Assembly: GCA_038503065.1 (NCBI GenBank) | Contig: JBCAMK010000005.1 | Coordinates: forward strand, 1,054,001 to 1,118,000 | DNA from: Paragyromitra xinjiangensis | Taxonomy: Eukaryota; Ascomycota; Pezizomycetes; Pezizales; Discinaceae | DNA length: 64,000 nt | Direction of reading: 5' to 3' | Part shown: positions 1-64,000 of the stretch, one piece after another | How positions within the stretch are numbered: the first letter of the stretch is position 1 | How the letters are laid out: each line of letters opens with the position of its first letter | Program-made: the position numbers and the translations under genes | The notes under the pieces: generated by a model | Databases searched by the model: none | Told to the model about the DNA's origin: nothing | Seen by the model: the letters and a program-made list of their open reading frames with translations, nothing else

Positions 1-723
1 TGTTATTCTTCTACAGCTAGTTATGAGGTTGAAGATAACAAGTTGGGAACATAAATTAAGCTACTACAGGTCGGTCGAGCTGTGGTATAGGTGTGCATGC
101 TAAGGTTTCTCCTGTTCACGATATCCACATGAGTTACATTCCTTTTTCTAAAGACGCTAAAATTCCCCTCGCAAGCATTACCCCTTGCTTTCTAAAAACC
201 GGATACTTGAAATTTTGATTTCTGGTAACTGGAACTTCAATAGGAGAGGAACCTGTAAACCGCATAGATGCCCTAACAACGGTACGCACGCTCTCAGAGG
301 GTCTCTCTATGGTGGTACCTATTTACGTGTGTTCAAAGAGGGCTCCTAGGCCTCCTACTCCTTCTCCTCCTTCTCCTCTTTCATAATTTTTTCTCAATCG
401 CCTATCTCTCCAAATTACATTGTTAATAAGTCTATCTTCACGTAGCCTAATGAAAAGCGAGACAGTCACTCCTTTTTAATTTCTTCCGTCTCTTGTTTTT
501 CAAACCACATTCATTTAATACTGCGATTAATTCCTTCGGCAAATTCCCAACTGTCGCATGTTACTTCTACGGCAAACAGAGAACCATCTTAATTAATAAT
601 TTCATGACAAACGTTAGGAATTGGAAGCAGGACTAACGCTAGAATTATTAGAGGTATGAGATACTATGACCGCTATTTGACCCTAGACAGATTAGAACCT
701 AATGATATATATTATTAGCACCA
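1..723. other. AT-rich upstream spacer
   Basis: No gene recognised. A pyrimidine-rich CT tract lies around 350-380. The last bases before the first ORF (ATTATTAG then CACCAATGG) look like an intron acceptor, so an unseen upstream exon of the following gene, perhaps with a signal peptide, is possible. Confidence 0.5.
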
Positions 724-3129
724 ATGGCGGATTTAGCAACTTATACTGTCCCAGATGAAGTGTATGCTTCCTTCTTCTACAGAGCTACAGGCACCATAAC
801 AGGAGGACGAAAGGCCCCGTCTATCGCTTTACAATCGTACCAACCTACCGGCTACTTTTCAACTGGGCCAGCAGTACCACCAATATCTACGACTGTATAT
901 TTTCCCACGCATGTTGCGGTAGCCTCAACTGCAAAAGCTTTTGATACGCCATCTTTGGACCAGGACTCGATATCCTTATTCAGGGATATCGATATAACCC
1001 AGTCAACCGATACATCGTTATCCCCGGAAGCACAGAATTTTCCGGTTTTCACAACATTGACACCACAAGCGAGCTACATCTCCACTGCCGTTGCACAAAA
1101 TCTCAATGAAAGCTCAATTTCACCGGCCGCCATAATTGGGTTAGCTACGGGTGGCGCAATATCGGTTTTGGTAGCTTTGGCAATGACAATCTTCATGTGC
1201 ACTCGCCGACGTCAATCCGGCCGTTATCGCCAAAACTCTGTCGCCGGCCCAGGGATGCCAGCGGGGATGATGGCTTCTGCGTGTGGAACTGAACTTAGTA
1301 GCAAGGAACAAGTTCATGAACTACCATCTAGTCTAAAACCCTCAACTAGTAACAGCGGAACTAGTAGTAATAGGAGCAGATATAGCAAACATATAACTTG
1401 GAAAGATCAGGTCTTTTCTGATCAGTCGTTCATGACACTTCCCCCATTACCACCTCATCCAGCTTCTATAAGCCTACCCTCACTGTCTCGGAATTACTTT
1501 CGTGTTGGGGAAGGAGCCCAGGAACCAGATTCTTCCAATCTTGCTATATATTTCCCCCCACGACCAGACAATAGAATCTCCTACAGGTCTTTCTCATCCC
1601 CTACTTTGGGTGCAGATTGCACGTCTATATATTCATCCGTGCCGCCTTCTCCTGTGTGTGTTTCGGCACTCTCACCTATACCGTCATATCTTTTTCCCGC
1701 ATCTTACCAATTTCACAGATCACCAATCCCGTCTTGTCAATATAACCCTACGGTATCAAACCCTGACGAGCTGAACGATCACTTCACGACTATAACCTGC
1801 ACCGGCATCTATTCCTTTATCTCTGGCCCTGGCCGTTCTCCATCTGATTCCTTTATCATCCAGGAGACGAATTCCTCCAACACTGCTCGTAAATCCTCGA
1901 TTCACTCCTCAGGAAGCGTTCAAACTCCCAGTCACTCCTCCTACCCAAACTTCCCGGTTCCGTTCCCAAAGACCGTATCTTGTGCCTCGCGAATGCAGGC
2001 CTGCAGAAATCGCTGCAGCACCTTCGCTATTATCAAGGATACCAATGACGATAGTGATTCAATATCTAGCGTTTCGTCTACAAGCTCGTCTATCTTGAAT
2101 TTTAGTGTCGGAGGCATCCCACGGAAACTCCTGGCCGGTTTATTGACAGTCGATAGCTCACCTCTCTCTTCAGAGCGCACTTTCGATGATTCGCCTCCTT
2201 CAGGTGGCCTGACGTCTCCATCCCACCGAAAAAGATATCCGGGTAGGGAACTAAAATTGCAAGCATCTTCCTTCAGCAGTCACGCTTTGGATAGTCGGAA
2301 TAGCCCACAAGTATTAAGTTCCGGGATCGGGGTTGCAATGTCCCCGCCGTTTTTTGGGACTGCTTTCACTACTTCTCCTGCTTCCGAACGAGTGTTCGAA
2401 GACGATATCTCAGATATTGACACCTATTCACCAACCCTCGAAGAAATATCAACCCGCCATTTCTCATGTTCTATGTCAACCCGTCCACGATCTATGAACA
2501 CGGATTGCTTGTCATCTCCACACCTAGAGGTGGTACATCCAAGCCTAGCCTATACCACAACTGTCCCACAATTTTGCGGGCGCGACTCCCCAACCTTGCC
2601 GTTAACTATCGACGATCCTAGTATCGAACTACAAGGCTCTGATCACAATACCCCTGAAATATCTCCGGCAATTTCACACCATATGTATAGTAGGGTAGAA
2701 AGCACTTATTCGCCGACCCTCTCAATGCTGAATTTTTACACCATTGGGGGTCATGCGGATGAACTCTCATCGGCCAACCTCTTCGCATCTTTATCGGCAG
2801 ATTCACCCCTAAATCCACACCATGCAAGATCGTCTTCCGTTCCGATCCCTATGTCGCCTATAATAAATTATAAGAATCAAAGTCAAGCCAGAAATAGGAA
2901 ACTAGAGTCATTTATCAAAGAATGCCCCCCAAACTCACCCGAAGAGCGCCTTAGGCCATTATCACTCACTCTCGGTGCCATGAAAAGAATTGGGATGATG
3001 GATATTCCGGGTACTCATGAAAGAGTGGTAAGAGAGGTGGGGAGTTATGTTGGCCAATCCCCTTTAGTCTCGAGAGGGTATCCGGTTACTGGAAAGAGAG
3101 TTGATGAAAAGGAAGACGATAGGCGATGA
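724..3129 (+). CDS. Serine-rich single-pass membrane protein, hypothetical (801 aa)
   Basis: One uninterrupted 801-codon frame. The first 130 residues are Ser/Thr/Pro-rich. A hydrophobic segment at about residues 134-158 (PAAIIGLATGGAISVLVALA and onward) is followed by a CTRRR stop-transfer cluster, so the long Ser/Pro-rich tail (about 640 residues) should be cytoplasmic. This layout is the one seen in many fungal Mid2/Wsc-like or adhesion-type single-span proteins, but I recognise no named domain and no cysteine-rich WSC module. There is no signal peptide at this ATG, so either the transmembrane helix acts as signal anchor or an upstream exon is missing. The tail is low complexity but not a tandem repeat. 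The final 60 residues (SPEERLRPLSLTLGAMKRIG and after) look more ordered. Function unknown; reality of the gene is supported by frame length alone. Confidence 0.75.
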   Translation: MADLATYTVPDEVYASFFYRATGTITGGRKAPSIALQSYQPTGYFSTGPAVPPISTTVYFPTHVAVASTAKAFDTPSLDQDSISLFRDIDITQSTDTSLSPEAQNFPVFTTLTPQASYISTAVAQNLNESSISPAAIIGLATGGAISVLVALAMTIFMCTRRRQSGRYRQNSVAGPGMPAGMMASACGTELSSKEQVHELPSSLKPSTSNSGTSSNRSRYSKHITWKDQVFSDQSFMTLPPLPPHPASISLPSLSRNYFRVGEGAQEPDSSNLAIYFPPRPDNRISYRSFSSPTLGADCTSIYSSVPPSPVCVSALSPIPSYLFPASYQFHRSPIPSCQYNPTVSNPDELNDHFTTITCTGIYSFISGPGRSPSDSFIIQETNSSNTARKSSIHSSGSVQTPSHSSYPNFPVPFPKTVSCASRMQACRNRCSTFAIIKDTNDDSDSISSVSSTSSSILNFSVGGIPRKLLAGLLTVDSSPLSSERTFDDSPPSGGLTSPSHRKRYPGRELKLQASSFSSHALDSRNSPQVLSSGIGVAMSPPFFGTAFTTSPASERVFEDDISDIDTYSPTLEEISTRHFSCSMSTRPRSMNTDCLSSPHLEVVHPSLAYTTTVPQFCGRDSPTLPLTIDDPSIELQGSDHNTPEISPAISHHMYSRVESTYSPTLSMLNFYTIGGHADELSSANLFASLSADSPLNPHHARSSSVPIPMSPIINYKNQSQARNRKLESFIKECPPNSPEERLRPLSLTLGAMKRIGMMDIPGTHERVVREVGSYVGQSPLVSRGYPVTGKRVDEKEDDRR

Positions 3130-3626
3130 GGAGCAACGCTCAAGTCGAAAGCTATAAGGACGGGGAACGTCGACTGCGCGAGAGACGGGGGCATTTACCG
3201 ATGGGAAGGTTTATGGTATAGGAAGGATATTGGGGGTTCAGTAAATAGAATAGCCTTCTAAGTCATAATTTTCAACTCGTTTTTTGATGTAAAATTTCGA
3301 ACGGAAAGTAAGATAATTCTTCAGTATGTTGTTGGTAACAGGTCACTAACGACTTCTCTGGTTCGCTGGATTCGTCCTTTTTTCCGTCCCTCCGCCCTTA
3401 CTTAATCTTTTAATGTCGTTTTAGCAATATTTCAATCGCATCGAACATAGCTAGCAGATGATAAAGTCATCATGTATTTTTATTTTATAGTTTAGTGCTT
3501 CAATCAACTAATTTTTTTCTACAATTCGCGCAGAACGAGACATACCTAAAGCACCAGCAGCGTAAATAAGCTTCGAGCGATCCCTATCTTGCCATCCCAC
3601 TGCCGCGACTGCAGATCTTCATACAT
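3130..3626. other. Convergent intergenic spacer
   Basis: The 3' ends of the membrane protein gene (+) and the pICln-like gene (-) face each other here. AT-rich with T-runs; nothing else recognised. Confidence 0.5.
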
Positions 3627-4536
3627 TTATTCGGTCCGCCTCCATTTTGCCTCCTCAACTCCGCCATTGCTCCCACCTTGATCCTCAGCATCGTCTACTC
3701 CCTCTGCTCTTAGCCTGACGGTTCCCGCTCCGGGCCCTAGGATAGCGACAGATCCTCCCTGTCCTCCATCCTCTGCATCGTCAAAGTGGAATTGGTCAAC
3801 GTTCTCGGCAGTGATCCATCCACCTTCTGGGAACCCTTCAAGTCTAGCCCCTCCTTCCCCGTACCCAATGGCGCCCTCAAACATTATAGGGTCCTCCATC
3901 TCACCATCAGTGGAGCCATTATCGGGATCGGGGTGAAGATTTGCACAGTCACTCAAGGCCTTAAAAAGTGCATTCGTATGCTCTTCCTGATTAGGGAGGG
4001 GGAGTATGGTCAATTCAAGCATGGTATCGTCATCATAAGCTTCGTTATTGGTTGTCTGTAATGCGCCTGGGGAAAGAGAAATTTGCGTGTAGATTCCAGT
4101 TCCTTGTGGGATGCGTTGAACTGCGTGAAGGGTTATCGAGGTGTACGGGATGGCTACCCCCACAGAAAGGGGTGAATTGTATAGAATAAGGTTTCTAGTT
4201 GGTGGTCAGCTGCCGTTCACACATGCTGAGAGAGGAGGTTTGGGGGTATGTCGCAAGGTTCAAGATTGGCACATACTCTGAAGTAACCCAAACGCTAATC
4301 CCGTCGATATCTACCTCTTCGCTGGCAGCACCAGCTGCTTGACCATCATCGGCAGTAGTTTTATCCCCGAATAGAGGGAGAAGGGAGGTTTGGTCTTTTG
4401 TGAGAATAAGTTTGCAATTGTCATTGCGAAAATGCAAGACAGGGATGGAGAACGAAGCTGGAGTCTGTGACTGGTGGGTTGAAAGCGAAGTGTATCTTTC
4501 TTGGTCGGGCGCGGCACGGATGATGGTGAGATGCAT
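3627..4536 (-). CDS. pICln / Lot5-type protein (methylosome subunit-like), two exons
   Basis: Exon 1 is complement 4277-4536 and exon 2 complement 3627-4194. The 82-nt intron has a GTATGT donor (complement of 4271-4276) and a TAG acceptor, and the phases close to a 275-residue protein. The spliced junction reads VTSENLILYNSPLSVGVAIP then YTSITLHAVQR. This is the pICln (Voldacs) PH-like fold pattern, in which a W/V-T-x-S/E strand is followed by GVxIPYxSIxLHAv. The C-terminal third is strongly acidic (GGWITAENVDQFHFDDAED), also typical: in animals and fission yeast pICln binds Sm proteins and the PRMT5 methylosome during snRNP assembly, while the budding yeast relative is Lot5. The family assignment rests on the central motif; assignment of the partner complex is inference. 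Confidence 0.78.
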
Positions 4537-5936
4537 TTTGGAAAACGCGAGATGGTACTATCCGGCTCAGGAGTAAGTATGATTTGATGAGAGAGGGTGA
4601 ATTAAAGCACAACAGCGAGACAGCGAAACAGTTGAGAGCCTCATCCTTGGCAGGTTTAGCAGCACAATAAATAGTCTCGTGGAGAAAAGATTGGAAAGTG
4701 TAGAAAACACGCCCAATTTATTTCGAGTTAGGATAAGCTAGAAATATGTCAACAGTAGGGTTTTCGTGTATTCTCAGACTCCTTTTATAGCCGAGTGGGA
4801 GAGGAATATCCAAACGGTGGACTATCGAGTGAGAGCGTGTGACATGGCGTATTTTGTCTCCCGTCCACGTGAGCCAGGTACTCTATATGTCGGACACAAC
4901 ATGTACGACACAGGCTTTCGAAAATTCTGCCTCGCCTTCTATCACAACATTTATGCTTAGATAGACATAACCTACATGTAGCGTTTGTAAGTTTAATGAT
5001 TTGTGCTTTCTCCGCAGCCCCCTCTGCCACACGCCCCCAGTATCCTTTTTTACTAAAAAAAACAAAACAAAAAATCTCAAGAGTAAACAACAGGGCTTAC
5101 GAAGGATCACATGGCGCATCATATGGGTTCATGACCAATTACTCCGCCTAATACAAACTCTTTTTGGTGAGGCTTCGCTCCACGCTTCTAATTTAAGCAA
5201 CACTAGTCCCAGCCTCTACCATCAGCTCTTGCTCATACCTCTCAGAGGATTATAACTCAGAAATCCCTGCAATGATCATCTCCATGCTTTAGCGGTAATC
5301 TGCTTTGTTCCACCATCCATCTTCCTTCTGGAAAGCTTCTAGAAGCTTGATCGCGCAACATTATCAATGAGATCTGACGCGCATGACGAGGAAACACAGA
5401 ATACTCAATGATGGCAGAAAGCAGTTTCCTCTCTCCTTTCTTCGCTGCCTCAAATCTAGGGAAATCAGTTCCTCGATTCCTCTTGCCCTAAATCTTCCTG
5501 ACCTGTAGGCGTAGTCCGTGGTTCAATATAAACCCTGCCTGGCCTCGGTGTGCGCATGTCATTTCTCGAAAGCTGTTAGTCACTGCTCCTTCAACTTGTC
5601 TATGACTCCAAGTATATAAAGCACTACGTCTCTTAGACGAGGTGAAAAAGAACTGACATTCTCTCCAACTGCTTGTCCGTTACCCCTCGAACAGGTTTAT
5701 TGTTAATATATACCTCTGGATCGCAAACCCTATATTGATATTCGCTGGTTGTCCCTGATACCAAACCTCATCAGTAAGAACTTGGCAATAAGCATAAACC
5801 CTCTCCTAAGATCAAAACCCTCGATCCTAGCCGTGAGATAGTTAAATCTTGATTTCCACGGAAGGCAATAGCTCTATTCGCCCTTATATTCCTTATATCA
5901 AATCTAACATTCATCTAGGCTACACTCTTCGCAGCT
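4537..5936. other. Spacer between divergent pICln-like gene and small ORF
   Basis: About 1.4 kb with only short overlapping ORFs of no coding character. It should contain the promoter of the pICln-like gene (immediately right of 4536) and of the small ORF at 5937. No RNA gene seen. Confidence 0.45.
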
Positions 5937-6242
5937 ATGGTTTTCCCAATCCTCGGGATCATTTTGGCTTGCTTATCTCTCCCATTTTTTATCTACGCCG
6001 GTGAGCGTACCACAGGCCGCCGTATCCCCCGCCCGCGTCTCTTTCGCTCTGCTTCAGCACCCCCGAGGCTCTCCCCCCGTATCGTTGCTGTGGAACGACC
6101 TGTTACTCCAAGAAGACAAACTATGGACGAGCCGGGCCCACATCGAGTCGATACAAATGCGTCTGAGTGCTCGTGGATGTCTACAAGTACTGCAGAAACC
6201 TACGTCAGAGGGATGACCTTAGAGAAAGTCGGATTGGACTGA
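5937..6242 (+). CDS. Small N-terminally anchored protein, hypothetical (101 aa)
   Basis: The ATG is followed by an uncharged helix (VFPILGIILACLSLPFFIYA, residues 2-21), then a basic Pro/Arg-rich region (RRIPRPRLFRSASAPPRLSP) and a short tail with two Met-rich turns. This reads as a signal anchor or secretory signal followed by a short disordered cytosolic or secreted domain. No family recognised. A single-exon gene of this size could be chance, but the clean hydrophobic start and the lack of competing frames favour a real small membrane protein. Confidence 0.45.
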   Translation: MVFPILGIILACLSLPFFIYAGERTTGRRIPRPRLFRSASAPPRLSPRIVAVERPVTPRRQTMDEPGPHRVDTNASECSWMSTSTAETYVRGMTLEKVGLD

Positions 6243-8255
6243 AGGCTCGATTAGTGAGGTGCGGAGGGAGCAAGTGGAGAACAGTATTGAGCGTAATGGG
6301 TTTTGATCACCTTTGAGCTTACCTTCCGTTTTTATTTATTATTATTATTTTAGATTTTTAGGCAGAATCTAGGAATAAATCCTTAGCCTGCTTTATTTTT
6401 ATGCGAGGTTGTGTACTGGATTGGGTGTTTTAGTACCCTTTTTTCATTCTCCATGCCTGCTTTGAACTGTTAGACACTATTTCGTTATCAACCCTCTACC
6501 TACATGTATAAGATGATATTTCCTATTTTTCTTTTGTAATTGTGTTTATGTACCTAATTAATATCATGAATGTTACATTTCCTGTAGCCTGGAAGGTGGC
6601 CTTTAAATTTACTTGAGGTATATATTTTGGTGGAGATACCCTACTTATTTACGATTTTTATGTAGTAATTGTGTTTTATTTCCTGTACGTTAAAGTCCGA
6701 AAGGCAACCAACCCTATGATGCTGTAGGATAAATTCTTGCCTAGATCCATCCTGTCAGGATGGCAGTTCTTTCTTTCTAATAAAACTTATTATATAGAAA
6801 GAGATCTAGAGAGAAAAGTCCCAACATTATATTAGGTAACTCCCTTTCCAAAGAACTCAAGCTTATCTAAATCTTCACAGTTTTACCCAGACCGATATCA
6901 TTCATGCACTATTTTTAGTTGGTTACATGTAGCTATAGACACTTTTATCGAGCCTTCCAGGAATTATGGATCTGGACCGAAGCAGGGGGTTGATATCATC
7001 ACCACCTATCGCTAGGTATATGCTCTGGCCCGTTTACCATGGATGTCCGTTTACAAAGTGACCGGCATGCTTTACAAATGGGTTAGCCCACCTCCAAAGG
7101 GTGGTCTAAACCTGGCCCATATCCAAATACTAAACCCAAAAATTATCATGACCCAGGCCTTCTTAGAGTTTTTTACACCATCACCACCCAATTGCAATAA
7201 ACTCAACTGCATGTACATATAGCTATGGGTCTCCTTTATTTTAACACCATCACTTTACATTAGCAAAATTGTAGCTAAAGGTACATGACGGTCTTTGGGC
7301 AGAATTGCTTTAGTACAAGATTTCTAGATTTAATTTAACTGACCTCAATAATAAAAAATTCTGGTTGGGATGATGGACTTTAAGGTCTTATAATAATTAA
7401 GCTTGAAGCCTTATGGCAGCCCCTGGCAGTCACTCCTAAGCGAGCCCACATGCAGAAATTCTTTGTATACAGGCCACCCACTAGTGGCACTTTGAAGATG
7501 GGCCAGCCCATCTACATTAAAGCTGCTCCATTTGTAAACTTGCTGGCCCATTTGTGTACTGGCTGGCCCATTTGTAAGCGGCGTTTAATGACATACAGGT
7601 CGGAACATATATATACTTGCCCATGTACCAGCGATATGGTCATCCCTAGGTAAACATAGAGTAGGGGGTTTACGACATGGCCGCTTGGAATTTCGCGGGC
7701 TTCCTCATCGGCCCGTAGTTTGATGAATGGTTATATTGCAGCTCGCAAACTTGGAAGTATCTAGTGCCACGCGATGATCCCGAGAAACCATATGTGTATC
7801 TTGAAGCTCTTAGACGATTTCTATCATAGGCATTGAGTATCCTTAGCTGAACCATCCGCCCCGGATCCGGAGCGCCAGAATTATACTAGTTGTGAGACCA
7901 TAGTTAAACATCGACATATATAGAATCTCGAGTAGGCACCTTTTCTTCTTCTTCTTCTTCTTCTTCTTCTAGGGGCACGCCCAGCACAAACTATGTATAT
8001 CCAACAACTGACTGTATTCAGGTTGTAAATACAAGAGAGACATACCATGGTTCTTTTTATATGGTAATAATACCTAAGAAGCGAACCTTGGTGCTCAAAA
8101 ATAATTGTGGGCCCTAAACCTTTATCTGCATCAAAAGATACGAACAATTATCCCTCCCTAATTTGACTGGGAATGTTGCCGCCTTTACGTTTCAACCTAG
8201 TGGTTGCCATCGTAGAAAAACCAAATAAAGTTACAAACTGAAAATCCGGAACAGT
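6243..8255. other. AT-rich spacer with degenerate inverted repeats
   Basis: No gene recognised. Repeated GGCCCATTTGTA / TACAAATGGG words occur at about 7060-7120 and 7490-7580 in opposite orientation and look like the remains of an inverted-repeat element. A TTC microsatellite lies near 7940-7970. Confidence 0.4.
7941..7970. repeat. (TTC)n microsatellite
   Basis: About nine tandem TTC units directly visible, in non-coding DNA. Confidence 0.9.
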
Positions 8256-9772
8256 TCAGATAACAGTAATCCTTGTATGAACCCTAATTCCTCGTTCGGG
8301 TGTATCGGTCAAATCTTCCGCACTCTCTGACGCCACCCGGCGGTCATTCGCAGTATGTACATATGCCACTGGAGCCGGTGTAACGGCGTGTGCGTATGGT
8401 GTAGTGAGGTCTCCAGAGCCAAATTTGGAGCCATTGAAACTCTGAGTATCTTCTAGTGGAATATGCGAGTTTTGAGTGCCTCCCCCAGACCGTGAGCCAT
8501 ATCGCGGAGTGCTACCATACGCCCCACCAGTGCTGCCATAGTTCTTTCGAAGGAGACCTCGGAGCGCGGGGAGACAAGCAACTACTACTGCTATGGAGCC
8601 TTCTACTTGAGTCCAGGTTGTAAGCCAGATTGGTGATATCTCATCTTAGTGGAGCTATAAGTTAGTCCATTACAACATTCGAATAAAACAGAGGATCATG
8701 CTTACCACCAACTGAACTCAGTAGTGCCCTAATGAGTGCAAATGTGATGCATAATAATCCCAAAGAAAATACGACCACAAGCCCGAATTTTTGCTTTGCT
8801 GATACCTTAAGACCAATGATAAGGCGAAGGGGAAGTGCCATGACTATATATGCATATGGAATACGTTAAAAATTGAATACTAGTAACGGTTGAGAGATAG
8901 ATTATATTACTCATGATATCAGTTATAACGTCCGCGACCATTGCATATATCATAGCCTCCCAAGGGGCTCGTGGTTGCCTTGTGCTGCAGGACTCTTTCA
9001 GTAAGTATTATATTAGCAAAAAGCGCACGCATTAGAACAGCTAAACAATCGAGGATCAGTAACGCTTACCGGGTCCAAGCTTAAATGACGATGAGAAGGG
9101 GCGACAATTTATAAATTGCGAAAGCATGACAGAAACCCAGAGGAGAATATTTAGACTGACGACAACCCACCACGCTCTCATCATTGAGTTTATGCCTGAG
9201 GGAGGAGGGTTAGATACCAATAATTTTATACCAATAAACTATATCGTCGCTCAGAAATAGATAGAAGTCTGAGAATAGATGCGTACCATCCATAAGCCGC
9301 TTGAAGAATAGCAACAACGAAAACTTCACCGACCACAGCAACTGCCAAAAAATGAATATAGTAGCCCACTGAATCTTTAAATATAAACGTATTCCATCCA
9401 TCCATGCAGCATCGGGCTCTACTATTCCTGCTTGCGCCTCCATGATATCGAAGATGTAAGGTGTGATAACGGTGTGGTTGATCGCAAGAACAACACAAAA
9501 CATTCCTGCGAAGAAAACAAACAAGTCATCGATGTAAAGCGACCCATGCTTCCGCCATCGAATATATAGTCTGAATATCATTAAAATCACTGCAGGAATC
9601 GTGATCGCCCAATATATGGCCTATATTCGAATCCAATGATCAGTCTATAAACAAGTCTAGAATAAAAGCGCAATAAAAATCTACGGACATAGTAACCGTG
9701 TATTGGAAGCGCTTTCTCCAATGCATCCGGTGATCTCGTATATAGCTGGTGCAATACCATGCTATTATACAT
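8256..9772 (-). CDS. Seven-helix fungal rhodopsin-fold / PTH11-like integral membrane protein, six exons
   Basis: Exons on the complement strand: 9689-9772 (tentative), 9287-9620, 9070-9195, 8911-8994, 8706-8843, 8256-8644; phases close to 384 residues. Diagnostic pieces of the fungal rhodopsin domain (PF20684 type) appear in order: RLYIRWRKHGSLYIDDLFVF (helix 2 and the DD motif), KFSLLLFFKRLMDGINSMMR (helix 3, the KxSLLxFxxRL signature, spliced across a GTACGC intron), WWVVVSLNILLWVSVMLSQF, CSTRQPRAPWEAMIYAMVAD then VITDIM, MALPLRLIIGLKVSAKQKFG then LVVVFSLGLL, and a last helix ending VEGSIAVVVACLPALRGLLR. The tail is Ser/Gly-rich and cytosolic. Members are plasma-membrane proteins; some (PTH11) sense hosts or surfaces, most have no known ligand. 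The first exon is the weak point: its donor (GTCCGT) fits only loosely and another start is possible. Confidence 0.82.
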
Positions 9773-12700
9773 CCTATTATCAAACTGAAGTGGTCTCCCC
9801 GAGGTTTCTGGCTACGGGGCCCGGGTCGATCGCAAGTTTGCTTATAATTAGGTCGTTATTCTCATAAGATCAGGAGGGAGGGTAATTCCTAGCCCAAGCC
9901 CTGGCGAATAAGAGTTCCAAATAATATATAGAGGAGTGGGAGAGGCGACCGAAAGATGTGAAGATCTAGTACTTTAGAGAAATTCGGAGCGGTACATAGC
10001 ATATGCTTTATGATTTAGAAACTAGCAGGGGCTAGCTACATATCATGATTTGCCGGAGGTTATGTACTCCTGCGTCTCGATCCTTCTGGGTATCCCCGGC
10101 CGAATATGCAAGCAAAAAAAATAAAAAGTACCAAGATTTATGAGAAACCTGGTCTTAGAATTTTACAAGGAGGTAAAGTATTGCATGGATTAATCCAACC
10201 GGAATTCGGTTATTTAGCCATAACCTGTTCGAAAAAACAAAGAGACCCAGTCGAAGCGAAACAAGATTGATTGAACAGAAGAAAATGGGGAATATATAAT
10301 GAATTGAGGATATTCCTCGCCTTTCATCCATTATGCCAAATCGCTACTGAAACTAGCGAGGTGTATATATTCCCATTGATTTCTACATGCGAATCCTGAC
10401 CGCGAGTTCAGCTCATTAGTATAGATGCGTGGGGTCTGGTGTCTAAACTTCTCATCGCGAATGCATGCACGGGTGGAAATATGATCCTTGTCAATATGAA
10501 GCGGGATTTTCGCAGTTCGTCGTGCTGATGGGGATGGAACCGCCCACCAATATTCCTCCTCCCTCAGGTACGGCTGACTAACGGTAAACATTTAGCTCAA
10601 CAACCAATAATAATAAGGACAAAAGTAAATAAGGTGGTGATTGAAACATTTTTTTTAATAATGAATTTAATTCCGAAAAAACTATATTTCCAAAATATGA
10701 TTGAAACATTCCCAAGGCGACTTGTAGTAGGAACTATCTAGCCATCTGATAATCCTGAATCACCACCGCCAAGACCACGCAGCAGAAACTACAGTACCAA
10801 AAAATGGGGTGAATCTACTACCGTATTTTTAGAAAATGCTGTATTAATTCTGAAGCGCTGCTGCATTTGTTGATAAATCCCGTAGCACTGCGGAATTAAT
10901 CCAGCATTTTTTAGAATACTGTAAAAATGATGTACCAATCGCACCCCCCTTTTTGGCACTGTACATGTAGCCCATAATACAATTATAAGCTTAAGAGTAA
11001 ATGGTTTTCCATCAGTAAACTCACCTATCCAGGATAATCATAACGGTATATATATATCCACCATAACGCTTACAGAAACCACTTCTACATAAGGACTCAC
11101 CCAAAACAGTATCACTCGCCGACAAAGCACGCATGCTAAACGATTAATCGGCCCCGAAGATACTTATATATAACCACTTGCTCTCCCGGTGCTGTTTGGG
11201 AATGCCATATACGAGGGCTTAGCCATCCGGAATTCTAAGGTAGCATCACGTGATGAGGCCGAATGAGTTTAGAGCTAGTCTTTCTTCGGCGTTAATGGGG
11301 CCGAACTTCCTCATAACTTATTCTAAACATCGTTTAGCTATAGGTGTATATATTTGAACAGCTTCAACAGGATCAGATATGGAATTAAGCTATTTCTCCC
11401 AAAAATCTTTTCGGGTTGCGGTGCATATACTTAGGTCTTTTACCTTATCTACTCGAGCTCTTAGATCCCAGGTTCGCCGTATCCGAAAGTCTCTTCGTGC
11501 GGGTACGCATTAAACCGCGCCACGAAGGGTTTCTATTGAGATCTAGATGTTTCACATTAATTCATGTTGTCGGCAAAATGACCCTTGCAATTCAGCCAAA
11601 TTCTACTAGTAGGATAGAGTACTCCAGCATCTGTGCCTCGACCAGGAAGCTGCCTTCAAACCTTTCCATCCGTATCCGGGGTCACTCCAAGTTTGGTCTG
11701 TGCGCTTGACAAACTCAGCTCATATAAACTGAATTGATAAATGTAAACCAATCTTGTTTCCGAAAACTTGTGGCCTCCCTCACAAGTTACCCAAGAAAGA
11801 GAAAGGAGATTCCTTCCTGGATATTGAGAGTTCCCAGAAAGCTGTTCGGCCGGCCGGCCAGGTTGGGGCAAAAATCGGCTCTAGCTAATACCCATGTCTG
11901 AAACATTTACCTCGAGTCTGCAGTGTTACTTCAATAGTATCACTGACTCCTTGGCGTCATAAATAACCAAATAGTCCTGTTACACAAACATGAGGGGAAT
12001 TTTTGGTTAAGGTGGCCATGGATTTGTGGACGCGAATAATACTCCAAGCTTCTGTAAAGTTTTCCATATAGTTTTGAGAAGCCGAACTGCCCCAGCTTCT
12101 GTTTCATCGACTCTGTATACTACTCTAAATTTAAAAGTGAGCTAGCACTGAAACTGGAAGATAGAAAATTTGATATATAGACGTAAATTGTTAATAGAAC
12201 TCTGAACTAGTAGTCCAGCAACTATATTTAGACCGAAGTTATGGGCACTCATCTACCGTGTATCTTGCTACAAACGAAGACTTTTACGAATTTCTAAGAT
12301 ATCTCGCTCTCTGATGCTACTGCGGAGGATATTATAATTAAGTCTAATACTTTTCGGCCCCATACGTGTGACAAATGCTTCCTTTGAAAGAGCTAATGCG
12401 AAATAAGACCTCGCTTACTTCAAAGTTTCATATACCACAACTGCACCATTGAGGCACAACACGGAACAAGGCATTCTCGTATCTTGCTTTTATTCTTTTT
12501 GTTCGGGGCATCGGCTTAGGTCAAAGAAATAAAAGCCCCGGTGCCAACTTAATGTATGATCGAACCCCATACCAGGGGATCAGTCGTGGACTCGAATAGT
12601 CTTTTCGTGCAGTCATTCCTGGCATAATGGCGGGCATGGTCAGTTGGTGGACACCGGCCCTCTGGCCAGCGAGAAGATTCGACCAGTGTAAGGCATATGT

Positions 12701-13237
12701 TTACATTCACTTAAGTCCGTAGTCAATAGAAAATACATTTACACTAAAGTACAGCAAGAGCGGTCTTCTCTCATAGTAACCTCTTGATACTGATATTCTA
12801 ATTATAATGGCGTTGACTTTAATTCCACCAATTATCATGTTTAAGAGTGGCTTATACGCTGCTTTGTCTGAATCCTGGTATTACATGTAGTTAATACCCT
12901 GTCCGCCAACTAACCAGGCGCGTCATCAGGCCGGGGCGACTGTAAAGGCTTAGATGAGATGTCGCTTAATACATGTAGTGAACGTGCCGTGTTTTCCATA
13001 GTCATTTTCCACTCTCATAAGCATAGGCAGTAAGACCTTAAACAGAAGGCATCTCACTGTTCCTACACCATAAAGAATTCTGTGTCCCATCTTCAGTCAA
13101 TCTTTATTGACAGGCTTTTCCATTTCTTCCAGTTTCCTTGCGATTGTGGTTGAGGTTTCAATCGTTACTGCCGTACAACCCTGCTTGAAATCCTCAAACC
13201 CTTTATTTGAAGCTTTTTGTGAAGCCAAGGAAAGAAT
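9773..13237. other. Long gene-poor spacer
   Basis: About 3.5 kb without a supportable gene on either strand. ORFs in it are under 100 codons and lack domain or codon evidence. It contains one clear hairpin (10820-10927, listed separately), poly-T/A runs near 10650, and a 13-nt direct repeat (TGATTGAAACATT at about 10639 and 10698). Confidence 0.5.
10820..10927. repeat. Imperfect hairpin / foldback, about 45-bp arms
   Basis: The left arm contains AGAAAATGCTGTATTAATTC and the right arm, reverse-complemented, AAAAAATGCTGGATTAATTC. Pairing continues outward to GTATTTTT/AGAATACTG and inward to GCGCTGCTG/GTGCTACGG. The loop is about 15-20 nt. Likely a small foldback element or MITE remnant. Confidence 0.6.
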
Positions 13238-15238
13238 ATGCTTCCTACCCCTTCACTACACTTTGTGGTGCTCGCTGGTCTCTTGGTCTGCTGCTGCGTC
13301 GCCGTAGCTGTGACGGAAGATACCGACAATATCTCTGGGATGATAACAACAAGCAGCATTCCAACCGACATTTCCAGCTCCGCAAGTTCAATTGGGGGCA
13401 TAATTGCAGTTAGTACTACCTCAATACTACTTTCACATTAAAGAGCTTGGATGCATCAAGATGTGTTGGAAGAGAAAAAAAATACATACTAATCTAGAAT
13501 GGAGTGCATACATATAGTGCGCGATTCTAACCGGAGTCTTTTGGGGCAAAGTTTCATATCCTTCCTCTTCAGTCTATGGTGACGAAAACGCGTATTGGTG
13601 TAAGCCCTCCACCATAGCTCTAAGCACATGTGAGAGAATTCATACTGAAACTTTCAAATAGCTGCCACCGCGATTCTCAAACCCTCATGTATCCTTAGTC
13701 CCAAGTCTGCCCAGGATGTGTCCATCGCCATCAAGGTTTTGACCTTGGCTAAAGTTGAATTTGCCATCAAGGGTGGTGGGCATACTGCTAACAGGGGGTG
13801 GGCCAACACGGATAAAGGTGTTCTTATTTCATTGTCCGAGCTGGACACTCTTCAGGTCGCGTCTGGAACCGACTACGTTCAGGTTGGTGCCGGACGTCAC
13901 TGGGAGGAGGTTTACAAATATCTAGATGCAAGACAACTAAGTGCTGTTGGCGGGCGTATGACGGGAGTTGGCGTTTCGGGATATTTGCTCGGTGGAGGAA
14001 TTTCTTATATTTCCAACGAAAGAGGGTTTGGGTGCGATAATGTTAAGAACTACGAGGTATGCAAAATGTACTTTAGAGGGAGTACGGCCAGTTCTTGTAC
14101 TTGGACTAATCGGTTATGCGTAGGTTGTCCTTGCAGATGGCAGTATCGTCAATGCAAATGACCAAACTAACTCAGATCTGTTTAAAGCCCTCAAAGGTGG
14201 AACCAATAACTTCGGCGTTGTTACTCGGTTTGATCTCTACACCTACAAAAGTTTTGGGGTATACGCCGGATCCCTTTACTACATGGAAAACAACTTTGAT
14301 GCTTTGTTCAATGCCACTGCCAATTATGCAATTAGTAACACGGATGTAAAAACTCATGTTATTCCAGCGTTTGTTTCGTTACCAGGTTACTCTATCGCTG
14401 CATTTTATGTTTTCTCCAGCGATCCAGTAACTTCACCGCCGGCAGCCTTGCAGCCTTTTTTCAACATTCCGACTTTCACGAATACTGCAAGGCTCACGAA
14501 CTTTACTAGTGCTACTGAAGAATTGGGAGCAGGTGATGTTTTTGGCATGAGGTCAGTACAATTTCCTTTACATTACGACTTTTGAGATGCCAATTAACCA
14601 TGTTTTGTTATCTGGATAGGCATTACCTCCAAGCTTTAACAATTATCGCAGATGCTTCTCTCTACAAGGATATCTACGCAATATTCAAGGCAGAAAATGC
14701 ACCTTTGACTTCATCGATTACAGGATTTCAGGCTTCCGTTGCATACCAACCACTTGGCGCCAGTGTCATTGCAGCCGGTGTGGCTCGTGGAAGCAATTCT
14801 TTAGGGCTCAGCGCTAGCCAAGGAACCCCAACCTGTGTGAAATCCTCCTTATTAGTTCATCTCATAGTTTTCAGGGTTTAGTAGCTAATTATTATGGTCG
14901 CAGGTTTGAACTTTAACTATCGCTGGAACAACACTGTTGACGACACCACAGTGAAAGCTGCCGCTGACACCGTGATCACAAAGGCTTCGGAACTTGCCAA
15001 AGCTAGAGGCCTTTTCAATCCTTATATGTAAGTGATCGCCTTCATTCGAGACGGATACATCTTGATACTAATCCGTTCGGAGTGGAACAGCTATCTGAAC
15101 TACGCAGACGCAAGCGCAAAGGTCATTGAAGGCTACGGAGCGACGAACGTTCAAGCCCTCCAAGCTGCCAAGAGGAAGTATGACCCGAAGAATGTCTTTG
15201 GAACACTCGTCAAGGGCGGCTTCAAGGTTCCTGAATAG
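13238..15238 (+). CDS. Secreted FAD-linked oxidoreductase, BBE-like (berberine bridge enzyme type), seven exons
   Basis: Exons 13238-13408, 13518-13599, 13662-14056, 14124-14551, 14620-14834, 14904-15027, 15091-15238 close in phase to 520 residues, the usual size for the family. The N-terminus (LHFVVLAGLLVCCCVAVAVT) is a secretion signal. The FAD-binding PCMH domain shows VSYPSSSVYGDENAYW, CILSPKSAQDVSIAI, the GGGHTANRG loop whose His is the usual covalent flavin ligand, and GVGVSGYLLGGGISYISNER. The C-terminal BBE domain shows PYIYLNYADASAKVIEGYG and KYDPKNVFG. Fungal relatives oxidise sugars, alcohols or secondary-metabolite intermediates with O2; the substrate here cannot be predicted. No biosynthetic cluster partners are adjacent. 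The exon 1/exon 2 join (GCA, GTTAGT donor, ATATAG acceptor, then CAILTGVFWGKVSYP) is the least certain splice. Confidence 0.85.
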
Positions 15239-16479
15239 TAGGGTAGGTTCACTATGATTATAGGTACGATGAGATTGGTAGACATAGTTTGTATAAAGCT
15301 CGTAGTTTATAATATATAATTTTTCCGGTTCAGGCTTCGCCTAATGTACATATCATAGCGCTCGAGTGAGGAGCTATGATCGGTATTTATGTATATGATT
15401 AGTTTTACCATTGGTCAAGAGATCTAGATAGTATTATTGATGGTGGAATTTGTGTACTGAGATGGGATACCTAATAACCACCTTCTGCAACCTTTACAGG
15501 TTATACATGTATCTTTGGCAAGTCGCTGGAACCACATGGATTAAAACCGTGAGGAGAAAAAAAGGGATTGCAATTGATATTGACGAAATCCGGCTTGCGA
15601 CCCCTATATATTTCATGCCCAAAATCTCATGCTTAGCATCAAGATCCGTACTCTTCGGAATTGTACAATGACTTGCAGAAGATTGTAAACAATACGTATA
15701 TATATTCTCGGGCCAGGGGCGTAGGGCTACTTAGAAAAATTGCGAGACTGGTTCCATCTGCATCTCCATACCCCTAACCCGAGTACTGAATAGCATACTC
15801 GGGTATGGAGGTAAAAATCGGAACAGGCAGGGGGGCGAATCGCGATCAAGATTAGGATCCACTTGGAAAATGAAACAGATGCTCAGAAGTCAAGAACAAG
15901 GATTACCACTTCCTTTGGAAAACCTACTATTTTCGTTGCATTGACACTACAGGTTTATAAACTTCTTGGCAGCCGTGCACGTTCCGATTTTTTGCAACCT
16001 TCAGCACATGAAAATCACTGACCGGGGTGTTGAACCGTTCCGATTTTTGCCTCCATGCCCGAGTATTTCATGTGAGACATTTTTCCCGGATAAGGCCTAA
16101 GCTAGACACAGCCTTTCGTTATTGGCGGTTAACGAGATCCTATACCGAGACTGAGACAAGTACCTTGCATGTATCTTTGTCTTGCTGGGCCAGGGAGTCT
16201 GTCCACTTAGGAAAAACCCACAAGTGGAGTACATCATGCATGTGCTTTCAGACCCTCAGCCCGGGACGATCTTGTGATGTCCGCCCAGGTACCGAGCCGT
16301 CCTGCAGGTGCGTACATGTAGGTACACCTACTCTACTCGATTATGCCAGATTCACCATTTATCTCGCTCACCATCATCATCCATCATCCCTTCTCTTTCT
16401 TCTCACTTCCATTCTCGCTTCATCAACTGATCACAAGATTCGCTCCCAACTCCCTAAATATCTTCAGGAAACACATACT
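15239..16479. other. Spacer before the aminopeptidase gene
   Basis: No gene recognised in 1.2 kb. The stretch just upstream of 16480 is CT-rich (CACCATCATCATCCATCATC and CTTTCTTCTCACTTCC), typical of a fungal promoter or 5' UTR. Confidence 0.4.
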
Positions 16480-18440
16480 ATGCGTAACCTCAGTAACTCC
16501 AACCTCCGCTCCCAAGCGCGTCGTGAACAGCACTGGGAGACCGATGACATTTCAGTAAGCTTCGCTTCCTCTCTAAATAACCGTTTCCATGCTATATTTA
16601 ACACCCCGCACCTATAAAGTCTTTTACGAATCTTACCATTAATACCCCTTCAATTTCGACTCCAGTCACCACCGCGAGAGTCATCACCCACAACATTCTC
16701 AAGAATGGTATCAGCAAAGCTTCAGAAATAAAACCTGAGGAGTTTGCCAAGCCTTTTCTCGACTTCATTAATGGGAACCCAACTGTTTTCCATGTAGTCA
16801 ATTACTTTGCCAATCGTCTAGAATCCGCCGGCTTCACAAAGCTCTCAGAACGGGATACGTGGGACTCGAGGCTAAAGCGCGGAGGAAAGTACTATGTCAC
16901 TCGCAACGGTTCTTCTCTTATCGCCTTCACAATTCCCTCCCGTTATACTCCCGGGAACGGTGTCGGAATTGTAGCTGGGCATATCGATGCTTTGGCGGCT
17001 AAGCTAAAGCCAGTGTCCAAAAAGCCAGATTCCCATGGCTATGTCCAGCTTGGCGTCGCCCCCTATGCGGGAGCTCTCAACTATACGTGGTGGGATAGAG
17101 ACTTGGGTGTTGGCGGAAGAGTCATAGTTAAGAACTCTAACGGAAAAATTGAGACCAAGCTGGTCAAGCTAGACTACCCTATCGCTAGGATCCCGACGTT
17201 GGCACCACATTTCGGAAGTGCGGCAAATGGGCCGTTCAATCCGGAGACACAAATGGTACCAATTATTGGCCTTGAAAGGTTTGTTTCAAAATCACGGGAG
17301 CTTGTTGCTGCCTGAACTTCAACGAGCCTCTTGCTAATCAACCCTAAAAACAGTCCCGAGGATGAGTCTATCGAGTTCAAGACGGGTAGTTTTGCAAAGA
17401 CCCAACCACCAAGGCTTGTAAAAGCTATTGCTACAGAGCTTGGCATTACAGATTGTAACTCTCCTGTCCCAAAAACCACTGCCTAAAAGAACACAACCTC
17501 ATAACCTCGGTTTCACACAGATTCGTCTATTATCAACTGGGAATTGGAGCTCTTCGACACTCAGCCAGGTCAGCTTGGTGGCCTTTCCAAGGAGCTTCTT
17601 TTTGCTCCCAGGATAGATGACAAGCTCTGTTCGTTCTCGGCTCTAGAGGCACTAATTATCGCTACCTCAGCTAAAGAGGATCTTGAAGGGTCAACAATTA
17701 ACCTTGTTGGGCTTTTCGATGACGAAGAGATCGGGAGCAAGTTGAGGCAGGGAGCTGCTAGTAATCTCCTGAGCAGTGTTATTGAGCGTACAATTGAGAC
17801 ATTTTCGGATGGTAAGGCTGGAGCAGTAAGTTAGCCTCTTATTCCGCATACACTAGTATTCGATCGAGTGCTCACATGCTAGAATGTTCTTTCCCAAACA
17901 TACGCAAACAGCTTCTTGGTCTCAGCAGATGTCACACATGCCGTGAACCCTAACGTGAACCCCTTCACCTTCTCTCCCAAGCGAGTGAAAAGTTGGTCCT
18001 GATCTCTAGAACAGTTTTTAAATGCCTATCTTCCGGACCACATGCCTCAATTAAACGTTGGTTTGACAGTTGCGGCAGACAGTAATGGGCACTTAGCTAC
18101 CGAGTAAATGATTACCTCTGTTTCGGGAATTTCGTCATTTAGAACATTTAACTAACGGTTTTATAGTTCTGTGTCGACCGCCTTCCTGACTAGGATAGCT
18201 GAGAAGAGTAAAAACACCTTACAGGTTTTTCATATCAGAAACGACAGCAGGAGCGGAGGTACAGTTGGTCCTATGTTAAGCACGGCAACTGGTATCAGGA
18301 CAATTGACGCTGGTCTCGCCCAACTCTCTATGCACAGCATAAGGGCTACATGTGGAAGCAAGGACCCCGGCTTGGGTGTCAAAATGTTTGCAGCTTTCTT
18401 TGAGCATTTCGAGGAGGTTGACGCAGAGTTTGCAGAGTAA
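16480..18440 (+). CDS. Vacuolar aminopeptidase I / aspartyl aminopeptidase, peptidase family M18, seven exons
   Basis: Exons 16480-16554, 16620-17278, 17354-17454, 17521-17825, 17883-17954, 18015-18103, 18167-18440 close exactly to 524 residues; yeast Lap4/Ape1 has 514. M18 hallmarks in order: FINGNPTVFHVVNYFANRLE; GGKYYVTRNGSSLIAF; the first metal motif GHIDALAAKLKP (the AxHxDA form of the vacuolar branch rather than GHTDSP of cytosolic enzymes); QLGVAPYAGALNYTWWDRDL; RIDDKLCSF (bridging Asp); GLFDDEEIGS (catalytic Glu pair); VSADVTHAVNPN; HIRNDSRSGGTVGPML; and QLSMHSIRATCGSKDPGLGV with a ligand His. The enzyme is a zinc dodecamer removing N-terminal Asp/Glu or hydrophobic residues; Ape1-type members reach the vacuole by the Cvt/autophagy route, which would fit the short N-terminal extension. 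A perfect GTAAGT overlaps the stop codon but no good downstream exon follows. Confidence 0.9.
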
Positions 18441-18777
18441 GTTTATTCGAGGCTGGATACACTGCAGATTCTGTTTCCACCTAGAAGCCCGGGTCATCTA
18501 ACTGGCATCTATCTAAATTATTTCGGCTTCCGGCCTCTTTGATTTTTTCTTCTCGCAAAGATCGTAGCAGCGCATAGCTTGGAGGAACAGGAGGACTTTT
18601 ATTATTGAGCTAGGTTACATAGAACAAAATTACAAGCGTTGATAGTACCATATCCCAGGTTCAGTTTCCATGGAAAATTACTGGCAATTTTTAGAAGTGT
18701 CTACCTGACTAGTCGAAAGAGAAGAAATTAGAGGCATCGACCTTTACTCATAGGCACACTGCCTTTCGATATATATG

Positions 18778-18909
18778 TACTTGGGTAGAACCATAAGAAC
18801 CGGAAAACATGGGGTGTGTGGCTTTCTATGTGACGATATCTGTGCGCTATTCCGTAGCATACGAAGCCACACCCCCTTGTTTTCCGGTTCTTATGGTTCT
18901 ACCCAAGTA
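18778..18909. repeat. Foldback element 1 (inverted repeat, about 50-bp arms)
   Basis: The left arm begins TACTTGGGTAGAACCATAAG and continues AACCGGAAAACA then GGGGTGTGTGGCTTTC. The right arm is its reverse complement with few mismatches, ending at 18909. The spacer is about 25-30 nt. The inner core AACCGGAAAACA..GGGTGTGGCTT is the same as in the repeat at 19.3-19.5 kb. Confidence 0.85.
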
Positions 18910-19293
18910 GTATTAGACGAAAGCCGGGCACCGTAGCTGTGCTCGAGGATTTCTGAGCATTCCACTTGAGCAACTTGGGTTAATTCAAGGAGCAAAGTCC
19001 AGCCATTTATATCTAAGAGGTAGATCAAATTCAAGCTGCCATGTTTGAATATTTAACAGGAGCTAGTCAGACCTCTGCTCTTGGGCTCTAGCTTGTACAG
19101 TCACATCCGGAAAGTCCTGGCACCCTACAACCTAATGAGGGTCACAACCAGATAATTGTAGACCGAGCTAGAGAACAGTAAATAAAAGAGAAGAAAAATA
19201 TGTAAATACTGACCGCCAGATAAAATCCAACGCTTTGTTTAGCAATCTTCTAAGAGGAGAGGAGGGTGCCAAGACTTTGCGGACAGGACTGTG

Positions 19294-19510
19294 CTTGTCC
19301 TCCAGCATATGAACCGGAAAACAGGGAGGGTGTGGCTTTGTATGCTACAGGATTGTGCTCAGACTTCCTAACATACAAAGCCACACCCCCCCTGTTTTCC
19401 GGTTCATATGCTGGAGGACAAGTACATGTATGTTAGGAAGTCTGAGCACAATCCTGTAGCATACAAAGCCACACCCTCCCTGTTTTCCGGTTCATATGCT
19501 GGAGGACAAG
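19294..19510. repeat. Foldback element 2, compound inverted repeat
   Basis: An 83-bp arm (19294-19376, beginning CTTGTCCTCCAGCATATGAA and ending CTTCCTAACATAC) is matched by a full reverse-complement copy at 19428-19510. Between them sits a second, shorter reverse copy (about 19371-19422). The arrangement is arm / partial inverted arm / full inverted arm. The arms carry AACCGGAAAACAGGGAGGG then TGTGGCTTTGTATGCTA, shared with foldback element 1. Confidence 0.85.
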
Positions 19511-22500
19511 TACTGGTATGCTACAGGGCCACCAATTAGCACTCGTCACACTAAAGAAGAAATTATTCGAAATCAGGCTTCCTAATTGGAGATAGTATGG
19601 AAGTGTGGTACGGGCCTATGCTGGAGTCGAGTGAGTCCGCCGGATTAACTCCGCGCGAACAGCAAAGATCGAAGCCGCTTGTCTGCCAGAGGCGAGTGCC
19701 TCTCTATACACAACGATTCAACCAACAGAAAGAGCTCCACCAGATGGTTTCCGGTCTCCTAAAGGATTTCTCATAGCCCGAATACCCGCTAAATAAACAA
19801 GAATCTATAAAACAGCTGAAACAGTGGGGGTACGTAGGAAAACCTATAGATAATGGAGTAGAGTTACATCAAGTTGCATTAGAGAGCCGAATACTCCCAC
19901 CACATTAAATATCTTACAACAGAAACCGTTAAATATATTGTCTTTTAAATGTCTGTACTAGATATCCTCTCACATCCGTCGTTTTTGCCGCACCTCCTAG
20001 GATTTTATTCCCTCGGCTATCACCATACAAACTCGAGGGTGGGAGAGTATACATATAGCTATTACCATCGGCCGAAAAGGCTTATATCGCAGCAGCACAG
20101 TTCTGACAGCCCGTATAAACGGATACTGGGTTTTACCGTCTTACACTCCAGTGAGCCCGCGCATAGCCTGAAAAATGAGGACAAAAAATCTAGACACAAC
20201 CAAAACATCGAACGCCTAATAGAAAATAAACAAGTAGTTGTGACGCGTGAGAAGAGCCATACTCGAACAGGAATATTGGCAAGCCTTTGGGGATGAGGCT
20301 CCCTTGATTAAATGAGCCCTCACCTGGGCGGTTATTGAGTTAATGGCTTTCGACCTTAATGATTCATGGTGCTTTGCTTGCGGCTTTCGGCTTTCTCCAA
20401 TTGGCCCACACACCTCTTCCAATTACCGTGCGCGATGCGCTAATTCTTTAGGGGTTGATATCCTAAATAGCAAGGTTTACGATAAGGGGACCTCGGCTAG
20501 TAGAAGAGCTGCGTATCATATAAGTGAGCTTTATACGCAACAGGAAATTATCTAGGGAATTCACATTACTGGCACCAGCGCCTAAGCTTAATTATTAGTG
20601 CCAGGACTTTCACCCCACCCGTAATATATACAGTTCCATCTTCACACCCCATACACTTGAAGTAATATTCAGAGGTGTGAATACCATTTGTGTACAGTCC
20701 TTTAAGATGGCTACAGCGCAGAGCATGGTATATGTAAGTGTAATAACCTCTTACCCTTTTTGTGTCATACCCAGACACTAGATATATAGCACCGAAGGTG
20801 TTGTATAGCCGGGTACGTCGGGAAGTTGGGTAAGACGCCGCCGCAACCATCCTCTGAAGCCTCCCAATGAAAGATGGTGAGATAAAACTAATGAACTCAG
20901 ATCCAAATGTTCATTTTCTGTGTAGCCAAGAAAAAAACGATATATGTATGTACCACCAAATTTGGGAGCACACGTGCCCAAAACCGCCATGGAGATGCTG
21001 AGCTATACAGAGAACCTATGGTTTTTCCAAGGTCACTAGAAGCCGCACCATGCACGTTCTTGAGAAACTGTCATACCTACCTATAACTCCCAGAAACACC
21101 CATGGCTAGCCGTATATTAGAAATTTTATGATTTGGCCTTAGGGCTGCATGACCACAGAACCTAGCTCTACTCTGCCCAGTTCCAAAACCTCAGTTTTCA
21201 GAAATAGAGCCTAGAGCGCGATATTACGCTATAATGTAGTTGAAATAAAACAAGATAGGGGTAGAAGGCCAGACCTTAGCTATAAGTTCTTCCGGGAAAT
21301 CTGGCTAGCCTAAACTCAAAATTTAACCGTCTGCCATCAAGAAATTTGACCCTTGGATGAGATGGTTATATGGTACTTAGCCTAGATGTATAAACCTTTC
21401 CTGTATTTCTAAGGCTCAGGTGGCCAAGCAAGCGCCAATGTAGCCAATTTGAGGAGTGTTGGCACATAATGGCTAGGGTAATTTTATATCTTAGTCAGTA
21501 GCCCTTCCAACTCTACGACAAGTTTATTGAAATAATCAAGGGGGTAGGATGCGGATCCTTAATGGGTATCCATTCTACAGCATGGGTAAACCAGCTACTC
21601 TATCAATGGAATGGGATACCTCTTAGGATTGGGAAAAAATTAAGAAAACCCTTGTACTCTCATATATATACTAATTCAGATCTGGATCGATAGGAAGTAT
21701 AACTATGTGTATCCTACATATACGCATCATTCAAGCCTACACGACCCTTATAAAAGTAATTATTCTCTACTGTTATCCTTAGTCCGGTAAAGCTGCCCCC
21801 TCCTTTAGCGGGCTAGCTAGATTATGGTTAGTTAGTTTATAATTGACTAAGCTATCATTTTGTGTCTAGCCACCGCCACTTTGGGGAGGGGTAGTATTTT
21901 CTACCGAATTATGGGATAAGTATCTAAAGATATGGGTATAAATTTGACTAGCCAATTTGTTCAGTGATTTTTGAAGCGCTACTATGGGACGAATATGAAG
22001 CTGTTGTCACCTAAAAGTACGTCCTAGGAGGGACCAAGCGCTTATGTAAGTCTAGGGCACTTATCGATGCAGCACGGCCAACAAATTGCCCAGACCGAAT
22101 GACCCAACGGCTATCATCACTATAACGCATTTTCGTTGTAGCAGCAAGTTACTGGGCTGCAACAAAATAGAGAGATATACTACATGTAGCCGATTGGGTA
22201 TTGCAGGCCCTCCTGTTGCTACCAGCCTAAACCACAATGTCAACCCCTCTCAAAGGATCTTTGTGCGGGAAGTTAGTGTAACTCCGGGTGCAACTTCACT
22301 CATGCTCCATACCTCACATTTCTGTGGAAATCACCTTGGACTCCTAGCATGCTGCGCACGAGGTGTGAGATTAGAACGGCCAAAGTGTTTTTCGCATCTC
22401 AGTCATTCCCGCTTTACTCCCATACCCCTATAGATTTGTTTTCCTGTCAACACTATGCTTGCATGTTTCAAAAAATGGTGTACTGAGGTGTTCAAAGAGC

Positions 22501-23436
22501 TAAGGGCACTATTTTCGGGAAGTGTGGTTCAATGGGTGAAAGGGCAAGTTGGTGAGAAGGTCTTTAGCTAGATACCCCGCCCCATTGCAAACGTTCCGGA
22601 TCCAGGATCCTAGGAATGTTTTCTTTTTATCTTTCTTCGCTGTGCAGCAATTTAAAGTACTCTAGAGAGGGCGGGGTAGGGCGAGCATCCTTCTGCACAT
22701 TCTTTTCAAAAAAAAAAACCTTTGCTTCTTGCGCTAAATCCTACCCTAGACAAAAAAGTCAGGCAGCCAGAACCTCGATTTACATGGTTATTGGCGATAG
22801 CAGTTATCTACCCAGACGTTTGCCCACAGCTTGTCAAAAGCACTTAACGCGTCCGCCTGATTAAAAGAGGGGGTAATTGACGCGTTTTCAGGCACTCCGA
22901 ATCTTCTTGCGTCAACAAACATCCTGTTCGGGCAAGGTTGAAGCCATTAAGGCACTCCCCGGTGTCGATGAGCGGGCGTAAGCGAAAAATCCGCAATGCT
23001 TTTTGCGCCTGGGCCATGTGCTGCCCCTCCCGACCCGTCTCCGCACCCATCCGGCGAGGTACTATTAAAGCACGTTCCCCCAAGGTACTATGACAGTGGA
23101 TTGTACTAGTCCATCGCCTGGCACGAATATCTAGATTCCTCAACATTGACACCTCGCCATTGTTGTAGGTGCTATCTTCTCTCTTTATATAAGGTTTTTT
23201 TTATTTCCGGGACTTAACAAATTATTCTCTTTTTTTCTTCCTATTTCCCCCCGAGGCTAAGAGGAATTATCTCCGGAAATTTTGGCAAGTGCATTCACCA
23301 GAGATCCTTTCCGCACAAAAAACAACCTCCAATTTGATAAATCAAAAAATCAATACTGGGGAAATCATTGTAGGCCTACACCTTGCCCATCACCGTCCAG
23401 GCAAATTTACTAACCAGACCTATTAGTTACCCTATT

Positions 23437-25269
23437 ATGGCGCCGGTATATAAGCGAAATCGGAATTCCTTGTTCGAAACAGAACCACCGGAAGATACCC
23501 AGAAATTGGGATCCCTTCTGAAATCTGACCCAAAGCGCATGAATAAGGCTATCCATTCCCTTGACATCGCAGTAAAGGGACCAGGGCCCCATCGCCAGGG
23601 CAAGGGGCACGCGCAAAAGCCAGTGACGGAGTTTGATGAAGTCCTAGAGAACGAGCTATCTCAGCCGACAGATGTTCAGGATAGGGATTTTTCATTAATC
23701 CCACTTATCGGGATCGAACCAATCAAGAAACGGAACACAAAACTGCAAGTTGCAGCAGTGGAGAAAGAGGAAGGAAGGGAGACAGAGCTTGAACATGATG
23801 GGAGATTCGACGATCCCTTAACAGAGTACTCCAGCCCTACGACCTCAGCTAGTCGAGCGTCTTCGCGGACCCGCTTGAAGAGGGATACACCTGCCCCACA
23901 TATATCGGCGTTTTCCTCGAATAGTAAGAATGACTTACTTTCTGATCACGAAGCATCCATGCCTTCCGATTTTGACGATTCCGACCAGTCGTTCTATTCA
24001 TGTCCTGGAACGCCGTCTTGGTCAAGATCTGCCGGACGGAGGGTTGAATCAAGAAATGGATACTCCCTTCCAGCCACTTCAAATAGAGAAACCATGCGAA
24101 CAACCCAAAAGCCTCGCCGTTTAGCGTACCGTCCATCCGACCCGGAGTTTGCCCGTGGGGTCCCATCACTTCGCCCATCCGTATTCACAAATAGTGGGAA
24201 GAGGCCGCTGGTATCGATGCCTTCCTTGAAGCCTGAAGCCAGGACACAACGAAAGTTTCACTCGGCCAAACAGCGAGGCGGTTTCGAGAGGAAAGCGCAA
24301 CCATCATTCGGTACTGATACTACCTGTTCAGCTGAGAGCTCGTTTAATGCTTCAAGTAGCTTTTCGAACAAAGCTGAGAAGGGTTGGAGTCCCCCAACCA
24401 GTGCAGATACCTCTTTCAATGACATTAAGGATGCCGGATCTATGAATCGTCCTAATAAACTAAAAGAGATTGAGATAGCACAGCTAGCTGTTGTGGTAGA
24501 AGCGATTGATGGGACAGGGGTTTCAGGGGAAATTGAAGCTCCCTATAATGGGGATTTGGACGGGGAAATCACGGATATCGATGACACAGATATCAATTGT
24601 GGGAATATGCAGTCACGAGCTCTGGCCCAAAGACCGAAAAAGGCATTATCGAACGCACGACCAATCCCTCCATTGAAGGAAAAATCTTTACAGCGTAATA
24701 GTAGGAAGCGGACTTCAGCCGCTCTGAAATCTAATAATAGGAAGGGTCAGACCGAGAAACAAGCCGCGGAGAAGGGAGATGGAGATAGGGAGAAGGAGGA
24801 GAAGGAGGAGAAGGAGGAGAAGGAGGAGAAAGGTGAGGAGGAGGAGGAGGAGGAGGAGGAGGAGGAGGAGGAGGAAGAGGAGGAGGTATTTCAGATGCTA
24901 GCGAAAGCCTTTTTTGGTGGGGAAGCTGAATCTGACTCAGGCTCGCAGCTTCCTCATGGGGATATGCCTGCTGATGACGATGGAGTCTTTCATGTGGGCC
25001 AGCGGACAACTTGCCTTAACGAGGATGACGGTGTTCAAGCAGACGCGGCACTGATAGGGGACGAAGGCGAAAGTCCGATCGATAACTTAGTTAGTAAGCT
25101 AGAGCTTACAGAAGAAGCCTGTGGGCTATCAGATGATGAAGATGAATTTGGGACGATCGACGCGAGTTTCGAGAATGAATTCTCTGGTGAGTTCGTCAAT
25201 ACTCCAACTGCTCTACCATCCCAACCAGTTTACTCGTTCGTTTTCTCAAAGAACGGTGGCTACCCTTGA
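23437..25269 (+). CDS. Long disordered acidic ORF, possibly the N-terminal part of the RdRP gene
   Basis: 610 codons from the first ATG. The sequence is Ser/Lys/Glu-rich and predicted disordered, with no recognisable domain. A run of glutamates around residues 450-485 is encoded by a GAG/GAA microsatellite (about 24790-24885). The last 130 residues are acidic (EDGVQADAALIGDEGESPID, LSDDEDEFGT). The stop lies 96 nt before the RdRP ATG on the same strand. A GTGAGT donor at 25187 (after FSG) and a TAG acceptor ending at 25411 would join this ORF in phase to the RdRP, giving a protein of about 1,567 residues. QDE-1-like enzymes of other fungi are near 1,400 residues with a long non-catalytic N-terminus, so fusion is plausible. 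As a separate gene its function is unknown. Confidence 0.6.
   Translation: MAPVYKRNRNSLFETEPPEDTQKLGSLLKSDPKRMNKAIHSLDIAVKGPGPHRQGKGHAQKPVTEFDEVLENELSQPTDVQDRDFSLIPLIGIEPIKKRNTKLQVAAVEKEEGRETELEHDGRFDDPLTEYSSPTTSASRASSRTRLKRDTPAPHISAFSSNSKNDLLSDHEASMPSDFDDSDQSFYSCPGTPSWSRSAGRRVESRNGYSLPATSNRETMRTTQKPRRLAYRPSDPEFARGVPSLRPSVFTNSGKRPLVSMPSLKPEARTQRKFHSAKQRGGFERKAQPSFGTDTTCSAESSFNASSSFSNKAEKGWSPPTSADTSFNDIKDAGSMNRPNKLKEIEIAQLAVVVEAIDGTGVSGEIEAPYNGDLDGEITDIDDTDINCGNMQSRALAQRPKKALSNARPIPPLKEKSLQRNSRKRTSAALKSNNRKGQTEKQAAEKGDGDREKEEKEEKEEKEEKGEEEEEEEEEEEEEEEEEVFQMLAKAFFGGEAESDSGSQLPHGDMPADDDGVFHVGQRTTCLNEDDGVQADAALIGDEGESPIDNLVSKLELTEEACGLSDDEDEFGTIDASFENEFSGEFVNTPTALPSQPVYSFVFSKNGGYP
24784..24888. 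repeat. GAG/GAA trinucleotide tract coding for poly-glutamate
   Basis: Near-perfect AGG/GAG triplets in frame within the acidic ORF, giving long Glu runs with a few Lys. Replication-slippage prone; length probably varies among strains. Confidence 0.85.
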
Positions 25270-25365
25270 ATATACCCTATTATTTTATGTTTTACTTCAA
25301 GGCTACAGATTTTGCGAATGCAAATCAACCGTAATCTATGATATTTAGAAAGCTGAATCTTTGCC

Positions 25366-28300
25366 ATGGCTGATATGCCTGCCATTATTCCAAATGTTGG
25401 CCAACTCTTAGTTGTATCTAATTTTGTGACATTAGAAAATCCTGCCTTAAAATCAACGGCGCACCCACTGCCAACGCTCCCATTTTCGATACAGCACGAA
25501 GCCACTAGAGTCGCCCTCAATAAAGGTCTTCGCTCCAACGATACCATTTCTGCTCATCTTCATGGGTATTGCGATGACCTCTATAAAGCCACGGAATATC
25601 GTGACGTATGGGAAACATTAACTCGGTTTTCCAAAACTGCTGCAACGTTGGATTGGACTAACGAGTCTGTTTGGAAGGGGTTCAGAGACGGGCGGGGGTG
25701 GTCTGACAATGTATCCATAACAGGAAGAGTTCACTATGGCGAGAACCAACAAGCACAGAGCTCTCCGGCCAAGGGTACACATTTTTCTACGCAAGAGAAA
25801 TTTTCTGAGAAGCCTCCTCTGGTCATTACTCTGAACCCCTTGACACGAGCAAGCGGCAATCGCTTTTTCAACCGGTTCGGGTCTGACAGGTTCTTAACCC
25901 TTCGGCTTCCGCCGTTATCGAGCCAGTCCGGTCTGCCAAAAGAACTTGTGCAACAGAGCCGAGGATGGATCATCGATTGGCTGGCTGACGAAGAAATATG
26001 TCTGATGAATAGGACATGGAAGTGTTTCTTTGTGAAGGATGGGTCGTCAAAGAAGAAGTCGGGTGAGGATAAGTCTATGATCACTGAGTACTTCTCTCAG
26101 GCAATCTTCTTCGCTACTGAAGGCGTTGGTATCGGAGACAACCTCAGCAGCGAGGAGATGGAGGCCTTAGGCTTCAGATCATCTGGAAAAAAAATGAGAC
26201 AAAAGATGACTGTGGAGGACCTCCTGAGATGGCATATTCCTTTAGATGGGAACTTAAACATGACTGTACCAAAGTTTTGGTCGAGGATCAGTTTGGGTTG
26301 GTATTCCTCGTCCCGTGTTGACAACGCTGGGCTAATTTTTCACTAAGGGCTTTCAAATGCCACACCTACTATTACATTTAAGCCTTCGCAGATTAGGCCT
26401 GTTAGCGACATAAAATCTTCTACTGGGGAAGTCATGAACGATGGCTGTTCTATCACATCTCCAGCAGTAATGAAGATAGTGCGCGAAAAACTTGGTTTGG
26501 AGGTAACACCGACTGCTGTCCAAGCACGTTTAGGTGGTGCCAAGGGGGTGTGGATGGTTGACCCTAGAGCCGACTGGGACTCGGAGGATATTTATATAGA
26601 GGTGACGGAGTCGCAATCAAAGTACAAAGGATTTGAAAACGACGATGACTGGGCAAGGTTGACGCTAGATGTCCTCACTGCTTCCCACGATCCACTTCCA
26701 GCAAAAGTTAACATACAGTTGATTCCCATTTTGGAAGACCGTGGCGTCCCCTTCGAGGCTTTACAAAAGCTACTTGAGGAGCATTTAGAGAGGGATTTGG
26801 ATGAACTGTTCCAGATCCTGGATAAACCAGTAGAGCTTCGGAGGTGGATATATGACCGGGGGCAAACCGGAAATGACCGAATGACGGCTAAATGCATCAC
26901 AACTTTGGGCGCGTTACCTGCAAGCAGACACGAGATTGCTATAATGCTACTTGAAGTATAGTTAAAGATTCTTACTACTCCCTGCATATTGAGCTGACGT
27001 GTGGCTATAGAGCGGATTTTCAGTTAGCGAATGCAAATTTTTGATGGAACAAGTTCGAAAATTTATCGACCAACATTGCGATGAATTAAAGACCAAGTTG
27101 CACATCAAAATCCCTCATTCGACAACCCTTCTCTGTGTAGCAGACCCAACAGGGACGCTAGAGGAAGGCGAGGTGTCTCTACGATTTTCTAAAGGAGTAC
27201 TCGACCCTAAAACGATGAGACGAAATCAAGTCATAACTGGAGACATCCTCGTGGCGCGGAACCCAGCTCAACTGCCTTCAGACATACAAAAAGTAAGCGC
27301 CATAAAGTCTAAGGGGTCAAGATGTTTTATTGATCAATTCAGGTGAAAGCAGTTGATATTCAGCCTCACCATTTCCATGGACTCAGAGAGCTTCAAGACG
27401 TAATAGTCTTCTCTGTCAAGGGTGACAGGAGTCTTGCTTCTTTACTTTCGGGGGGAGATTATGATGGTGATAAGGTTAGAAAACTATGATATCTTTCCCG
27501 GGCGTGCATTGCTAGTACTCTACTATAAGAAACTGACGGTAGTGTCAACAGCCTTGGGTATGCTGGGATCAAAGGCTTGTAGAGCCATTCCAAAATAGCC
27601 CTACGGCATTCGATGAATTCGAGAAGCAGGCCCAATCACATTTCGAAAAATCTGAGATAAGGATGGTCGACCTTTCACCAGATCAGCCAAGCTTCTTCAA
27701 CCGTTTCTTTAGGGCCGGAATTTCCAATTCACTCCAGGACAACTTCTTAGGACATTGTACAAGTGTTTGGGAAAGATATTGTTACAGCCAAAATAGGATT
27801 TCAGATCCTACAGCTATTGGGCTGGCAAAACTGTGCTCGTTCCTTGTTGATGCCCCGAAGCAAGGATTGTCTATCCTTCCTTCAAAAAGAAATGAAATCA
27901 CGGCTCTAGGACATAGATACCCGAGACCTGCCTACCGAGAGCCAGGGAGTCGGGGACCCGGTATACATATCATTGACCGGTTGCAATTTGATGTGGCTGA
28001 ACAGAAGGTTATGGAAAAGCAGAAAGCTTTCCATGACAGCTTTGGGGATGGCCAGAGCTACGAGCCCTTGATTACTGCGATTTACCACCGGGAGAATGGG
28101 CACATCGGAAAGGAAGGATCTGGGGAACCGGTAGCCCTCGTGCTGAAACACTTAAACCAGGAGTTACAGAATTTGCTTGATGGCTGGCGCAGTTGGACGA
28201 GCAGTCCGAAGGGCGGTGCGGATGAATTCAAGTCCGGCCTCCCACAATTCTATAGACGATTTAGAGAGATAATGCCACCCGAGGAATTTTCAAAGGATCC

Positions 28301-28580
28301 AGTTATCAGCCGCTGGGTTTCGGAAGTAGGTTCCCATTTTTCGCACTGGAATATTCTACGGGCCTCTGCTGCCTACTATAAATGGAAAGGACAGAGCAGC
28401 TTGGTTTGGTACATGGCCGGTCGAGAATTATGTTTCATCAAGTCACATGCAACGCAAATGGCGAAATCGGACTTTGGACCGAGGAGTGTGATAGAGGAAA
28501 TGTATATTCCTCTAAAGACATCAGGAAAATTTAGAGGGAGCAAAAAGGTAATTGTGGTGGATGCTCAAGATAATGCATGA
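25366..28580 (+). CDS. Cellular RNA-dependent RNA polymerase (QDE-1/RdRP family), five exons
   Basis: Exons 25366-26314, 26348-26955, 27011-27292, 27343-27474, 27552-28580 sum to exactly 1,000 codons (999 residues). Family signatures in order: ITLNPLTRASGNRFFNRFGS and FLTLRLPPL; RISLGWYSSSR then LSNATPTITFKPSQIRP; GEVMNDGCSITSPAV; GLEVTPTAVQARLGGAKGVW then MVDPR; GDILVARNPAQLPSDIQK; DVIVFSVKGDRSLASLLSGG followed by the catalytic DYDGD at about residues 652-656; then PWVCWDQRLVEPFQNSP. All three catalytic aspartates are present, so the enzyme looks active. It should copy aberrant or repeat-derived RNA into dsRNA for Dicer (quelling or meiotic silencing). Oddities: the first intron would be only 33 nt (GTGTTG to CTAAG, with CTAAT as branch site), and the N-terminus may extend into the acidic ORF upstream. 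Confidence 0.88.
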
Positions 28581-28805
28581 TTTCCTCCTAGTCACAGATT
28601 TGTAAGTTCTCCAAACACCAAAAAATGTTCTGCCCTCGGGTATTGGGTGATATTCACCCCCTCCCCCCTCTAATAGCAAAAGAGGATATCTCCGAAATTA
28701 AGCAACCGCTAACATCATACAGTACTTAGACAGAATCCTCGAAGTACTTTAATCAACTGGCCTCTCTCATAGCGACCCGGGCCAGAAAAGATACCGATCA
28801 CAGAC

Positions 28806-29414
28806 TCAAAGCCCCAAAACCTTCCTCGCACATTGTCTGACTCGCTTTCCATACTCCGTTTTATCGTCCCTCCATATTTTTGAGGCGTCAATATTCGCTC
28901 CACTTTCATCATTTGGCTCCGCAAGCATGCTCATAACGCTGATGAGGATCTTTTCAACGCTTTGAATGGGCGACCAGCGTTCACTAGCATCTTCGTACTG
29001 GTTGGGATCGTCGCCAGGGGAGTGGAGAATAGAGATGCACACGGTGCCATCCTTGTACACATTCGGATGGAACATTTCGCAGGTGAACCTCATTTTTGGA
29101 GGGTTTAATGGATAGTCCTATGTAATTTATAGTAGTTAGCATGGGTCCTTCGGTGTACCCTGAATCGTTTTTACACCTCGAAGCCAGGGCACTGTATTTT
29201 ATCCAGGGTCCATTTGTAAACTCACTTTGGGAAAGCTTAGGGTGGCTGGAAAAACACCACCTTCAAAGGGTGTCTCGTCGGGACCCTGAATCAGACATTC
29301 CCACTCAAAAAGGTTAGACTCGTCGATAGGACCAGCGACAATGCCCTCCGGCGACTCTCTAAGCAGTGCTTTGTATTCTTTTAGAAGGCGTTTGTTGGCT
29401 GCTGCAAAAGACAT
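28806..29414 (-). CDS. ubc7: Ubiquitin-conjugating enzyme E2, Ubc7/UBE2G2 type, two exons
   Basis: Exon 1 is complement 29226-29414 and exon 2 complement 28806-29117; GTGAGT donor, ATAG acceptor, phase 0, total 166 residues (yeast Ubc7 and human UBE2G2 are 165). The start is [20 protein letters not shown] then AGP. The catalytic region reads [20 protein letters not shown], with active-site Cys in VCISILH and the class-specific acidic insertion ([16 protein letters not shown]) that separates Ubc7/Cdc34 types from other E2s. It ends [20 protein letters not shown]. Ubc7 works at the ER membrane with Hrd1/Doa10 ligases and Cue1 in ER-associated degradation, making K48 chains. The gene is convergent with the RdRP gene, 225 bp apart. 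The family call is firm; the ER role follows from orthology. Confidence 0.93.
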
Positions 29415-29674
29415 ATTGCAAGTTAGATGACAGTCACGGTGGCGGTTATGTAGCTGGAGAAGAAGAAGGTTCGGTAGCAGAGCTGGTGACGAAGCCCAAA
29501 GGCTACACGCCCCGGGAGATAATGTATGTGGGGGGCAACAGCCGAAATCTGATTAGATTACCATCTGTAGTCAGATGTACCAAGGGGTGCGGGAAAGTGA
29601 TGCACATCCCAACCTATTTTAGTGAGTGACGCAACGCAACAAAACAAGTCCAGCCGCAGTTACAACCTGAACTA

Positions 29675-29847
29675 CAGTAGACTCTCGATATAAGCATCCT
29701 CGATATAAGCATATTCTCTCTATAAGCATATGGTTGGGAGGTCCCGTTTCCACTTGCACACATAAAGTCTACCTCTATCTAAGCACAGCCTCGATATAAG
29801 CATAGATTTTCTGGTCCCGAGCGTATGCTTATATCGAGAGTCTACTG
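29675..29847. mobile_element. Pogo/Fot1-like MITE flanked by TA
   Basis: 173 bp with terminal inverted repeats CAGTAGACTCTCGATATAAG / CTTATATCGAGAGTCTACTG and TA duplications at 29673-29674 and 29848-29849. The word CTCGATATAAGCAT recurs tandemly inside the left end and once near the right end. There is no coding capacity. TA target and CAGT-type termini fit Tc1/mariner-superfamily elements of the pogo/Fot1 group, which in fungi often leave such deletion derivatives. Confidence 0.85.
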
Positions 29848-29849
29848 TA

Positions 29850-30952
29850 TTGATCTCTACAACATCTCAACGATAAGAGTGAACATACGAGTACAAGAGT
29901 TAATATGCGTGTGAAAGGTACCCGTGGAGATCAAAGTATGTAATTTTCCGAAATAATTACTTGAGAGAAGCTAATTTAAAATGTGAAAAATAGAGCGAGA
30001 GTGACTAGCTAAATTGAACAATAAAACACAATGGAAAACTAGATCACAAACACGAAAGGAGCAAAAGCTACTTGACGAAGGCCGTGCCGAGACCTAGCGT
30101 GATGACCGGATCCGAATAGAAGTTTTGCGTGACGTTGCCAAATTTACTTTTAAAAAAATTGTAGAGGAACTAACGTATTTTCTCGCTAATAGCGAATACA
30201 ACTGGACTGGGGGAATTGGTAATTGGTTTGCATCGGGATATAAAGATCAGGGTTAGGGTTGAAAACTATGCAGTTACCAGCAACGGAGTGAGAAAGAAAA
30301 CCATAAATCTCTACCTCAAGTGCTCCTAAATTAGTGAGATTTTGCAGAAGCCTTCTGCATCAGTAAAATTAATTATTTCCTCCCTCAGCTCCAGGAGGTT
30401 AGGAATCATCGGGAGGTATGGGAGACTCCTGGAGAATATGTGCCTACCTGGAGGAGTGGATGATGATCCTCATCCTCCTGGAGACCCTGGGAGTCCCCAG
30501 CGCCCTCTCCATGAGTCTCCATGGAGATGATAAGGCTCCATCAGCAAGAACAAAAAATGACCTATTTGAAATTAGGATCATGTTTTTACCTCTGTGGCCT
30601 CTGTGGCCTCTGCAGAGGAAAATATCGAAATTTCGTTGGAAACCTCCACAGAGGAATGTTGACCTCTGCAGAGGCCACAGAGGCCAAATAGGAGCCAAAT
30701 AGGCCACAGAGGTCGAATAGGCCACAGAGGAATGTTGTTTGTTTTTGCTGATGTCCTCCGGGTGCCTCCATAATGTGCAAGTAATTACTCAATCTCCTGG
30801 GGAGGGCAGTCATATTGCTGTTTTCTTCATGGAGTATACAATATCAAGCTTCCTCCCTGGGAGTGCATCAGGAAAAATAATTAAACTACTCCCCATTCCT
30901 TCCCGTGACTCCCTGAAAAAAAAATTTAAGTAAGTTAAAAAGCCGTTATTTC
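29850..30952. other. Spacer with palindromic repeats, left edge of transposon cluster
   Basis: No gene. From 30400 to 30540 CTCCTGGAG/CTCCAGGAG words recur in both orientations; 30590-30740 is the next listed repeat. AATTAATTATTTCCTCCC near 30366 and an inverted relative near 30875 may be remnants of MITE ends enclosing the block. Confidence 0.4.
30590..30740. repeat. CCTCTGTGGCC palindromic repeat block
   Basis: CCTCTGTGGCCTCTGTGGCC then CTCTGCAGAGG on the left is answered by GGCCACAGAGG and CCTCTGCAGAGGCCACAGAG on the right, with further AATAGGCCACAGAGG copies. It can fold into several alternative hairpins. GAGGAATGTTG occurs twice. Confidence 0.7.
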
Positions 30953-31189
30953 TGTACCGGGGGTAGGCCTAGGTAGATAGGCTAGGTGTACAGCCGTTGG
31001 GAAATGGATATAGATCAGGTTCAGAATCCGATTCTTTCGTGCAAATTACTCAAGAATCTTAAGGACTCAACTATCGCTTAAAGAACAGAGCAGCAGGGTG
31101 GAGTGTTCGCGATGTATTTAACACCTGTGTTCCGCAGTCCTCGCTCTGCCGTGCTCTAGTGGGGGACTGGGTTTGACCCGGAGTCCCAT

Positions 31190-32190
31190 TGTAAGACCGG
31201 TACTTCGCACCACTACTGAATTCTAAGCGAAGCTTTAGATAGCTCTCTAGACTCTGTAACTCGACCGGCTACTATCCGTAGCACAATACCTGAGCGCACG
31301 TCCTGACAACTTCTTATGAACCGCACAAAGGCAACAATAGTTTAAGCGAGATAAGGGTCGGGGCTGTTCCGTTGAAAGAACTTTCTCAATAGGAAGGACA
31401 CAAGTGTTGAAGCGCGAAGCTATGCTAAACAACTCGATATGATGGAGAATTTATCACGGAACAAAGTATGTTGGTAACATAATAATATTCATAAGGCTCG
31501 TTCTTCCTCGATGATGATCGACTCAGAATTGACGTCCAATGCAAGAGTATTTATATCCCGTCCTCTTTACTACTGTGTGTTCTTTGTAGCTTGGGTCGAC
31601 GGACTAAACTATCTACTATTACAAATTGAACTAACTCGCTTATCCATTTATCCGACATCCTATCGGCGAAGCCGATATCTCCAACTTCCGACACTTACCC
31701 CTCATTCAGTAATCTTCGGATCGCCGTGGCGATGATATGGTTGCAATGGTTGCATTCGCCCGATCGAGTAGGTGGTTACACAATATCGTTTTGTTGTGAC
31801 AGCTGGTGTTTGGAGCCCTGTAGCGCGGGCAGGAGACCTCTGATGACTAATCCGAATAGCCCACGTGACTCGGCGCCCCAAGTTGCCCTATGAAGACCTC
31901 TCATACATACCCTCCGGGTCGCGTTCCGCGGGAAGGGCGCCGTTGACGACCAAAGGGTTACTTTTAGTCTCCGGGACGCGGATATTTTGCGGGTGTCCCC
32001 CCTTCTCGATTTACTCGCTGCTGAAGGCAGGGTAATGGCCGGGTAACCGGGGAAGGCAGGGTAACTGCTTGGGAATAGGCTGGGAAGTCAATAGGCAGCC
32101 ACAGAGGAGTCCAACGAAGACGAGAAGGTGACCAAATGGAAGGTAGGGTAACAGGGAAACCACTGCACGCCTATAGCCATAGGTATAACA
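31190..32190. mobile_element. Solo LTR, family S, copy 1
   Basis: 1,001 bp starting TGTAAGACCGG and ending GGTATAACA, flanked by 5-bp duplications CCCAT (31185-31189 and 32191-32195). The empty site survives in the gypsy2 LTR at about 41686-41690 (GAGTCCCATTGCCAAATG), which proves the boundaries. There is no internal region, so it is a product of LTR-LTR recombination. A near-identical copy is at 58596. No ORF of substance. It contains a cluster of CpG-rich sequence with many C-to-T differences from copy 2. Confidence 0.95.
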
Positions 32191-32580
32191 CCCATTGCCA
32201 AATGGACTGGTGTTCTACTCCGGAAGACCTTCCGTACTTCCGGGGGCTATGCTTCAAGAGCTGCCGCACCTCCATTTGCAATCTGACCACTCTAGACTCT
32301 ATGAACCACCGGCATAGTTCTGCACACTGCAGTCCTACATGCATGGTGCAGTTCAGTCTAATCTGTATGTGTATTTTTTTATTTATTTATTTATTTTTAT
32401 ACGGCCCTGATACAAAGTATATCGCCTCAACCTCCACCGCTAAAACTTCCCCTAAAAAACAAAAACAAAACAACAAAACAAAACAAAAACAAAAAACAAC
32501 ATGAAATAAAACAAACTAACTAACTACTAAAATATAAAAATAATAAAAAATAACAAAGCGATAACTATATAAAAACAATT

Positions 32581-35500
32581 TCAAATATCAAGCGCATTCA
32601 TAAAAGAAAAGCAATTCGCAATATTTAAATCGTTTCCAAAAAGAAAATCCCATTTAATATCCCGTTGTTCAAAAAATAAAACTCGTTCAAGAGTATAAAG
32701 TGGACAGGAAAGGATGCGGTGTTTGGTTGAATCTTCTTCTCCGCATTGACAAATGTTGGGGGGTTGCCCCGGTAGGTGATCGGCTTTGGAAAGTTCATTT
32801 CTGACTTTCCAAATTCTCTTTGCGCGATGTAGAGGTAATTGAGTGATTTTCGAATTTAGTTGTTTGGAGTATAGGTGTGGAGGGGCCCATTTGTGATGTA
32901 GGGCTTTGCGCGGTTGGAGTGTTAGCCAGTTTAATGTGGTTCTCGTCCATTTGCATGATGGTAGATGGTAGGCTTCTTTGGCTAGGCGATCTGCTGCTTC
33001 GTTTCCTGTGATGCCTGTGTGTGATGGGGTCCATTTGCCCATCACTTGGCAGCCGATTGATTGTAGGGTTTGTATGCTGATGAGGGTATGCCAGAGGTAT
33101 TCCCTGTTGGCTGTGGTTGCGCCTGTTAGCGCCAGTAGGGCATTTTGGTTGTCCACGCATAGAAAAACTGGAGCGGGGTGCATGATGTGGTTGACGAGTA
33201 GATGAGTGGCTTCTTGTATGCCATGTATTTCTGCATCTTCGTTTTCAGCGTGGTGTGCAATATTGCATTGGTGTGAAAGGCTTTGTGTTTCGATGCCAAA
33301 GCGGATGTGAATTAGGTGTGCAGCTGTTGATGTGATTCCATCTTCGGCTTTTGAGCCATCGGAATATAGGAGCCAGGCGTTCTCTAATGTGCCGATCCAA
33401 GATTTGTGTTCTTGGGCTGTTTCTTCTTTGGATTTGGGAGATATGAGGATATTTCCAGGTGGAAGATAATCTGGCAAGGAGGGGGGGAGGAGATTTTCAA
33501 GTGGTGGGGAATGCTGTAGCAAGGGTGTAAGGAGTGAAGTGATTCGTTTGAGTCCAGTTCCTTGGTACTCTTGATTTTGTGGTAAAAGTTTTATCAGAGG
33601 AAGAAAGGCTGGATTGTGGGGTCCGGTCTTTAAGATTCTGATGGCGTATTTTTGTGTGTGCATGTCTAATAATAAATCTAAAGGGGGGAGGGCGGCTTCT
33701 GCGAGTAGCTTTTCAAGCTTGGTTTGCCGCGGAAGGCCAGTGATTAGCCTGGCAAGAGAGTGATAGGCTGGTTTGGTTCTTTCTAAAAGATTTTGTTTGC
33801 CTGTCCACCAAAGGGGTGAGCCCCATAAGAAATTGGGTATGGCTAGGGCGTTTGTGAGTTGATGAAGGTTGGATGGAGTGAGATTGTGTGCTTTGGCCAT
33901 GGTGCTGAGGCGTTGTGTGATTGCCCTGAGTCGATTGGAAGCTTTGTCTATTTGTGGTAGGAAGGAGAGCTTGTCGTCGATGTGTATTCCAAGTGATTTG
34001 ATTACCTGCAAAGGTAGGATTTCAAGATTAATTGAAGGTATGGAAAGTGGGATGTCCAGTTTCCTGATTGTGGTTTTTGTGAGAAAGTGTATGAGTTCTG
34101 TCTTGGGTGGTGAGTATTTGATGTTGAGGAATTTGGCCCTGTTGATTTTTTCCATGAATCGGTTTTGCAGGGTGATGTTTGCGAACTTGGTGCTGAAGGC
34201 TCCTTGTAGGAGAGCGTCATCGTCTTTGTAGATGGATGATTGTTGGAGGTTCGAGGGGGAGGGTTTGGCGTCTAATGCTGCGCTATATATGGTGAACGCA
34301 ATGGAAGAGATAGGCGATCCTTGTGGGAGGCCTTGTGGGAATGGTTTGGGATTCTCCTTTTGCTGATTGAAGGAAAAGGAAATTGTACGATTGTTGTTGA
34401 ATTCTTTGTACCAATTTGTGATCCAATTGGGGAAGGTATAGTGTTGGAGGATGTGGAGCATTTGCGAGTGAATTACGCAGTTGAACGCTCCTTCTATGTC
34501 GGATGTGAGGAGGGATGGTCTGATTTCCCTGTTACCGCTTTTATTTTTGCTTCTGACGATTTTCCTGTCAAGCCATTCTTGAGCAGTTGTGAGCAGGTCG
34601 GCGAGGGGATCTATGGCGGATATGGAGGTTCTTGCTCCCGTGTGTTGGGAATTTATCGTGCCTGTGGTGACTGCGTAGGCTTCTAATTTTTTGGCCATGC
34701 ATTTCTCTAAGAGTTTGCCTAGGCATGAAAGTAGGGAAATGGGGCGATAGGATTTGGGTGTGGAGTAATCGGGTTTTGATGCCTTGGGTATTGGGGTGAT
34801 TAGGGCGTGTTTCCAGCAGGTTGGCATGACTGAATGGAGTAGCGCTTGATTGAAAATTTTTGGTATGAGGTTGGGATCAGCGAGGTGTGCTTGGATGATG
34901 ATGGGATATGTTATGCCATCTGCGCCTGGGGCTGAATTTTTGTTGGTTTTGGCGAGGAATTTGCTGATGTGGTTTGGTGTGATGTGTGGAAGTTCATGTG
35001 TGATGCTTGTGTGCGGTGGTTGTAGCCACTGTGGTGGTATGGATTGTGGAGTGGAGGTGTTGGGTGGAAAAAAGGCTTTTGTGAAAATTTGGCATTTATC
35101 TTGAAATTCAGATTTATTTTCAAGTGAAGGAATGTTGGTGGGGGGGGTGCGTCCTTTGGATTGTTTAATTGTTTTCCATAGGGCGTCAGGGTTGTTGGTG
35201 TTGAGTCTTTGCTGCCAGTGGTGTTCTTTGGCGAGTTTGACTTCTTTTTGCCATTTTTTATGTAAATTTTTGGCGGTGAGTTTGTTTTCTGGTGTGGGGT
35301 GTGTTCTGTAGTATTTGTTTGTGGCACTGAGGGCCTTGCGTAGTTTGGTGAGTTCTTTTGTCCACCATGATTTGGACTTTTGAGAGGGTTTTGAAAGGGG
35401 AATTGCGGTTTCTGTTGCTTGTTGTAGCATGTGCGTTAAAGTTTCGCATGCTAGTGTGGTTTGCGCTTTGGTTGTGAGCGACATTTTGTGTATTGGATGA

Positions 35501-36267
35501 TTTTGTATTATGCGGTGGAATTTGTCCCAGTCTGCTTTGTGTATGTCCCTTTTGGGGTGAGTGTGGGTGTGAGCGTTAAGAATGAATGTTGTGGTGATGG
35601 TGGCGTGATCTGAGCCATCTTTGAGTCCTGAATCGCTTTCCCATAATTGGGCGAGGTGATCAATGCCCTTGGATAGCGTGAGGTCGATTATAGAGGGATT
35701 GTTGCCATTGCGTGGGAAGTGTGTGTATGTCCCTAGGTGGTTGTGTAGGTGGTAGTTTTGTTCTTCTAGCCATGAAACTAGGAGGTTGGATATGGGTCTG
35801 GTTCTGTCGATGGTTGGGAAGTGTAGATGTGTTTTGGCGCCATACCACCATGTGTGGTGAAGATTGAAGTCTCCGCAGATGATGTGGTTGGGTAGGAAGG
35901 TGTTGGTGGATAGGTAATTGTGTGATGATGGAAGGTGATTTGCGTAGATGTTGGTGATGTCTATTGTTAAACTCGGAGTTTTGATTTGTACTGTTATGCA
36001 GTTGTTGAAATATATGGATTTCTGTATTGGATTGAGTTGTGATTTGATGTAGGTTGCGCATTTGGGATTCGGTGATGTGGGTGCGAATAGTGTAAAGTTT
36101 GGAATTTGAGGTGGTAGACCTGTTGGTAGGCACCAGGGGTCTTGTAGTAGGAGTGCTATTAAGTTTTCGTTTGATGCGGCGTGTTGTGTTACTGAATAGG
36201 TGGAGGCCATTCCTTTGGCACAGTTCAGTTGCTGTACCTGGGCTATGCCTGATGATTTGGTTGTCAT
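32581..36267 (-). CDS. LINE2 ORF2: endonuclease-reverse transcriptase-RNase H (1,228 aa)
   Basis: The N-terminal APE-type endonuclease (about 1-235) shows VQQLNCAKG, LLQDPWCLPTGLPP, ICGDFNLHHTWWYG, NNPSIIDLTLS and GSDHATI. RT (about 450-760) shows KPDYSTPKSYRPISLLSCLG, LTSDIEGAFNCV, GLPQGSPISSIAFTIYSAAL and SIYKDDDALL. RNase H (about 945-1085) shows LYSDGSKAEDG, ENEDAEIHGIQEAT, CVDNQNALLAL and WTPSHTGITGNEAADRLAKE. It ends with a CCHC-like CQCGEEDSTKHRILSCP. Target-primed reverse transcription is the expected activity. Unusual: Asp where the catalytic Glu of the QEPW motif stands in the A family, and YKDDD rather than YIDDD at the RT active site; either could lower activity. The start ATG lies one base after the ORF1 stop (TAAAATG). 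Confidence 0.92.
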   Translation of the reverse strand: MTTKSSGIAQVQQLNCAKGMASTYSVTQHAASNENLIALLLQDPWCLPTGLPPQIPNFTLFAPTSPNPKCATYIKSQLNPIQKSIYFNNCITVQIKTPSLTIDITNIYANHLPSSHNYLSTNTFLPNHIICGDFNLHHTWWYGAKTHLHFPTIDRTRPISNLLVSWLEEQNYHLHNHLGTYTHFPRNGNNPSIIDLTLSKGIDHLAQLWESDSGLKDGSDHATITTTFILNAHTHTHPKRDIHKADWDKFHRIIQNHPIHKMSLTTKAQTTLACETLTHMLQQATETAIPLSKPSQKSKSWWTKELTKLRKALSATNKYYRTHPTPENKLTAKNLHKKWQKEVKLAKEHHWQQRLNTNNPDALWKTIKQSKGRTPPTNIPSLENKSEFQDKCQIFTKAFFPPNTSTPQSIPPQWLQPPHTSITHELPHITPNHISKFLAKTNKNSAPGADGITYPIIIQAHLADPNLIPKIFNQALLHSVMPTCWKHALITPIPKASKPDYSTPKSYRPISLLSCLGKLLEKCMAKKLEAYAVTTGTINSQHTGARTSISAIDPLADLLTTAQEWLDRKIVRSKNKSGNREIRPSLLTSDIEGAFNCVIHSQMLHILQHYTFPNWITNWYKEFNNNRTISFSFNQQKENPKPFPQGLPQGSPISSIAFTIYSAALDAKPSPSNLQQSSIYKDDDALLQGAFSTKFANITLQNRFMEKINRAKFLNIKYSPPKTELIHFLTKTTIRKLDIPLSIPSINLEILPLQVIKSLGIHIDDKLSFLPQIDKASNRLRAITQRLSTMAKAHNLTPSNLHQLTNALAIPNFLWGSPLWWTGKQNLLERTKPAYHSLARLITGLPRQTKLEKLLAEAALPPLDLLLDMHTQKYAIRILKTGPHNPAFLPLIKLLPQNQEYQGTGLKRITSLLTPLLQHSPPLENLLPPSLPDYLPPGNILISPKSKEETAQEHKSWIGTLENAWLLYSDGSKAEDGITSTAAHLIHIRFGIETQSLSHQCNIAHHAENEDAEIHGIQEATHLLVNHIMHPAPVFLCVDNQNALLALTGATTANREYLWHTLISIQTLQSIGCQVMGKWTPSHTGITGNEAADRLAKEAYHLPSCKWTRTTLNWLTLQPRKALHHKWAPPHLYSKQLNSKITQLPLHRAKRIWKVRNELSKADHLPGQPPNICQCGEEDSTKHRILSCPLYTLERVLFFEQRDIKWDFLFGNDLNIANCFSFMNALDI

Positions 36268-36268
36268 T

Positions 36269-37702
36269 TTAATTTGTGGTGGTGGGTTTTTTGGAGCGGT
36301 TTACTAGATATAGAGCTCTGGTCTTGGCTTTCTCGGGGCAATCGATAGCTGTGTGTTGGTTGGTATCGCAGCATGCGCAGCGAAGGGGCATGTGGGTGCA
36401 TCTGGCTCCTCCTTTGCAGGTGGGGGTGGAGCACTTGTGATCTTTGGTGTGGTGGGATTGGGCACATATGGCGCAGGCAGTGTCATTTTTGCATGTGGCA
36501 TCGTGGTGTCCAAGTTTTTGGCAGTTGCGGCATTGGGTGGTAGGATTGATGGGATGGTATTCACGTGCTTTGCATGTGGCGTTGAAGAGGTTGAGGTATG
36601 TGAAACCGAGTGATTTGAGGGTGTGTTTGGCGGGTATGGCAATGACGATGGAGGAGTGTTTTTTTCCCTTGCGGCCTTCTTCGGTGCTGAGCCATCTGGG
36701 TGCTTGTGCGAGTTCGACTTCGGGGAGGGCTGCTTGTAGTGCGTTGGTAATATCAGTGATTTGAGTTGGCTTGTTATTGAAGTAGGTTGGGACGCTGTCC
36801 AAGATGAATTTGGACCATCTGCTGTTGACTCTGGTGTTGGTGATGGGAATTTTGAGTAGTGTGCATGCGGAAGTGATTTCGTGTTGGTATTGTGTGAGGA
36901 AGGTGTCTGCTGGCTCATTGGGACGGGTGAGTAGCATTAGGTTGTCTCCATTTGTTTTCCTGACTGCAAGGATGCAGGTTTTCTGTGCTCCTAGTTTGTT
37001 GTTTATGGCGTCAAGGATTGTGTCGGGGGTGATGGTTGTTGGGAGAGGTTCGGTAAGTTCCAAGATGATTTCTCTTTTGTCCGTGGTGTAGTCTGGCTTA
37101 TAGAGGGGTTGGGGTGCTGGTTTTTTGCCCTTTTTGTTTAGAACTTGTTGGAATGAGGGTTCACCTGGTGCTGGGGCGGTGATGTTGGCATAGGAGGTTT
37201 GAGCTCCTTGTTTGGGTTTGGTTTGGTTGGTGGGTTGGGGAGCTTGAATGGTGGGGATGATGGGGGCGGTTGGTGTGGTTTTTGCTGTTTGCAAGCTGTG
37301 GAGTCTGTTGTCTAGGGTGCGAACATCATTTTGAAGTCTAATGTTTTGTGCCTTGATGTCGGCGAGTTTGGTGAGGGAGGATTCGTGCTGTTTGTGGCTG
37401 AACTGAATCTGGGTTTTGAGACTGCTTAGCTGTTGTTCAAAATCTAGCTTAAGGTCTGAAATTTGGCTTTGGATGAGCCAGGCGAGGTAGTTGGTGGCTT
37501 TGCTGTGATTGAGGTTCTGAAGTTCCTCGGGCGCAAATTGTGTAAAGTTCATGTCGGAGTTGTATTCTTGTCCTCCGATGTCTTCTTCGTCTTCGTCGGC
37601 TTCGCTGGAGGAGCTGCTGTGGTGGGAGGGGGGTTTATCTGTCATGGGAAGGTCTGCTGCGTGAAAGGCAGAGAGCGCGGTGGAGCCTTCCGCTTGTGAC
37701 AT
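36269..37702 (-). CDS. LINE2 ORF1: gag-like zinc-knuckle protein (477 aa from first ATG)
   Basis: The frame is open back to 37801, but the first ATG is at 37702, giving MSQAEGSTALSAFHAADLPM; STALSAF is also just after the first ATG of the B-element ORF1, so this start is preferred. The middle holds a predicted coiled coil (LDFEQQLSSLKTQIQFSHKQ). The conserved RNA-binding core reads YTTDKREIILELTEPLP, then NSRWSKFILDSVPTYF and LAQAPRWLSTEEGRKGKKHS. The C-terminus carries three zinc knuckles (CRNCQKLGHHDATC, CAICAQSHHTKDHKC, CACCDTNQHTAIDC). Binds element RNA in the RNP. Translation of ORF2 probably follows by termination-reinitiation. Confidence 0.9.
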   Translation of the reverse strand: MSQAEGSTALSAFHAADLPMTDKPPSHHSSSSSEADEDEEDIGGQEYNSDMNFTQFAPEELQNLNHSKATNYLAWLIQSQISDLKLDFEQQLSSLKTQIQFSHKQHESSLTKLADIKAQNIRLQNDVRTLDNRLHSLQTAKTTPTAPIIPTIQAPQPTNQTKPKQGAQTSYANITAPAPGEPSFQQVLNKKGKKPAPQPLYKPDYTTDKREIILELTEPLPTTITPDTILDAINNKLGAQKTCILAVRKTNGDNLMLLTRPNEPADTFLTQYQHEITSACTLLKIPITNTRVNSRWSKFILDSVPTYFNNKPTQITDITNALQAALPEVELAQAPRWLSTEEGRKGKKHSSIVIAIPAKHTLKSLGFTYLNLFNATCKAREYHPINPTTQCRNCQKLGHHDATCKNDTACAICAQSHHTKDHKCSTPTCKGGARCTHMPLRCACCDTNQHTAIDCPEKAKTRALYLVNRSKKPTTTN

Positions 37703-37899
37703 TGGGATTGCTTTACGTTGGATGGGAGGAGAAAGGTGAGAGGAGGTTCGTTTGCGGCCAGCAACCTTTGGTGGAGTTGTTTGAACGCGGACAAAGTGCA
37801 CTGGGGTTGCGATGGGTGAGGGGGATCTCCTGGGGGGAGTTTGGGGATCCAGAGTGATGACTCCGATGCAGGAGGAGGTAAATTTCCTGAAGCGGGGTA

Positions 37900-37970
37900 A
37901 AAGTGGTGAGAAAGGAAGCAGTAAAGTTAAAGACTTTTTGCTGTGTGTAACGCGGTTGCAACGCAGAATT
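37900..37970 (-). promoter_or_regulatory. Conserved 5' leader block of LINEs (LINE2 copy)
   Basis: TTGCAACCGCGTTACACACA, then GCAAAAAGTCTTTAACT and CTTTCTCACCACTTTTACCC. Counterparts occur at the same distance from the 5' end in A1 (about 51455-51525), B1 (about 53550-53620), A2 (about 60310-60380) and B2 (about 62395-62470), though the LINE2 ORFs are strongly diverged. Likely part of an internal promoter or an RNA packaging signal. Confidence 0.55.
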
Positions 37971-38302
37971 TGGTGTTTTTGGCTATTTCAATCAGCGATG
38001 TCGGGGCATGTGTATTACCTGTAGATAGCGCTGCCAGTGCGTTGCCTATCAGCTTCCGCTGATGCATACAGCACAGGTTGATTCAGAACTCTACCACTTC
38101 CTCGGAGTGGTAGATGCAGCCGTCTATGTGCCGTCAGCTCGTCAACTGACGCACATGCGGTTCCTCTGTATCAACCAGATCAGTGGGACGCGGTAGCTCT
38201 CTGCATGTGGGAGCAACCCCACCGATGCAGGCTCCTACTGTCCCATCAGTCCGGCCCTATTCTACTACACATGCTAGAGGCAGTAACGGCATACCCGTTA
38301 CA

Positions 38303-39594
38303 GTACCTCCCTCTCCAAGAACCTGCCCTCAGGGTCTAGTTACAATACTCGTTCTATGTCTATGTCTAGGTCTATGATGGTGTTGTACAAGTGAAATGAA
38401 ATGAAGAGAGAATACCGCCGATAGGAAATGATTGAGATGCAGGAAAGATAGCTTGTATCGTTGATAGCAAATAAAGACAAAAGAAGCATGGCTACGATAG
38501 CCCCTTCACTCGAGCCTCCCTAGGCTTCTTGGGGTAGCGTTTGTGGAAGTCCAGGAGTGCATCCTCCGCTGTCCTCTTCAGGTTCTCCCATGGTTCCCAA
38601 GTAGCGTCCTCCTGCTCGAATCCTTCCCAGAGCACTAGGTATTCCACCCTCTTCACCTGCCGGTTCACCCTCGAATCCACCACCTCGTTGACCACCCAGT
38701 TCTCCTGGCCTTCTATCTCCTCTGGCTCTGGCGGGGGCACTCTTCTCAGCGGGTCTGCAGGAACTTTGTATGGCTCCAGTAGGCTGACATGGAACACAGG
38801 ATGAATCTTCATCTGCGGGGGTAGGTCTAGCTGGTAAGCACGCTTGCCTACAGCCTTCACAACCTTGAAGGGACCGAGCTTCTTGCGGTCCAGCTTGTTC
38901 ATCGGCCGCTTTGTTTGCACATTGCGGCGATCAAGCATCACTTCATCCCCAGGCTTTACCTCTGGCGCCTTCATGTGGTGTTTATCATACCACCGGGCCA
39001 TCCGGAGTCTTGCCTTTGCCAGGTTTGCGTTCATGTGTCCCCAGATAGTCTCCCACTGTGAAATGATCACCTCGCTCGCTGGATTGCTCCACTCAGTAGA
39101 CGGCTTCGGTTTGGGCCAGTTGGTTCTAGGTTCAAACCCATAGTTGGCGCAGAAAGGCGAGTACTTAGTAGCCTCGGAGATGGCAGAGTTATAAGCATAC
39201 TCCGCAAGAGGTAGTGACTCTGCCCAGTCGTCCTGTTGATAAGAACAGTACGTACGCATGTACTGCTCCAGCGTCTGGTTAACCCGTTCCGTTTGGCCAT
39301 CTGTCTGTGCGTGGAAGGCCGTCGATAGGTTCAGCTTAACTGAGAGGAGGTCCATCAATGATTGCCAGAAGTGGGACAGGAACTTACTGTCTCTATCTGA
39401 GACTATGTCCTCAGGGAGCCCGTGGTGCTTCCATACCTCAGTAAGGAAGAGCTTCGCCATGTCCTCAGTCTTATTCAGCGTTGGAAGCGGAATAAAGTGA
39501 GCCATCTTAGAGAAGCGGTCAACTATGACCCACACCTTGGTGTACCCATTGGACTCAGGTAGTCCCACAATGAAGTCCATAGAAATCGAAGCCC
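38303..39594 (-). mobile_element. gypsy1 internal fragment (integrase end)
   Basis: The 3' end of a Ty3/gypsy pol gene next to its polypurine tract and LTR. It stops at 39594, where LINE A0 begins; the cut falls within the codons for RPWAS/SISMDF at the start of the integrase core. The upstream half of gypsy1 should lie outside the window. Confidence 0.88.
38492..39594 (-). pseudogene. gypsy1 integrase with chromodomain, 5'-truncated
   Basis: Open frame from the LINE junction to the stop at 38492. The rve core shows SISMDFIVGLPE (first Asp), EDIVSDRDSKFLSHFWQSLM (second Asp) and TAFHAQTDGQTERVNQTLEQ (Glu). Then come LARKxLGPFKV-type GPY/F sequence (LDRKKLGPFKVVKAVGKRAY) and a C-terminal chromodomain (VEYLVLWEGFEQEDATWEPW). 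Chromodomain integrases steer insertion to heterochromatin marks, which fits a nested cluster. The first residues of the apparent ORF (MKLEIGN) come from the LINE tail. The zinc finger and all upstream domains are missing here. Confidence 0.88.
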
Positions 39595-41456
39595 AATTTC
39601 CAATTTCCAATTTCATTTAATTTAGACGATCGCTAACCTAACTAGCTACCGAATGGTACGCGTATAAGAATACATGACCTCATCCACCGCCAATCTCTTC
39701 TTCCCCGTTAATAGAAATCATACAAAATAAATGAAACAAAACAAATAAACACAAACAACCACACATACAAACTAAATCAAAAATATATATAAATGAAATA
39801 TCCCCAATAACCGGAAACAAAAGAAAAGCTTCCACCGCCCGGATTACCAGTTTTCATTTTTTAATCGAGCAAGTTGCAATTGGAAATTGCATCCAAATAT
39901 GAATTTGAAGAGAGTTGGGCCAAGTTATTCATACGAATAAAGTGGAGTAGATCAGTTGCGTTGGTGTTGTCCAATATTGCTGTGTGCCAATTGCTTCCCC
40001 ATTGTGGGCGTGAAGAAATGTTCAGCGGGCAGTGTAAGGCCAAATGGATCGATGATGATGTTTCCCCGCATGCGCACGTTGTTGGGGGAGTTCGTGGGTT
40101 CGTGTCCGCTTTGGTTTGGTTCGTGCGTAGTAGGGAAATAGCTCGTGCTTGTGAACGTCGGAGGAATCTAATAATATGAGGAGGGTGTAGGGAAACTGGA
40201 GTGGGGGCATTCCGCTGCCATTCTCTCAAAAGTTGTAACTTGGGTTGAAGGCATAGCCAGCCCAGCGTCGTGCAAGTATGTTTGCATGGATGTTTTGTGA
40301 GCCCTTCCTTGGCCAGGCGATCTGCTATTTCATTACCTGCTATGCCCATGTGAGATGGGGTCCAGCGTGCGATGACCGAGCAGTTTAAATTATGGAGGGT
40401 TTTGATATGCGATAGGGTATCATTTAGAAATTGTCTGTTGGATGTAGGTCCTCCAGCTAAGGCTCTGATTGCGTTTTGATTGTCAATGCAGAGGTAAATG
40501 TCGGCATTATCTATTGGTAGATTTTTAATGAGGTATGAAGTGGCTTCCTGTATGCCGTGGAGTTCGGCATCTTCATTTTCGCATTGGTGACCGAGATTGC
40601 AGTTGCCTGAATGTGAATGGAGGATTGTTCCGGCAAAGATGTGTTGGATATTCCAGCCTGCTGCGGTGATACCCGTTTCGGATTTAGATCCATCTGAGTA
40701 AACTACCCAGGCGTTGGAGAGGGAGTTTATCCAATCTTTATGGGATAGGGTCGCCGATTGTTTAGTACCCACTATGTGGATGTTGTTATGAGGAAGAAAT
40801 GGATGTGTGGGGAGGGAAAGAGCTTCAAGTGGAGGTCCTTGGAGGAGTTTGGAAAGGATATTGCTGACTCTTTGTAGGCCTGTGCCTATGAATTTGTTGT
40901 GTTGTATGTGTTGTTGTAGGATGTGGTGAAGGGGGTTATTGGGGTTGCGCAGAATGCGTATCGTGTAAAGTTGTGTGCGCATGTCCAATAATAAATTGAG
41001 GGGAGGTAATCCTGCTTCTGGCAGGAGTTTGTTGATAGGGGTGAATTTGGGGAGGCCTGTTATGAGTCGGGCAACCCTATGATAGGAGGGGTTGAGTCGG
41101 TTGAGGATGTCTGAAGTGCCTGTCCACCATACCTCTGAGCCAAATAGGGCTGCTGGGAGGATGATGGTGAGGGCTAGTTGATGTAGGAGGTGAGGTGTCG
41201 GTCCCTTGCTCTTAACAAGGTTGTTGACTAGGTATAACGATGTGCGTAGCCTGGAAGCTGCTTTCTGGCAATGTGTGTGAAAGTTCAATCTTTGATCTAG
41301 TATGATGCCTAGGACCTTGATTTGCGGAGATGGGTTGATGGTTTTATTGAAAAGATATATGCTTTGTTTTATTGACAGGCTGCTGCTGGAGGGGATTAAA
41401 TGGAGCAGCTCGGTCTTGGGTTCGGAGAAAGATATGTTGAGGAAGTTGTAACAGGG
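39595..41456 (-). mobile_element. LINE A0, 3' part, cut by gypsy2
   Basis: Begins with the tail (AATTTCCAATTTCCAATTTC on the plus strand) at the gypsy1 junction and includes the 3' UTR and the C-terminal part of ORF2. At 41456 the sequence passes within an ORF2 codon into the gypsy2 LTR. The rest of A0 must lie beyond the right edge of the window, after gypsy2 ends. Confidence 0.9.
39861..41456 (-). pseudogene. LINE A0 ORF2, C-terminal fragment (RT thumb to RNase H)
   Basis: Open frame from the gypsy2 junction. Starts at FLNISFSEPKTELLHLIPS after the RT palm; the YIDDD box is off-window. It contains DQRLNFHTHCQKAASRLRTS, FGSEVWWTGTSDILN, RNase H motifs VVYSDGSKSETGITAAG, ENEDAELHGIQEAT, CIDNQNAIRAL, WTPSHMGIAGNEIADRLAKE and the terminal CACGETSSSIHLALHCP. 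No internal stop codon, so it was cut rather than decayed. Confidence 0.88.
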
Positions 41457-42147
41457 GTAGGCCTAGGTAGATAGGCTAGGTGTACGGCCGTTGCGAAATG
41501 GATATAGATCAAGTTCAGAATCCGATTCTTTTCGTGCAAACTACTCAAGAATCTTAAGGGCTCAACTATCGCTAAAGAAAGAGCAGCAGGGTGGAGCATT
41601 CGTGATGTATTTAACACCTGTGTTCCGCAGTCCTCGCTCTGCCGTGCTCTAGTGGGGGACTGGGTTTGACCCGGAGTCCCATTGCCAAATGAACTGGTGT
41701 TCTACTCCGGAGGACCTTCCGTACTTCCGGGGGCTATGCTCCAAGAGCTGCCGCACCTCCATTAGCAATCTGACCACTCTAGACTCTATGAACCACCGGC
41801 ACAGTCCTGCACACTGCAGTCCTACATGCACGGCGCAGTTCAGTCTAATCCGCATGTGTTTTACTAGTAGATAGCGCTGCCAGTGCGTTGCCTATCAGCT
41901 TGCGCTGATGCATACTGCACAGGTTGATTCAGAACTCTACCACTTCCTCGGAGTGGCGGATGCAGCTGTCTATGTGCCGTCAGCTCGTCAACTGACGCAC
42001 ATGCGGTTCCTCTGTATCAACCAGATCAGTGGGACGCGGTAGCTCTCTGCATGTGGGAGCAACCCCACCAATGCAGGCTCCTACTGTCCCATCAGTCCGG
42101 CCCTGATCTACTCACATGCTGGAGGCAGTAACAGCGTACCTGTTACA
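41457..42147 (-). mobile_element. gypsy2 LTR, intact (691 bp)
   Basis: Termini TGTAACAGG / CCTGTTACA form a perfect 9-bp inverted repeat. On the inner side GTACCTCCCTCTCC (42148-42161) is the polypurine tract read on the minus strand, so this is the 3' LTR of a minus-oriented element. GAAGT at 41452-41456 is the probable target duplication; its partner and the 5' LTR lie off the window. It preserves the empty sites of the solo LTR and of LINE2 in gypsy1. Confidence 0.92.
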
Positions 42148-42161
42148 GTACCTCCCTCTCC
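42148..42161 (-). promoter_or_regulatory. Polypurine tract of gypsy2
   Basis: GTACCTCCCTCTCC on the plus strand, i.e. a purine run on the coding strand, immediately inside the LTR end TGTTACA. The same tract is at 38303-38316 in gypsy1. Confidence 0.7.
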
Positions 42162-42337
42162 AAGAACCTGCCCTCAGGGTCTAGTTACAATGCTCGTTCT
42201 ATGTCTAGGTCTAGGTCTATGATGGTGTTGTACAGGTGAATTAAGAATGAAGAGAGAATACCGCCGATAGGAAATGATCGAATTGCAGGAAAGACAGCTA
42301 GTATCGTTGATAGGAAATAGAGACAAAGGAAACATGG

Positions 42338-43440
42338 CTACGATAGCCCCTTCACTCGAGCATCCCTAGGCTTCTTGGGGTAGCGTTTGTGGAAGTCCAG
42401 GAGTGCATCTTCTGCAGTCCTCTTCAGGTTCTCCCATGGTTCCCAAGTAGCAGCCTCCTGCTCGAATCCTTCCCAGAGCACTAGGTATTCCACCCTCTTC
42501 ACCTGCCTGTTCACCCTCGAATCCACCACCTCGTTGACCACCCAGTTCTCCTGGCCTTCTATCTCCTCTGGCTCCGGCGGGGGCACTCTTCTCAGCGGGT
42601 CTTCCGGAGCTTTGTATGGCTCCAGCAGGCTGACATGGAACACAGGATGAATCTTCATCTGCGGGGGTAGGTCTAGCTGGTAGGCACGCTTGCCTACAGC
42701 CTTCACAACCTTGAAGGGACTGAGCTTCTTGCGGTCCAGCTTGTTCATCGGCCGCTTTGTTTGCACATTGCGGCGATCAAGCATCACTTCATCTCCAGGC
42801 TTTACCTCTGGCGCCTTCATGTGGTGTTTATCATACCACCAGGCCATCCGGAGTCTTGCCTTTGCCAGGTTTGCGTTCATGTGTCCCCAGATAGTCACCC
42901 ACTGTGAAATGATCACCTCGCTCGCTGGATTGCTCCACTCAGTAGACGGCTTCGGTTTAGGCCAGTTGGTTCTAGGTTCAAACCCATAGTTGGCACAGAA
43001 CGGCGAGTACTTGGTAGCCTCGGAGATGGCAGAGTTGTAGGCATACTCCGCAAGAGGTAGTGACTCTACCCAGTCGTCTTGTTGATAAGAACAGTATGTA
43101 CGCATGTACTGCTCTAGCGTCTGGTTAACCCGTTCCGTTTGGCCATCAGTTTGTGGGTGGAAGGCCGTTGATAGGTTCAGCTTAACTGAGAGGAGGTCCA
43201 TCAATGATTGCCAGAAGTGGGACAGGAACTTGCTATCTCTGTCCGAGACTATGTCCTCAGGGAGCCCATGGTGCTTCCATACCTCAGTAAGGAAGAGCTT
43301 CACCATGTCCTCAGTCTTATTCAGCGTTGGCAGCGGAATAAAGTGAGCCATCTTGGAGAAGCGGTCAACTATGACCCACACCTTGGTGTACCCATTCAAC
43401 TCAGGTAGTCCCACAATGAAGTCCATAGAAATCGAGGCCC
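42338..43440 (-). pseudogene. gypsy2 integrase with chromodomain, split by LINE array
   Basis: Same domain order as the gypsy1 copy: SISMDFIVGLPELNG, DIVSDRDSKFLSHFW, FHPQTDGQTERVNQ (the canonical HPQT, where gypsy1 has HAQT), KLDRKKLSPFKVVKAVGKRA, chromodomain VEYLVLWEGFEQEAATWEPW. No stop codons within this half. The integrase zinc finger and RNase H are at 62512-63380, about 19 kb away, so the gene is dead although nearly intact in both halves. Confidence 0.9.
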
Positions 43441-43718
43441 AATTTCCAATTTCCAATTTCATTTAATTTAGACAATCGCTAACCTAACTAGCTACCGAAT
43501 GGTACGCGTATAAGAATACATGACCTCATCCACCGCCAGCCTCTTCTTCCCCGTAAAATAAAAACAACATACATAATAAAGAAAACTCAAAACAAAACAT
43601 AACAAACTAACACAAACACACTCGAACAACTTTTAAATCAATATAAAATAAATGAAATATTCCAATAACCGGAAACAAAAGAAAAACTTCCCCCGCCCGG
43701 ATTACCAGTTTTTATTCT

Positions 43719-45000
43719 TTAATCAAGCAAGTTGCAATTGGAAATTGCATCCAAATATGAATTTGAAGAGAGTTGAACCAAATTATTCATGCGAATAAAG
43801 TGAAGTCGATCAGTTGCGTTGGTGTTGTCCAATATTGCTGTATGCCAGTTACTTCCCCATTGTGGGCATGAAGAAAGGTTTAGCGGACAGTGTAAGGCTA
43901 GGTGAGTTGATGATGATGTTTCTCCACATGCACATGTTGTTGGAGGAGTCAGTGGGTTCGGGTCAGCTTTGGTTTGATTCGTTCGTAATAGAGAGATGGC
44001 TCGTGCTTGTGATCGTCGGAGGAATCTGATGACGTGAGGAGGATGTAGAGAAACTGGAGTGGGAGCATTCCGCTGCCATTCTCTTAGGAGTTGTAATTTG
44101 GGTTGTAGACACAGCCAGCCCAATGTCGTGCAGGTGTGTTTGCATGGATGTTTTGTTAGCCCTTCCTTGGCCAGGCGATCTGCTATCTCGTTGCCTGCTA
44201 TGCCCATGTGAGATGGGGTCCAGCGTGCGGTGATTGAACAGTTTAGATTGTGAAGGGTTTTGATGTGCGATAAGGTGTCATTCAAAAATTGTCTGTTGGA
44301 TGTGGGTCCTCCAGTTAGGGCTCTGATTGCATTTTGATTATTAATGCAAAGGTAAATGTCGGCATTGTCTATTGGTAAGTTTTGGATGAGATATGAAGTG
44401 GCCTCCTGTATACCATGGAGTTCGGCATCTTCGTTTTCACATTGATGTCCGAGGTTGCAGTTGCCTGAGTGTGACTGTAGGGTTGTTCCGGCGAAGATAT
44501 GTTGTATGTTCCAGCCTGCTGCGGTGGTGCCTGTTTCGGATTTAGATCCGTCTGAGTAGACTACCCAGGCATTGGAGACGGAGTTTATCCAATCTTTGTG
44601 GGATAGGGTCACCGATTGTTTGGTGCCCACTATGTGGATGTTGTTGTGAAGAAGGTATGGGTGTGCGGGGAGGGAAAGGGCTTCAAGTGGAGGTCCTTGG
44701 AGAAGTTTGGAGAGAACGTTGCCAACTCTTTGTAGGCCTGTGCCTACAAATTTATTGTGTTGTATGTGTTGTTGTAAGATATGGTGAAGGGGGTTATTGG
44801 GATTGCGTAGGATGCGTATTGCGTAGAGTTGTGTGCGCATATCCAGTAATAAATTGAGAGGGGGCAGTCCTGCCTCTGGTAGGAGTTTGTTGATGGGGGT
44901 GAATTTGGGGAGGCCGGTTATGAGTCGGGCAACCCTATGGTATGGGGGATTAAGTCGATTTAGAATATCTGAAGTGCCAGTCCACCATACCTCTGAGCCA
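43719..45000 (-). pseudogene. LINE A1 ORF2, C-terminal half (connector and RNase H)
   Basis: Open frame from the TIR-element boundary: EVWWTGTSDILNRL, ITGLPKFTPINKLLPEAGLP, VVYSDGSKSETGTTAAG, ENEDAELHGIQEAT, CINNQNAIRAL, WTPSHMGIAGNEIADRLAKE, CACGETSSSTHLALHCP. The RNase H active-site Asp in IDNQNA is Asn here (INNQNA), which would impair it. Confidence 0.87.
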
Positions 45001-47397
45001 CATCAGCAAAACTGATTCTCGGCTCCCGGGCGCTCCCGGACCCTCATGGATGGCGCGGACCAGATGGAGGCAAGTGCCAGTCCATGGAACAGCCATATCC
45101 CAAGGACCCTTGCACACGGTTCCCGGACCACACACCACTTCTCACGGACCCTCGTGGACCTCCCTGGACCACCTACCATAGATGGTGGACCTTCCTGGAG
45201 CTCTATCAATTCCTGTGGACCACACTGTCGCTTGTAGGTCGCTTATAGGGCGGCTGTAGGGCGCCAATAATACTACTACTAGGGGTACTAGTACACGAAT
45301 GTACATGATTATTGGTATCAATTCGGCTATGTATATTGAAAAGCTACACTATAGGATCTCTATGTACAAAATCAAGCAGTCGCCACTAGAGGCAACCCCC
45401 CCCCCGCACTAAACCCACCTGTGCCTAAATCAATTGTTTGGTCTGCTATTCAGCAGTTGTTTTAGGCGCTGGCACGCAGTCGATTCGGAGTCTATTCAGC
45501 AGTCAATTGAGCAGTCAATTCGGCAGGATTCGGAGGCTTAGTAACGGCCGATTCAGAGTCAATTCGGCAGTCAATTCGGCAGGATTCGGAGGCTTAGAAA
45601 CAGCTGATTCGGAGTCTATTCGGGAGCCTATTCAGCAGTCAATTCAGCAGTCAATTCGGCAGGATTCAGAGCCTATTCCGCAGTCAATTCGGAGTCTATT
45701 CGGGCATCGATTCGGAGTCTATTCAGGAGTCAATTCAGCAGTCAATTCAGCAGGATTCGGAGGCTTAGAAACAGCCGATTCAGCCGTCAATTCGGAGCCT
45801 ATTCAGGAGCCTATTCGGAACCTATTCGGGAGTTGATTCGGAGTCTATTGAGCAGTCAATTCAGCAGTCAATTCAGCGGGATTCGGAGGCTTAGAAACAG
45901 CCGATTCGGAGTCTATTCGGCAGTCAATTCAGCAGTGGATTCGGAGGCTCAGAAACAGCCGATTCGGAGTCAATTCGGGAGTCGATTCGGAGTCTATTCA
46001 GGAGTCTATTCAGGAGTCTATTCAGGAGTCAATTCAGCAGTCAATTCAGCAGGATTCGGAGTCTATTCGGGAGCCTATTCAGCAGTCAATTCGGAGCCTA
46101 TTCAGGAGCCTATTCGGGAGTTGATTCGGAGTCTATTCAGCAGTCAATTCAGCAGGATTCGGAGGCTCAGAAACAGCCGATTCGGAGTCGATTCGGCCCG
46201 GGAATCTATTTAGGAGCCTATTCAGCAGTCAATTCAGCAGTCAATTCGGAGTCTATTCGGGAGCCTATTCAGCAGTCAATTCGGAGCCTATTCAGGAGCC
46301 TATTCGGGAGTTGATTCGGAGTCTATTGAGCAGTCAATTCAGCAGTCAATTCAGCGGGATTCGGAGGCTTAGAAACAGCCGATTCGGAGTCTATTCAGCA
46401 GTCAATTCAGCAGTCAATTCAGCAGGATTCGGAGGCTCAGAAACAGCCGATTCGGAGTCGATTCGGAATCTATTTAGGACCCTATTCAGCAGTCAATTCA
46501 GCAGTCAATTCGGAGCCTATTCGGGAGTCGATTCGGAGTCTATTGAGCAGCCAATTCGGAGTCTATTCAGGAGTCAATTCAGGAGTCAATTCGGAGGCTT
46601 AGAAACAGCCGATTCGGAGGCTGCTCGGGAGGCTCTCACACAGTCGATTCAGCAGGCTGTGGAAGCGAGCGAGGTCTGCTGCTGAAGGGGTCTGCGGCTG
46701 AAGGGGTCCGACCAAGCGAGGTCCGATGTAATAGGGTCCTATGTCTGCTGTCAACGATGTCTGAATGTATGTGGGAACTGAAGTCACGATGTTAGCAAAG
46801 TTCATGTAACTGCAAAGTAGGGAGGGAAGGGCAAAAGGGGGTGTGGGTGGGTGTGAATGGGTGGGAGTTGGAGAATAGGGGTAAGGTGGCAACGGTAGGG
46901 TACGGGTGGCAGCGAAAGGCATTCACCAAAAATTCGCTAAGTCCCTAAGGTCAGTGTTATTGATTGTCGCTTGCAAGCGAGGTCCAAGTCCTGCGATCTC
47001 CTGTCAGCGGGGTGCGCAATTCGGGGGTCTAATAGAGGGCAGGTACGTGCCTCAGGGCGCTGGTGGAGTGGGGGTACACACTTCAGTGGTATCCAGAGAG
47101 CACCATGGACCTAGAAAAGCGAACCCTGTTTGGCACCGGAGATGGGTACGAAACTCCAGAGAGGACCACGGACCGTGAAGCTGAGCTCCAGGAGCTCCAG
47201 GAAGGTCCATGGCCATGCAAGCGAGGTCCATGGGGTGTGCTGGAGCACAGTCCTTCATTCCTGCAGGTACCAGGGTGCGCCACAACACGGGTGGTTGTTC
47301 CAGTTGCGCTCAGGACCCTCCCACACCAACGCTCAGACATCCTGGAAGATGCGGGACCTGGAAGTGCAAGCCTGGATCAGAATCAGTTTTGCTGATG
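45001..47397. mobile_element. Non-autonomous TIR element with minisatellite core (2.4 kb)
   Basis: Terminal inverted repeats CATCAGCAAAACTGATTCT (45001-45019) and its exact complement (47379-47397). Flanking CA at 44999-45000 and 47398-47399 is a 2-bp target duplication; removing the element and one CA restores LINE ORF2 (GAGCCA/AACAGGGC), matching the other copies. Subterminal regions share further inverted words, for example GGACCTTCCTGGAGCTC near 45188 and its complement near 47190. The middle (45470-46690) is a tandem repeat. No transposase seen. Superfamily uncertain: the TIR and CA duplication do not match a common fungal group I know. Confidence 0.88.
45470..46690. repeat. Degenerate minisatellite with 12-bp units
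   Basis: Units such as GGAGTCTATTCG, CAGTCAATTCAG and GGAGCCTATTCA alternate. About every 100-150 bp a longer word AGGATTCGGAGGCTTAGAAA then CAGCCGATTCGG recurs. Because 12 is a multiple of three, long repeat ORFs appear (45438-45836, 45833-46213, 46311-46685), with peptides of SLFSSQFSSQFG type; these are more simply by-products than genes. Confidence 0.85.
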
Positions 47398-49840
47398 CAA
47401 ACAGGGCTGCTGGGAGGATGATGGTGAGGGCTAATTGATGTAGGAGGTGTGGTGTTGGGCCCTTGCTCTTGACGAGGTTGTTGACTAGATATAACGATGT
47501 TCGTAGTCTGGAGGCTGCTTTCTGGCAGTGTGTGTGAAAGTTTAATCTTTGGTCCAGTGTGATGCCTAGGACCTTGATTTGAGGAGATGGATCGATGATT
47601 TTGTCGAAAAGATGTATGCTTTGTTTTATTACCAGGCTGCTGCTGGAGGGAATTAGGTGGAGCAGCTCGGTTTTGGGCTCGGAAAAGGATATGTTGAGGA
47701 AGTTTGCCCTTTGGGTTTTGGCTTTGTACCTTTCGGTTAGCCTCTTCGTGGCATATAGCGGGGTTTTTGCGAGTTGGAGTGCAGTGTCGTCATCAATGTA
47801 TATGGTAGACAATTCGTTGGTGGGGGCATTTGGGCAGTCCAATGCAGCTGCATAGATGACGAATGTGATTGATGAAAGTGGTGATCCTTGGGGAAGGCCG
47901 ATTTTAAGCGGGAGAGGTGGTTCCAGGTTGCCATTTATTCTGAAGGCAAGGGTGCGATTGGAAGTGAAGCTGGACATCCATTTGATGCACCAGTTTGGAA
48001 ATCGATAATGTTGAAGGATTTGGATTAGATGGGGATGAGAAACGCAATTGAAGGCTCCATCTATATCTGTTGCTAGGATGGTGGGTCGGGGGGGTAGGCG
48101 CTGGGTTTTTCGATCATTGTTGGTGATTGGTATGAGGAGTTGTTTTTGTGCGGGGGTGAGTATCAGATGGAGTGAATTGATGGCAGATACGCCTGTTCTG
48201 GCTCCTGTGTGGTGTTGTCGGATAGCCCCGTTGAGGGTGGCATACCGTTCCAGACTTTTTGCTACTATTTTTTCAAGAAGCTTCCCTAGGCAGGATAATA
48301 GGGATACCGGGCGATAGCTCTTGGGATCCGAGTAGTCTGCCTTGTTCGATTTAGGGATGGGGACGCAGTGTGTGATTTTCCATCTGTCGGGCATGTGGCC
48401 TGACTGTAGGAGATTATTGAATAGGGCGACAAGGAGTGCTGGTCGGGCTCTGTGTACCTCCCTAAGGGTGAGGTAGTTGAATCCGTCCGCTCCCACTGCT
48501 GTACGCATGTTGGAATGTTGGAGTAGATTTTCTATTTCCTGAGATGTGATGATGTGCGTGTGTTCGCTGGTGTCTATGAGGGGGGGAGGTAGGAAGTCAT
48601 TCGGGAGGGGTGGAGGTTCATTTTGGGGAGGGAAGAAGGTTTGGCGGAAGGATGCTCCGATATCTTCGTTGGTTGTGTTGCCTTGTATGGCTGGGATTGT
48701 GGATTTGTTGCGAGCGGAGGATTTGTTTAATAGGTTCCATGCCGCGCTTGGGTTCATGCCCTTGAGAGTGAGGTGCCAGTGATTCCATTTTGCTTGGATG
48801 ATTTCGGCTCTCCAGATGCGTCTCGTTTCATTGGCTTGGTGTCGGATGATGGGTGGGGAATTTGGTTTTCGTCGTTGTTTTTCTAGCCAGGCTAGTTTGC
48901 GCTTGAGAGTGGAAAGGTGAGGTGTCCACCAGCCTTTGGCTTGTATCTTGGGTTTGGATAAGGGGACTGCATTTTGGATGGCTTTGTTGATTAAGCTCTC
49001 GATATGATCGAGAGTAGTTTCAGTTGCCTGTATGTTGCTATAATCGGAGGGGATGATTCCATCTTGTATGGTCTTGTGGAAAGTAGGCCAATTGGTTTTG
49101 GAATAGAGGAATCGGGATGAATAAGAGGGGGGGTGTAGGTATAGGACGGTTTTCAATGTGATATGGTCAGAATTGTGGCCGTCTGTGGTGGGTGCCGACC
49201 ATGGACCTAATATGTCTGTGAGGCCTCTGATGAAGGTTAAGTCAATGATGGAGGGGGAGTTTCCATTTCGCGGGAAGTGTGTGAATGTGCCTGGTTTGTT
49301 GAGGAGTCTGAAATTATTTTCCTCTAGCCATTCTGTTACTGTTTCTGTGAGGTGTAGATGCCTGGAAAAATATCGATGGGAGGTTTCAGCTTCTTCTCCA
49401 TACCACCATGGGTGGTGTAGATTGAAGTCTCCAGCTAAAATGGAATTTGTGTGAAAGGAGTGTGATAGTAATGGAAGATGATGATTATCGTTGGTGCGAG
49501 GTTGGAGATATAAGTTGCAAACTTCCAATTTGGTGTGTGCAGTTTGAAGGGTGACCGCAATCATGTTTGGATTCGGTTTGAGTGTGACGATCGTTTTTAT
49601 GTTGAGGTTCTTTCGAATATAAATAACAACTTTAGGAAAAACACAGGGAAAGTATATGTCGAAGTTACTTGCTGCTGGAGGTAGGCCATTATGGTCTACC
49701 CAAGGTTCCTGTAGCATTTGGATAAGAATATTATTTGATGAATCAATGTCCCGAATTACTGAAAGAGTAGAGGCCTGTCCTTTGGCGCAGTTCAGTTGCT
49801 GCACAATGGCTATGCCTGATGAGATTGGGTGTGGCTGCAT
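47398..49840 (-). pseudogene. LINE A1 ORF2, N-terminal two thirds (endonuclease and RT)
   Basis: Start codon overlaps the ORF1 stop (TAATG). Endonuclease: VQQLNCAKGQAST, MLQEPWVDHNGLPPA, LAGDFNLHHPWWYG, NSPSIIDLTF, NSDHITLKT. RT: KADYSDPKSYRPVSLLSCLG, LATDIDGAFNCVSH, KIGLPQGSPLSSITFVIYAA, STIYIDDDTALQLA. The frame runs into the TIR element after LTIILPAALF. All catalytic residues are present up to that point. Confidence 0.9.
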
Positions 49841-51252
49841 TAAGCAGTGTTGGTGTTGATTCGGGAAGATTTAAGGCTCTCAGTGAGCTTGGTGTAGGCA
49901 ATGCAGACCCTGCGTTCATAGGCTTTGTGTCCTTGGTTGCAGTTGGCGCAGCGGATTGGGGGGTGAGTGCATTTAGTGCCTGCTGGGCATCCGGAGGTGG
50001 TGCAGGGGTGCTTGAATGTTTCGTGGGCTTCCGCACATACTGCGCATTTGAAGTCCTTCTTGCATGTTTGTTGGTGGTGACCATATTCTTGGCATCTTCT
50101 GCATTGTGTGGTGGGGGAAACGGCAATGTATTCCTGTACTCGACAGAAGGAGTTGAAGAGGGGGATTTGTGAGAGGCCGAGTGTTTCCATGGTGAATTTC
50201 TGTGGTAGGGCGATGATGATTGCTGAATGGGTTTTGTTGGCTCTAGCTTCTGGAGTTGTGAGCCAGCGGGGGGTTTGGGCAAGGGTGAAAGTTGGCACGG
50301 AAATGGTCATTTGTTCTGTGACTTCTGCCATTGTTGCTTTGGTAGGAATGCCGTGGATGATGAATTTAGACCACTTGGAGTTTGGTCTGGCTTCGCCGAG
50401 GGGGACCTTGAGCAGGGCGCATGCCGTTTCAATTTCCTTCTGGTAAGCTTGACAAATTTGTTCGGCGGATTCATCAGGGCGGGTGGTTAAAACGAAGTTG
50501 TGACTGGCGGTTTTGGTGCACATGAGGATGGAAGTGTTGCGTGGAGCGAGTTCCTTGTTTATTGCGGTTAGGAGGGAAGAAGTTTCAACTGATGGTGGGA
50601 TGTCGGCGGAGGTTTCCAAGATGATTTGGCGGTTGATAGTGGTGAATTGGGGTTGGAAGAGCTTGGGAGGGAGGGCCTTCTTCTTTTTGCCCTTGTTGAC
50701 TTTGGTGAAGGGGGCTGCGGGTGCATTTGCAGCTTGTGCATATGTCATGGGCTTTCCGTCGTTGAGGAGGGGGGTTTGGGGTTTTTGTGTGGGTGGTTTT
50801 TGCTGCTGGTTGCTGGCTGGTGCCGGAGTGCGAGTGGGTTGGCTGGTGTTCTTGTCGATGGTTTGAAGGGACCTAGCCATGTTGTTGAGGGTGGTGGAAA
50901 GTTTTCCAACCATTTCCTGGAGGATCTTAGTTTGATCCGTGAGTCTAAGGATGTCGTTCTCCTGCATGGCGACTTTTGCAAGGAGGTGGGTGTTGTTTTC
51001 CTCCACTTGGGAGTGAAGACGGGCGAAGCTGGATTTAGAGAGCCAGGCAAGGTACTGTTCAGTAGAATCTTCTGTGTCTACGTCAGGCATGTAGTCCTCA
51101 TGCTTGTTGAAGTCTCTGAGCCAGTTAGGAGTGGAGTCATCGGGGAGTTCCTGCATTAGAGCTTCATCGATGTACTGGGAATCGGTAGAGGGTCCAGCAG
51201 GAGCTGCTGAGGCGAAGAGAGATTGTCCGGTGGAGGGTCCAGGGGTCACCAT
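49840..51252 (-). CDS. LINE A1 ORF1: gag-like zinc-knuckle protein (470 aa from first ATG)
   Basis: The frame is open to the element's 5' end (51573) but has no ATG before 51252 (MVTPGPSTG). Core: FQPQFTTINRQIILETSADI, LAPRNTSILMCTKTASHNFV, NSKWSKFIIHGIPTKATMAE, LAQTPRWLTTPEARANKTHS. Zinc knuckles: CRRCQEYGHHQQTC, CAVCAEAHETFKHPC, CANCNQGHKAYERRVC. Predicted coiled coil around EENNTHLLAKVAMQENDILR. The stop shares its last A with the ORF2 ATG. This copy is intact. Confidence 0.9.
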   Translation of the reverse strand: MVTPGPSTGQSLFASAAPAGPSTDSQYIDEALMQELPDDSTPNWLRDFNKHEDYMPDVDTEDSTEQYLAWLSKSSFARLHSQVEENNTHLLAKVAMQENDILRLTDQTKILQEMVGKLSTTLNNMARSLQTIDKNTSQPTRTPAPASNQQQKPPTQKPQTPLLNDGKPMTYAQAANAPAAPFTKVNKGKKKKALPPKLFQPQFTTINRQIILETSADIPPSVETSSLLTAINKELAPRNTSILMCTKTASHNFVLTTRPDESAEQICQAYQKEIETACALLKVPLGEARPNSKWSKFIIHGIPTKATMAEVTEQMTISVPTFTLAQTPRWLTTPEARANKTHSAIIIALPQKFTMETLGLSQIPLFNSFCRVQEYIAVSPTTQCRRCQEYGHHQQTCKKDFKCAVCAEAHETFKHPCTTSGCPAGTKCTHPPIRCANCNQGHKAYERRVCIAYTKLTESLKSSRINTNTA

Positions 51253-51573
51253 TTTAGTTGGTGAACCTGAGCGGGTGGGGGCTGGTGAAGGGTTGGAGAG
51301 GGTTCGCTTCTTGCCAATGAGGGGGAGGGTGAAGTTGGTGCCAAAGGTCACCAGCTTCACGGGAGATGGGGAGGGTGTGCGGGATCTCCTGGGAGGAGTT
51401 TGGGGCGGATCCAGGATGAGTTGGGGCAATGCGCCCGATGAAAGGTTGCGAGAGTGGGGAAGTGGTGAGAAATGAAGCCGAAGATTTAGAGACTTTTTGC
51501 AGTGTGTAACGCCGTTGCAACGTAGCTTTTGGAGTTTTGCAGGGATCTTTTTCGCGTGCAGGATGAGGCCCAA

Positions 51574-53663
51574 TTTCAATTTTCAATTTCAATTTCAATT
51601 TATTTTAGACAGTCGCTAACCTAACTTGCTACTGAATGGCACGCGTATAAAAATACATGGCCTCATCCACCGCCAACCTCACAACCCCTACACTCCCAAG
51701 TTACAGTCTCTATGGTGCGAGACCAACCGCACGTTCTGTTACAGGACAGGCCACTAGGAAGCACAAAAGAAAACGTACAAGAACACCACAAGGGGAAATT
51801 CAAGCTTAGCGAGTAAGAGAATAAGACAACAGGTAGGCTAAAAAGAAAACTTGATCAAGGTAAACGAAACTTGCCAAATGAAAATATGAAAACAATGCAA
51901 CAAGAAATCAGTAAGTATGGTTTCTTACCAACCGCACATCCTTTTTACAGGCAGGAAATCGTTGTTGTTGGTATGAGGGGTGGGCAAAGTAAGCAGATCA
52001 GGCGTTTGCCGGATGAGGGGTGCGTTTTGCCAGATTGAGTTTGGCAAAGTGAGTGCAGGAGGAACGCTCAAAGGCGCGGTGTCCCTGTTTACAGTTGACA
52101 CATCTGATGGGGTGATGGGTGCACTTGGCTCCTTTTTGGCATCCTTTGGTACTGCATGGGTGTTGGGCCGTTGGGTGGGGCTCAGCGCAGATGGCACAGG
52201 CAATAGTGTTGTGGCAAGTCTGCTGGTGATGACCATATTGCTGACATTTCCGACATTGTGTGGTGGGAGAAATTGAAAAGTATTCCTGGACGCGGCAGGA
52301 TTTGTTGAACATGGGGATATAGGTTAATCCAAGGGTTGCCATGGTATATTTTTTGGGAAGGGCGATAACAATGGCTGAGGCTGCTTTCCCAGCTCTCTGG
52401 GCTTCAGTTGTGAGCCAGCGTGGGATTTGGGCAAGAGTGAGGGAAGGTGCGGCAGTGGCAATGGCCTCCTGTGCCTCTTTCATGGTGGTGGTGGTGGGAA
52501 CGCCGTGGATGATGAACTTGGACCATCTGGAGTTGGGTCGCACATCGGAGATGGGTAGGTGGAGGAGGTTGCAGGCTTCTTCAATCTCTCTCTGATAAAG
52601 AGAGCAGACTTGTTCGCCAGATTCTGTGGGTCGGGTGAGGAGAACAAAATTGTATCTTTCTGTTCTGGTGCACATAAGGATGGATGAATTGCGAAGGGAG
52701 AGAGCGATGTTGATGGCCTTCAAAAGGGCATCACTAGTGATTTCGTGGGAGGAGGTTGAGGTTTCCACAATGATCTCGCGATTGATCTTTGTGTACTCGG
52801 GGTTGTAGAGGGGGGTGACCTTAGGCTTCTTGGTCTTGTTCGTGGTAGTGATGGCGGGAGCGGCGGCGGCTTGCGCATATGTGGTGGCTTTTGGACCAGG
52901 AGCCTGTGGGGAGACAGGAGCTGGGTGTGGGACGAGAGGGGTGCTGGGTTTGGTAGAGATGTCTCTAACCAGGGAGGAGAGGGCATTGTTGGCTCTGGAG
53001 AGCTCGTTGATGCAGGAGGTGAGGGTGAGAATGTCGGATGCTTGGTGCTCCAGTCTGTTGATGAGTGCTTGCTGGTTGAGTTGCATTTGCTCCGTTAAGG
53101 CTGCAAAGCTGTTCTGGATGGTCCAGAGCATATATTGCTGGACGTCTTTGCCATCCTCTTCTGCTGGGACTTCGGGGGCGTAGTCTTGTTCAGGGGAGAA
53201 AGGGAGGTGGGAAGGGGGGGCGCTGGTTTGCTGGGGTGGGAGGGCTGAGGAAGAAGATTCCCCCATGTCGAGATCTTCTGCGAAGGCAGACAATGCAGTG
53301 GAGCCAAAGAGAGCCATCTCTTTTGAGGGAGATGGGGTTCTGGCTGGTTGGGGTGAGGGGTCGGAAAGCTGGCGCTTCCTGGGGATGGGGCCTTTCTTGC
53401 GGCCGTTCCCTTTGGTGAAGATGGGTGGCAGGCGCACGTCCACCAACTTGACAGGTGATGGGGAGGGTGAAGCTGAACGTCTAGGAGGTGTTTGTGGAGG
53501 ATCCAGTGTGATTTCCACGGGTTGCGACCGTGAAAACTGAGAGCGGGGTAAAGGTGGTGAGAAATGAAGCCGAAGAGTTAAAGACTTTTTGCTGTGTGTA
53601 ACGCCGTTGCAACGTAGCTTTTGGAGTTTTGCAGGGATCTTTTTCGCGTGCAGGATGAGGCCC
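51574..53663 (-). mobile_element. LINE B1, ORF1-only non-autonomous LINE
   Basis: 2.09 kb. The 5' 105 bp are almost identical to LINE A. Then come a B-specific ORF1 and about 400 bp of 3' region, whose last 85 bp (GGCGGTGGATGAGGCCATGT ... TAGGTTAGCGACTGTCTAAA) again match LINE A; the tail is ATTGAA repeats. There is no ORF2 and no space for it. It lies between A2 (upstream on the minus strand) and A1 (downstream), joined without any spacer. Confidence 0.92.
51998..53317 (-). CDS. LINE B1 ORF1: gag-like zinc-knuckle protein (439 aa from first ATG)
   Basis: The first ATG at 53317 begins MALFGSTALSAFAEDLDMGE; the frame upstream is open to the 5' end of the element without ATG. Core: YNPEYTKINREIIVETSTSS, NSRWSKFIIHGVPTTTTMKE, LAQIPRWLTTEAQRAGKAAS. 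Knuckles: CRKCQQYGHHQQTC, CAICAEPHPTAQHPC, CVNCKQGHRAFERSSC. Compared with B2 the 555-codon open frame differs at only about ten positions, with no stop, so the ORF seems maintained or very young. It ends with a normal TGA and is followed by no RT sequence. Confidence 0.9.
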   Translation of the reverse strand: MALFGSTALSAFAEDLDMGESSSSALPPQQTSAPPSHLPFSPEQDYAPEVPAEEDGKDVQQYMLWTIQNSFAALTEQMQLNQQALINRLEHQASDILTLTSCINELSRANNALSSLVRDISTKPSTPLVPHPAPVSPQAPGPKATTYAQAAAAPAITTTNKTKKPKVTPLYNPEYTKINREIIVETSTSSHEITSDALLKAINIALSLRNSSILMCTRTERYNFVLLTRPTESGEQVCSLYQREIEEACNLLHLPISDVRPNSRWSKFIIHGVPTTTTMKEAQEAIATAAPSLTLAQIPRWLTTEAQRAGKAASAIVIALPKKYTMATLGLTYIPMFNKSCRVQEYFSISPTTQCRKCQQYGHHQQTCHNTIACAICAEPHPTAQHPCSTKGCQKGAKCTHHPIRCVNCKQGHRAFERSSCTHFAKLNLAKRTPHPANA

Positions 53664-53935
53664 AATTTCCAATTTCCAATTTCATTTAATTTTAGACGGT
53701 CGCTAACCTAACTAGCTACCCGAATGGTACGCGTATAAGAATACATGACCTCATCCACCGCCACTCTCTTTTTCCCCGTAATAAGGAACCAACAAGATAA
53801 AGAAAACCAATAACAAAATAACATAACGAACTAAACAACACGCAACAAATCATAACTATAACATATATAAATGAAATATCCAATAACCGGAAACAAAAGA
53901 AAAGCTTCCCCCGCCCGGTTTACCAGTTTTCATTC

Positions 53936-56900
53936 TTAATCAAGCAAGTTGCAATTGGAAATTGCGTCCAAATGTGAATTCGAGGATAGTTGGACCAGAT
54001 TATTCATTCGGATGAAATGGAGTAGGTCGGTTGCGTTGGTATTGTTTAATATTGCAGTGTGCCAGTCATTTCCCCATTGAGGTCGTGAGGTGGTGTTTAG
54101 TGGGCAATGTAGGGCTAAGTGAACTGATGATGATATTTCACCACATGCACATGTCGATGGAGGGGTTAGTGGATTTGGATCCGCTTTGGTTTGATTTGTG
54201 CGTAGCAGGGAAATGGCTTGTGCTTGGGATCGTCGGAGGAGTCTGATGACCGTAGGAGGTTTTAAGGAAACTGAAATGGATGTTTCTTGTTGCCATTGTG
54301 TTAAGAGCTGTATTTTGGGTTGTAGGCAGAGCCAACCCAAGGTTGTGCACGTATGTTTGCATGGGCGTTTTGTTAGGCCCTCTTTGGCCATGCGATCTGC
54401 TACCTCGTTGCCTTCAATGCCCATGTGAGATGGGGTCCAGCGTGCAGTTACCGAGCAATTAAGATTGTGTAGGGTGTGGATGTGTGCTAGGGCATCATTT
54501 AGGAATTGTCTGTTGGATGTGGGTCCTCCAGTCAAAGCTTTGATCGCGTTTTGATTATCGATGCACAGGTAAATGTCAGCGTTGTCTATTGGTAAATTTT
54601 TGATGAGGTGTGAAGTGGCTTCCTGAATTCCGTGCAGTTCAGCGTCTTCGTTTTCGCAGTGGTGTCCCAGGTTGCAATTGCCTGTGTATGATTGGAGGGT
54701 GATTCCGGCAAAAATGTGGCGGATATTCCAGCCTGCTGCGGTAATACCAGTTTCGGATTTGGAGCCATCTGAGTAGACTACCCAGGCGTCGTTGAGGGAA
54801 TTTATCCAGTCTGTGTGTGAAAGTGTTGCTGATTGTTTGGTGCCAACTATGTGGACGTTGTTCTGTGGGAGGAATGGATGTGTGGGTAAGGATAAAGCTT
54901 CAAGAGGGGGGCCGCGGAGGAGTTTGGAAAGGACGCTGCCCACTCTTTGTAGTCCTGTGCCTATGAAGCTATTATGGTGTATATGCTGTTGTAGGATGTG
55001 ATGGATGGGGTTGTTGGGGTTGCGTAATATGCGTATCGCATATAATTGTGTGCGCATGTCCAATAATAAATTGAGGGGGGGTAGGCCTGCTTCTGGTAGG
55101 AGTTTGTTGATGGGGGTGAATTTGGGGAGGCCGGTTATGAGTCGGGCTACTCTATGGTAGGTGGGGGCGAGGCGATTGAGGATGTCTGAGGTGCCAGTCC
55201 ACCACACCTCAGAGCCGAAAAGGGCTGCTGGGAGGATGATGGTGAGGGCTAGTTGATGTAGGAGGTGTGGTGTTGGGCCCTTGCTCTTGACCAGATTGTT
55301 GACTAGAAAGATTGATGTTCGAAGTCTGGAGGCTGCTTTTTGGCAGTGTGTATGAAAATTTAATCGTTGATCCAAGATAATTCCTTGAACCTTAATTTGT
55401 GGGGATGGATTGATAATTTTATTGAAAAGATGTATGCCTTGCTTGATCGTGAGGCTGCTGCTGGAAGGGATGAGATGGAGCAATTCAGTTTTGGGTTCGG
55501 AGAAGGTTATGTTGAGGAAGGCGGCTCTTTGTGCCTTGATCTCATGTCTTTCCGTGAGTCTCTTGGTAGCGAAGAGTGGAGTTTTTGCTAGCTGGAGGGC
55601 TGTATCATCATCAATGTAAATGGTGGAAGATTCGTTTGGGGAGGTATAGGAGCAATCAAGGGCCGCTGCATAAATGACGAAAGCTATTGATGACAGTGGT
55701 GATCCTTGTGGGAGGCCAATTTTGAGCGGAAGTGGTGTTTCCAGGTTCCCATTTATCCTGAAGGCGAGTGTGCGATTGGTTGTGAAGCTGGTCATCCATT
55801 TGATGCACCAGTTTGGGAATTGGAAGTGTTGTAGAATTTGCATTAGGTGGGGGTGTGAGACGCAGTTAAATGCACCATCTATGTCTGTGGCGAGGAGAGT
55901 GGGTCGGAGTGGTAAGCGCTGTGTTTTTCTATCGTTGTTGGTGATTGGTATGAGGAGCTGCTTTTGCGCTGGGGTGAGTATTAGGTGTAGCGAGTCTATT
56001 GCAGATACACCCCTTCTGGCACCTGTATGATGAGGGCGGATAGCTCCGTTAAGGGTGGCATATTGTTCCAGTCTTTTTGCTATTATTTTTTCCAGGAGTT
56101 TGCCTAGGCATGATAATAGGGACACTGGGCGATAGCTCTTGGGGTCCGAATAGTCCGCTTTGTTTGATTTCCGGATGGGGACACAATGTGTGATTTTCCA
56201 TCTGTCAGGCATGTGTCCTAGTTGGAGGAGGTTGTTGAAGAGGGTGGATAGGAGGGCTGGGCGGGCTCTGTGTGTTTCTCTGAGTGTGAGGTAGTTGAAG
56301 CCGTCTGCGCCCACTGCTGTGCGCATGTTCGAATGTTGCAGCAGGTTTTCTATTTCGTGAGGGGTGATGATGTGTGTGAGGTGGCTGGTATCCATGAGAG
56401 GGGGGGGAAGAAAACTATTTGGAAGGGGGGGAGGTTCATTTTGGGGCGGGAAGAAAGTTTGGTGAAAGGATGTGCCTATTTCTTCGTTGGTTGAGTTGCC
56501 TTGTATGGATGGGATTGTGGATTTATTTCGGGCGGAGGATTTGTTCAGAAGGTTCCATGCTGCGCCTGGGTTTAAGCCTTTGAGGGTGAGGTGCCAGTGA
56601 TTCCATTTAGCTATGGTGATTTCAGCTTTCCATGTTTGTCTCACTTGGTTGGCTTGTTGTCGGATGTTGGGAGGAGAATTGGGTTTGCGTCGTTGTTTCT
56701 CTAGCCAGGCTAGTTTTCGTTTGAGGGTAGATAACTGAGGTGTCCACCAGCTTTTGGCTCCGATTTTTGGTTTAGAAAGGGGAACCGTGTTCTGGATGGC
56801 CCTGTTGATTAGATTTTCGATGTGATTAAGGGTGCTCTCCGTTGTTTGTATATTTCTGTAATCAAGGGGAATTGCTCCTTCCTGAATGATTTTGTGGAAG

Positions 56901-57658
56901 GCGGGCCAGTTGGTTTTCGAGTATAGGTGTCGGGGGGTGTAGGAAGGGGGGTGGAGGTATAGGGTTGTTTTTGTTGTGATGTGATCTGAGTTGTGTTCAT
57001 CTGAGGGGGGGGCTGACCAAGGTCCTAATGTGTCGGTGAGGCCCCTCGCGAATGTGAGATCAATTGTGGAGGGGGAGCTTCCGTTTCTTGGGAAGTGAGT
57101 AAAGATGCCCGGTTTGTTGAGGAGTCTGAAGTTGTTGTTTTCCAGCCATTCCGTCATTATTTCGGTGAGGTGTAGGTGTCTGGAAAAATATCGGTGAGAT
57201 GTTTCGGCTTCTGCTCCATACCACCATGGGTGGTGTAGGTTGTAGTCACCTGCTAGTATGGCGTTGGTGTGGAAGGGGTGTGATAATAGTGGTAAGTGGT
57301 GATTATCGTTGGCTCGAGATTGGAGGTATAAGTTGCACACTTCTAATTTGATGTGTGCAGTTTGGAGTGTGACCGCAATCATGTGTGGATTGGGTTTTAG
57401 TGTGACGATTGTTTTGATATTTAGGTTCTTTCGTATATAAGTGACAACTTTAGGAAAAACGCAAGGAAAGTATGCGTCGAAATTATTTGCTGCTGGTGGT
57501 AGTCCATTGTGATCTAGCCAGGGTTCTTGTAGCATTTCAATAAGGATGTTGTTTGATGAATCTATGTCGCGGATTACTGAAAGGGTGGAGGCCTGTCCTT
57601 TGGCGCAGTTCAGTTGCTGCACCATGGCTATGCCTGGTGATATCGGGTGTGGCTGCAT
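53936..57658 (-). CDS. LINE A2 ORF2: endonuclease-reverse transcriptase-RNase H (1,240 aa), intact
   Basis: Complete frame. Endonuclease (about 1-235): VQQLNCAKGQAST, MLQEPWLDHNGLPPA, LAGDYNLHHPWWYG, SPSTIDLTF, NSDHITTKT. RT (about 450-760): SYRPVSLLSCLGKLLEKIIA, LATDIDGAFNCVSH, KIGLPQGSPLSSIAFVIYAA, STIYIDDDTALQLA. RNase H (about 955-1090): VVYSDGSKSETGITAAG, ENEDAELHGIQEAT, CIDNQNAIKAL, WTPSHMGIEGNEVADRMAKE. C-terminal zinc-binding motif CACGEISSSVHLALHCP. Tad/I-group architecture. As the only complete A-family ORF2 in the window it is the candidate source of RT acting in trans on the B elements. Starts within TAATG. Confidence 0.94.
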   Translation of the reverse strand: MQPHPISPGIAMVQQLNCAKGQASTLSVIRDIDSSNNILIEMLQEPWLDHNGLPPAANNFDAYFPCVFPKVVTYIRKNLNIKTIVTLKPNPHMIAVTLQTAHIKLEVCNLYLQSRANDNHHLPLLSHPFHTNAILAGDYNLHHPWWYGAEAETSHRYFSRHLHLTEIMTEWLENNNFRLLNKPGIFTHFPRNGSSPSTIDLTFARGLTDTLGPWSAPPSDEHNSDHITTKTTLYLHPPSYTPRHLYSKTNWPAFHKIIQEGAIPLDYRNIQTTESTLNHIENLINRAIQNTVPLSKPKIGAKSWWTPQLSTLKRKLAWLEKQRRKPNSPPNIRQQANQVRQTWKAEITIAKWNHWHLTLKGLNPGAAWNLLNKSSARNKSTIPSIQGNSTNEEIGTSFHQTFFPPQNEPPPLPNSFLPPPLMDTSHLTHIITPHEIENLLQHSNMRTAVGADGFNYLTLRETHRARPALLSTLFNNLLQLGHMPDRWKITHCVPIRKSNKADYSDPKSYRPVSLLSCLGKLLEKIIAKRLEQYATLNGAIRPHHTGARRGVSAIDSLHLILTPAQKQLLIPITNNDRKTQRLPLRPTLLATDIDGAFNCVSHPHLMQILQHFQFPNWCIKWMTSFTTNRTLAFRINGNLETPLPLKIGLPQGSPLSSIAFVIYAAALDCSYTSPNESSTIYIDDDTALQLAKTPLFATKRLTERHEIKAQRAAFLNITFSEPKTELLHLIPSSSSLTIKQGIHLFNKIINPSPQIKVQGIILDQRLNFHTHCQKAASRLRTSIFLVNNLVKSKGPTPHLLHQLALTIILPAALFGSEVWWTGTSDILNRLAPTYHRVARLITGLPKFTPINKLLPEAGLPPLNLLLDMRTQLYAIRILRNPNNPIHHILQQHIHHNSFIGTGLQRVGSVLSKLLRGPPLEALSLPTHPFLPQNNVHIVGTKQSATLSHTDWINSLNDAWVVYSDGSKSETGITAAGWNIRHIFAGITLQSYTGNCNLGHHCENEDAELHGIQEATSHLIKNLPIDNADIYLCIDNQNAIKALTGGPTSNRQFLNDALAHIHTLHNLNCSVTARWTPSHMGIEGNEVADRMAKEGLTKRPCKHTCTTLGWLCLQPKIQLLTQWQQETSISVSLKPPTVIRLLRRSQAQAISLLRTNQTKADPNPLTPPSTCACGEISSSVHLALHCPLNTTSRPQWGNDWHTAILNNTNATDLLHFIRMNNLVQLSSNSHLDAISNCNLLD

Positions 57659-60106
57659 TAAGCAGAGTTGGTGTTGATTCGGGAGGATTTGAGGCTCTCA
57701 GTGAGCTTGGTGTAAGCGATGCAAACTTTTCGTTCGTAGGCTTTATGCCCTTGGTTGCAGTTGGCGCAGCGGATTGGGGGGTGTGTGCACTTAGTGCCTG
57801 CAGGGCATCCAGCGGTGGTACAAGGGTGTTTGGAAGTTTCGTGGGTTTCCGCGCATACTGCATATTTGAAATCCTTTTTGCATGTTTGTTGGTGATGGCC
57901 GTATTCTTGGCATCTTCTGCATTGCGTGGTTGGGGAGACTGCGATGTATTCTTGTACACGGCAGAAGGAGTTGAAAAGGGGGATTTGGGAGAGGCCGAGT
58001 GTCTCCATGGTGAATTTTTGCGGCAGGGCGATGACAATTGCTGAGTGGGTTTTGTTGGCTCTTGCCTCTGGGGTGGTGAGCCATCTGGGGGTTTGGGCGA
58101 GGGTGAAGGTGGGAACTGAGATGGACATTTGTTCTGCAACTTCTGCCATCGTTACTTTGGTGGGGATGCCATGGACAATGAATTTGGACCATTTGGAATT
58201 TGGTCTGGCTTCACCAAGGGGAATTTTGAGTAGGGTGCATGCCGTTTCTATTTCCTTTTGGTATGCTTGACAGATTTGTTCGGCGGATTCGTCGGGGCGA
58301 GTGGTCAGAACGAAGTTATGTCTGGCAGTTTTGGTGCACATGAGGATGGAGGTATTGCGGGGGGCAAGTTCCTTATTAATAGCGGCCAGGAGGGAGGAGT
58401 TGTCAATGGAAGTAGGGACGTCAGCGGAGGTTTCTAAAATGATTTGGCGGTTTATGGTGGTAAACTGCGGTTGAAAAAGCTTGGGAGGAAGGGGCTTCTT
58501 CTTCTTGTTGCCTTTGTTGACCTTGGTGAAGGGAGCACCAGGGGCATTCGCAGCTTGTGCGTAGGTCATTGGTTTCCCGTCATTTAGGAGGGGAGTGTAA
58601 GACCGGTACTTCGCACCACTACTGAATTCTAAGCGAAGCTTTAGATAGCTCTCTAGACTCTGTAACTCGACCGGCTACTATCCGTAGCACAATACCCGAG
58701 CGCACGTCCTGACAACTTCTTATGAACCGCACAAAGGCAACGATAGTTTAAGCGAGATAAGGGTCGGGGCTGTTCCGTTGAAAGAACTTTCTCAATAGGA
58801 AGGACACGAGTGTTGAAGCGCGAAGCTATGCTAAACAACTCGATACGATGGAGAATTTATCACGGAACAAAGTATGTTGGTAACAAAATAATATTGATAA
58901 GGCTCGTTCTTCCTCGATGATGATCGACTCAGAATTGACGTCCAATGCAAGAGTATTTATATCCCGTCCTCTTTACTACTGTGTGTTCTTTGTAGCTTGG
59001 GTCGACGGACTAAACTATCTACTATTACAAATTGAACTAACTCGCTTATCCATTTATCCGACATCCTATCGGCGAAGCCGATATCTCCAACTTCCGACAC
59101 TTACCCCTCATTCAGTAATCTTCGGATCGCCGTGGCGATGATACGGTTGCGACGGTTGCGTTCGCCCGATCGAGTAGGTGGTTACACGATATCGTTTTGT
59201 TGCGACAGCTGGTGTTTGGAGCCCTGTAGCGCGGGCAGGAGACCTCTGATGACTAATCCGAATAGCCCACGTGACTCGGCGCCCCAAGTTGCCCTATGAA
59301 GACCTCTCATACATACCCTCCGGGTCACGTTCCGCGGGAAGGGCGCCGTTGACGACCAAAGGGTTACTTTTAGTCTCCGGGACGCGGATATTTTGCGGGT
59401 GTCCCCCCTTCTCGATCTACTCGCTGCTGAAGGCAGGGTAACGGCCGGGTAACCGGGGAAGGCAGGGTAACTGCCTGGGAATAGGCTGGGAAGGCCAATA
59501 TCGCAACAGGGAGCCACAGAGGGGTCCAACGAAGACGGGAAGGTGACCAAATGGAAGGTAGGGTAACTCCCTACGTAGGTAGGGTAACAGGGAGACCACT
59601 GCACGCCTATAGCCATAGGTATAACAGGGAGTTTGCGGTTTTTGTGCAGGCGGTTTTTGCTGCTGGTTGCTGGCTGGTGCCGGGGTGCGAGAGGGTTGGC
59701 TGGTGTTTTTGTCGATGGTTTGAAGGGATCTGGCCATGTTGTTAAGGGTGGTTGAAAGTTTTCCAACCATTTCTTGAAGGATCTTGGTCTGATCCGTGAG
59801 CCTGAGAATGTCATTCTCCTGCATGGCGATTTTGGCGAGGAGATGGGTGTTGTTTTCCTCGGTCTGTGAGTTGAGGCGAGCAAAGCTGGACTTCAAAAGC
59901 CAGGCTACAAATTGCTCTGTGTTTCCCTCATTGGGGATTTCGGGCATGTAATCTTCAGTTGGTGTGAAGTCACGGAGCCAGTTGGGAGTGGAATCGTCGG
60001 GGAGCTCCTGCATTACAGCTTCGTCAATGTATTGGGAATCGGTGGAAGGACCAGCATGAGCTGAGTCGAAGAGGGATCGACCGGTGGAGGGTTCAGGGCC
60101 TGCCAT
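57658..60106 (-). pseudogene. LINE A2 ORF1, interrupted by solo LTR
   Basis: N-terminal part 59627-60106 (first ATG 60106, MAGPEPSTGRSLF) and C-terminal part 57658-58595 (LLNDGKPMTYAQAANAPGAP to the zinc knuckles). The break falls in QTP/LLNDGKP, and removing the solo LTR with one GGGAG copy restores the frame seen in A1. Knuckles: CRRCQEYGHHQQTC, then YAVCAETHETSKHPC, where the first Cys of the second knuckle is Tyr, and CANCNQGHKAYERKVC. Confidence 0.9.
58596..59626. mobile_element. Solo LTR, family S, copy 2
   Basis: 1,031 bp, TGTAAGACCGG ... GGTATAACA, with 5-bp duplications GGGAG (58591-58595 and 59627-59631). Same family as 31190-32190. It differs by two short insertions near its right end (ATCGCAACAG and a duplicated GTAGGGTAAC-type segment) and by scattered single-base changes, most of them CG in this copy versus TG or CA in copy 1. 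Confidence 0.95.
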
Positions 60107-60428
60107 TTGTTTGGATGGAGATCCTGAGCGGGCGGGGGCTGGTGAAGGGTTTGAAAGGGTTCGCTTTTTGCCAATGAGGGGGAGGGTGAAGTTGGTGCCA
60201 AAGGTCACCAGCTTCACGGGGGATGGGGAGGGTGTGCGGGATCTCCTGGGAGGAGTTTGGGGCGGATCCAGGATGAGTTGGGGCAATGCGCCCAATGAAG
60301 AGTTGCGAGAGCGGGGAAGTGGTGAGAAATGAAGCCGAAGATTTAGAGACTTTTTGCAGTGTGTAACGCCGTTGCAACGTAGCTTTTGGAGTTTTGCAGG
60401 GATCTTTTTCGCGTGCAGGATGAGGCCC

Positions 60429-62511
60429 AATTTCAATTTCCAATTTCAATTTATTTTAGACAGTCGCTAACCTAACTAGCTACTGAATGGCACGCGTATA
60501 AGAATACATGGCCTCATCCACCGCCAACCTCGCGACCCCTACACTCCCAAGTTACAGTCTCTATGGTGCGAGACCAACCGCACGTTCCGTTGCAGGACAG
60601 GCCACTAGGAAGCACAAAAGAAAACGTACAAGAACACCACAAGGGGAAATTCAAGCTTAGCGAGTAAGAAAATAAGACAACAGGTAGGCTAAAAAGAAAA
60701 CTTGATCAAGGTAAACGAAACTTGCCAAATAAAAATATAAAACAATGCAACAAGAAATCAGTAAGTATGGTCTCTTACCAACCGCACATCCTTTGCAGGC
60801 AGGAAATCATTGTTGTTGGTATGAAAGGTGGGCAAAGTAAGCAGATCAGGCGTTTGCCGGATGAGGGGTGCGTTTTGCCAGATTGAGTTTGGCAAAGTGA
60901 GTGCAGGAGGAACGCTCAAAGGCGCGGTGTCCCTGTTTACAGTTGACACATCTGATGGGGTGATGGGTGCACTTGGCTCCTTTTTGGCATCCTTTGGTAC
61001 TGCATGGGTGTTGGGCCGTTGGGTGGGGCTCAACGCAGATGGCACAGGCAATGGTGTTGTGGCAAGTCTGCTGGTGATGACCATATTGCTGACATTTCCG
61101 ACATTGTGTGGTGGGAGAAATTGAAAAATATTCCTGGACGCGGCAGGATTTGTTGAACATGGGGATATAGGTTAATCCAAGGGTTGCCATGGTATATTTT
61201 TTGGGAAGGGCGATAACAATGGCTGAGGCTGCTTTCCCAGCTCTCTGGGCTTCAGTTGTGAGCCAGCGTGGGATTTGGGCAAGAGTGAGGGAAGGTGCGG
61301 CAGTGGCAATGGCCTCCTGTGCCTCTTTCATGGTGGTGGTGGTGGGAACGCCGTGGATGATGAACTTGGACCATCTGGAGTTGGGTCGCACATCGGAGAT
61401 GGGTAGGTGGAGGAGGTTGCAGGCTTCTTCAATCTCTCTCTGATAAAGAGAGCAGACTTGTTCGCCAGATTCTGTGGGTCGGGTGAGGAGAACAAAATTG
61501 TATCTTTCTGTTCTGGTGCACATGAGGATGGATGAATTACGAGGGGAGAGAGTGATGTTGATGGCCTTCAATAGGGCATCACTAGTGATTTCGTGGGCGG
61601 AGGTTGAGGTTTCCACAATGATCTCGCGATTGATCTTTGTGTACTCGGGGTTGTAGAGGGGGGTGACCTTAGGCTTCTTGGTCTTATTCGTGGTAGTGAT
61701 GGCGGGAGCGGCGGCGGCTTGCGCATATGTGGTGGCTTTTGGGCCAGGAGCCTGTGGGGAAACAGGGGCTGGGTGTGGGACGAGAGGGGTGCTGGGTTTG
61801 GTAGAGATGTCTCTAACCAGGGAGGAGAGGGCATTGTTGGCTCTAGAGAGCTCGTTGATGCGGGAGGTGAGGGTGAGAATGTCGGATGCCTGATGCTCCA
61901 GTCTGTTGATGAGTGCTTGCTGGTTGAGTTGCATTTGCTCCGTTAAGGCTGCAAAGCTGTTCTGGATGGTCCAGAGCATGTATTGCTGGACGTCTTTGCC
62001 ATCCTCTTCTGCTGGTACTTCGGGGGCGTAGTCTTGTTCAGGGGAAAAAGGGAGGTGGGAGGGGGGGGCGCTGGTTTGCTGGGGTGGGAGGGCTGAGGAA
62101 GAAGATTCCCCCATGTCGAGATCTTCTGCGAAGGCAGACAATGCAGTGGAGCCAAAGAGAGCCATCTCTTTTGAGGGAGATGGGGTTCTGGCTGGTTGGG
62201 GCGAGGGGTTGGAGAGCTGACGCTTCCTGGGAACTTCTTTCTTCTTGCGGCCGTTCCCTTTGGTGAAGATGGGTGGCAGGCGCACGTCCACCAACTTGAC
62301 AGGTGATGGGGAGGGTGAAGCTGAGCGTCTAGGAGGTGTTTGTGGAGGATCCAGTGTGATTTCCACGGGTTGCGACCGTGAAAACTGAAAGCGGGGTAAA
62401 GGTGGTGAGAAATGAAGCCGAAGAGTTAAAGACTTTTTGCTGTGTGTAACGCCGTTGCAACGTAGCTTTTGGAGTTTTGCAGGGATCTTTTTCGCGTGCA
62501 GGATGAGGCCC
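60429..62511 (-). mobile_element. LINE B2, ORF1-only non-autonomous LINE
   Basis: 2.08 kb, close to B1 over its whole length. The 5' end at 62511 abuts gypsy2 (CGCCCTTGGG/CCTCATCCTG on the minus strand) and the tail at 60429 abuts A2. It is the 5'-most member of the array. Confidence 0.92.
60846..62165 (-). CDS. LINE B2 ORF1: gag-like zinc-knuckle protein (439 aa from first ATG)
   Basis: Same organisation as B1 ORF1: MALFGSTALSAFAEDLDMGE start, coiled-coil segment (LEHQASDILTLTSRINELSR), core NSRWSKFIIHGVPTTTTMKE, knuckles CRKCQQYGHHQQTC, CAICVEPHPTAQHPC, CVNCKQGHRAFERSSC. Intact. Differences from B1 include KKEV for KGPI and R for C in TSRINELS. Confidence 0.9.
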   Translation of the reverse strand: MALFGSTALSAFAEDLDMGESSSSALPPQQTSAPPSHLPFSPEQDYAPEVPAEEDGKDVQQYMLWTIQNSFAALTEQMQLNQQALINRLEHQASDILTLTSRINELSRANNALSSLVRDISTKPSTPLVPHPAPVSPQAPGPKATTYAQAAAAPAITTTNKTKKPKVTPLYNPEYTKINREIIVETSTSAHEITSDALLKAINITLSPRNSSILMCTRTERYNFVLLTRPTESGEQVCSLYQREIEEACNLLHLPISDVRPNSRWSKFIIHGVPTTTTMKEAQEAIATAAPSLTLAQIPRWLTTEAQRAGKAASAIVIALPKKYTMATLGLTYIPMFNKSCRVQEYFSISPTTQCRKCQQYGHHQQTCHNTIACAICVEPHPTAQHPCSTKGCQKGAKCTHHPIRCVNCKQGHRAFERSSCTHFAKLNLAKRTPHPANA

Positions 62512-63385
62512 AAGGGCGATAGGGAATCTCCAAGGGAAGCAGCTCTCCATACTTCTTGTGGCGAGCTGTCTTATTCCTCTGACAGCTATCACAGCTGCGG
62601 ACGTATTCCTCTATGTCCTTGTCCATGTTGGGCCAGTAGAAGTTCGCCTTGATCCTCTCAGCGGTCTTGTACTGCCCAAAGTACCCGGCAATCCTGCTAT
62701 CATGGTTCTCAGAGAAGATCTCTTGCCGGAGGTCTCTGCCTTCCGGGACATACCAGCGGTTCTTGAAGAACACCAGTCCCTCGGAAAGGGACAACGCCTG
62801 GTCGAGTCCAGTCTTCTTCTCCTCCAAAGCCTTACGGATCCCTTGCCACTGCTCATCTCCCAACGACGCATCTCTCAGCTTCTGCAGGAACGGCGATTGC
62901 AGCTGTTGAACTCTCACTGCACTGAGTCTGGCTCAGTTCATGACAAGCTGTCCAGGACGGAAAAACAACTGCGGCTGTGGGGCAGCAGGTTCACCTCCCT
63001 CTCCCAGACGGTGATCCCAACGTCTAGATAGGACATCAGGCTTGCCATTCTGTTCACCGGGTCTGTAAATGACCTTGAAATCAAACCCCGCCAGGTCCTC
63101 AGCCCATCTGGCCTGCCGGCGGGTCAAAACCTTAGTACTGTTGAAGTACTCTAGGTTCTTATGATTGGTGAAGACCACAACCTCTCCCTCAACAGACTTA
63201 AGAAGGTGCTCCCATTCCCGGAATGCAGCTACTATGGCACCCATCTCTTTGTCATGGATGTCATAGTTGATCTCAGCTGGTGAGTGCTTCTTGCTATAGA
63301 AAGCAACAGGATGTAGCTTGCCATCCTCGCCATACTGGGACATCACAGCTCCTTTTGCAAAGTCAGAAGCATCAGTCTCTACAAC
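62512..63385 (-). pseudogene. gypsy2 pol, RNase H and integrase zinc finger half
   Basis: RNase H: VVETDASDFAKGAVMSQYGE, HPVAFYSKKHSPAEINYDIH, DKEMGAIVAAFREWEHLL, VVFTNHKNLEYF, RRQARWAEDLAGFDFKVIYR then PGEQNGKPDVLSRR. Integrase HHCC finger: HDSRIAGYFGQYKTAERIKA then YWPNMDKDIEEYVRSCDSCQ, ending LPLEIPYRPWA at the LINE junction. One in-frame TGA (62933-62935) separates the two domains (QLVMN stop ARLSAV). RT proper is missing because the sequence stops at about 63385, where another element starts. Confidence 0.88.
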
Positions 63386-64000
63386 TGTGCGTTGTGGGCG
63401 AGTGCGTAGGAGACTCTGCCAGTTTGACGCAGAGATCTGATATTCGCTGCCTTCGCGCTGTGAAGAAGAGACTGCGTCGACGCGGACTTCGATGTCCTAT
63501 AGCGAGGCACATATATGCGGATTATTAGGCGTGGAATCGAGCGAATAGGAAGGATATATTCGATACGAATTAGGCAAGGCAAAAGCCCGCCGCAAAGGAA
63601 TACGATACAACAATAGATAGATAGGTAGATAGATAGGAAAGAATTGAGTAGTGAATAGGAATAGAATCGACAGGAAATGTTGAACAGTAATAGAAATCCT
63701 CCGCTGTCAATACCCCTAACCCTTATACACGTGACTGCACAAGACGTGACTTATCCATCGCTTCCTTCCACCTCCCGCGCGCCCCACCACAATCCTCCCC
63801 TCCTACAATGGCCGTCCCCTGGCCATTAACCCCCTTCTAAAACAGAGAAAACAAAGGAATCATATGCTAATCTATACGTAGGAAACACGAGAAACAGAAC
63901 GAAACGAGAAACAGACCAAACCAACCAAAGAAACCTCCCCTCCTAAGACTCCGCACCCCTACCAATTCATCCGCTTCCTCCGTCGCTTCTTCTTCCCTTC
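63386..64000. mobile_element. Possible LTR or other element cutting gypsy2, runs off the window
   Basis: Homology to gypsy pol ends at 63385 (ACAAC) and the next bases are TGTGCGTTGTGGG, which could be an LTR start. No coding sequence in the remaining 615 bp; AGAT/GATA repeats at about 63610-63640; C-rich promoter-like end. The identity of the element cannot be settled without its other end. Confidence 0.4.

Follow-up and report, generated by a model that had tools for sequence, protein, structure and literature searches.

Head-to-tail arrays of a LINE family and its ORF1-only partners at a fixed codon position of chromovirus integrase genes

Array-forming LINEs with non-autonomous partners are already known, as in MoTeR and HeT-A/TART. 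Tx1L of Xenopus is an APE-type LINE with a specific target, the DNA transposon Tx1D, and the family described here shares with it the APE type and the use of another mobile element as specific target; we know of no class-to-target-subtype match and no ORF1-only array partner for Tx1L. Transposons are one target class of LINEs, and Tx1 and R1 are given as APE-type clades with target-specific members in the excerpted text of PMC4640811. The family is also like MoTeR1 and MoTeR2 of Magnaporthe, which the excerpts of PMC7367193 describe as fungal LINEs in which autonomous and non-autonomous elements have common ends and form head-to-tail arrays, homogeneous or mixed; the autonomous MoTeR element has a target-like sequence at a terminus, and site specificity was suspected by the authors. 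A further likeness is to HeT-A/TART/TAHRE of Drosophila, where, in the part of PMC5537684 drawn on here, the RT-less HeT-A has a conserved gag and lies in mixed head-to-tail arrays with an RT-encoding partner, the RT for HeT-A being likely supplied in trans. Two centromeric systems are similar in location, namely Zepp of Coccomyxa, with nested LINE clusters, one per chromosome, that are proposed to be centromeric (excerpts of PMC3446292), and Celine of poplar, a centromeric LINE often found within chromoviruses (excerpts of PMC11288735). In searches of the open-licence PMC literature, several of them directed at comparators, none of the papers listed appeared to describe a LINE targeted to the integrase of an LTR retrotransposon. 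We hold, at a probability of roughly 0.86, that the array reported here belongs to a target-site-specific LINE family that homes to chromovirus integrase, restores its own site and is accompanied by trans-mobilised B units.

The array in the 64-kb window

In the window, the whole 64,000-nucleotide stretch that was analyzed, four LINE units sit in the integrase gene of one Ty3/gypsy chromovirus (gypsy2). The sequence-only reading had placed them head to tail on the minus strand in the order B2-A2-B1-A1, with outer junctions CGCCCTTGGG/CCTCATCC and AAATTGGG/CCTCGATTTC and with the target sequence TTGGGCCTC rebuilt at the junctions. Exact junction placement bears out this order, and the outer junctions are as it gave them: GGGCCTCATCCTGCACGCG occurs four times in the window, on the minus strand only (5' bases 62511, 60428, 53663 and 51571), and TTGGGCCTC occurs five times, at every one of the claimed junctions (5' bases 62513, 60430, 53665, 51573 and 43442). 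With one mismatch allowed, the count of this 9-mer is not above that in shuffles (14 seen versus 17.65 expected); because the shuffles give it as often, its significance comes from its exact placement and not from its count. The features are as follows, in minus-strand order.

62514..64000, minus strand: target chromovirus (gypsy2 copy 1) upstream of the array, pol to codons ...YRPW, from sequence and the same flank in other copies
62505..62513, minus strand: 5' outer junction TTGGGCCTC, target half plus 5' terminal pentamer (exact match)
60431..62504, minus strand: LINE unit B2, ORF1-only, open frame 60846-62570 (B1 and B2 97.5% identical)
60422..60430, minus strand: internal junction TTGGGCCTC, B2 tail to A2 5' end (exact match)
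53666..60421, minus strand: LINE unit A2, autonomous type, ORF2 53936-57697 (APE endonuclease, RT, RNase H)
58596..59626, minus strand: solo-LTR-like insert of 1031 bp in A2 ORF1, with CTCCC at either side
53657..53665, minus strand: internal junction TTGGGCCTC, A2 tail to B1 5' end (exact match)
51574..53656, minus strand: LINE unit B1, ORF1-only, open frame 51998-53707
51565..51573, minus strand: internal junction TTGGGCCTC, B1 tail to A1 5' end (exact match)
43443..51564, minus strand: LINE unit A1, autonomous type, ORF1 in open frame 49840-51582
45001..47397, minus strand: DNA-transposon-like insert of 2397 bp in A1 ORF2, inverted ends CATCAGCAAAACTGATTCT
43434..43442, minus strand: 3' outer junction TTGGGCCTC, leading into integrase codons (exact match)
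42338..43433, minus strand: downstream part of the interrupted integrase, with rve core, SH3_Tf2-1 and chromodomain (domain scan of frame 42338-43462)
39597..41447, minus strand: A3, the 3' part of a further A unit
38492..39596, minus strand: gypsy2 copy 2 integrase, into which the A3 tail leads via TTGGGCTTC at the same codons

The ORF1 of A2 is interrupted by the LTR-like insert, and ORF2 of A1 is split between the open frames 47333-49870 and 43719-45002; that A1 and A2 each hold one later insertion is a correction to the sequence-only reading. From the LTR-like end at 41448, gypsy2 copy 1 appears to have inserted into A3. A related LINE with a TAAA tail lies at about 38010-32400 of the window, not at the integrase site.

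ORF2 of A2 matches Exo_endo_phos_2, RVT_1 and RNase_H in Pfam and so combines a LINE-type RT with an endonuclease. Of 177 homologues, the 120 listed are nearly all fungal and about 24-33% identical. ORF1 of A1 and ORF1 of B1 are 49% identical. ORF1 of the B units is kept under purifying selection: it is open in 11/11 B copies tested, with a pooled pN/pS of 0.167, in a set that comprises 11 of the 13 sampled B 5' parts, the two parts not used, L003 and L017, being broken by other DNA. For ORF1, Pfam gave no domain at E 0.001, and relaxing the limit to E 1 brought up weak sub-threshold matches only; cysteine-histidine knuckles were noticed in it by eye only.

The integrase target and the element classes across the genome

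The insertion target is a fixed codon position of integrase, where the W codon of RPW(A/T)SISMD meets the A/T codon, in a protein with rve, SH3_Tf2-1 and Chromo domains. The census covered the 48.2-Mb genome assembly of the host, probably a pezizomycete fungus. The 5'-end pattern, which contains part of the site (TGG, or CCTC in another form of the pattern) and may let copies with a quite different 5' flank escape, matched 113 times against 2 for the reversed control, and the tail pattern, which does not touch the flank and is thus free of this bias, matched 117 times against 21; junction counts rest on the first 100 listed of the 113 5' ends and the first 100 listed of the 117 tails. Upstream of the 100 listed 5' ends lie a LINE tail in 73 cases (69 assigned by coordinates and 4 by fetched sequence) and integrase codons in 27, which agrees with the earlier expectation for these flanks. 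Coordinates placed 69 of the listed tails at a 5' end and 21 at integrase, and the remaining 10, when fetched, comprised seven at a 5' end (one of them, L098, a 5' fragment only), one at integrase with a small insert within the tail before it, one at a different LINE that itself lies beside an integrase target, and one chance match (C16:368642), which was removed. The 99 genuine listed tails thus lead to another 5' end (76), the integrase site (22) or the other LINE (1). A majority of copies with unrelated flanks was not found: the site or another unit adjoins all 100 listed 5' ends and 98 of the 99 tails, so that nearly all listed copies lie at one sequence of a repeated target. These counts support insertion at a specific target site, and the restoration of that site where units meet is likewise supported.

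The outer 5' junctions number 27, after two 3-mismatch matches that had no LINE end were dropped from 29, and the list of 30 outer 3' matches comprises 22 tail junctions, six uninterrupted targets and two chance matches that were dropped. Genome-wide, uninterrupted targets gave 19 matches against 0 for the control, and six uninterrupted target copies are remote from the LINE intervals, which shows that some targets go unused. Another LINE lies just upstream of the uninterrupted target at C16:693584. In a 9.3-kb interval on C6 that was examined for a 5'-truncated copy, there was one short match within the 1.5 kb looked at.

At the outer 3' junctions the tail ends in AATTGG in 21 of 22 cases (GATTGG on C10), whether the gypsy subtype upstream reads CCTTGG, CCCTGG or CCATGG, and the base after the tail follows the gypsy subtype (G or A). 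By class, the 27 outer 5' junctions represent 13 G, 10 A and 4 C arrays. When each unit is given the class of its array's pentamer and inserts are masked, A units have a nearest relative of their own class in 43/43 (5' parts) and 40/40 (3' parts) comparisons; with relatives from other arrays only, the values are 38/38 and 27/27, reached by 0 of 20000 shuffles of array labels. Among the copies listed, the autonomous A units are thus shown to form three classes, each matched to one target subtype. The ORF1-only B units, in the same listed copies, have the ends of A units and occur with all three classes, and 4/13 and 4/15 of them have their nearest relative in another class.

The source of the 5' pentamer is suggested differently by different arrays. 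The C22 array carries the variant GCTTC at its outer 5', internal and outer 3' junctions and suggests a 5-bp target duplication. The C-class arrays have ACACC on the 5' side and ACCTC on the outer 3' side, and the unit at C16:695-701k has the 5' end ACCTC and yet the 3' flank AACCTCC; these suggest a pentamer borne by the element. A 5-bp target duplication as sole source therefore fits C22 but is contradicted by the C-class arrays and the C16 unit.

On each of 20 of the 22 contigs, the listed ends (199 in all) are confined to a single interval no longer than 150.1 kb. Of the 19 LINE-bearing contigs measured, 18 have the interval at a relative position of 0.20-0.81 and one, C15, at 0.96, unlike the chromosome-end location of HeT-A; (TTAGGG)4 gave 0 matches in a telomere search that may skip simple repeats. 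This clustering, the codon position and the class-to-subtype match had been missed by the sequence-only reading. By position, the intervals are possibly centromere-like. Such clustering of the listed copies would also be produced if the LINE had no sequence specificity but preferred gypsy-rich centromeric heterochromatin, with purging elsewhere leaving clusters, as for Celine, which is largely centromeric with 30 of 58 full-length copies in CRM chromoviruses (excerpts of PMC11288735). We give this explanation very little credence: the outer junctions lie at one codon position to the base, the A classes match the target subtypes, the target duplications of Celine are each unique in the same source, and the TAAA-tailed LINE of the window lies off the integrase site.

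Relatedness of units and growth of the arrays

Relatedness was assessed by pairwise identities only, in a sample of 57 5' parts and 57 3' parts with many relatives outside it; parts with no relative of at least 350 nt were dropped from the masked comparison (L004 from the 5' set, L066 and L046 from the 3' set). After masking of inserts, 35/41 units (5' parts) and 25/40 (3' parts) had their nearest sampled relative in another array, at best 98.9-99.0% identical, and 6/41 and 15/40 had it in their own. Since nearest relatives are mostly elsewhere, repeated targeted insertion is favoured over tandem duplication, and it is supported that the arrays arise mainly from successive insertion. The same-array relatives, together with the regular 5.7-kb spacing in C20 and C3, are what would be expected if a single ancestral insertion had been multiplied by segmental duplication or unequal recombination, the junctions being alike as copies of one. 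We consider this improbable as the general explanation, because A and B units are interleaved, tail lengths differ and one codon is hit in separate integrase copies across many contigs, in addition to the nearest relatives in other arrays. Some local amplification within arrays may nevertheless account for the same-array relatives, and a mixture of targeted insertion and duplication is possible.

The region is rich in repeats and the evidence comes from the assembly, which would allow repeats to have been falsely stitched into arrays. Sampled array-mates of the same type are, however, mostly well below 98% identical and hence distinguishable, the two junction types recur about 100 times over 20 contigs, and individual units are marked by nested inserts; an assembly artefact is accordingly most improbable.

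The alternation of A and B units in the sequence-only reading holds for the window array but not genome-wide, as all spacings in C20 are A-sized, one of them with an insert, and C8 reads A-B-B-A. Its proposal that arrays grow at the upstream end found no backing in a relatedness proxy, which with inserts masked came out at 28:27 pairs (p 0.50) in the 5' set and 25:20 (p 0.31) in the 3' set. Unmasked, the proxy gave 28:27 (p 0.51) and 29:15 (p 0.065), the latter weakening to 25:20 on masking of the inserted elements.

Proposed mechanism and comparison with known systems

In the preferred reading, targeted insertion into integrase, the APE endonuclease of an A unit would nick the bottom strand at TGG^RC in the integrase codons, a position deduced from the junctions, and an RNA tail ...AAAUUGG would be reverse transcribed from that nick. 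A 5' end that carries, or is joined through, RCCTC or ACACC would re-create TGG/RCCTCA, which would leave a usable site after each insertion and allow further copies to stack head to tail. The proteins of A units would mobilise B units in trans. Each first insertion likely disables the integrase of its chromovirus copy. The chromovirus itself likely accumulates at putative centromeres, and homing to its integrase would place the LINE in centromeric chromatin. We put forward more tentatively, at less than even odds, a two-tier parasite that builds centromeres: chromoviruses would reach centromeric chromatin, and the integrase-homing LINE would disable them and stack there; three LINE classes and three chromovirus subtypes would co-evolve in lock-and-key fashion by way of a ~9-14-bp site, an ORF1-only element would exploit all three, and the LINE would be both a sequence-specific brake and a component of the centromere.

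If the preferred reading is true, the integrase gene of another retrotransposon would be the safe harbour of a fungal LINE of APE type, a retrotransposon-on-retrotransposon parasitism tied to possible centromere composition. The natural variants of enzyme (three classes) and target (three subtypes) would make endonuclease specificity directly testable, and the self-restoring target would show a route from single insertions to long arrays. In the excerpted account of Zepp no gypsy integrase target is named (PMC3446292), whereas here the outer ends of the arrays are in chromovirus integrase; target duplications differ from one Celine copy to the next, with no common insertion site in the excerpts of PMC11288735, unlike the copies here. 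MoTeR1 has a putative restriction-like endonuclease and is found at telomere repeats, and in MoTeR2 an unrelated sequence replaces the RT (excerpts of PMC7367193); here the domain found is of APE type, the outer flanks are codons of a chromovirus coding site and not telomere repeats, and the B units retain a conserved ORF1. The B units resemble HeT-A as ORF1-only partners with a conserved ORF in mixed arrays. HeT-A/TART/TAHRE lie at chromosome ends and serve telomere function, with no integrase target in the excerpts of PMC5537684, and the present family would be a non-telomeric case of an ORF1-only element under selection alongside RT-encoding partners.

The LINE array and its chromoviral target

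The assembly searched comprises 48.2 Mb in 22 contigs (C numbers), with the window at C5:1054001–1118000. The array contains autonomous (A) units and ORF1-only (B) units.

LINE units, inserts and related elements (L numbers designate individual listed LINE copies)
Minus strand: array of B2, A2, B1 and A1, four LINE units without spacer
58596–59626: solo-LTR-like insert of 1031 bp in A2, CTCCC on both flanks
45001–47397: insert of 2397 bp in A1 ORF2, inverted ends CATCAGCAAAACTGATTCT, internal satellite-like tract
38492–43433: apparent reciprocal nesting, gypsy copy 1 in LINE A3 (3′ part of a further A unit downstream of the array) and A3 in turn in the gypsy copy 2 integrase
About 32400–38010, minus strand: related full LINE, ORF2 42% identical to A2, TAAA tail
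C15:1745900–1746260 (L101): small element in a LINE tail, ends CATCAGCAAAA/TTGCTGATG
C16:693480–695830 (L117): ORF1-only LINE with TAAA tail, adjoining an integrase target

After subtraction of inserts, the A unit is 5729 bp long and carries ORF1 together with an ORF2 that comprises an endonuclease of APE type, a reverse transcriptase, and an RNase H; the B unit (~2.08 kb) has a single long open frame, ORF1. The first ~220 nt (82–83%) and the last ~100 nt (89–92%) are common to B and A. Between A1 and B1, the ORF1 proteins share 49% identity, and the closest named ORF1 relative is from Morchella sextelata (40% over 48%). For a BiP-type HSP70, the top match reached 96%; two Entrophospora entries came second in score (83% over 69% of the query), followed by Tuber, Sphaerosporella, Pyronema, and Rhizina, at 89–91% across almost its full length. 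Taken with the ORF1 match, this makes a pezizomycete fungus the probable host.

The array interrupts the integrase of a Ty3/gypsy element (gypsy copy 1), identified as a chromovirus by the rve, SH3_Tf2-1, and chromodomain regions of its downstream portion. Direct reading of the translation puts the insertion point after the W codon and before the A codon of RPWASISMD; targets without insertion gave 19 matches genome-wide (control, 0). Gypsy copy 1, the holder of the array, itself appears to sit within A3. Pieces of an RNA-dependent RNA polymerase gene (PF05183; 25357–28580, plus strand) lie close to the repeat cluster.

Unit spacings near 8.04 kb in arrays on C1, C3, C10, C16, and C20 suggest that the same kind of element as the 2397-bp insert of A1 has entered many A units elsewhere; in L004, an element of this type is located in ORF1. 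The small element of L101 has the appearance of a MITE belonging to that DNA transposon. One LTR is present as two solo-LTR-like copies, ~97% identical, at 31190–32190 and within A2. The related LINE at about 32400–38010 lies away from the integrase site and is a natural non-targeted comparator; on visual inspection, ATACACAT flanks it at either end. L117, stretches of which recur at 94% identity in L066 and L090, apparently represents a second, separate ORF1-only lineage.

Junctions in the window and across the genome

The sequence-only reading held that every junction regenerates the target site, and TTGGGCCTC is indeed present at all five junctions in the window, two with the gypsy element and three between units. 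Under its model, most copies in the genome would be preceded by LINE tails or TTGGG; the upstream flanks of the 5′ ends listed proved to be LINE tails or the integrase target. Exact 5′ ends numbered 35 (control, 0), and the 30 fetched were preceded by a LINE tail (19) or the integrase target (11). A looser 5′ pattern gave 113 matches (control, 2); among the 100 listed, the integrase target lay upstream in 27 and, by coordinates, a tail in 69, and the remaining four, when fetched, also had tails upstream. The tail pattern, with up to two mismatches and no flank bases, gave 117 matches (control, 21). Among the 100 listed, the tail was followed, by coordinates, by a 5′ end in 69 cases and by integrase in 21; of the other ten, which were fetched, seven led into a 5′ end (one only a 5′ fragment), one into integrase past a small insert in the tail, and one into another LINE adjoining an integrase target. 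The last was not a LINE tail. Although 5′-truncated copies are common in LINEs, they appear rare in this family, since 5′ ends and tails are about equal in number.

Of the 22 listed outer 3′ junctions, 21 have a tail ending in AATTGG, regardless of the target subtype hit (the exception, on C10, is GATTGG), and one internal junction (L099) has AATTAG. The first base past the tail at outer 3′ junctions tracks the target subtype. A constant tail end followed by a subtype-dependent base would place the bottom-strand nick at TGG^R.

Two origins are conceivable for the pentamer that precedes ATCC at the unit 5′ end: duplication of 5 bp of the target, or carriage by the element itself. The C22 array, with GCTTC at its outer 5′, internal, and outer 3′ junctions, favours duplication. 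An element-borne pentamer is favoured by the C-class arrays, which have ACACC upstream and inside but ACCTC on the outer 3′ side, and by the A unit at C16:695–701k, which has ACCTC at its 5′ end, yet AACCTCC after its tail. The latter unit apparently entered the duplicated target that adjoins a TAAA-tailed ORF1-only LINE. All of these cases would be compatible with an element-borne 5′ end that joined the target through microhomology.

Unit classes and the origin of the arrays

A units were assigned to G, A, and C classes from the pentamer of their array. Among 27 outer 5′ junctions, 13 have GCCTC or GCTTC, in gypsy copies with TTGGG (12) or CTGGG (1); 10 have ACCTC, with CTGGA (9) or TTGGA (1); and 4 have ACACC, with CATGGA. 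ACCTC is found downstream of CATGG in targets without insertion. Likeness inside a class is 88–90% for 5′ parts and 82–85% for 3′ parts, as compared with 81–82% and 72–73% between classes. The nearest relative of an A unit was of its own class in 43/43 (5′ parts) and 40/40 (3′ parts) and, with relatives from other arrays only, in 38/38 and 27/27, values equalled in none of 20000 shuffles of the array labels. B units cross classes, with a nearest relative of another class in 4/13 and 4/15; the B unit in an ACACC array has a 5′ leader resembling that of the C class. B ORF1 is open in 11/11 tested copies (13 sampled), with a pooled pN/pS of 0.167.

Units are spaced at ~5.7 kb (A) and 2.09 kb (B). 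The longest run, nine successive 5′ ends on C20, has seven spacings of 5.72–5.73 kb and one of 8.04 kb. The alternation of A and B described earlier holds in the window (B-A-B-A) but is local, as the A-sized spacings on C20 and the order A-B-B-A on C8 demonstrate.

Known inserts were masked and the comparison was limited to units for which an array-mate of the same type had been sampled; their closest relative in the sample belonged to a different array in 35/41 (5′ parts) and 25/40 (3′ parts), which favours repeated insertion over tandem duplication as the origin of the arrays. Some local amplification may account for units whose nearest relative is in their own array (6/41 and 15/40). The most similar pairs are 98.9–99.0% identical with inserts masked. 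Entry of new copies at the upstream end, as had been proposed, was not supported by relatedness pairs (28:27, p = 0.50; 25:20, p = 0.31; inserts masked).

Genome location and comparison with known systems

The 199 listed ends (99 tails and 100 5′ ends) are on 20 of the 22 contigs, and on each of these they are confined to one span, 5.7 to 150.1 kb in length. Of the 19 targets without insertion, 11 lie no more than 60 kb from these spans, six share a contig with a span but are more distant, and two are on C11, which has no LINE end among the matches listed. A search of the whole assembly for (TTAGGG)4, of a kind that may skip simple repeats, gave no match; telomeres may be absent, different, or merely unreported by the search. 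Zepp of Coccomyxa, in the portion of its description compared, forms one cluster per chromosome, read as probably centromeric (PMC3446292), similar to the one span per contig here, where contigs are perhaps not whole chromosomes. By analogy, we hypothesize that the LINE spans may be centromeric.

In the parts of the other sources compared, MoTeR already provides mixed head-to-tail arrays of autonomous and non-autonomous elements with target-like termini (PMC7367193), and HeT-A an array partner without reverse transcriptase (PMC5537684). Celine frequents chromoviruses but lacks a fixed site (PMC11288735), and the FoTeRs are telomeric (PMC12857005). As far as these sources go, the fixed integrase-codon target in a chromovirus, the three classes paired with target subtypes, the ORF1-only unit common to all classes, and the restriction to one interval per contig are new.
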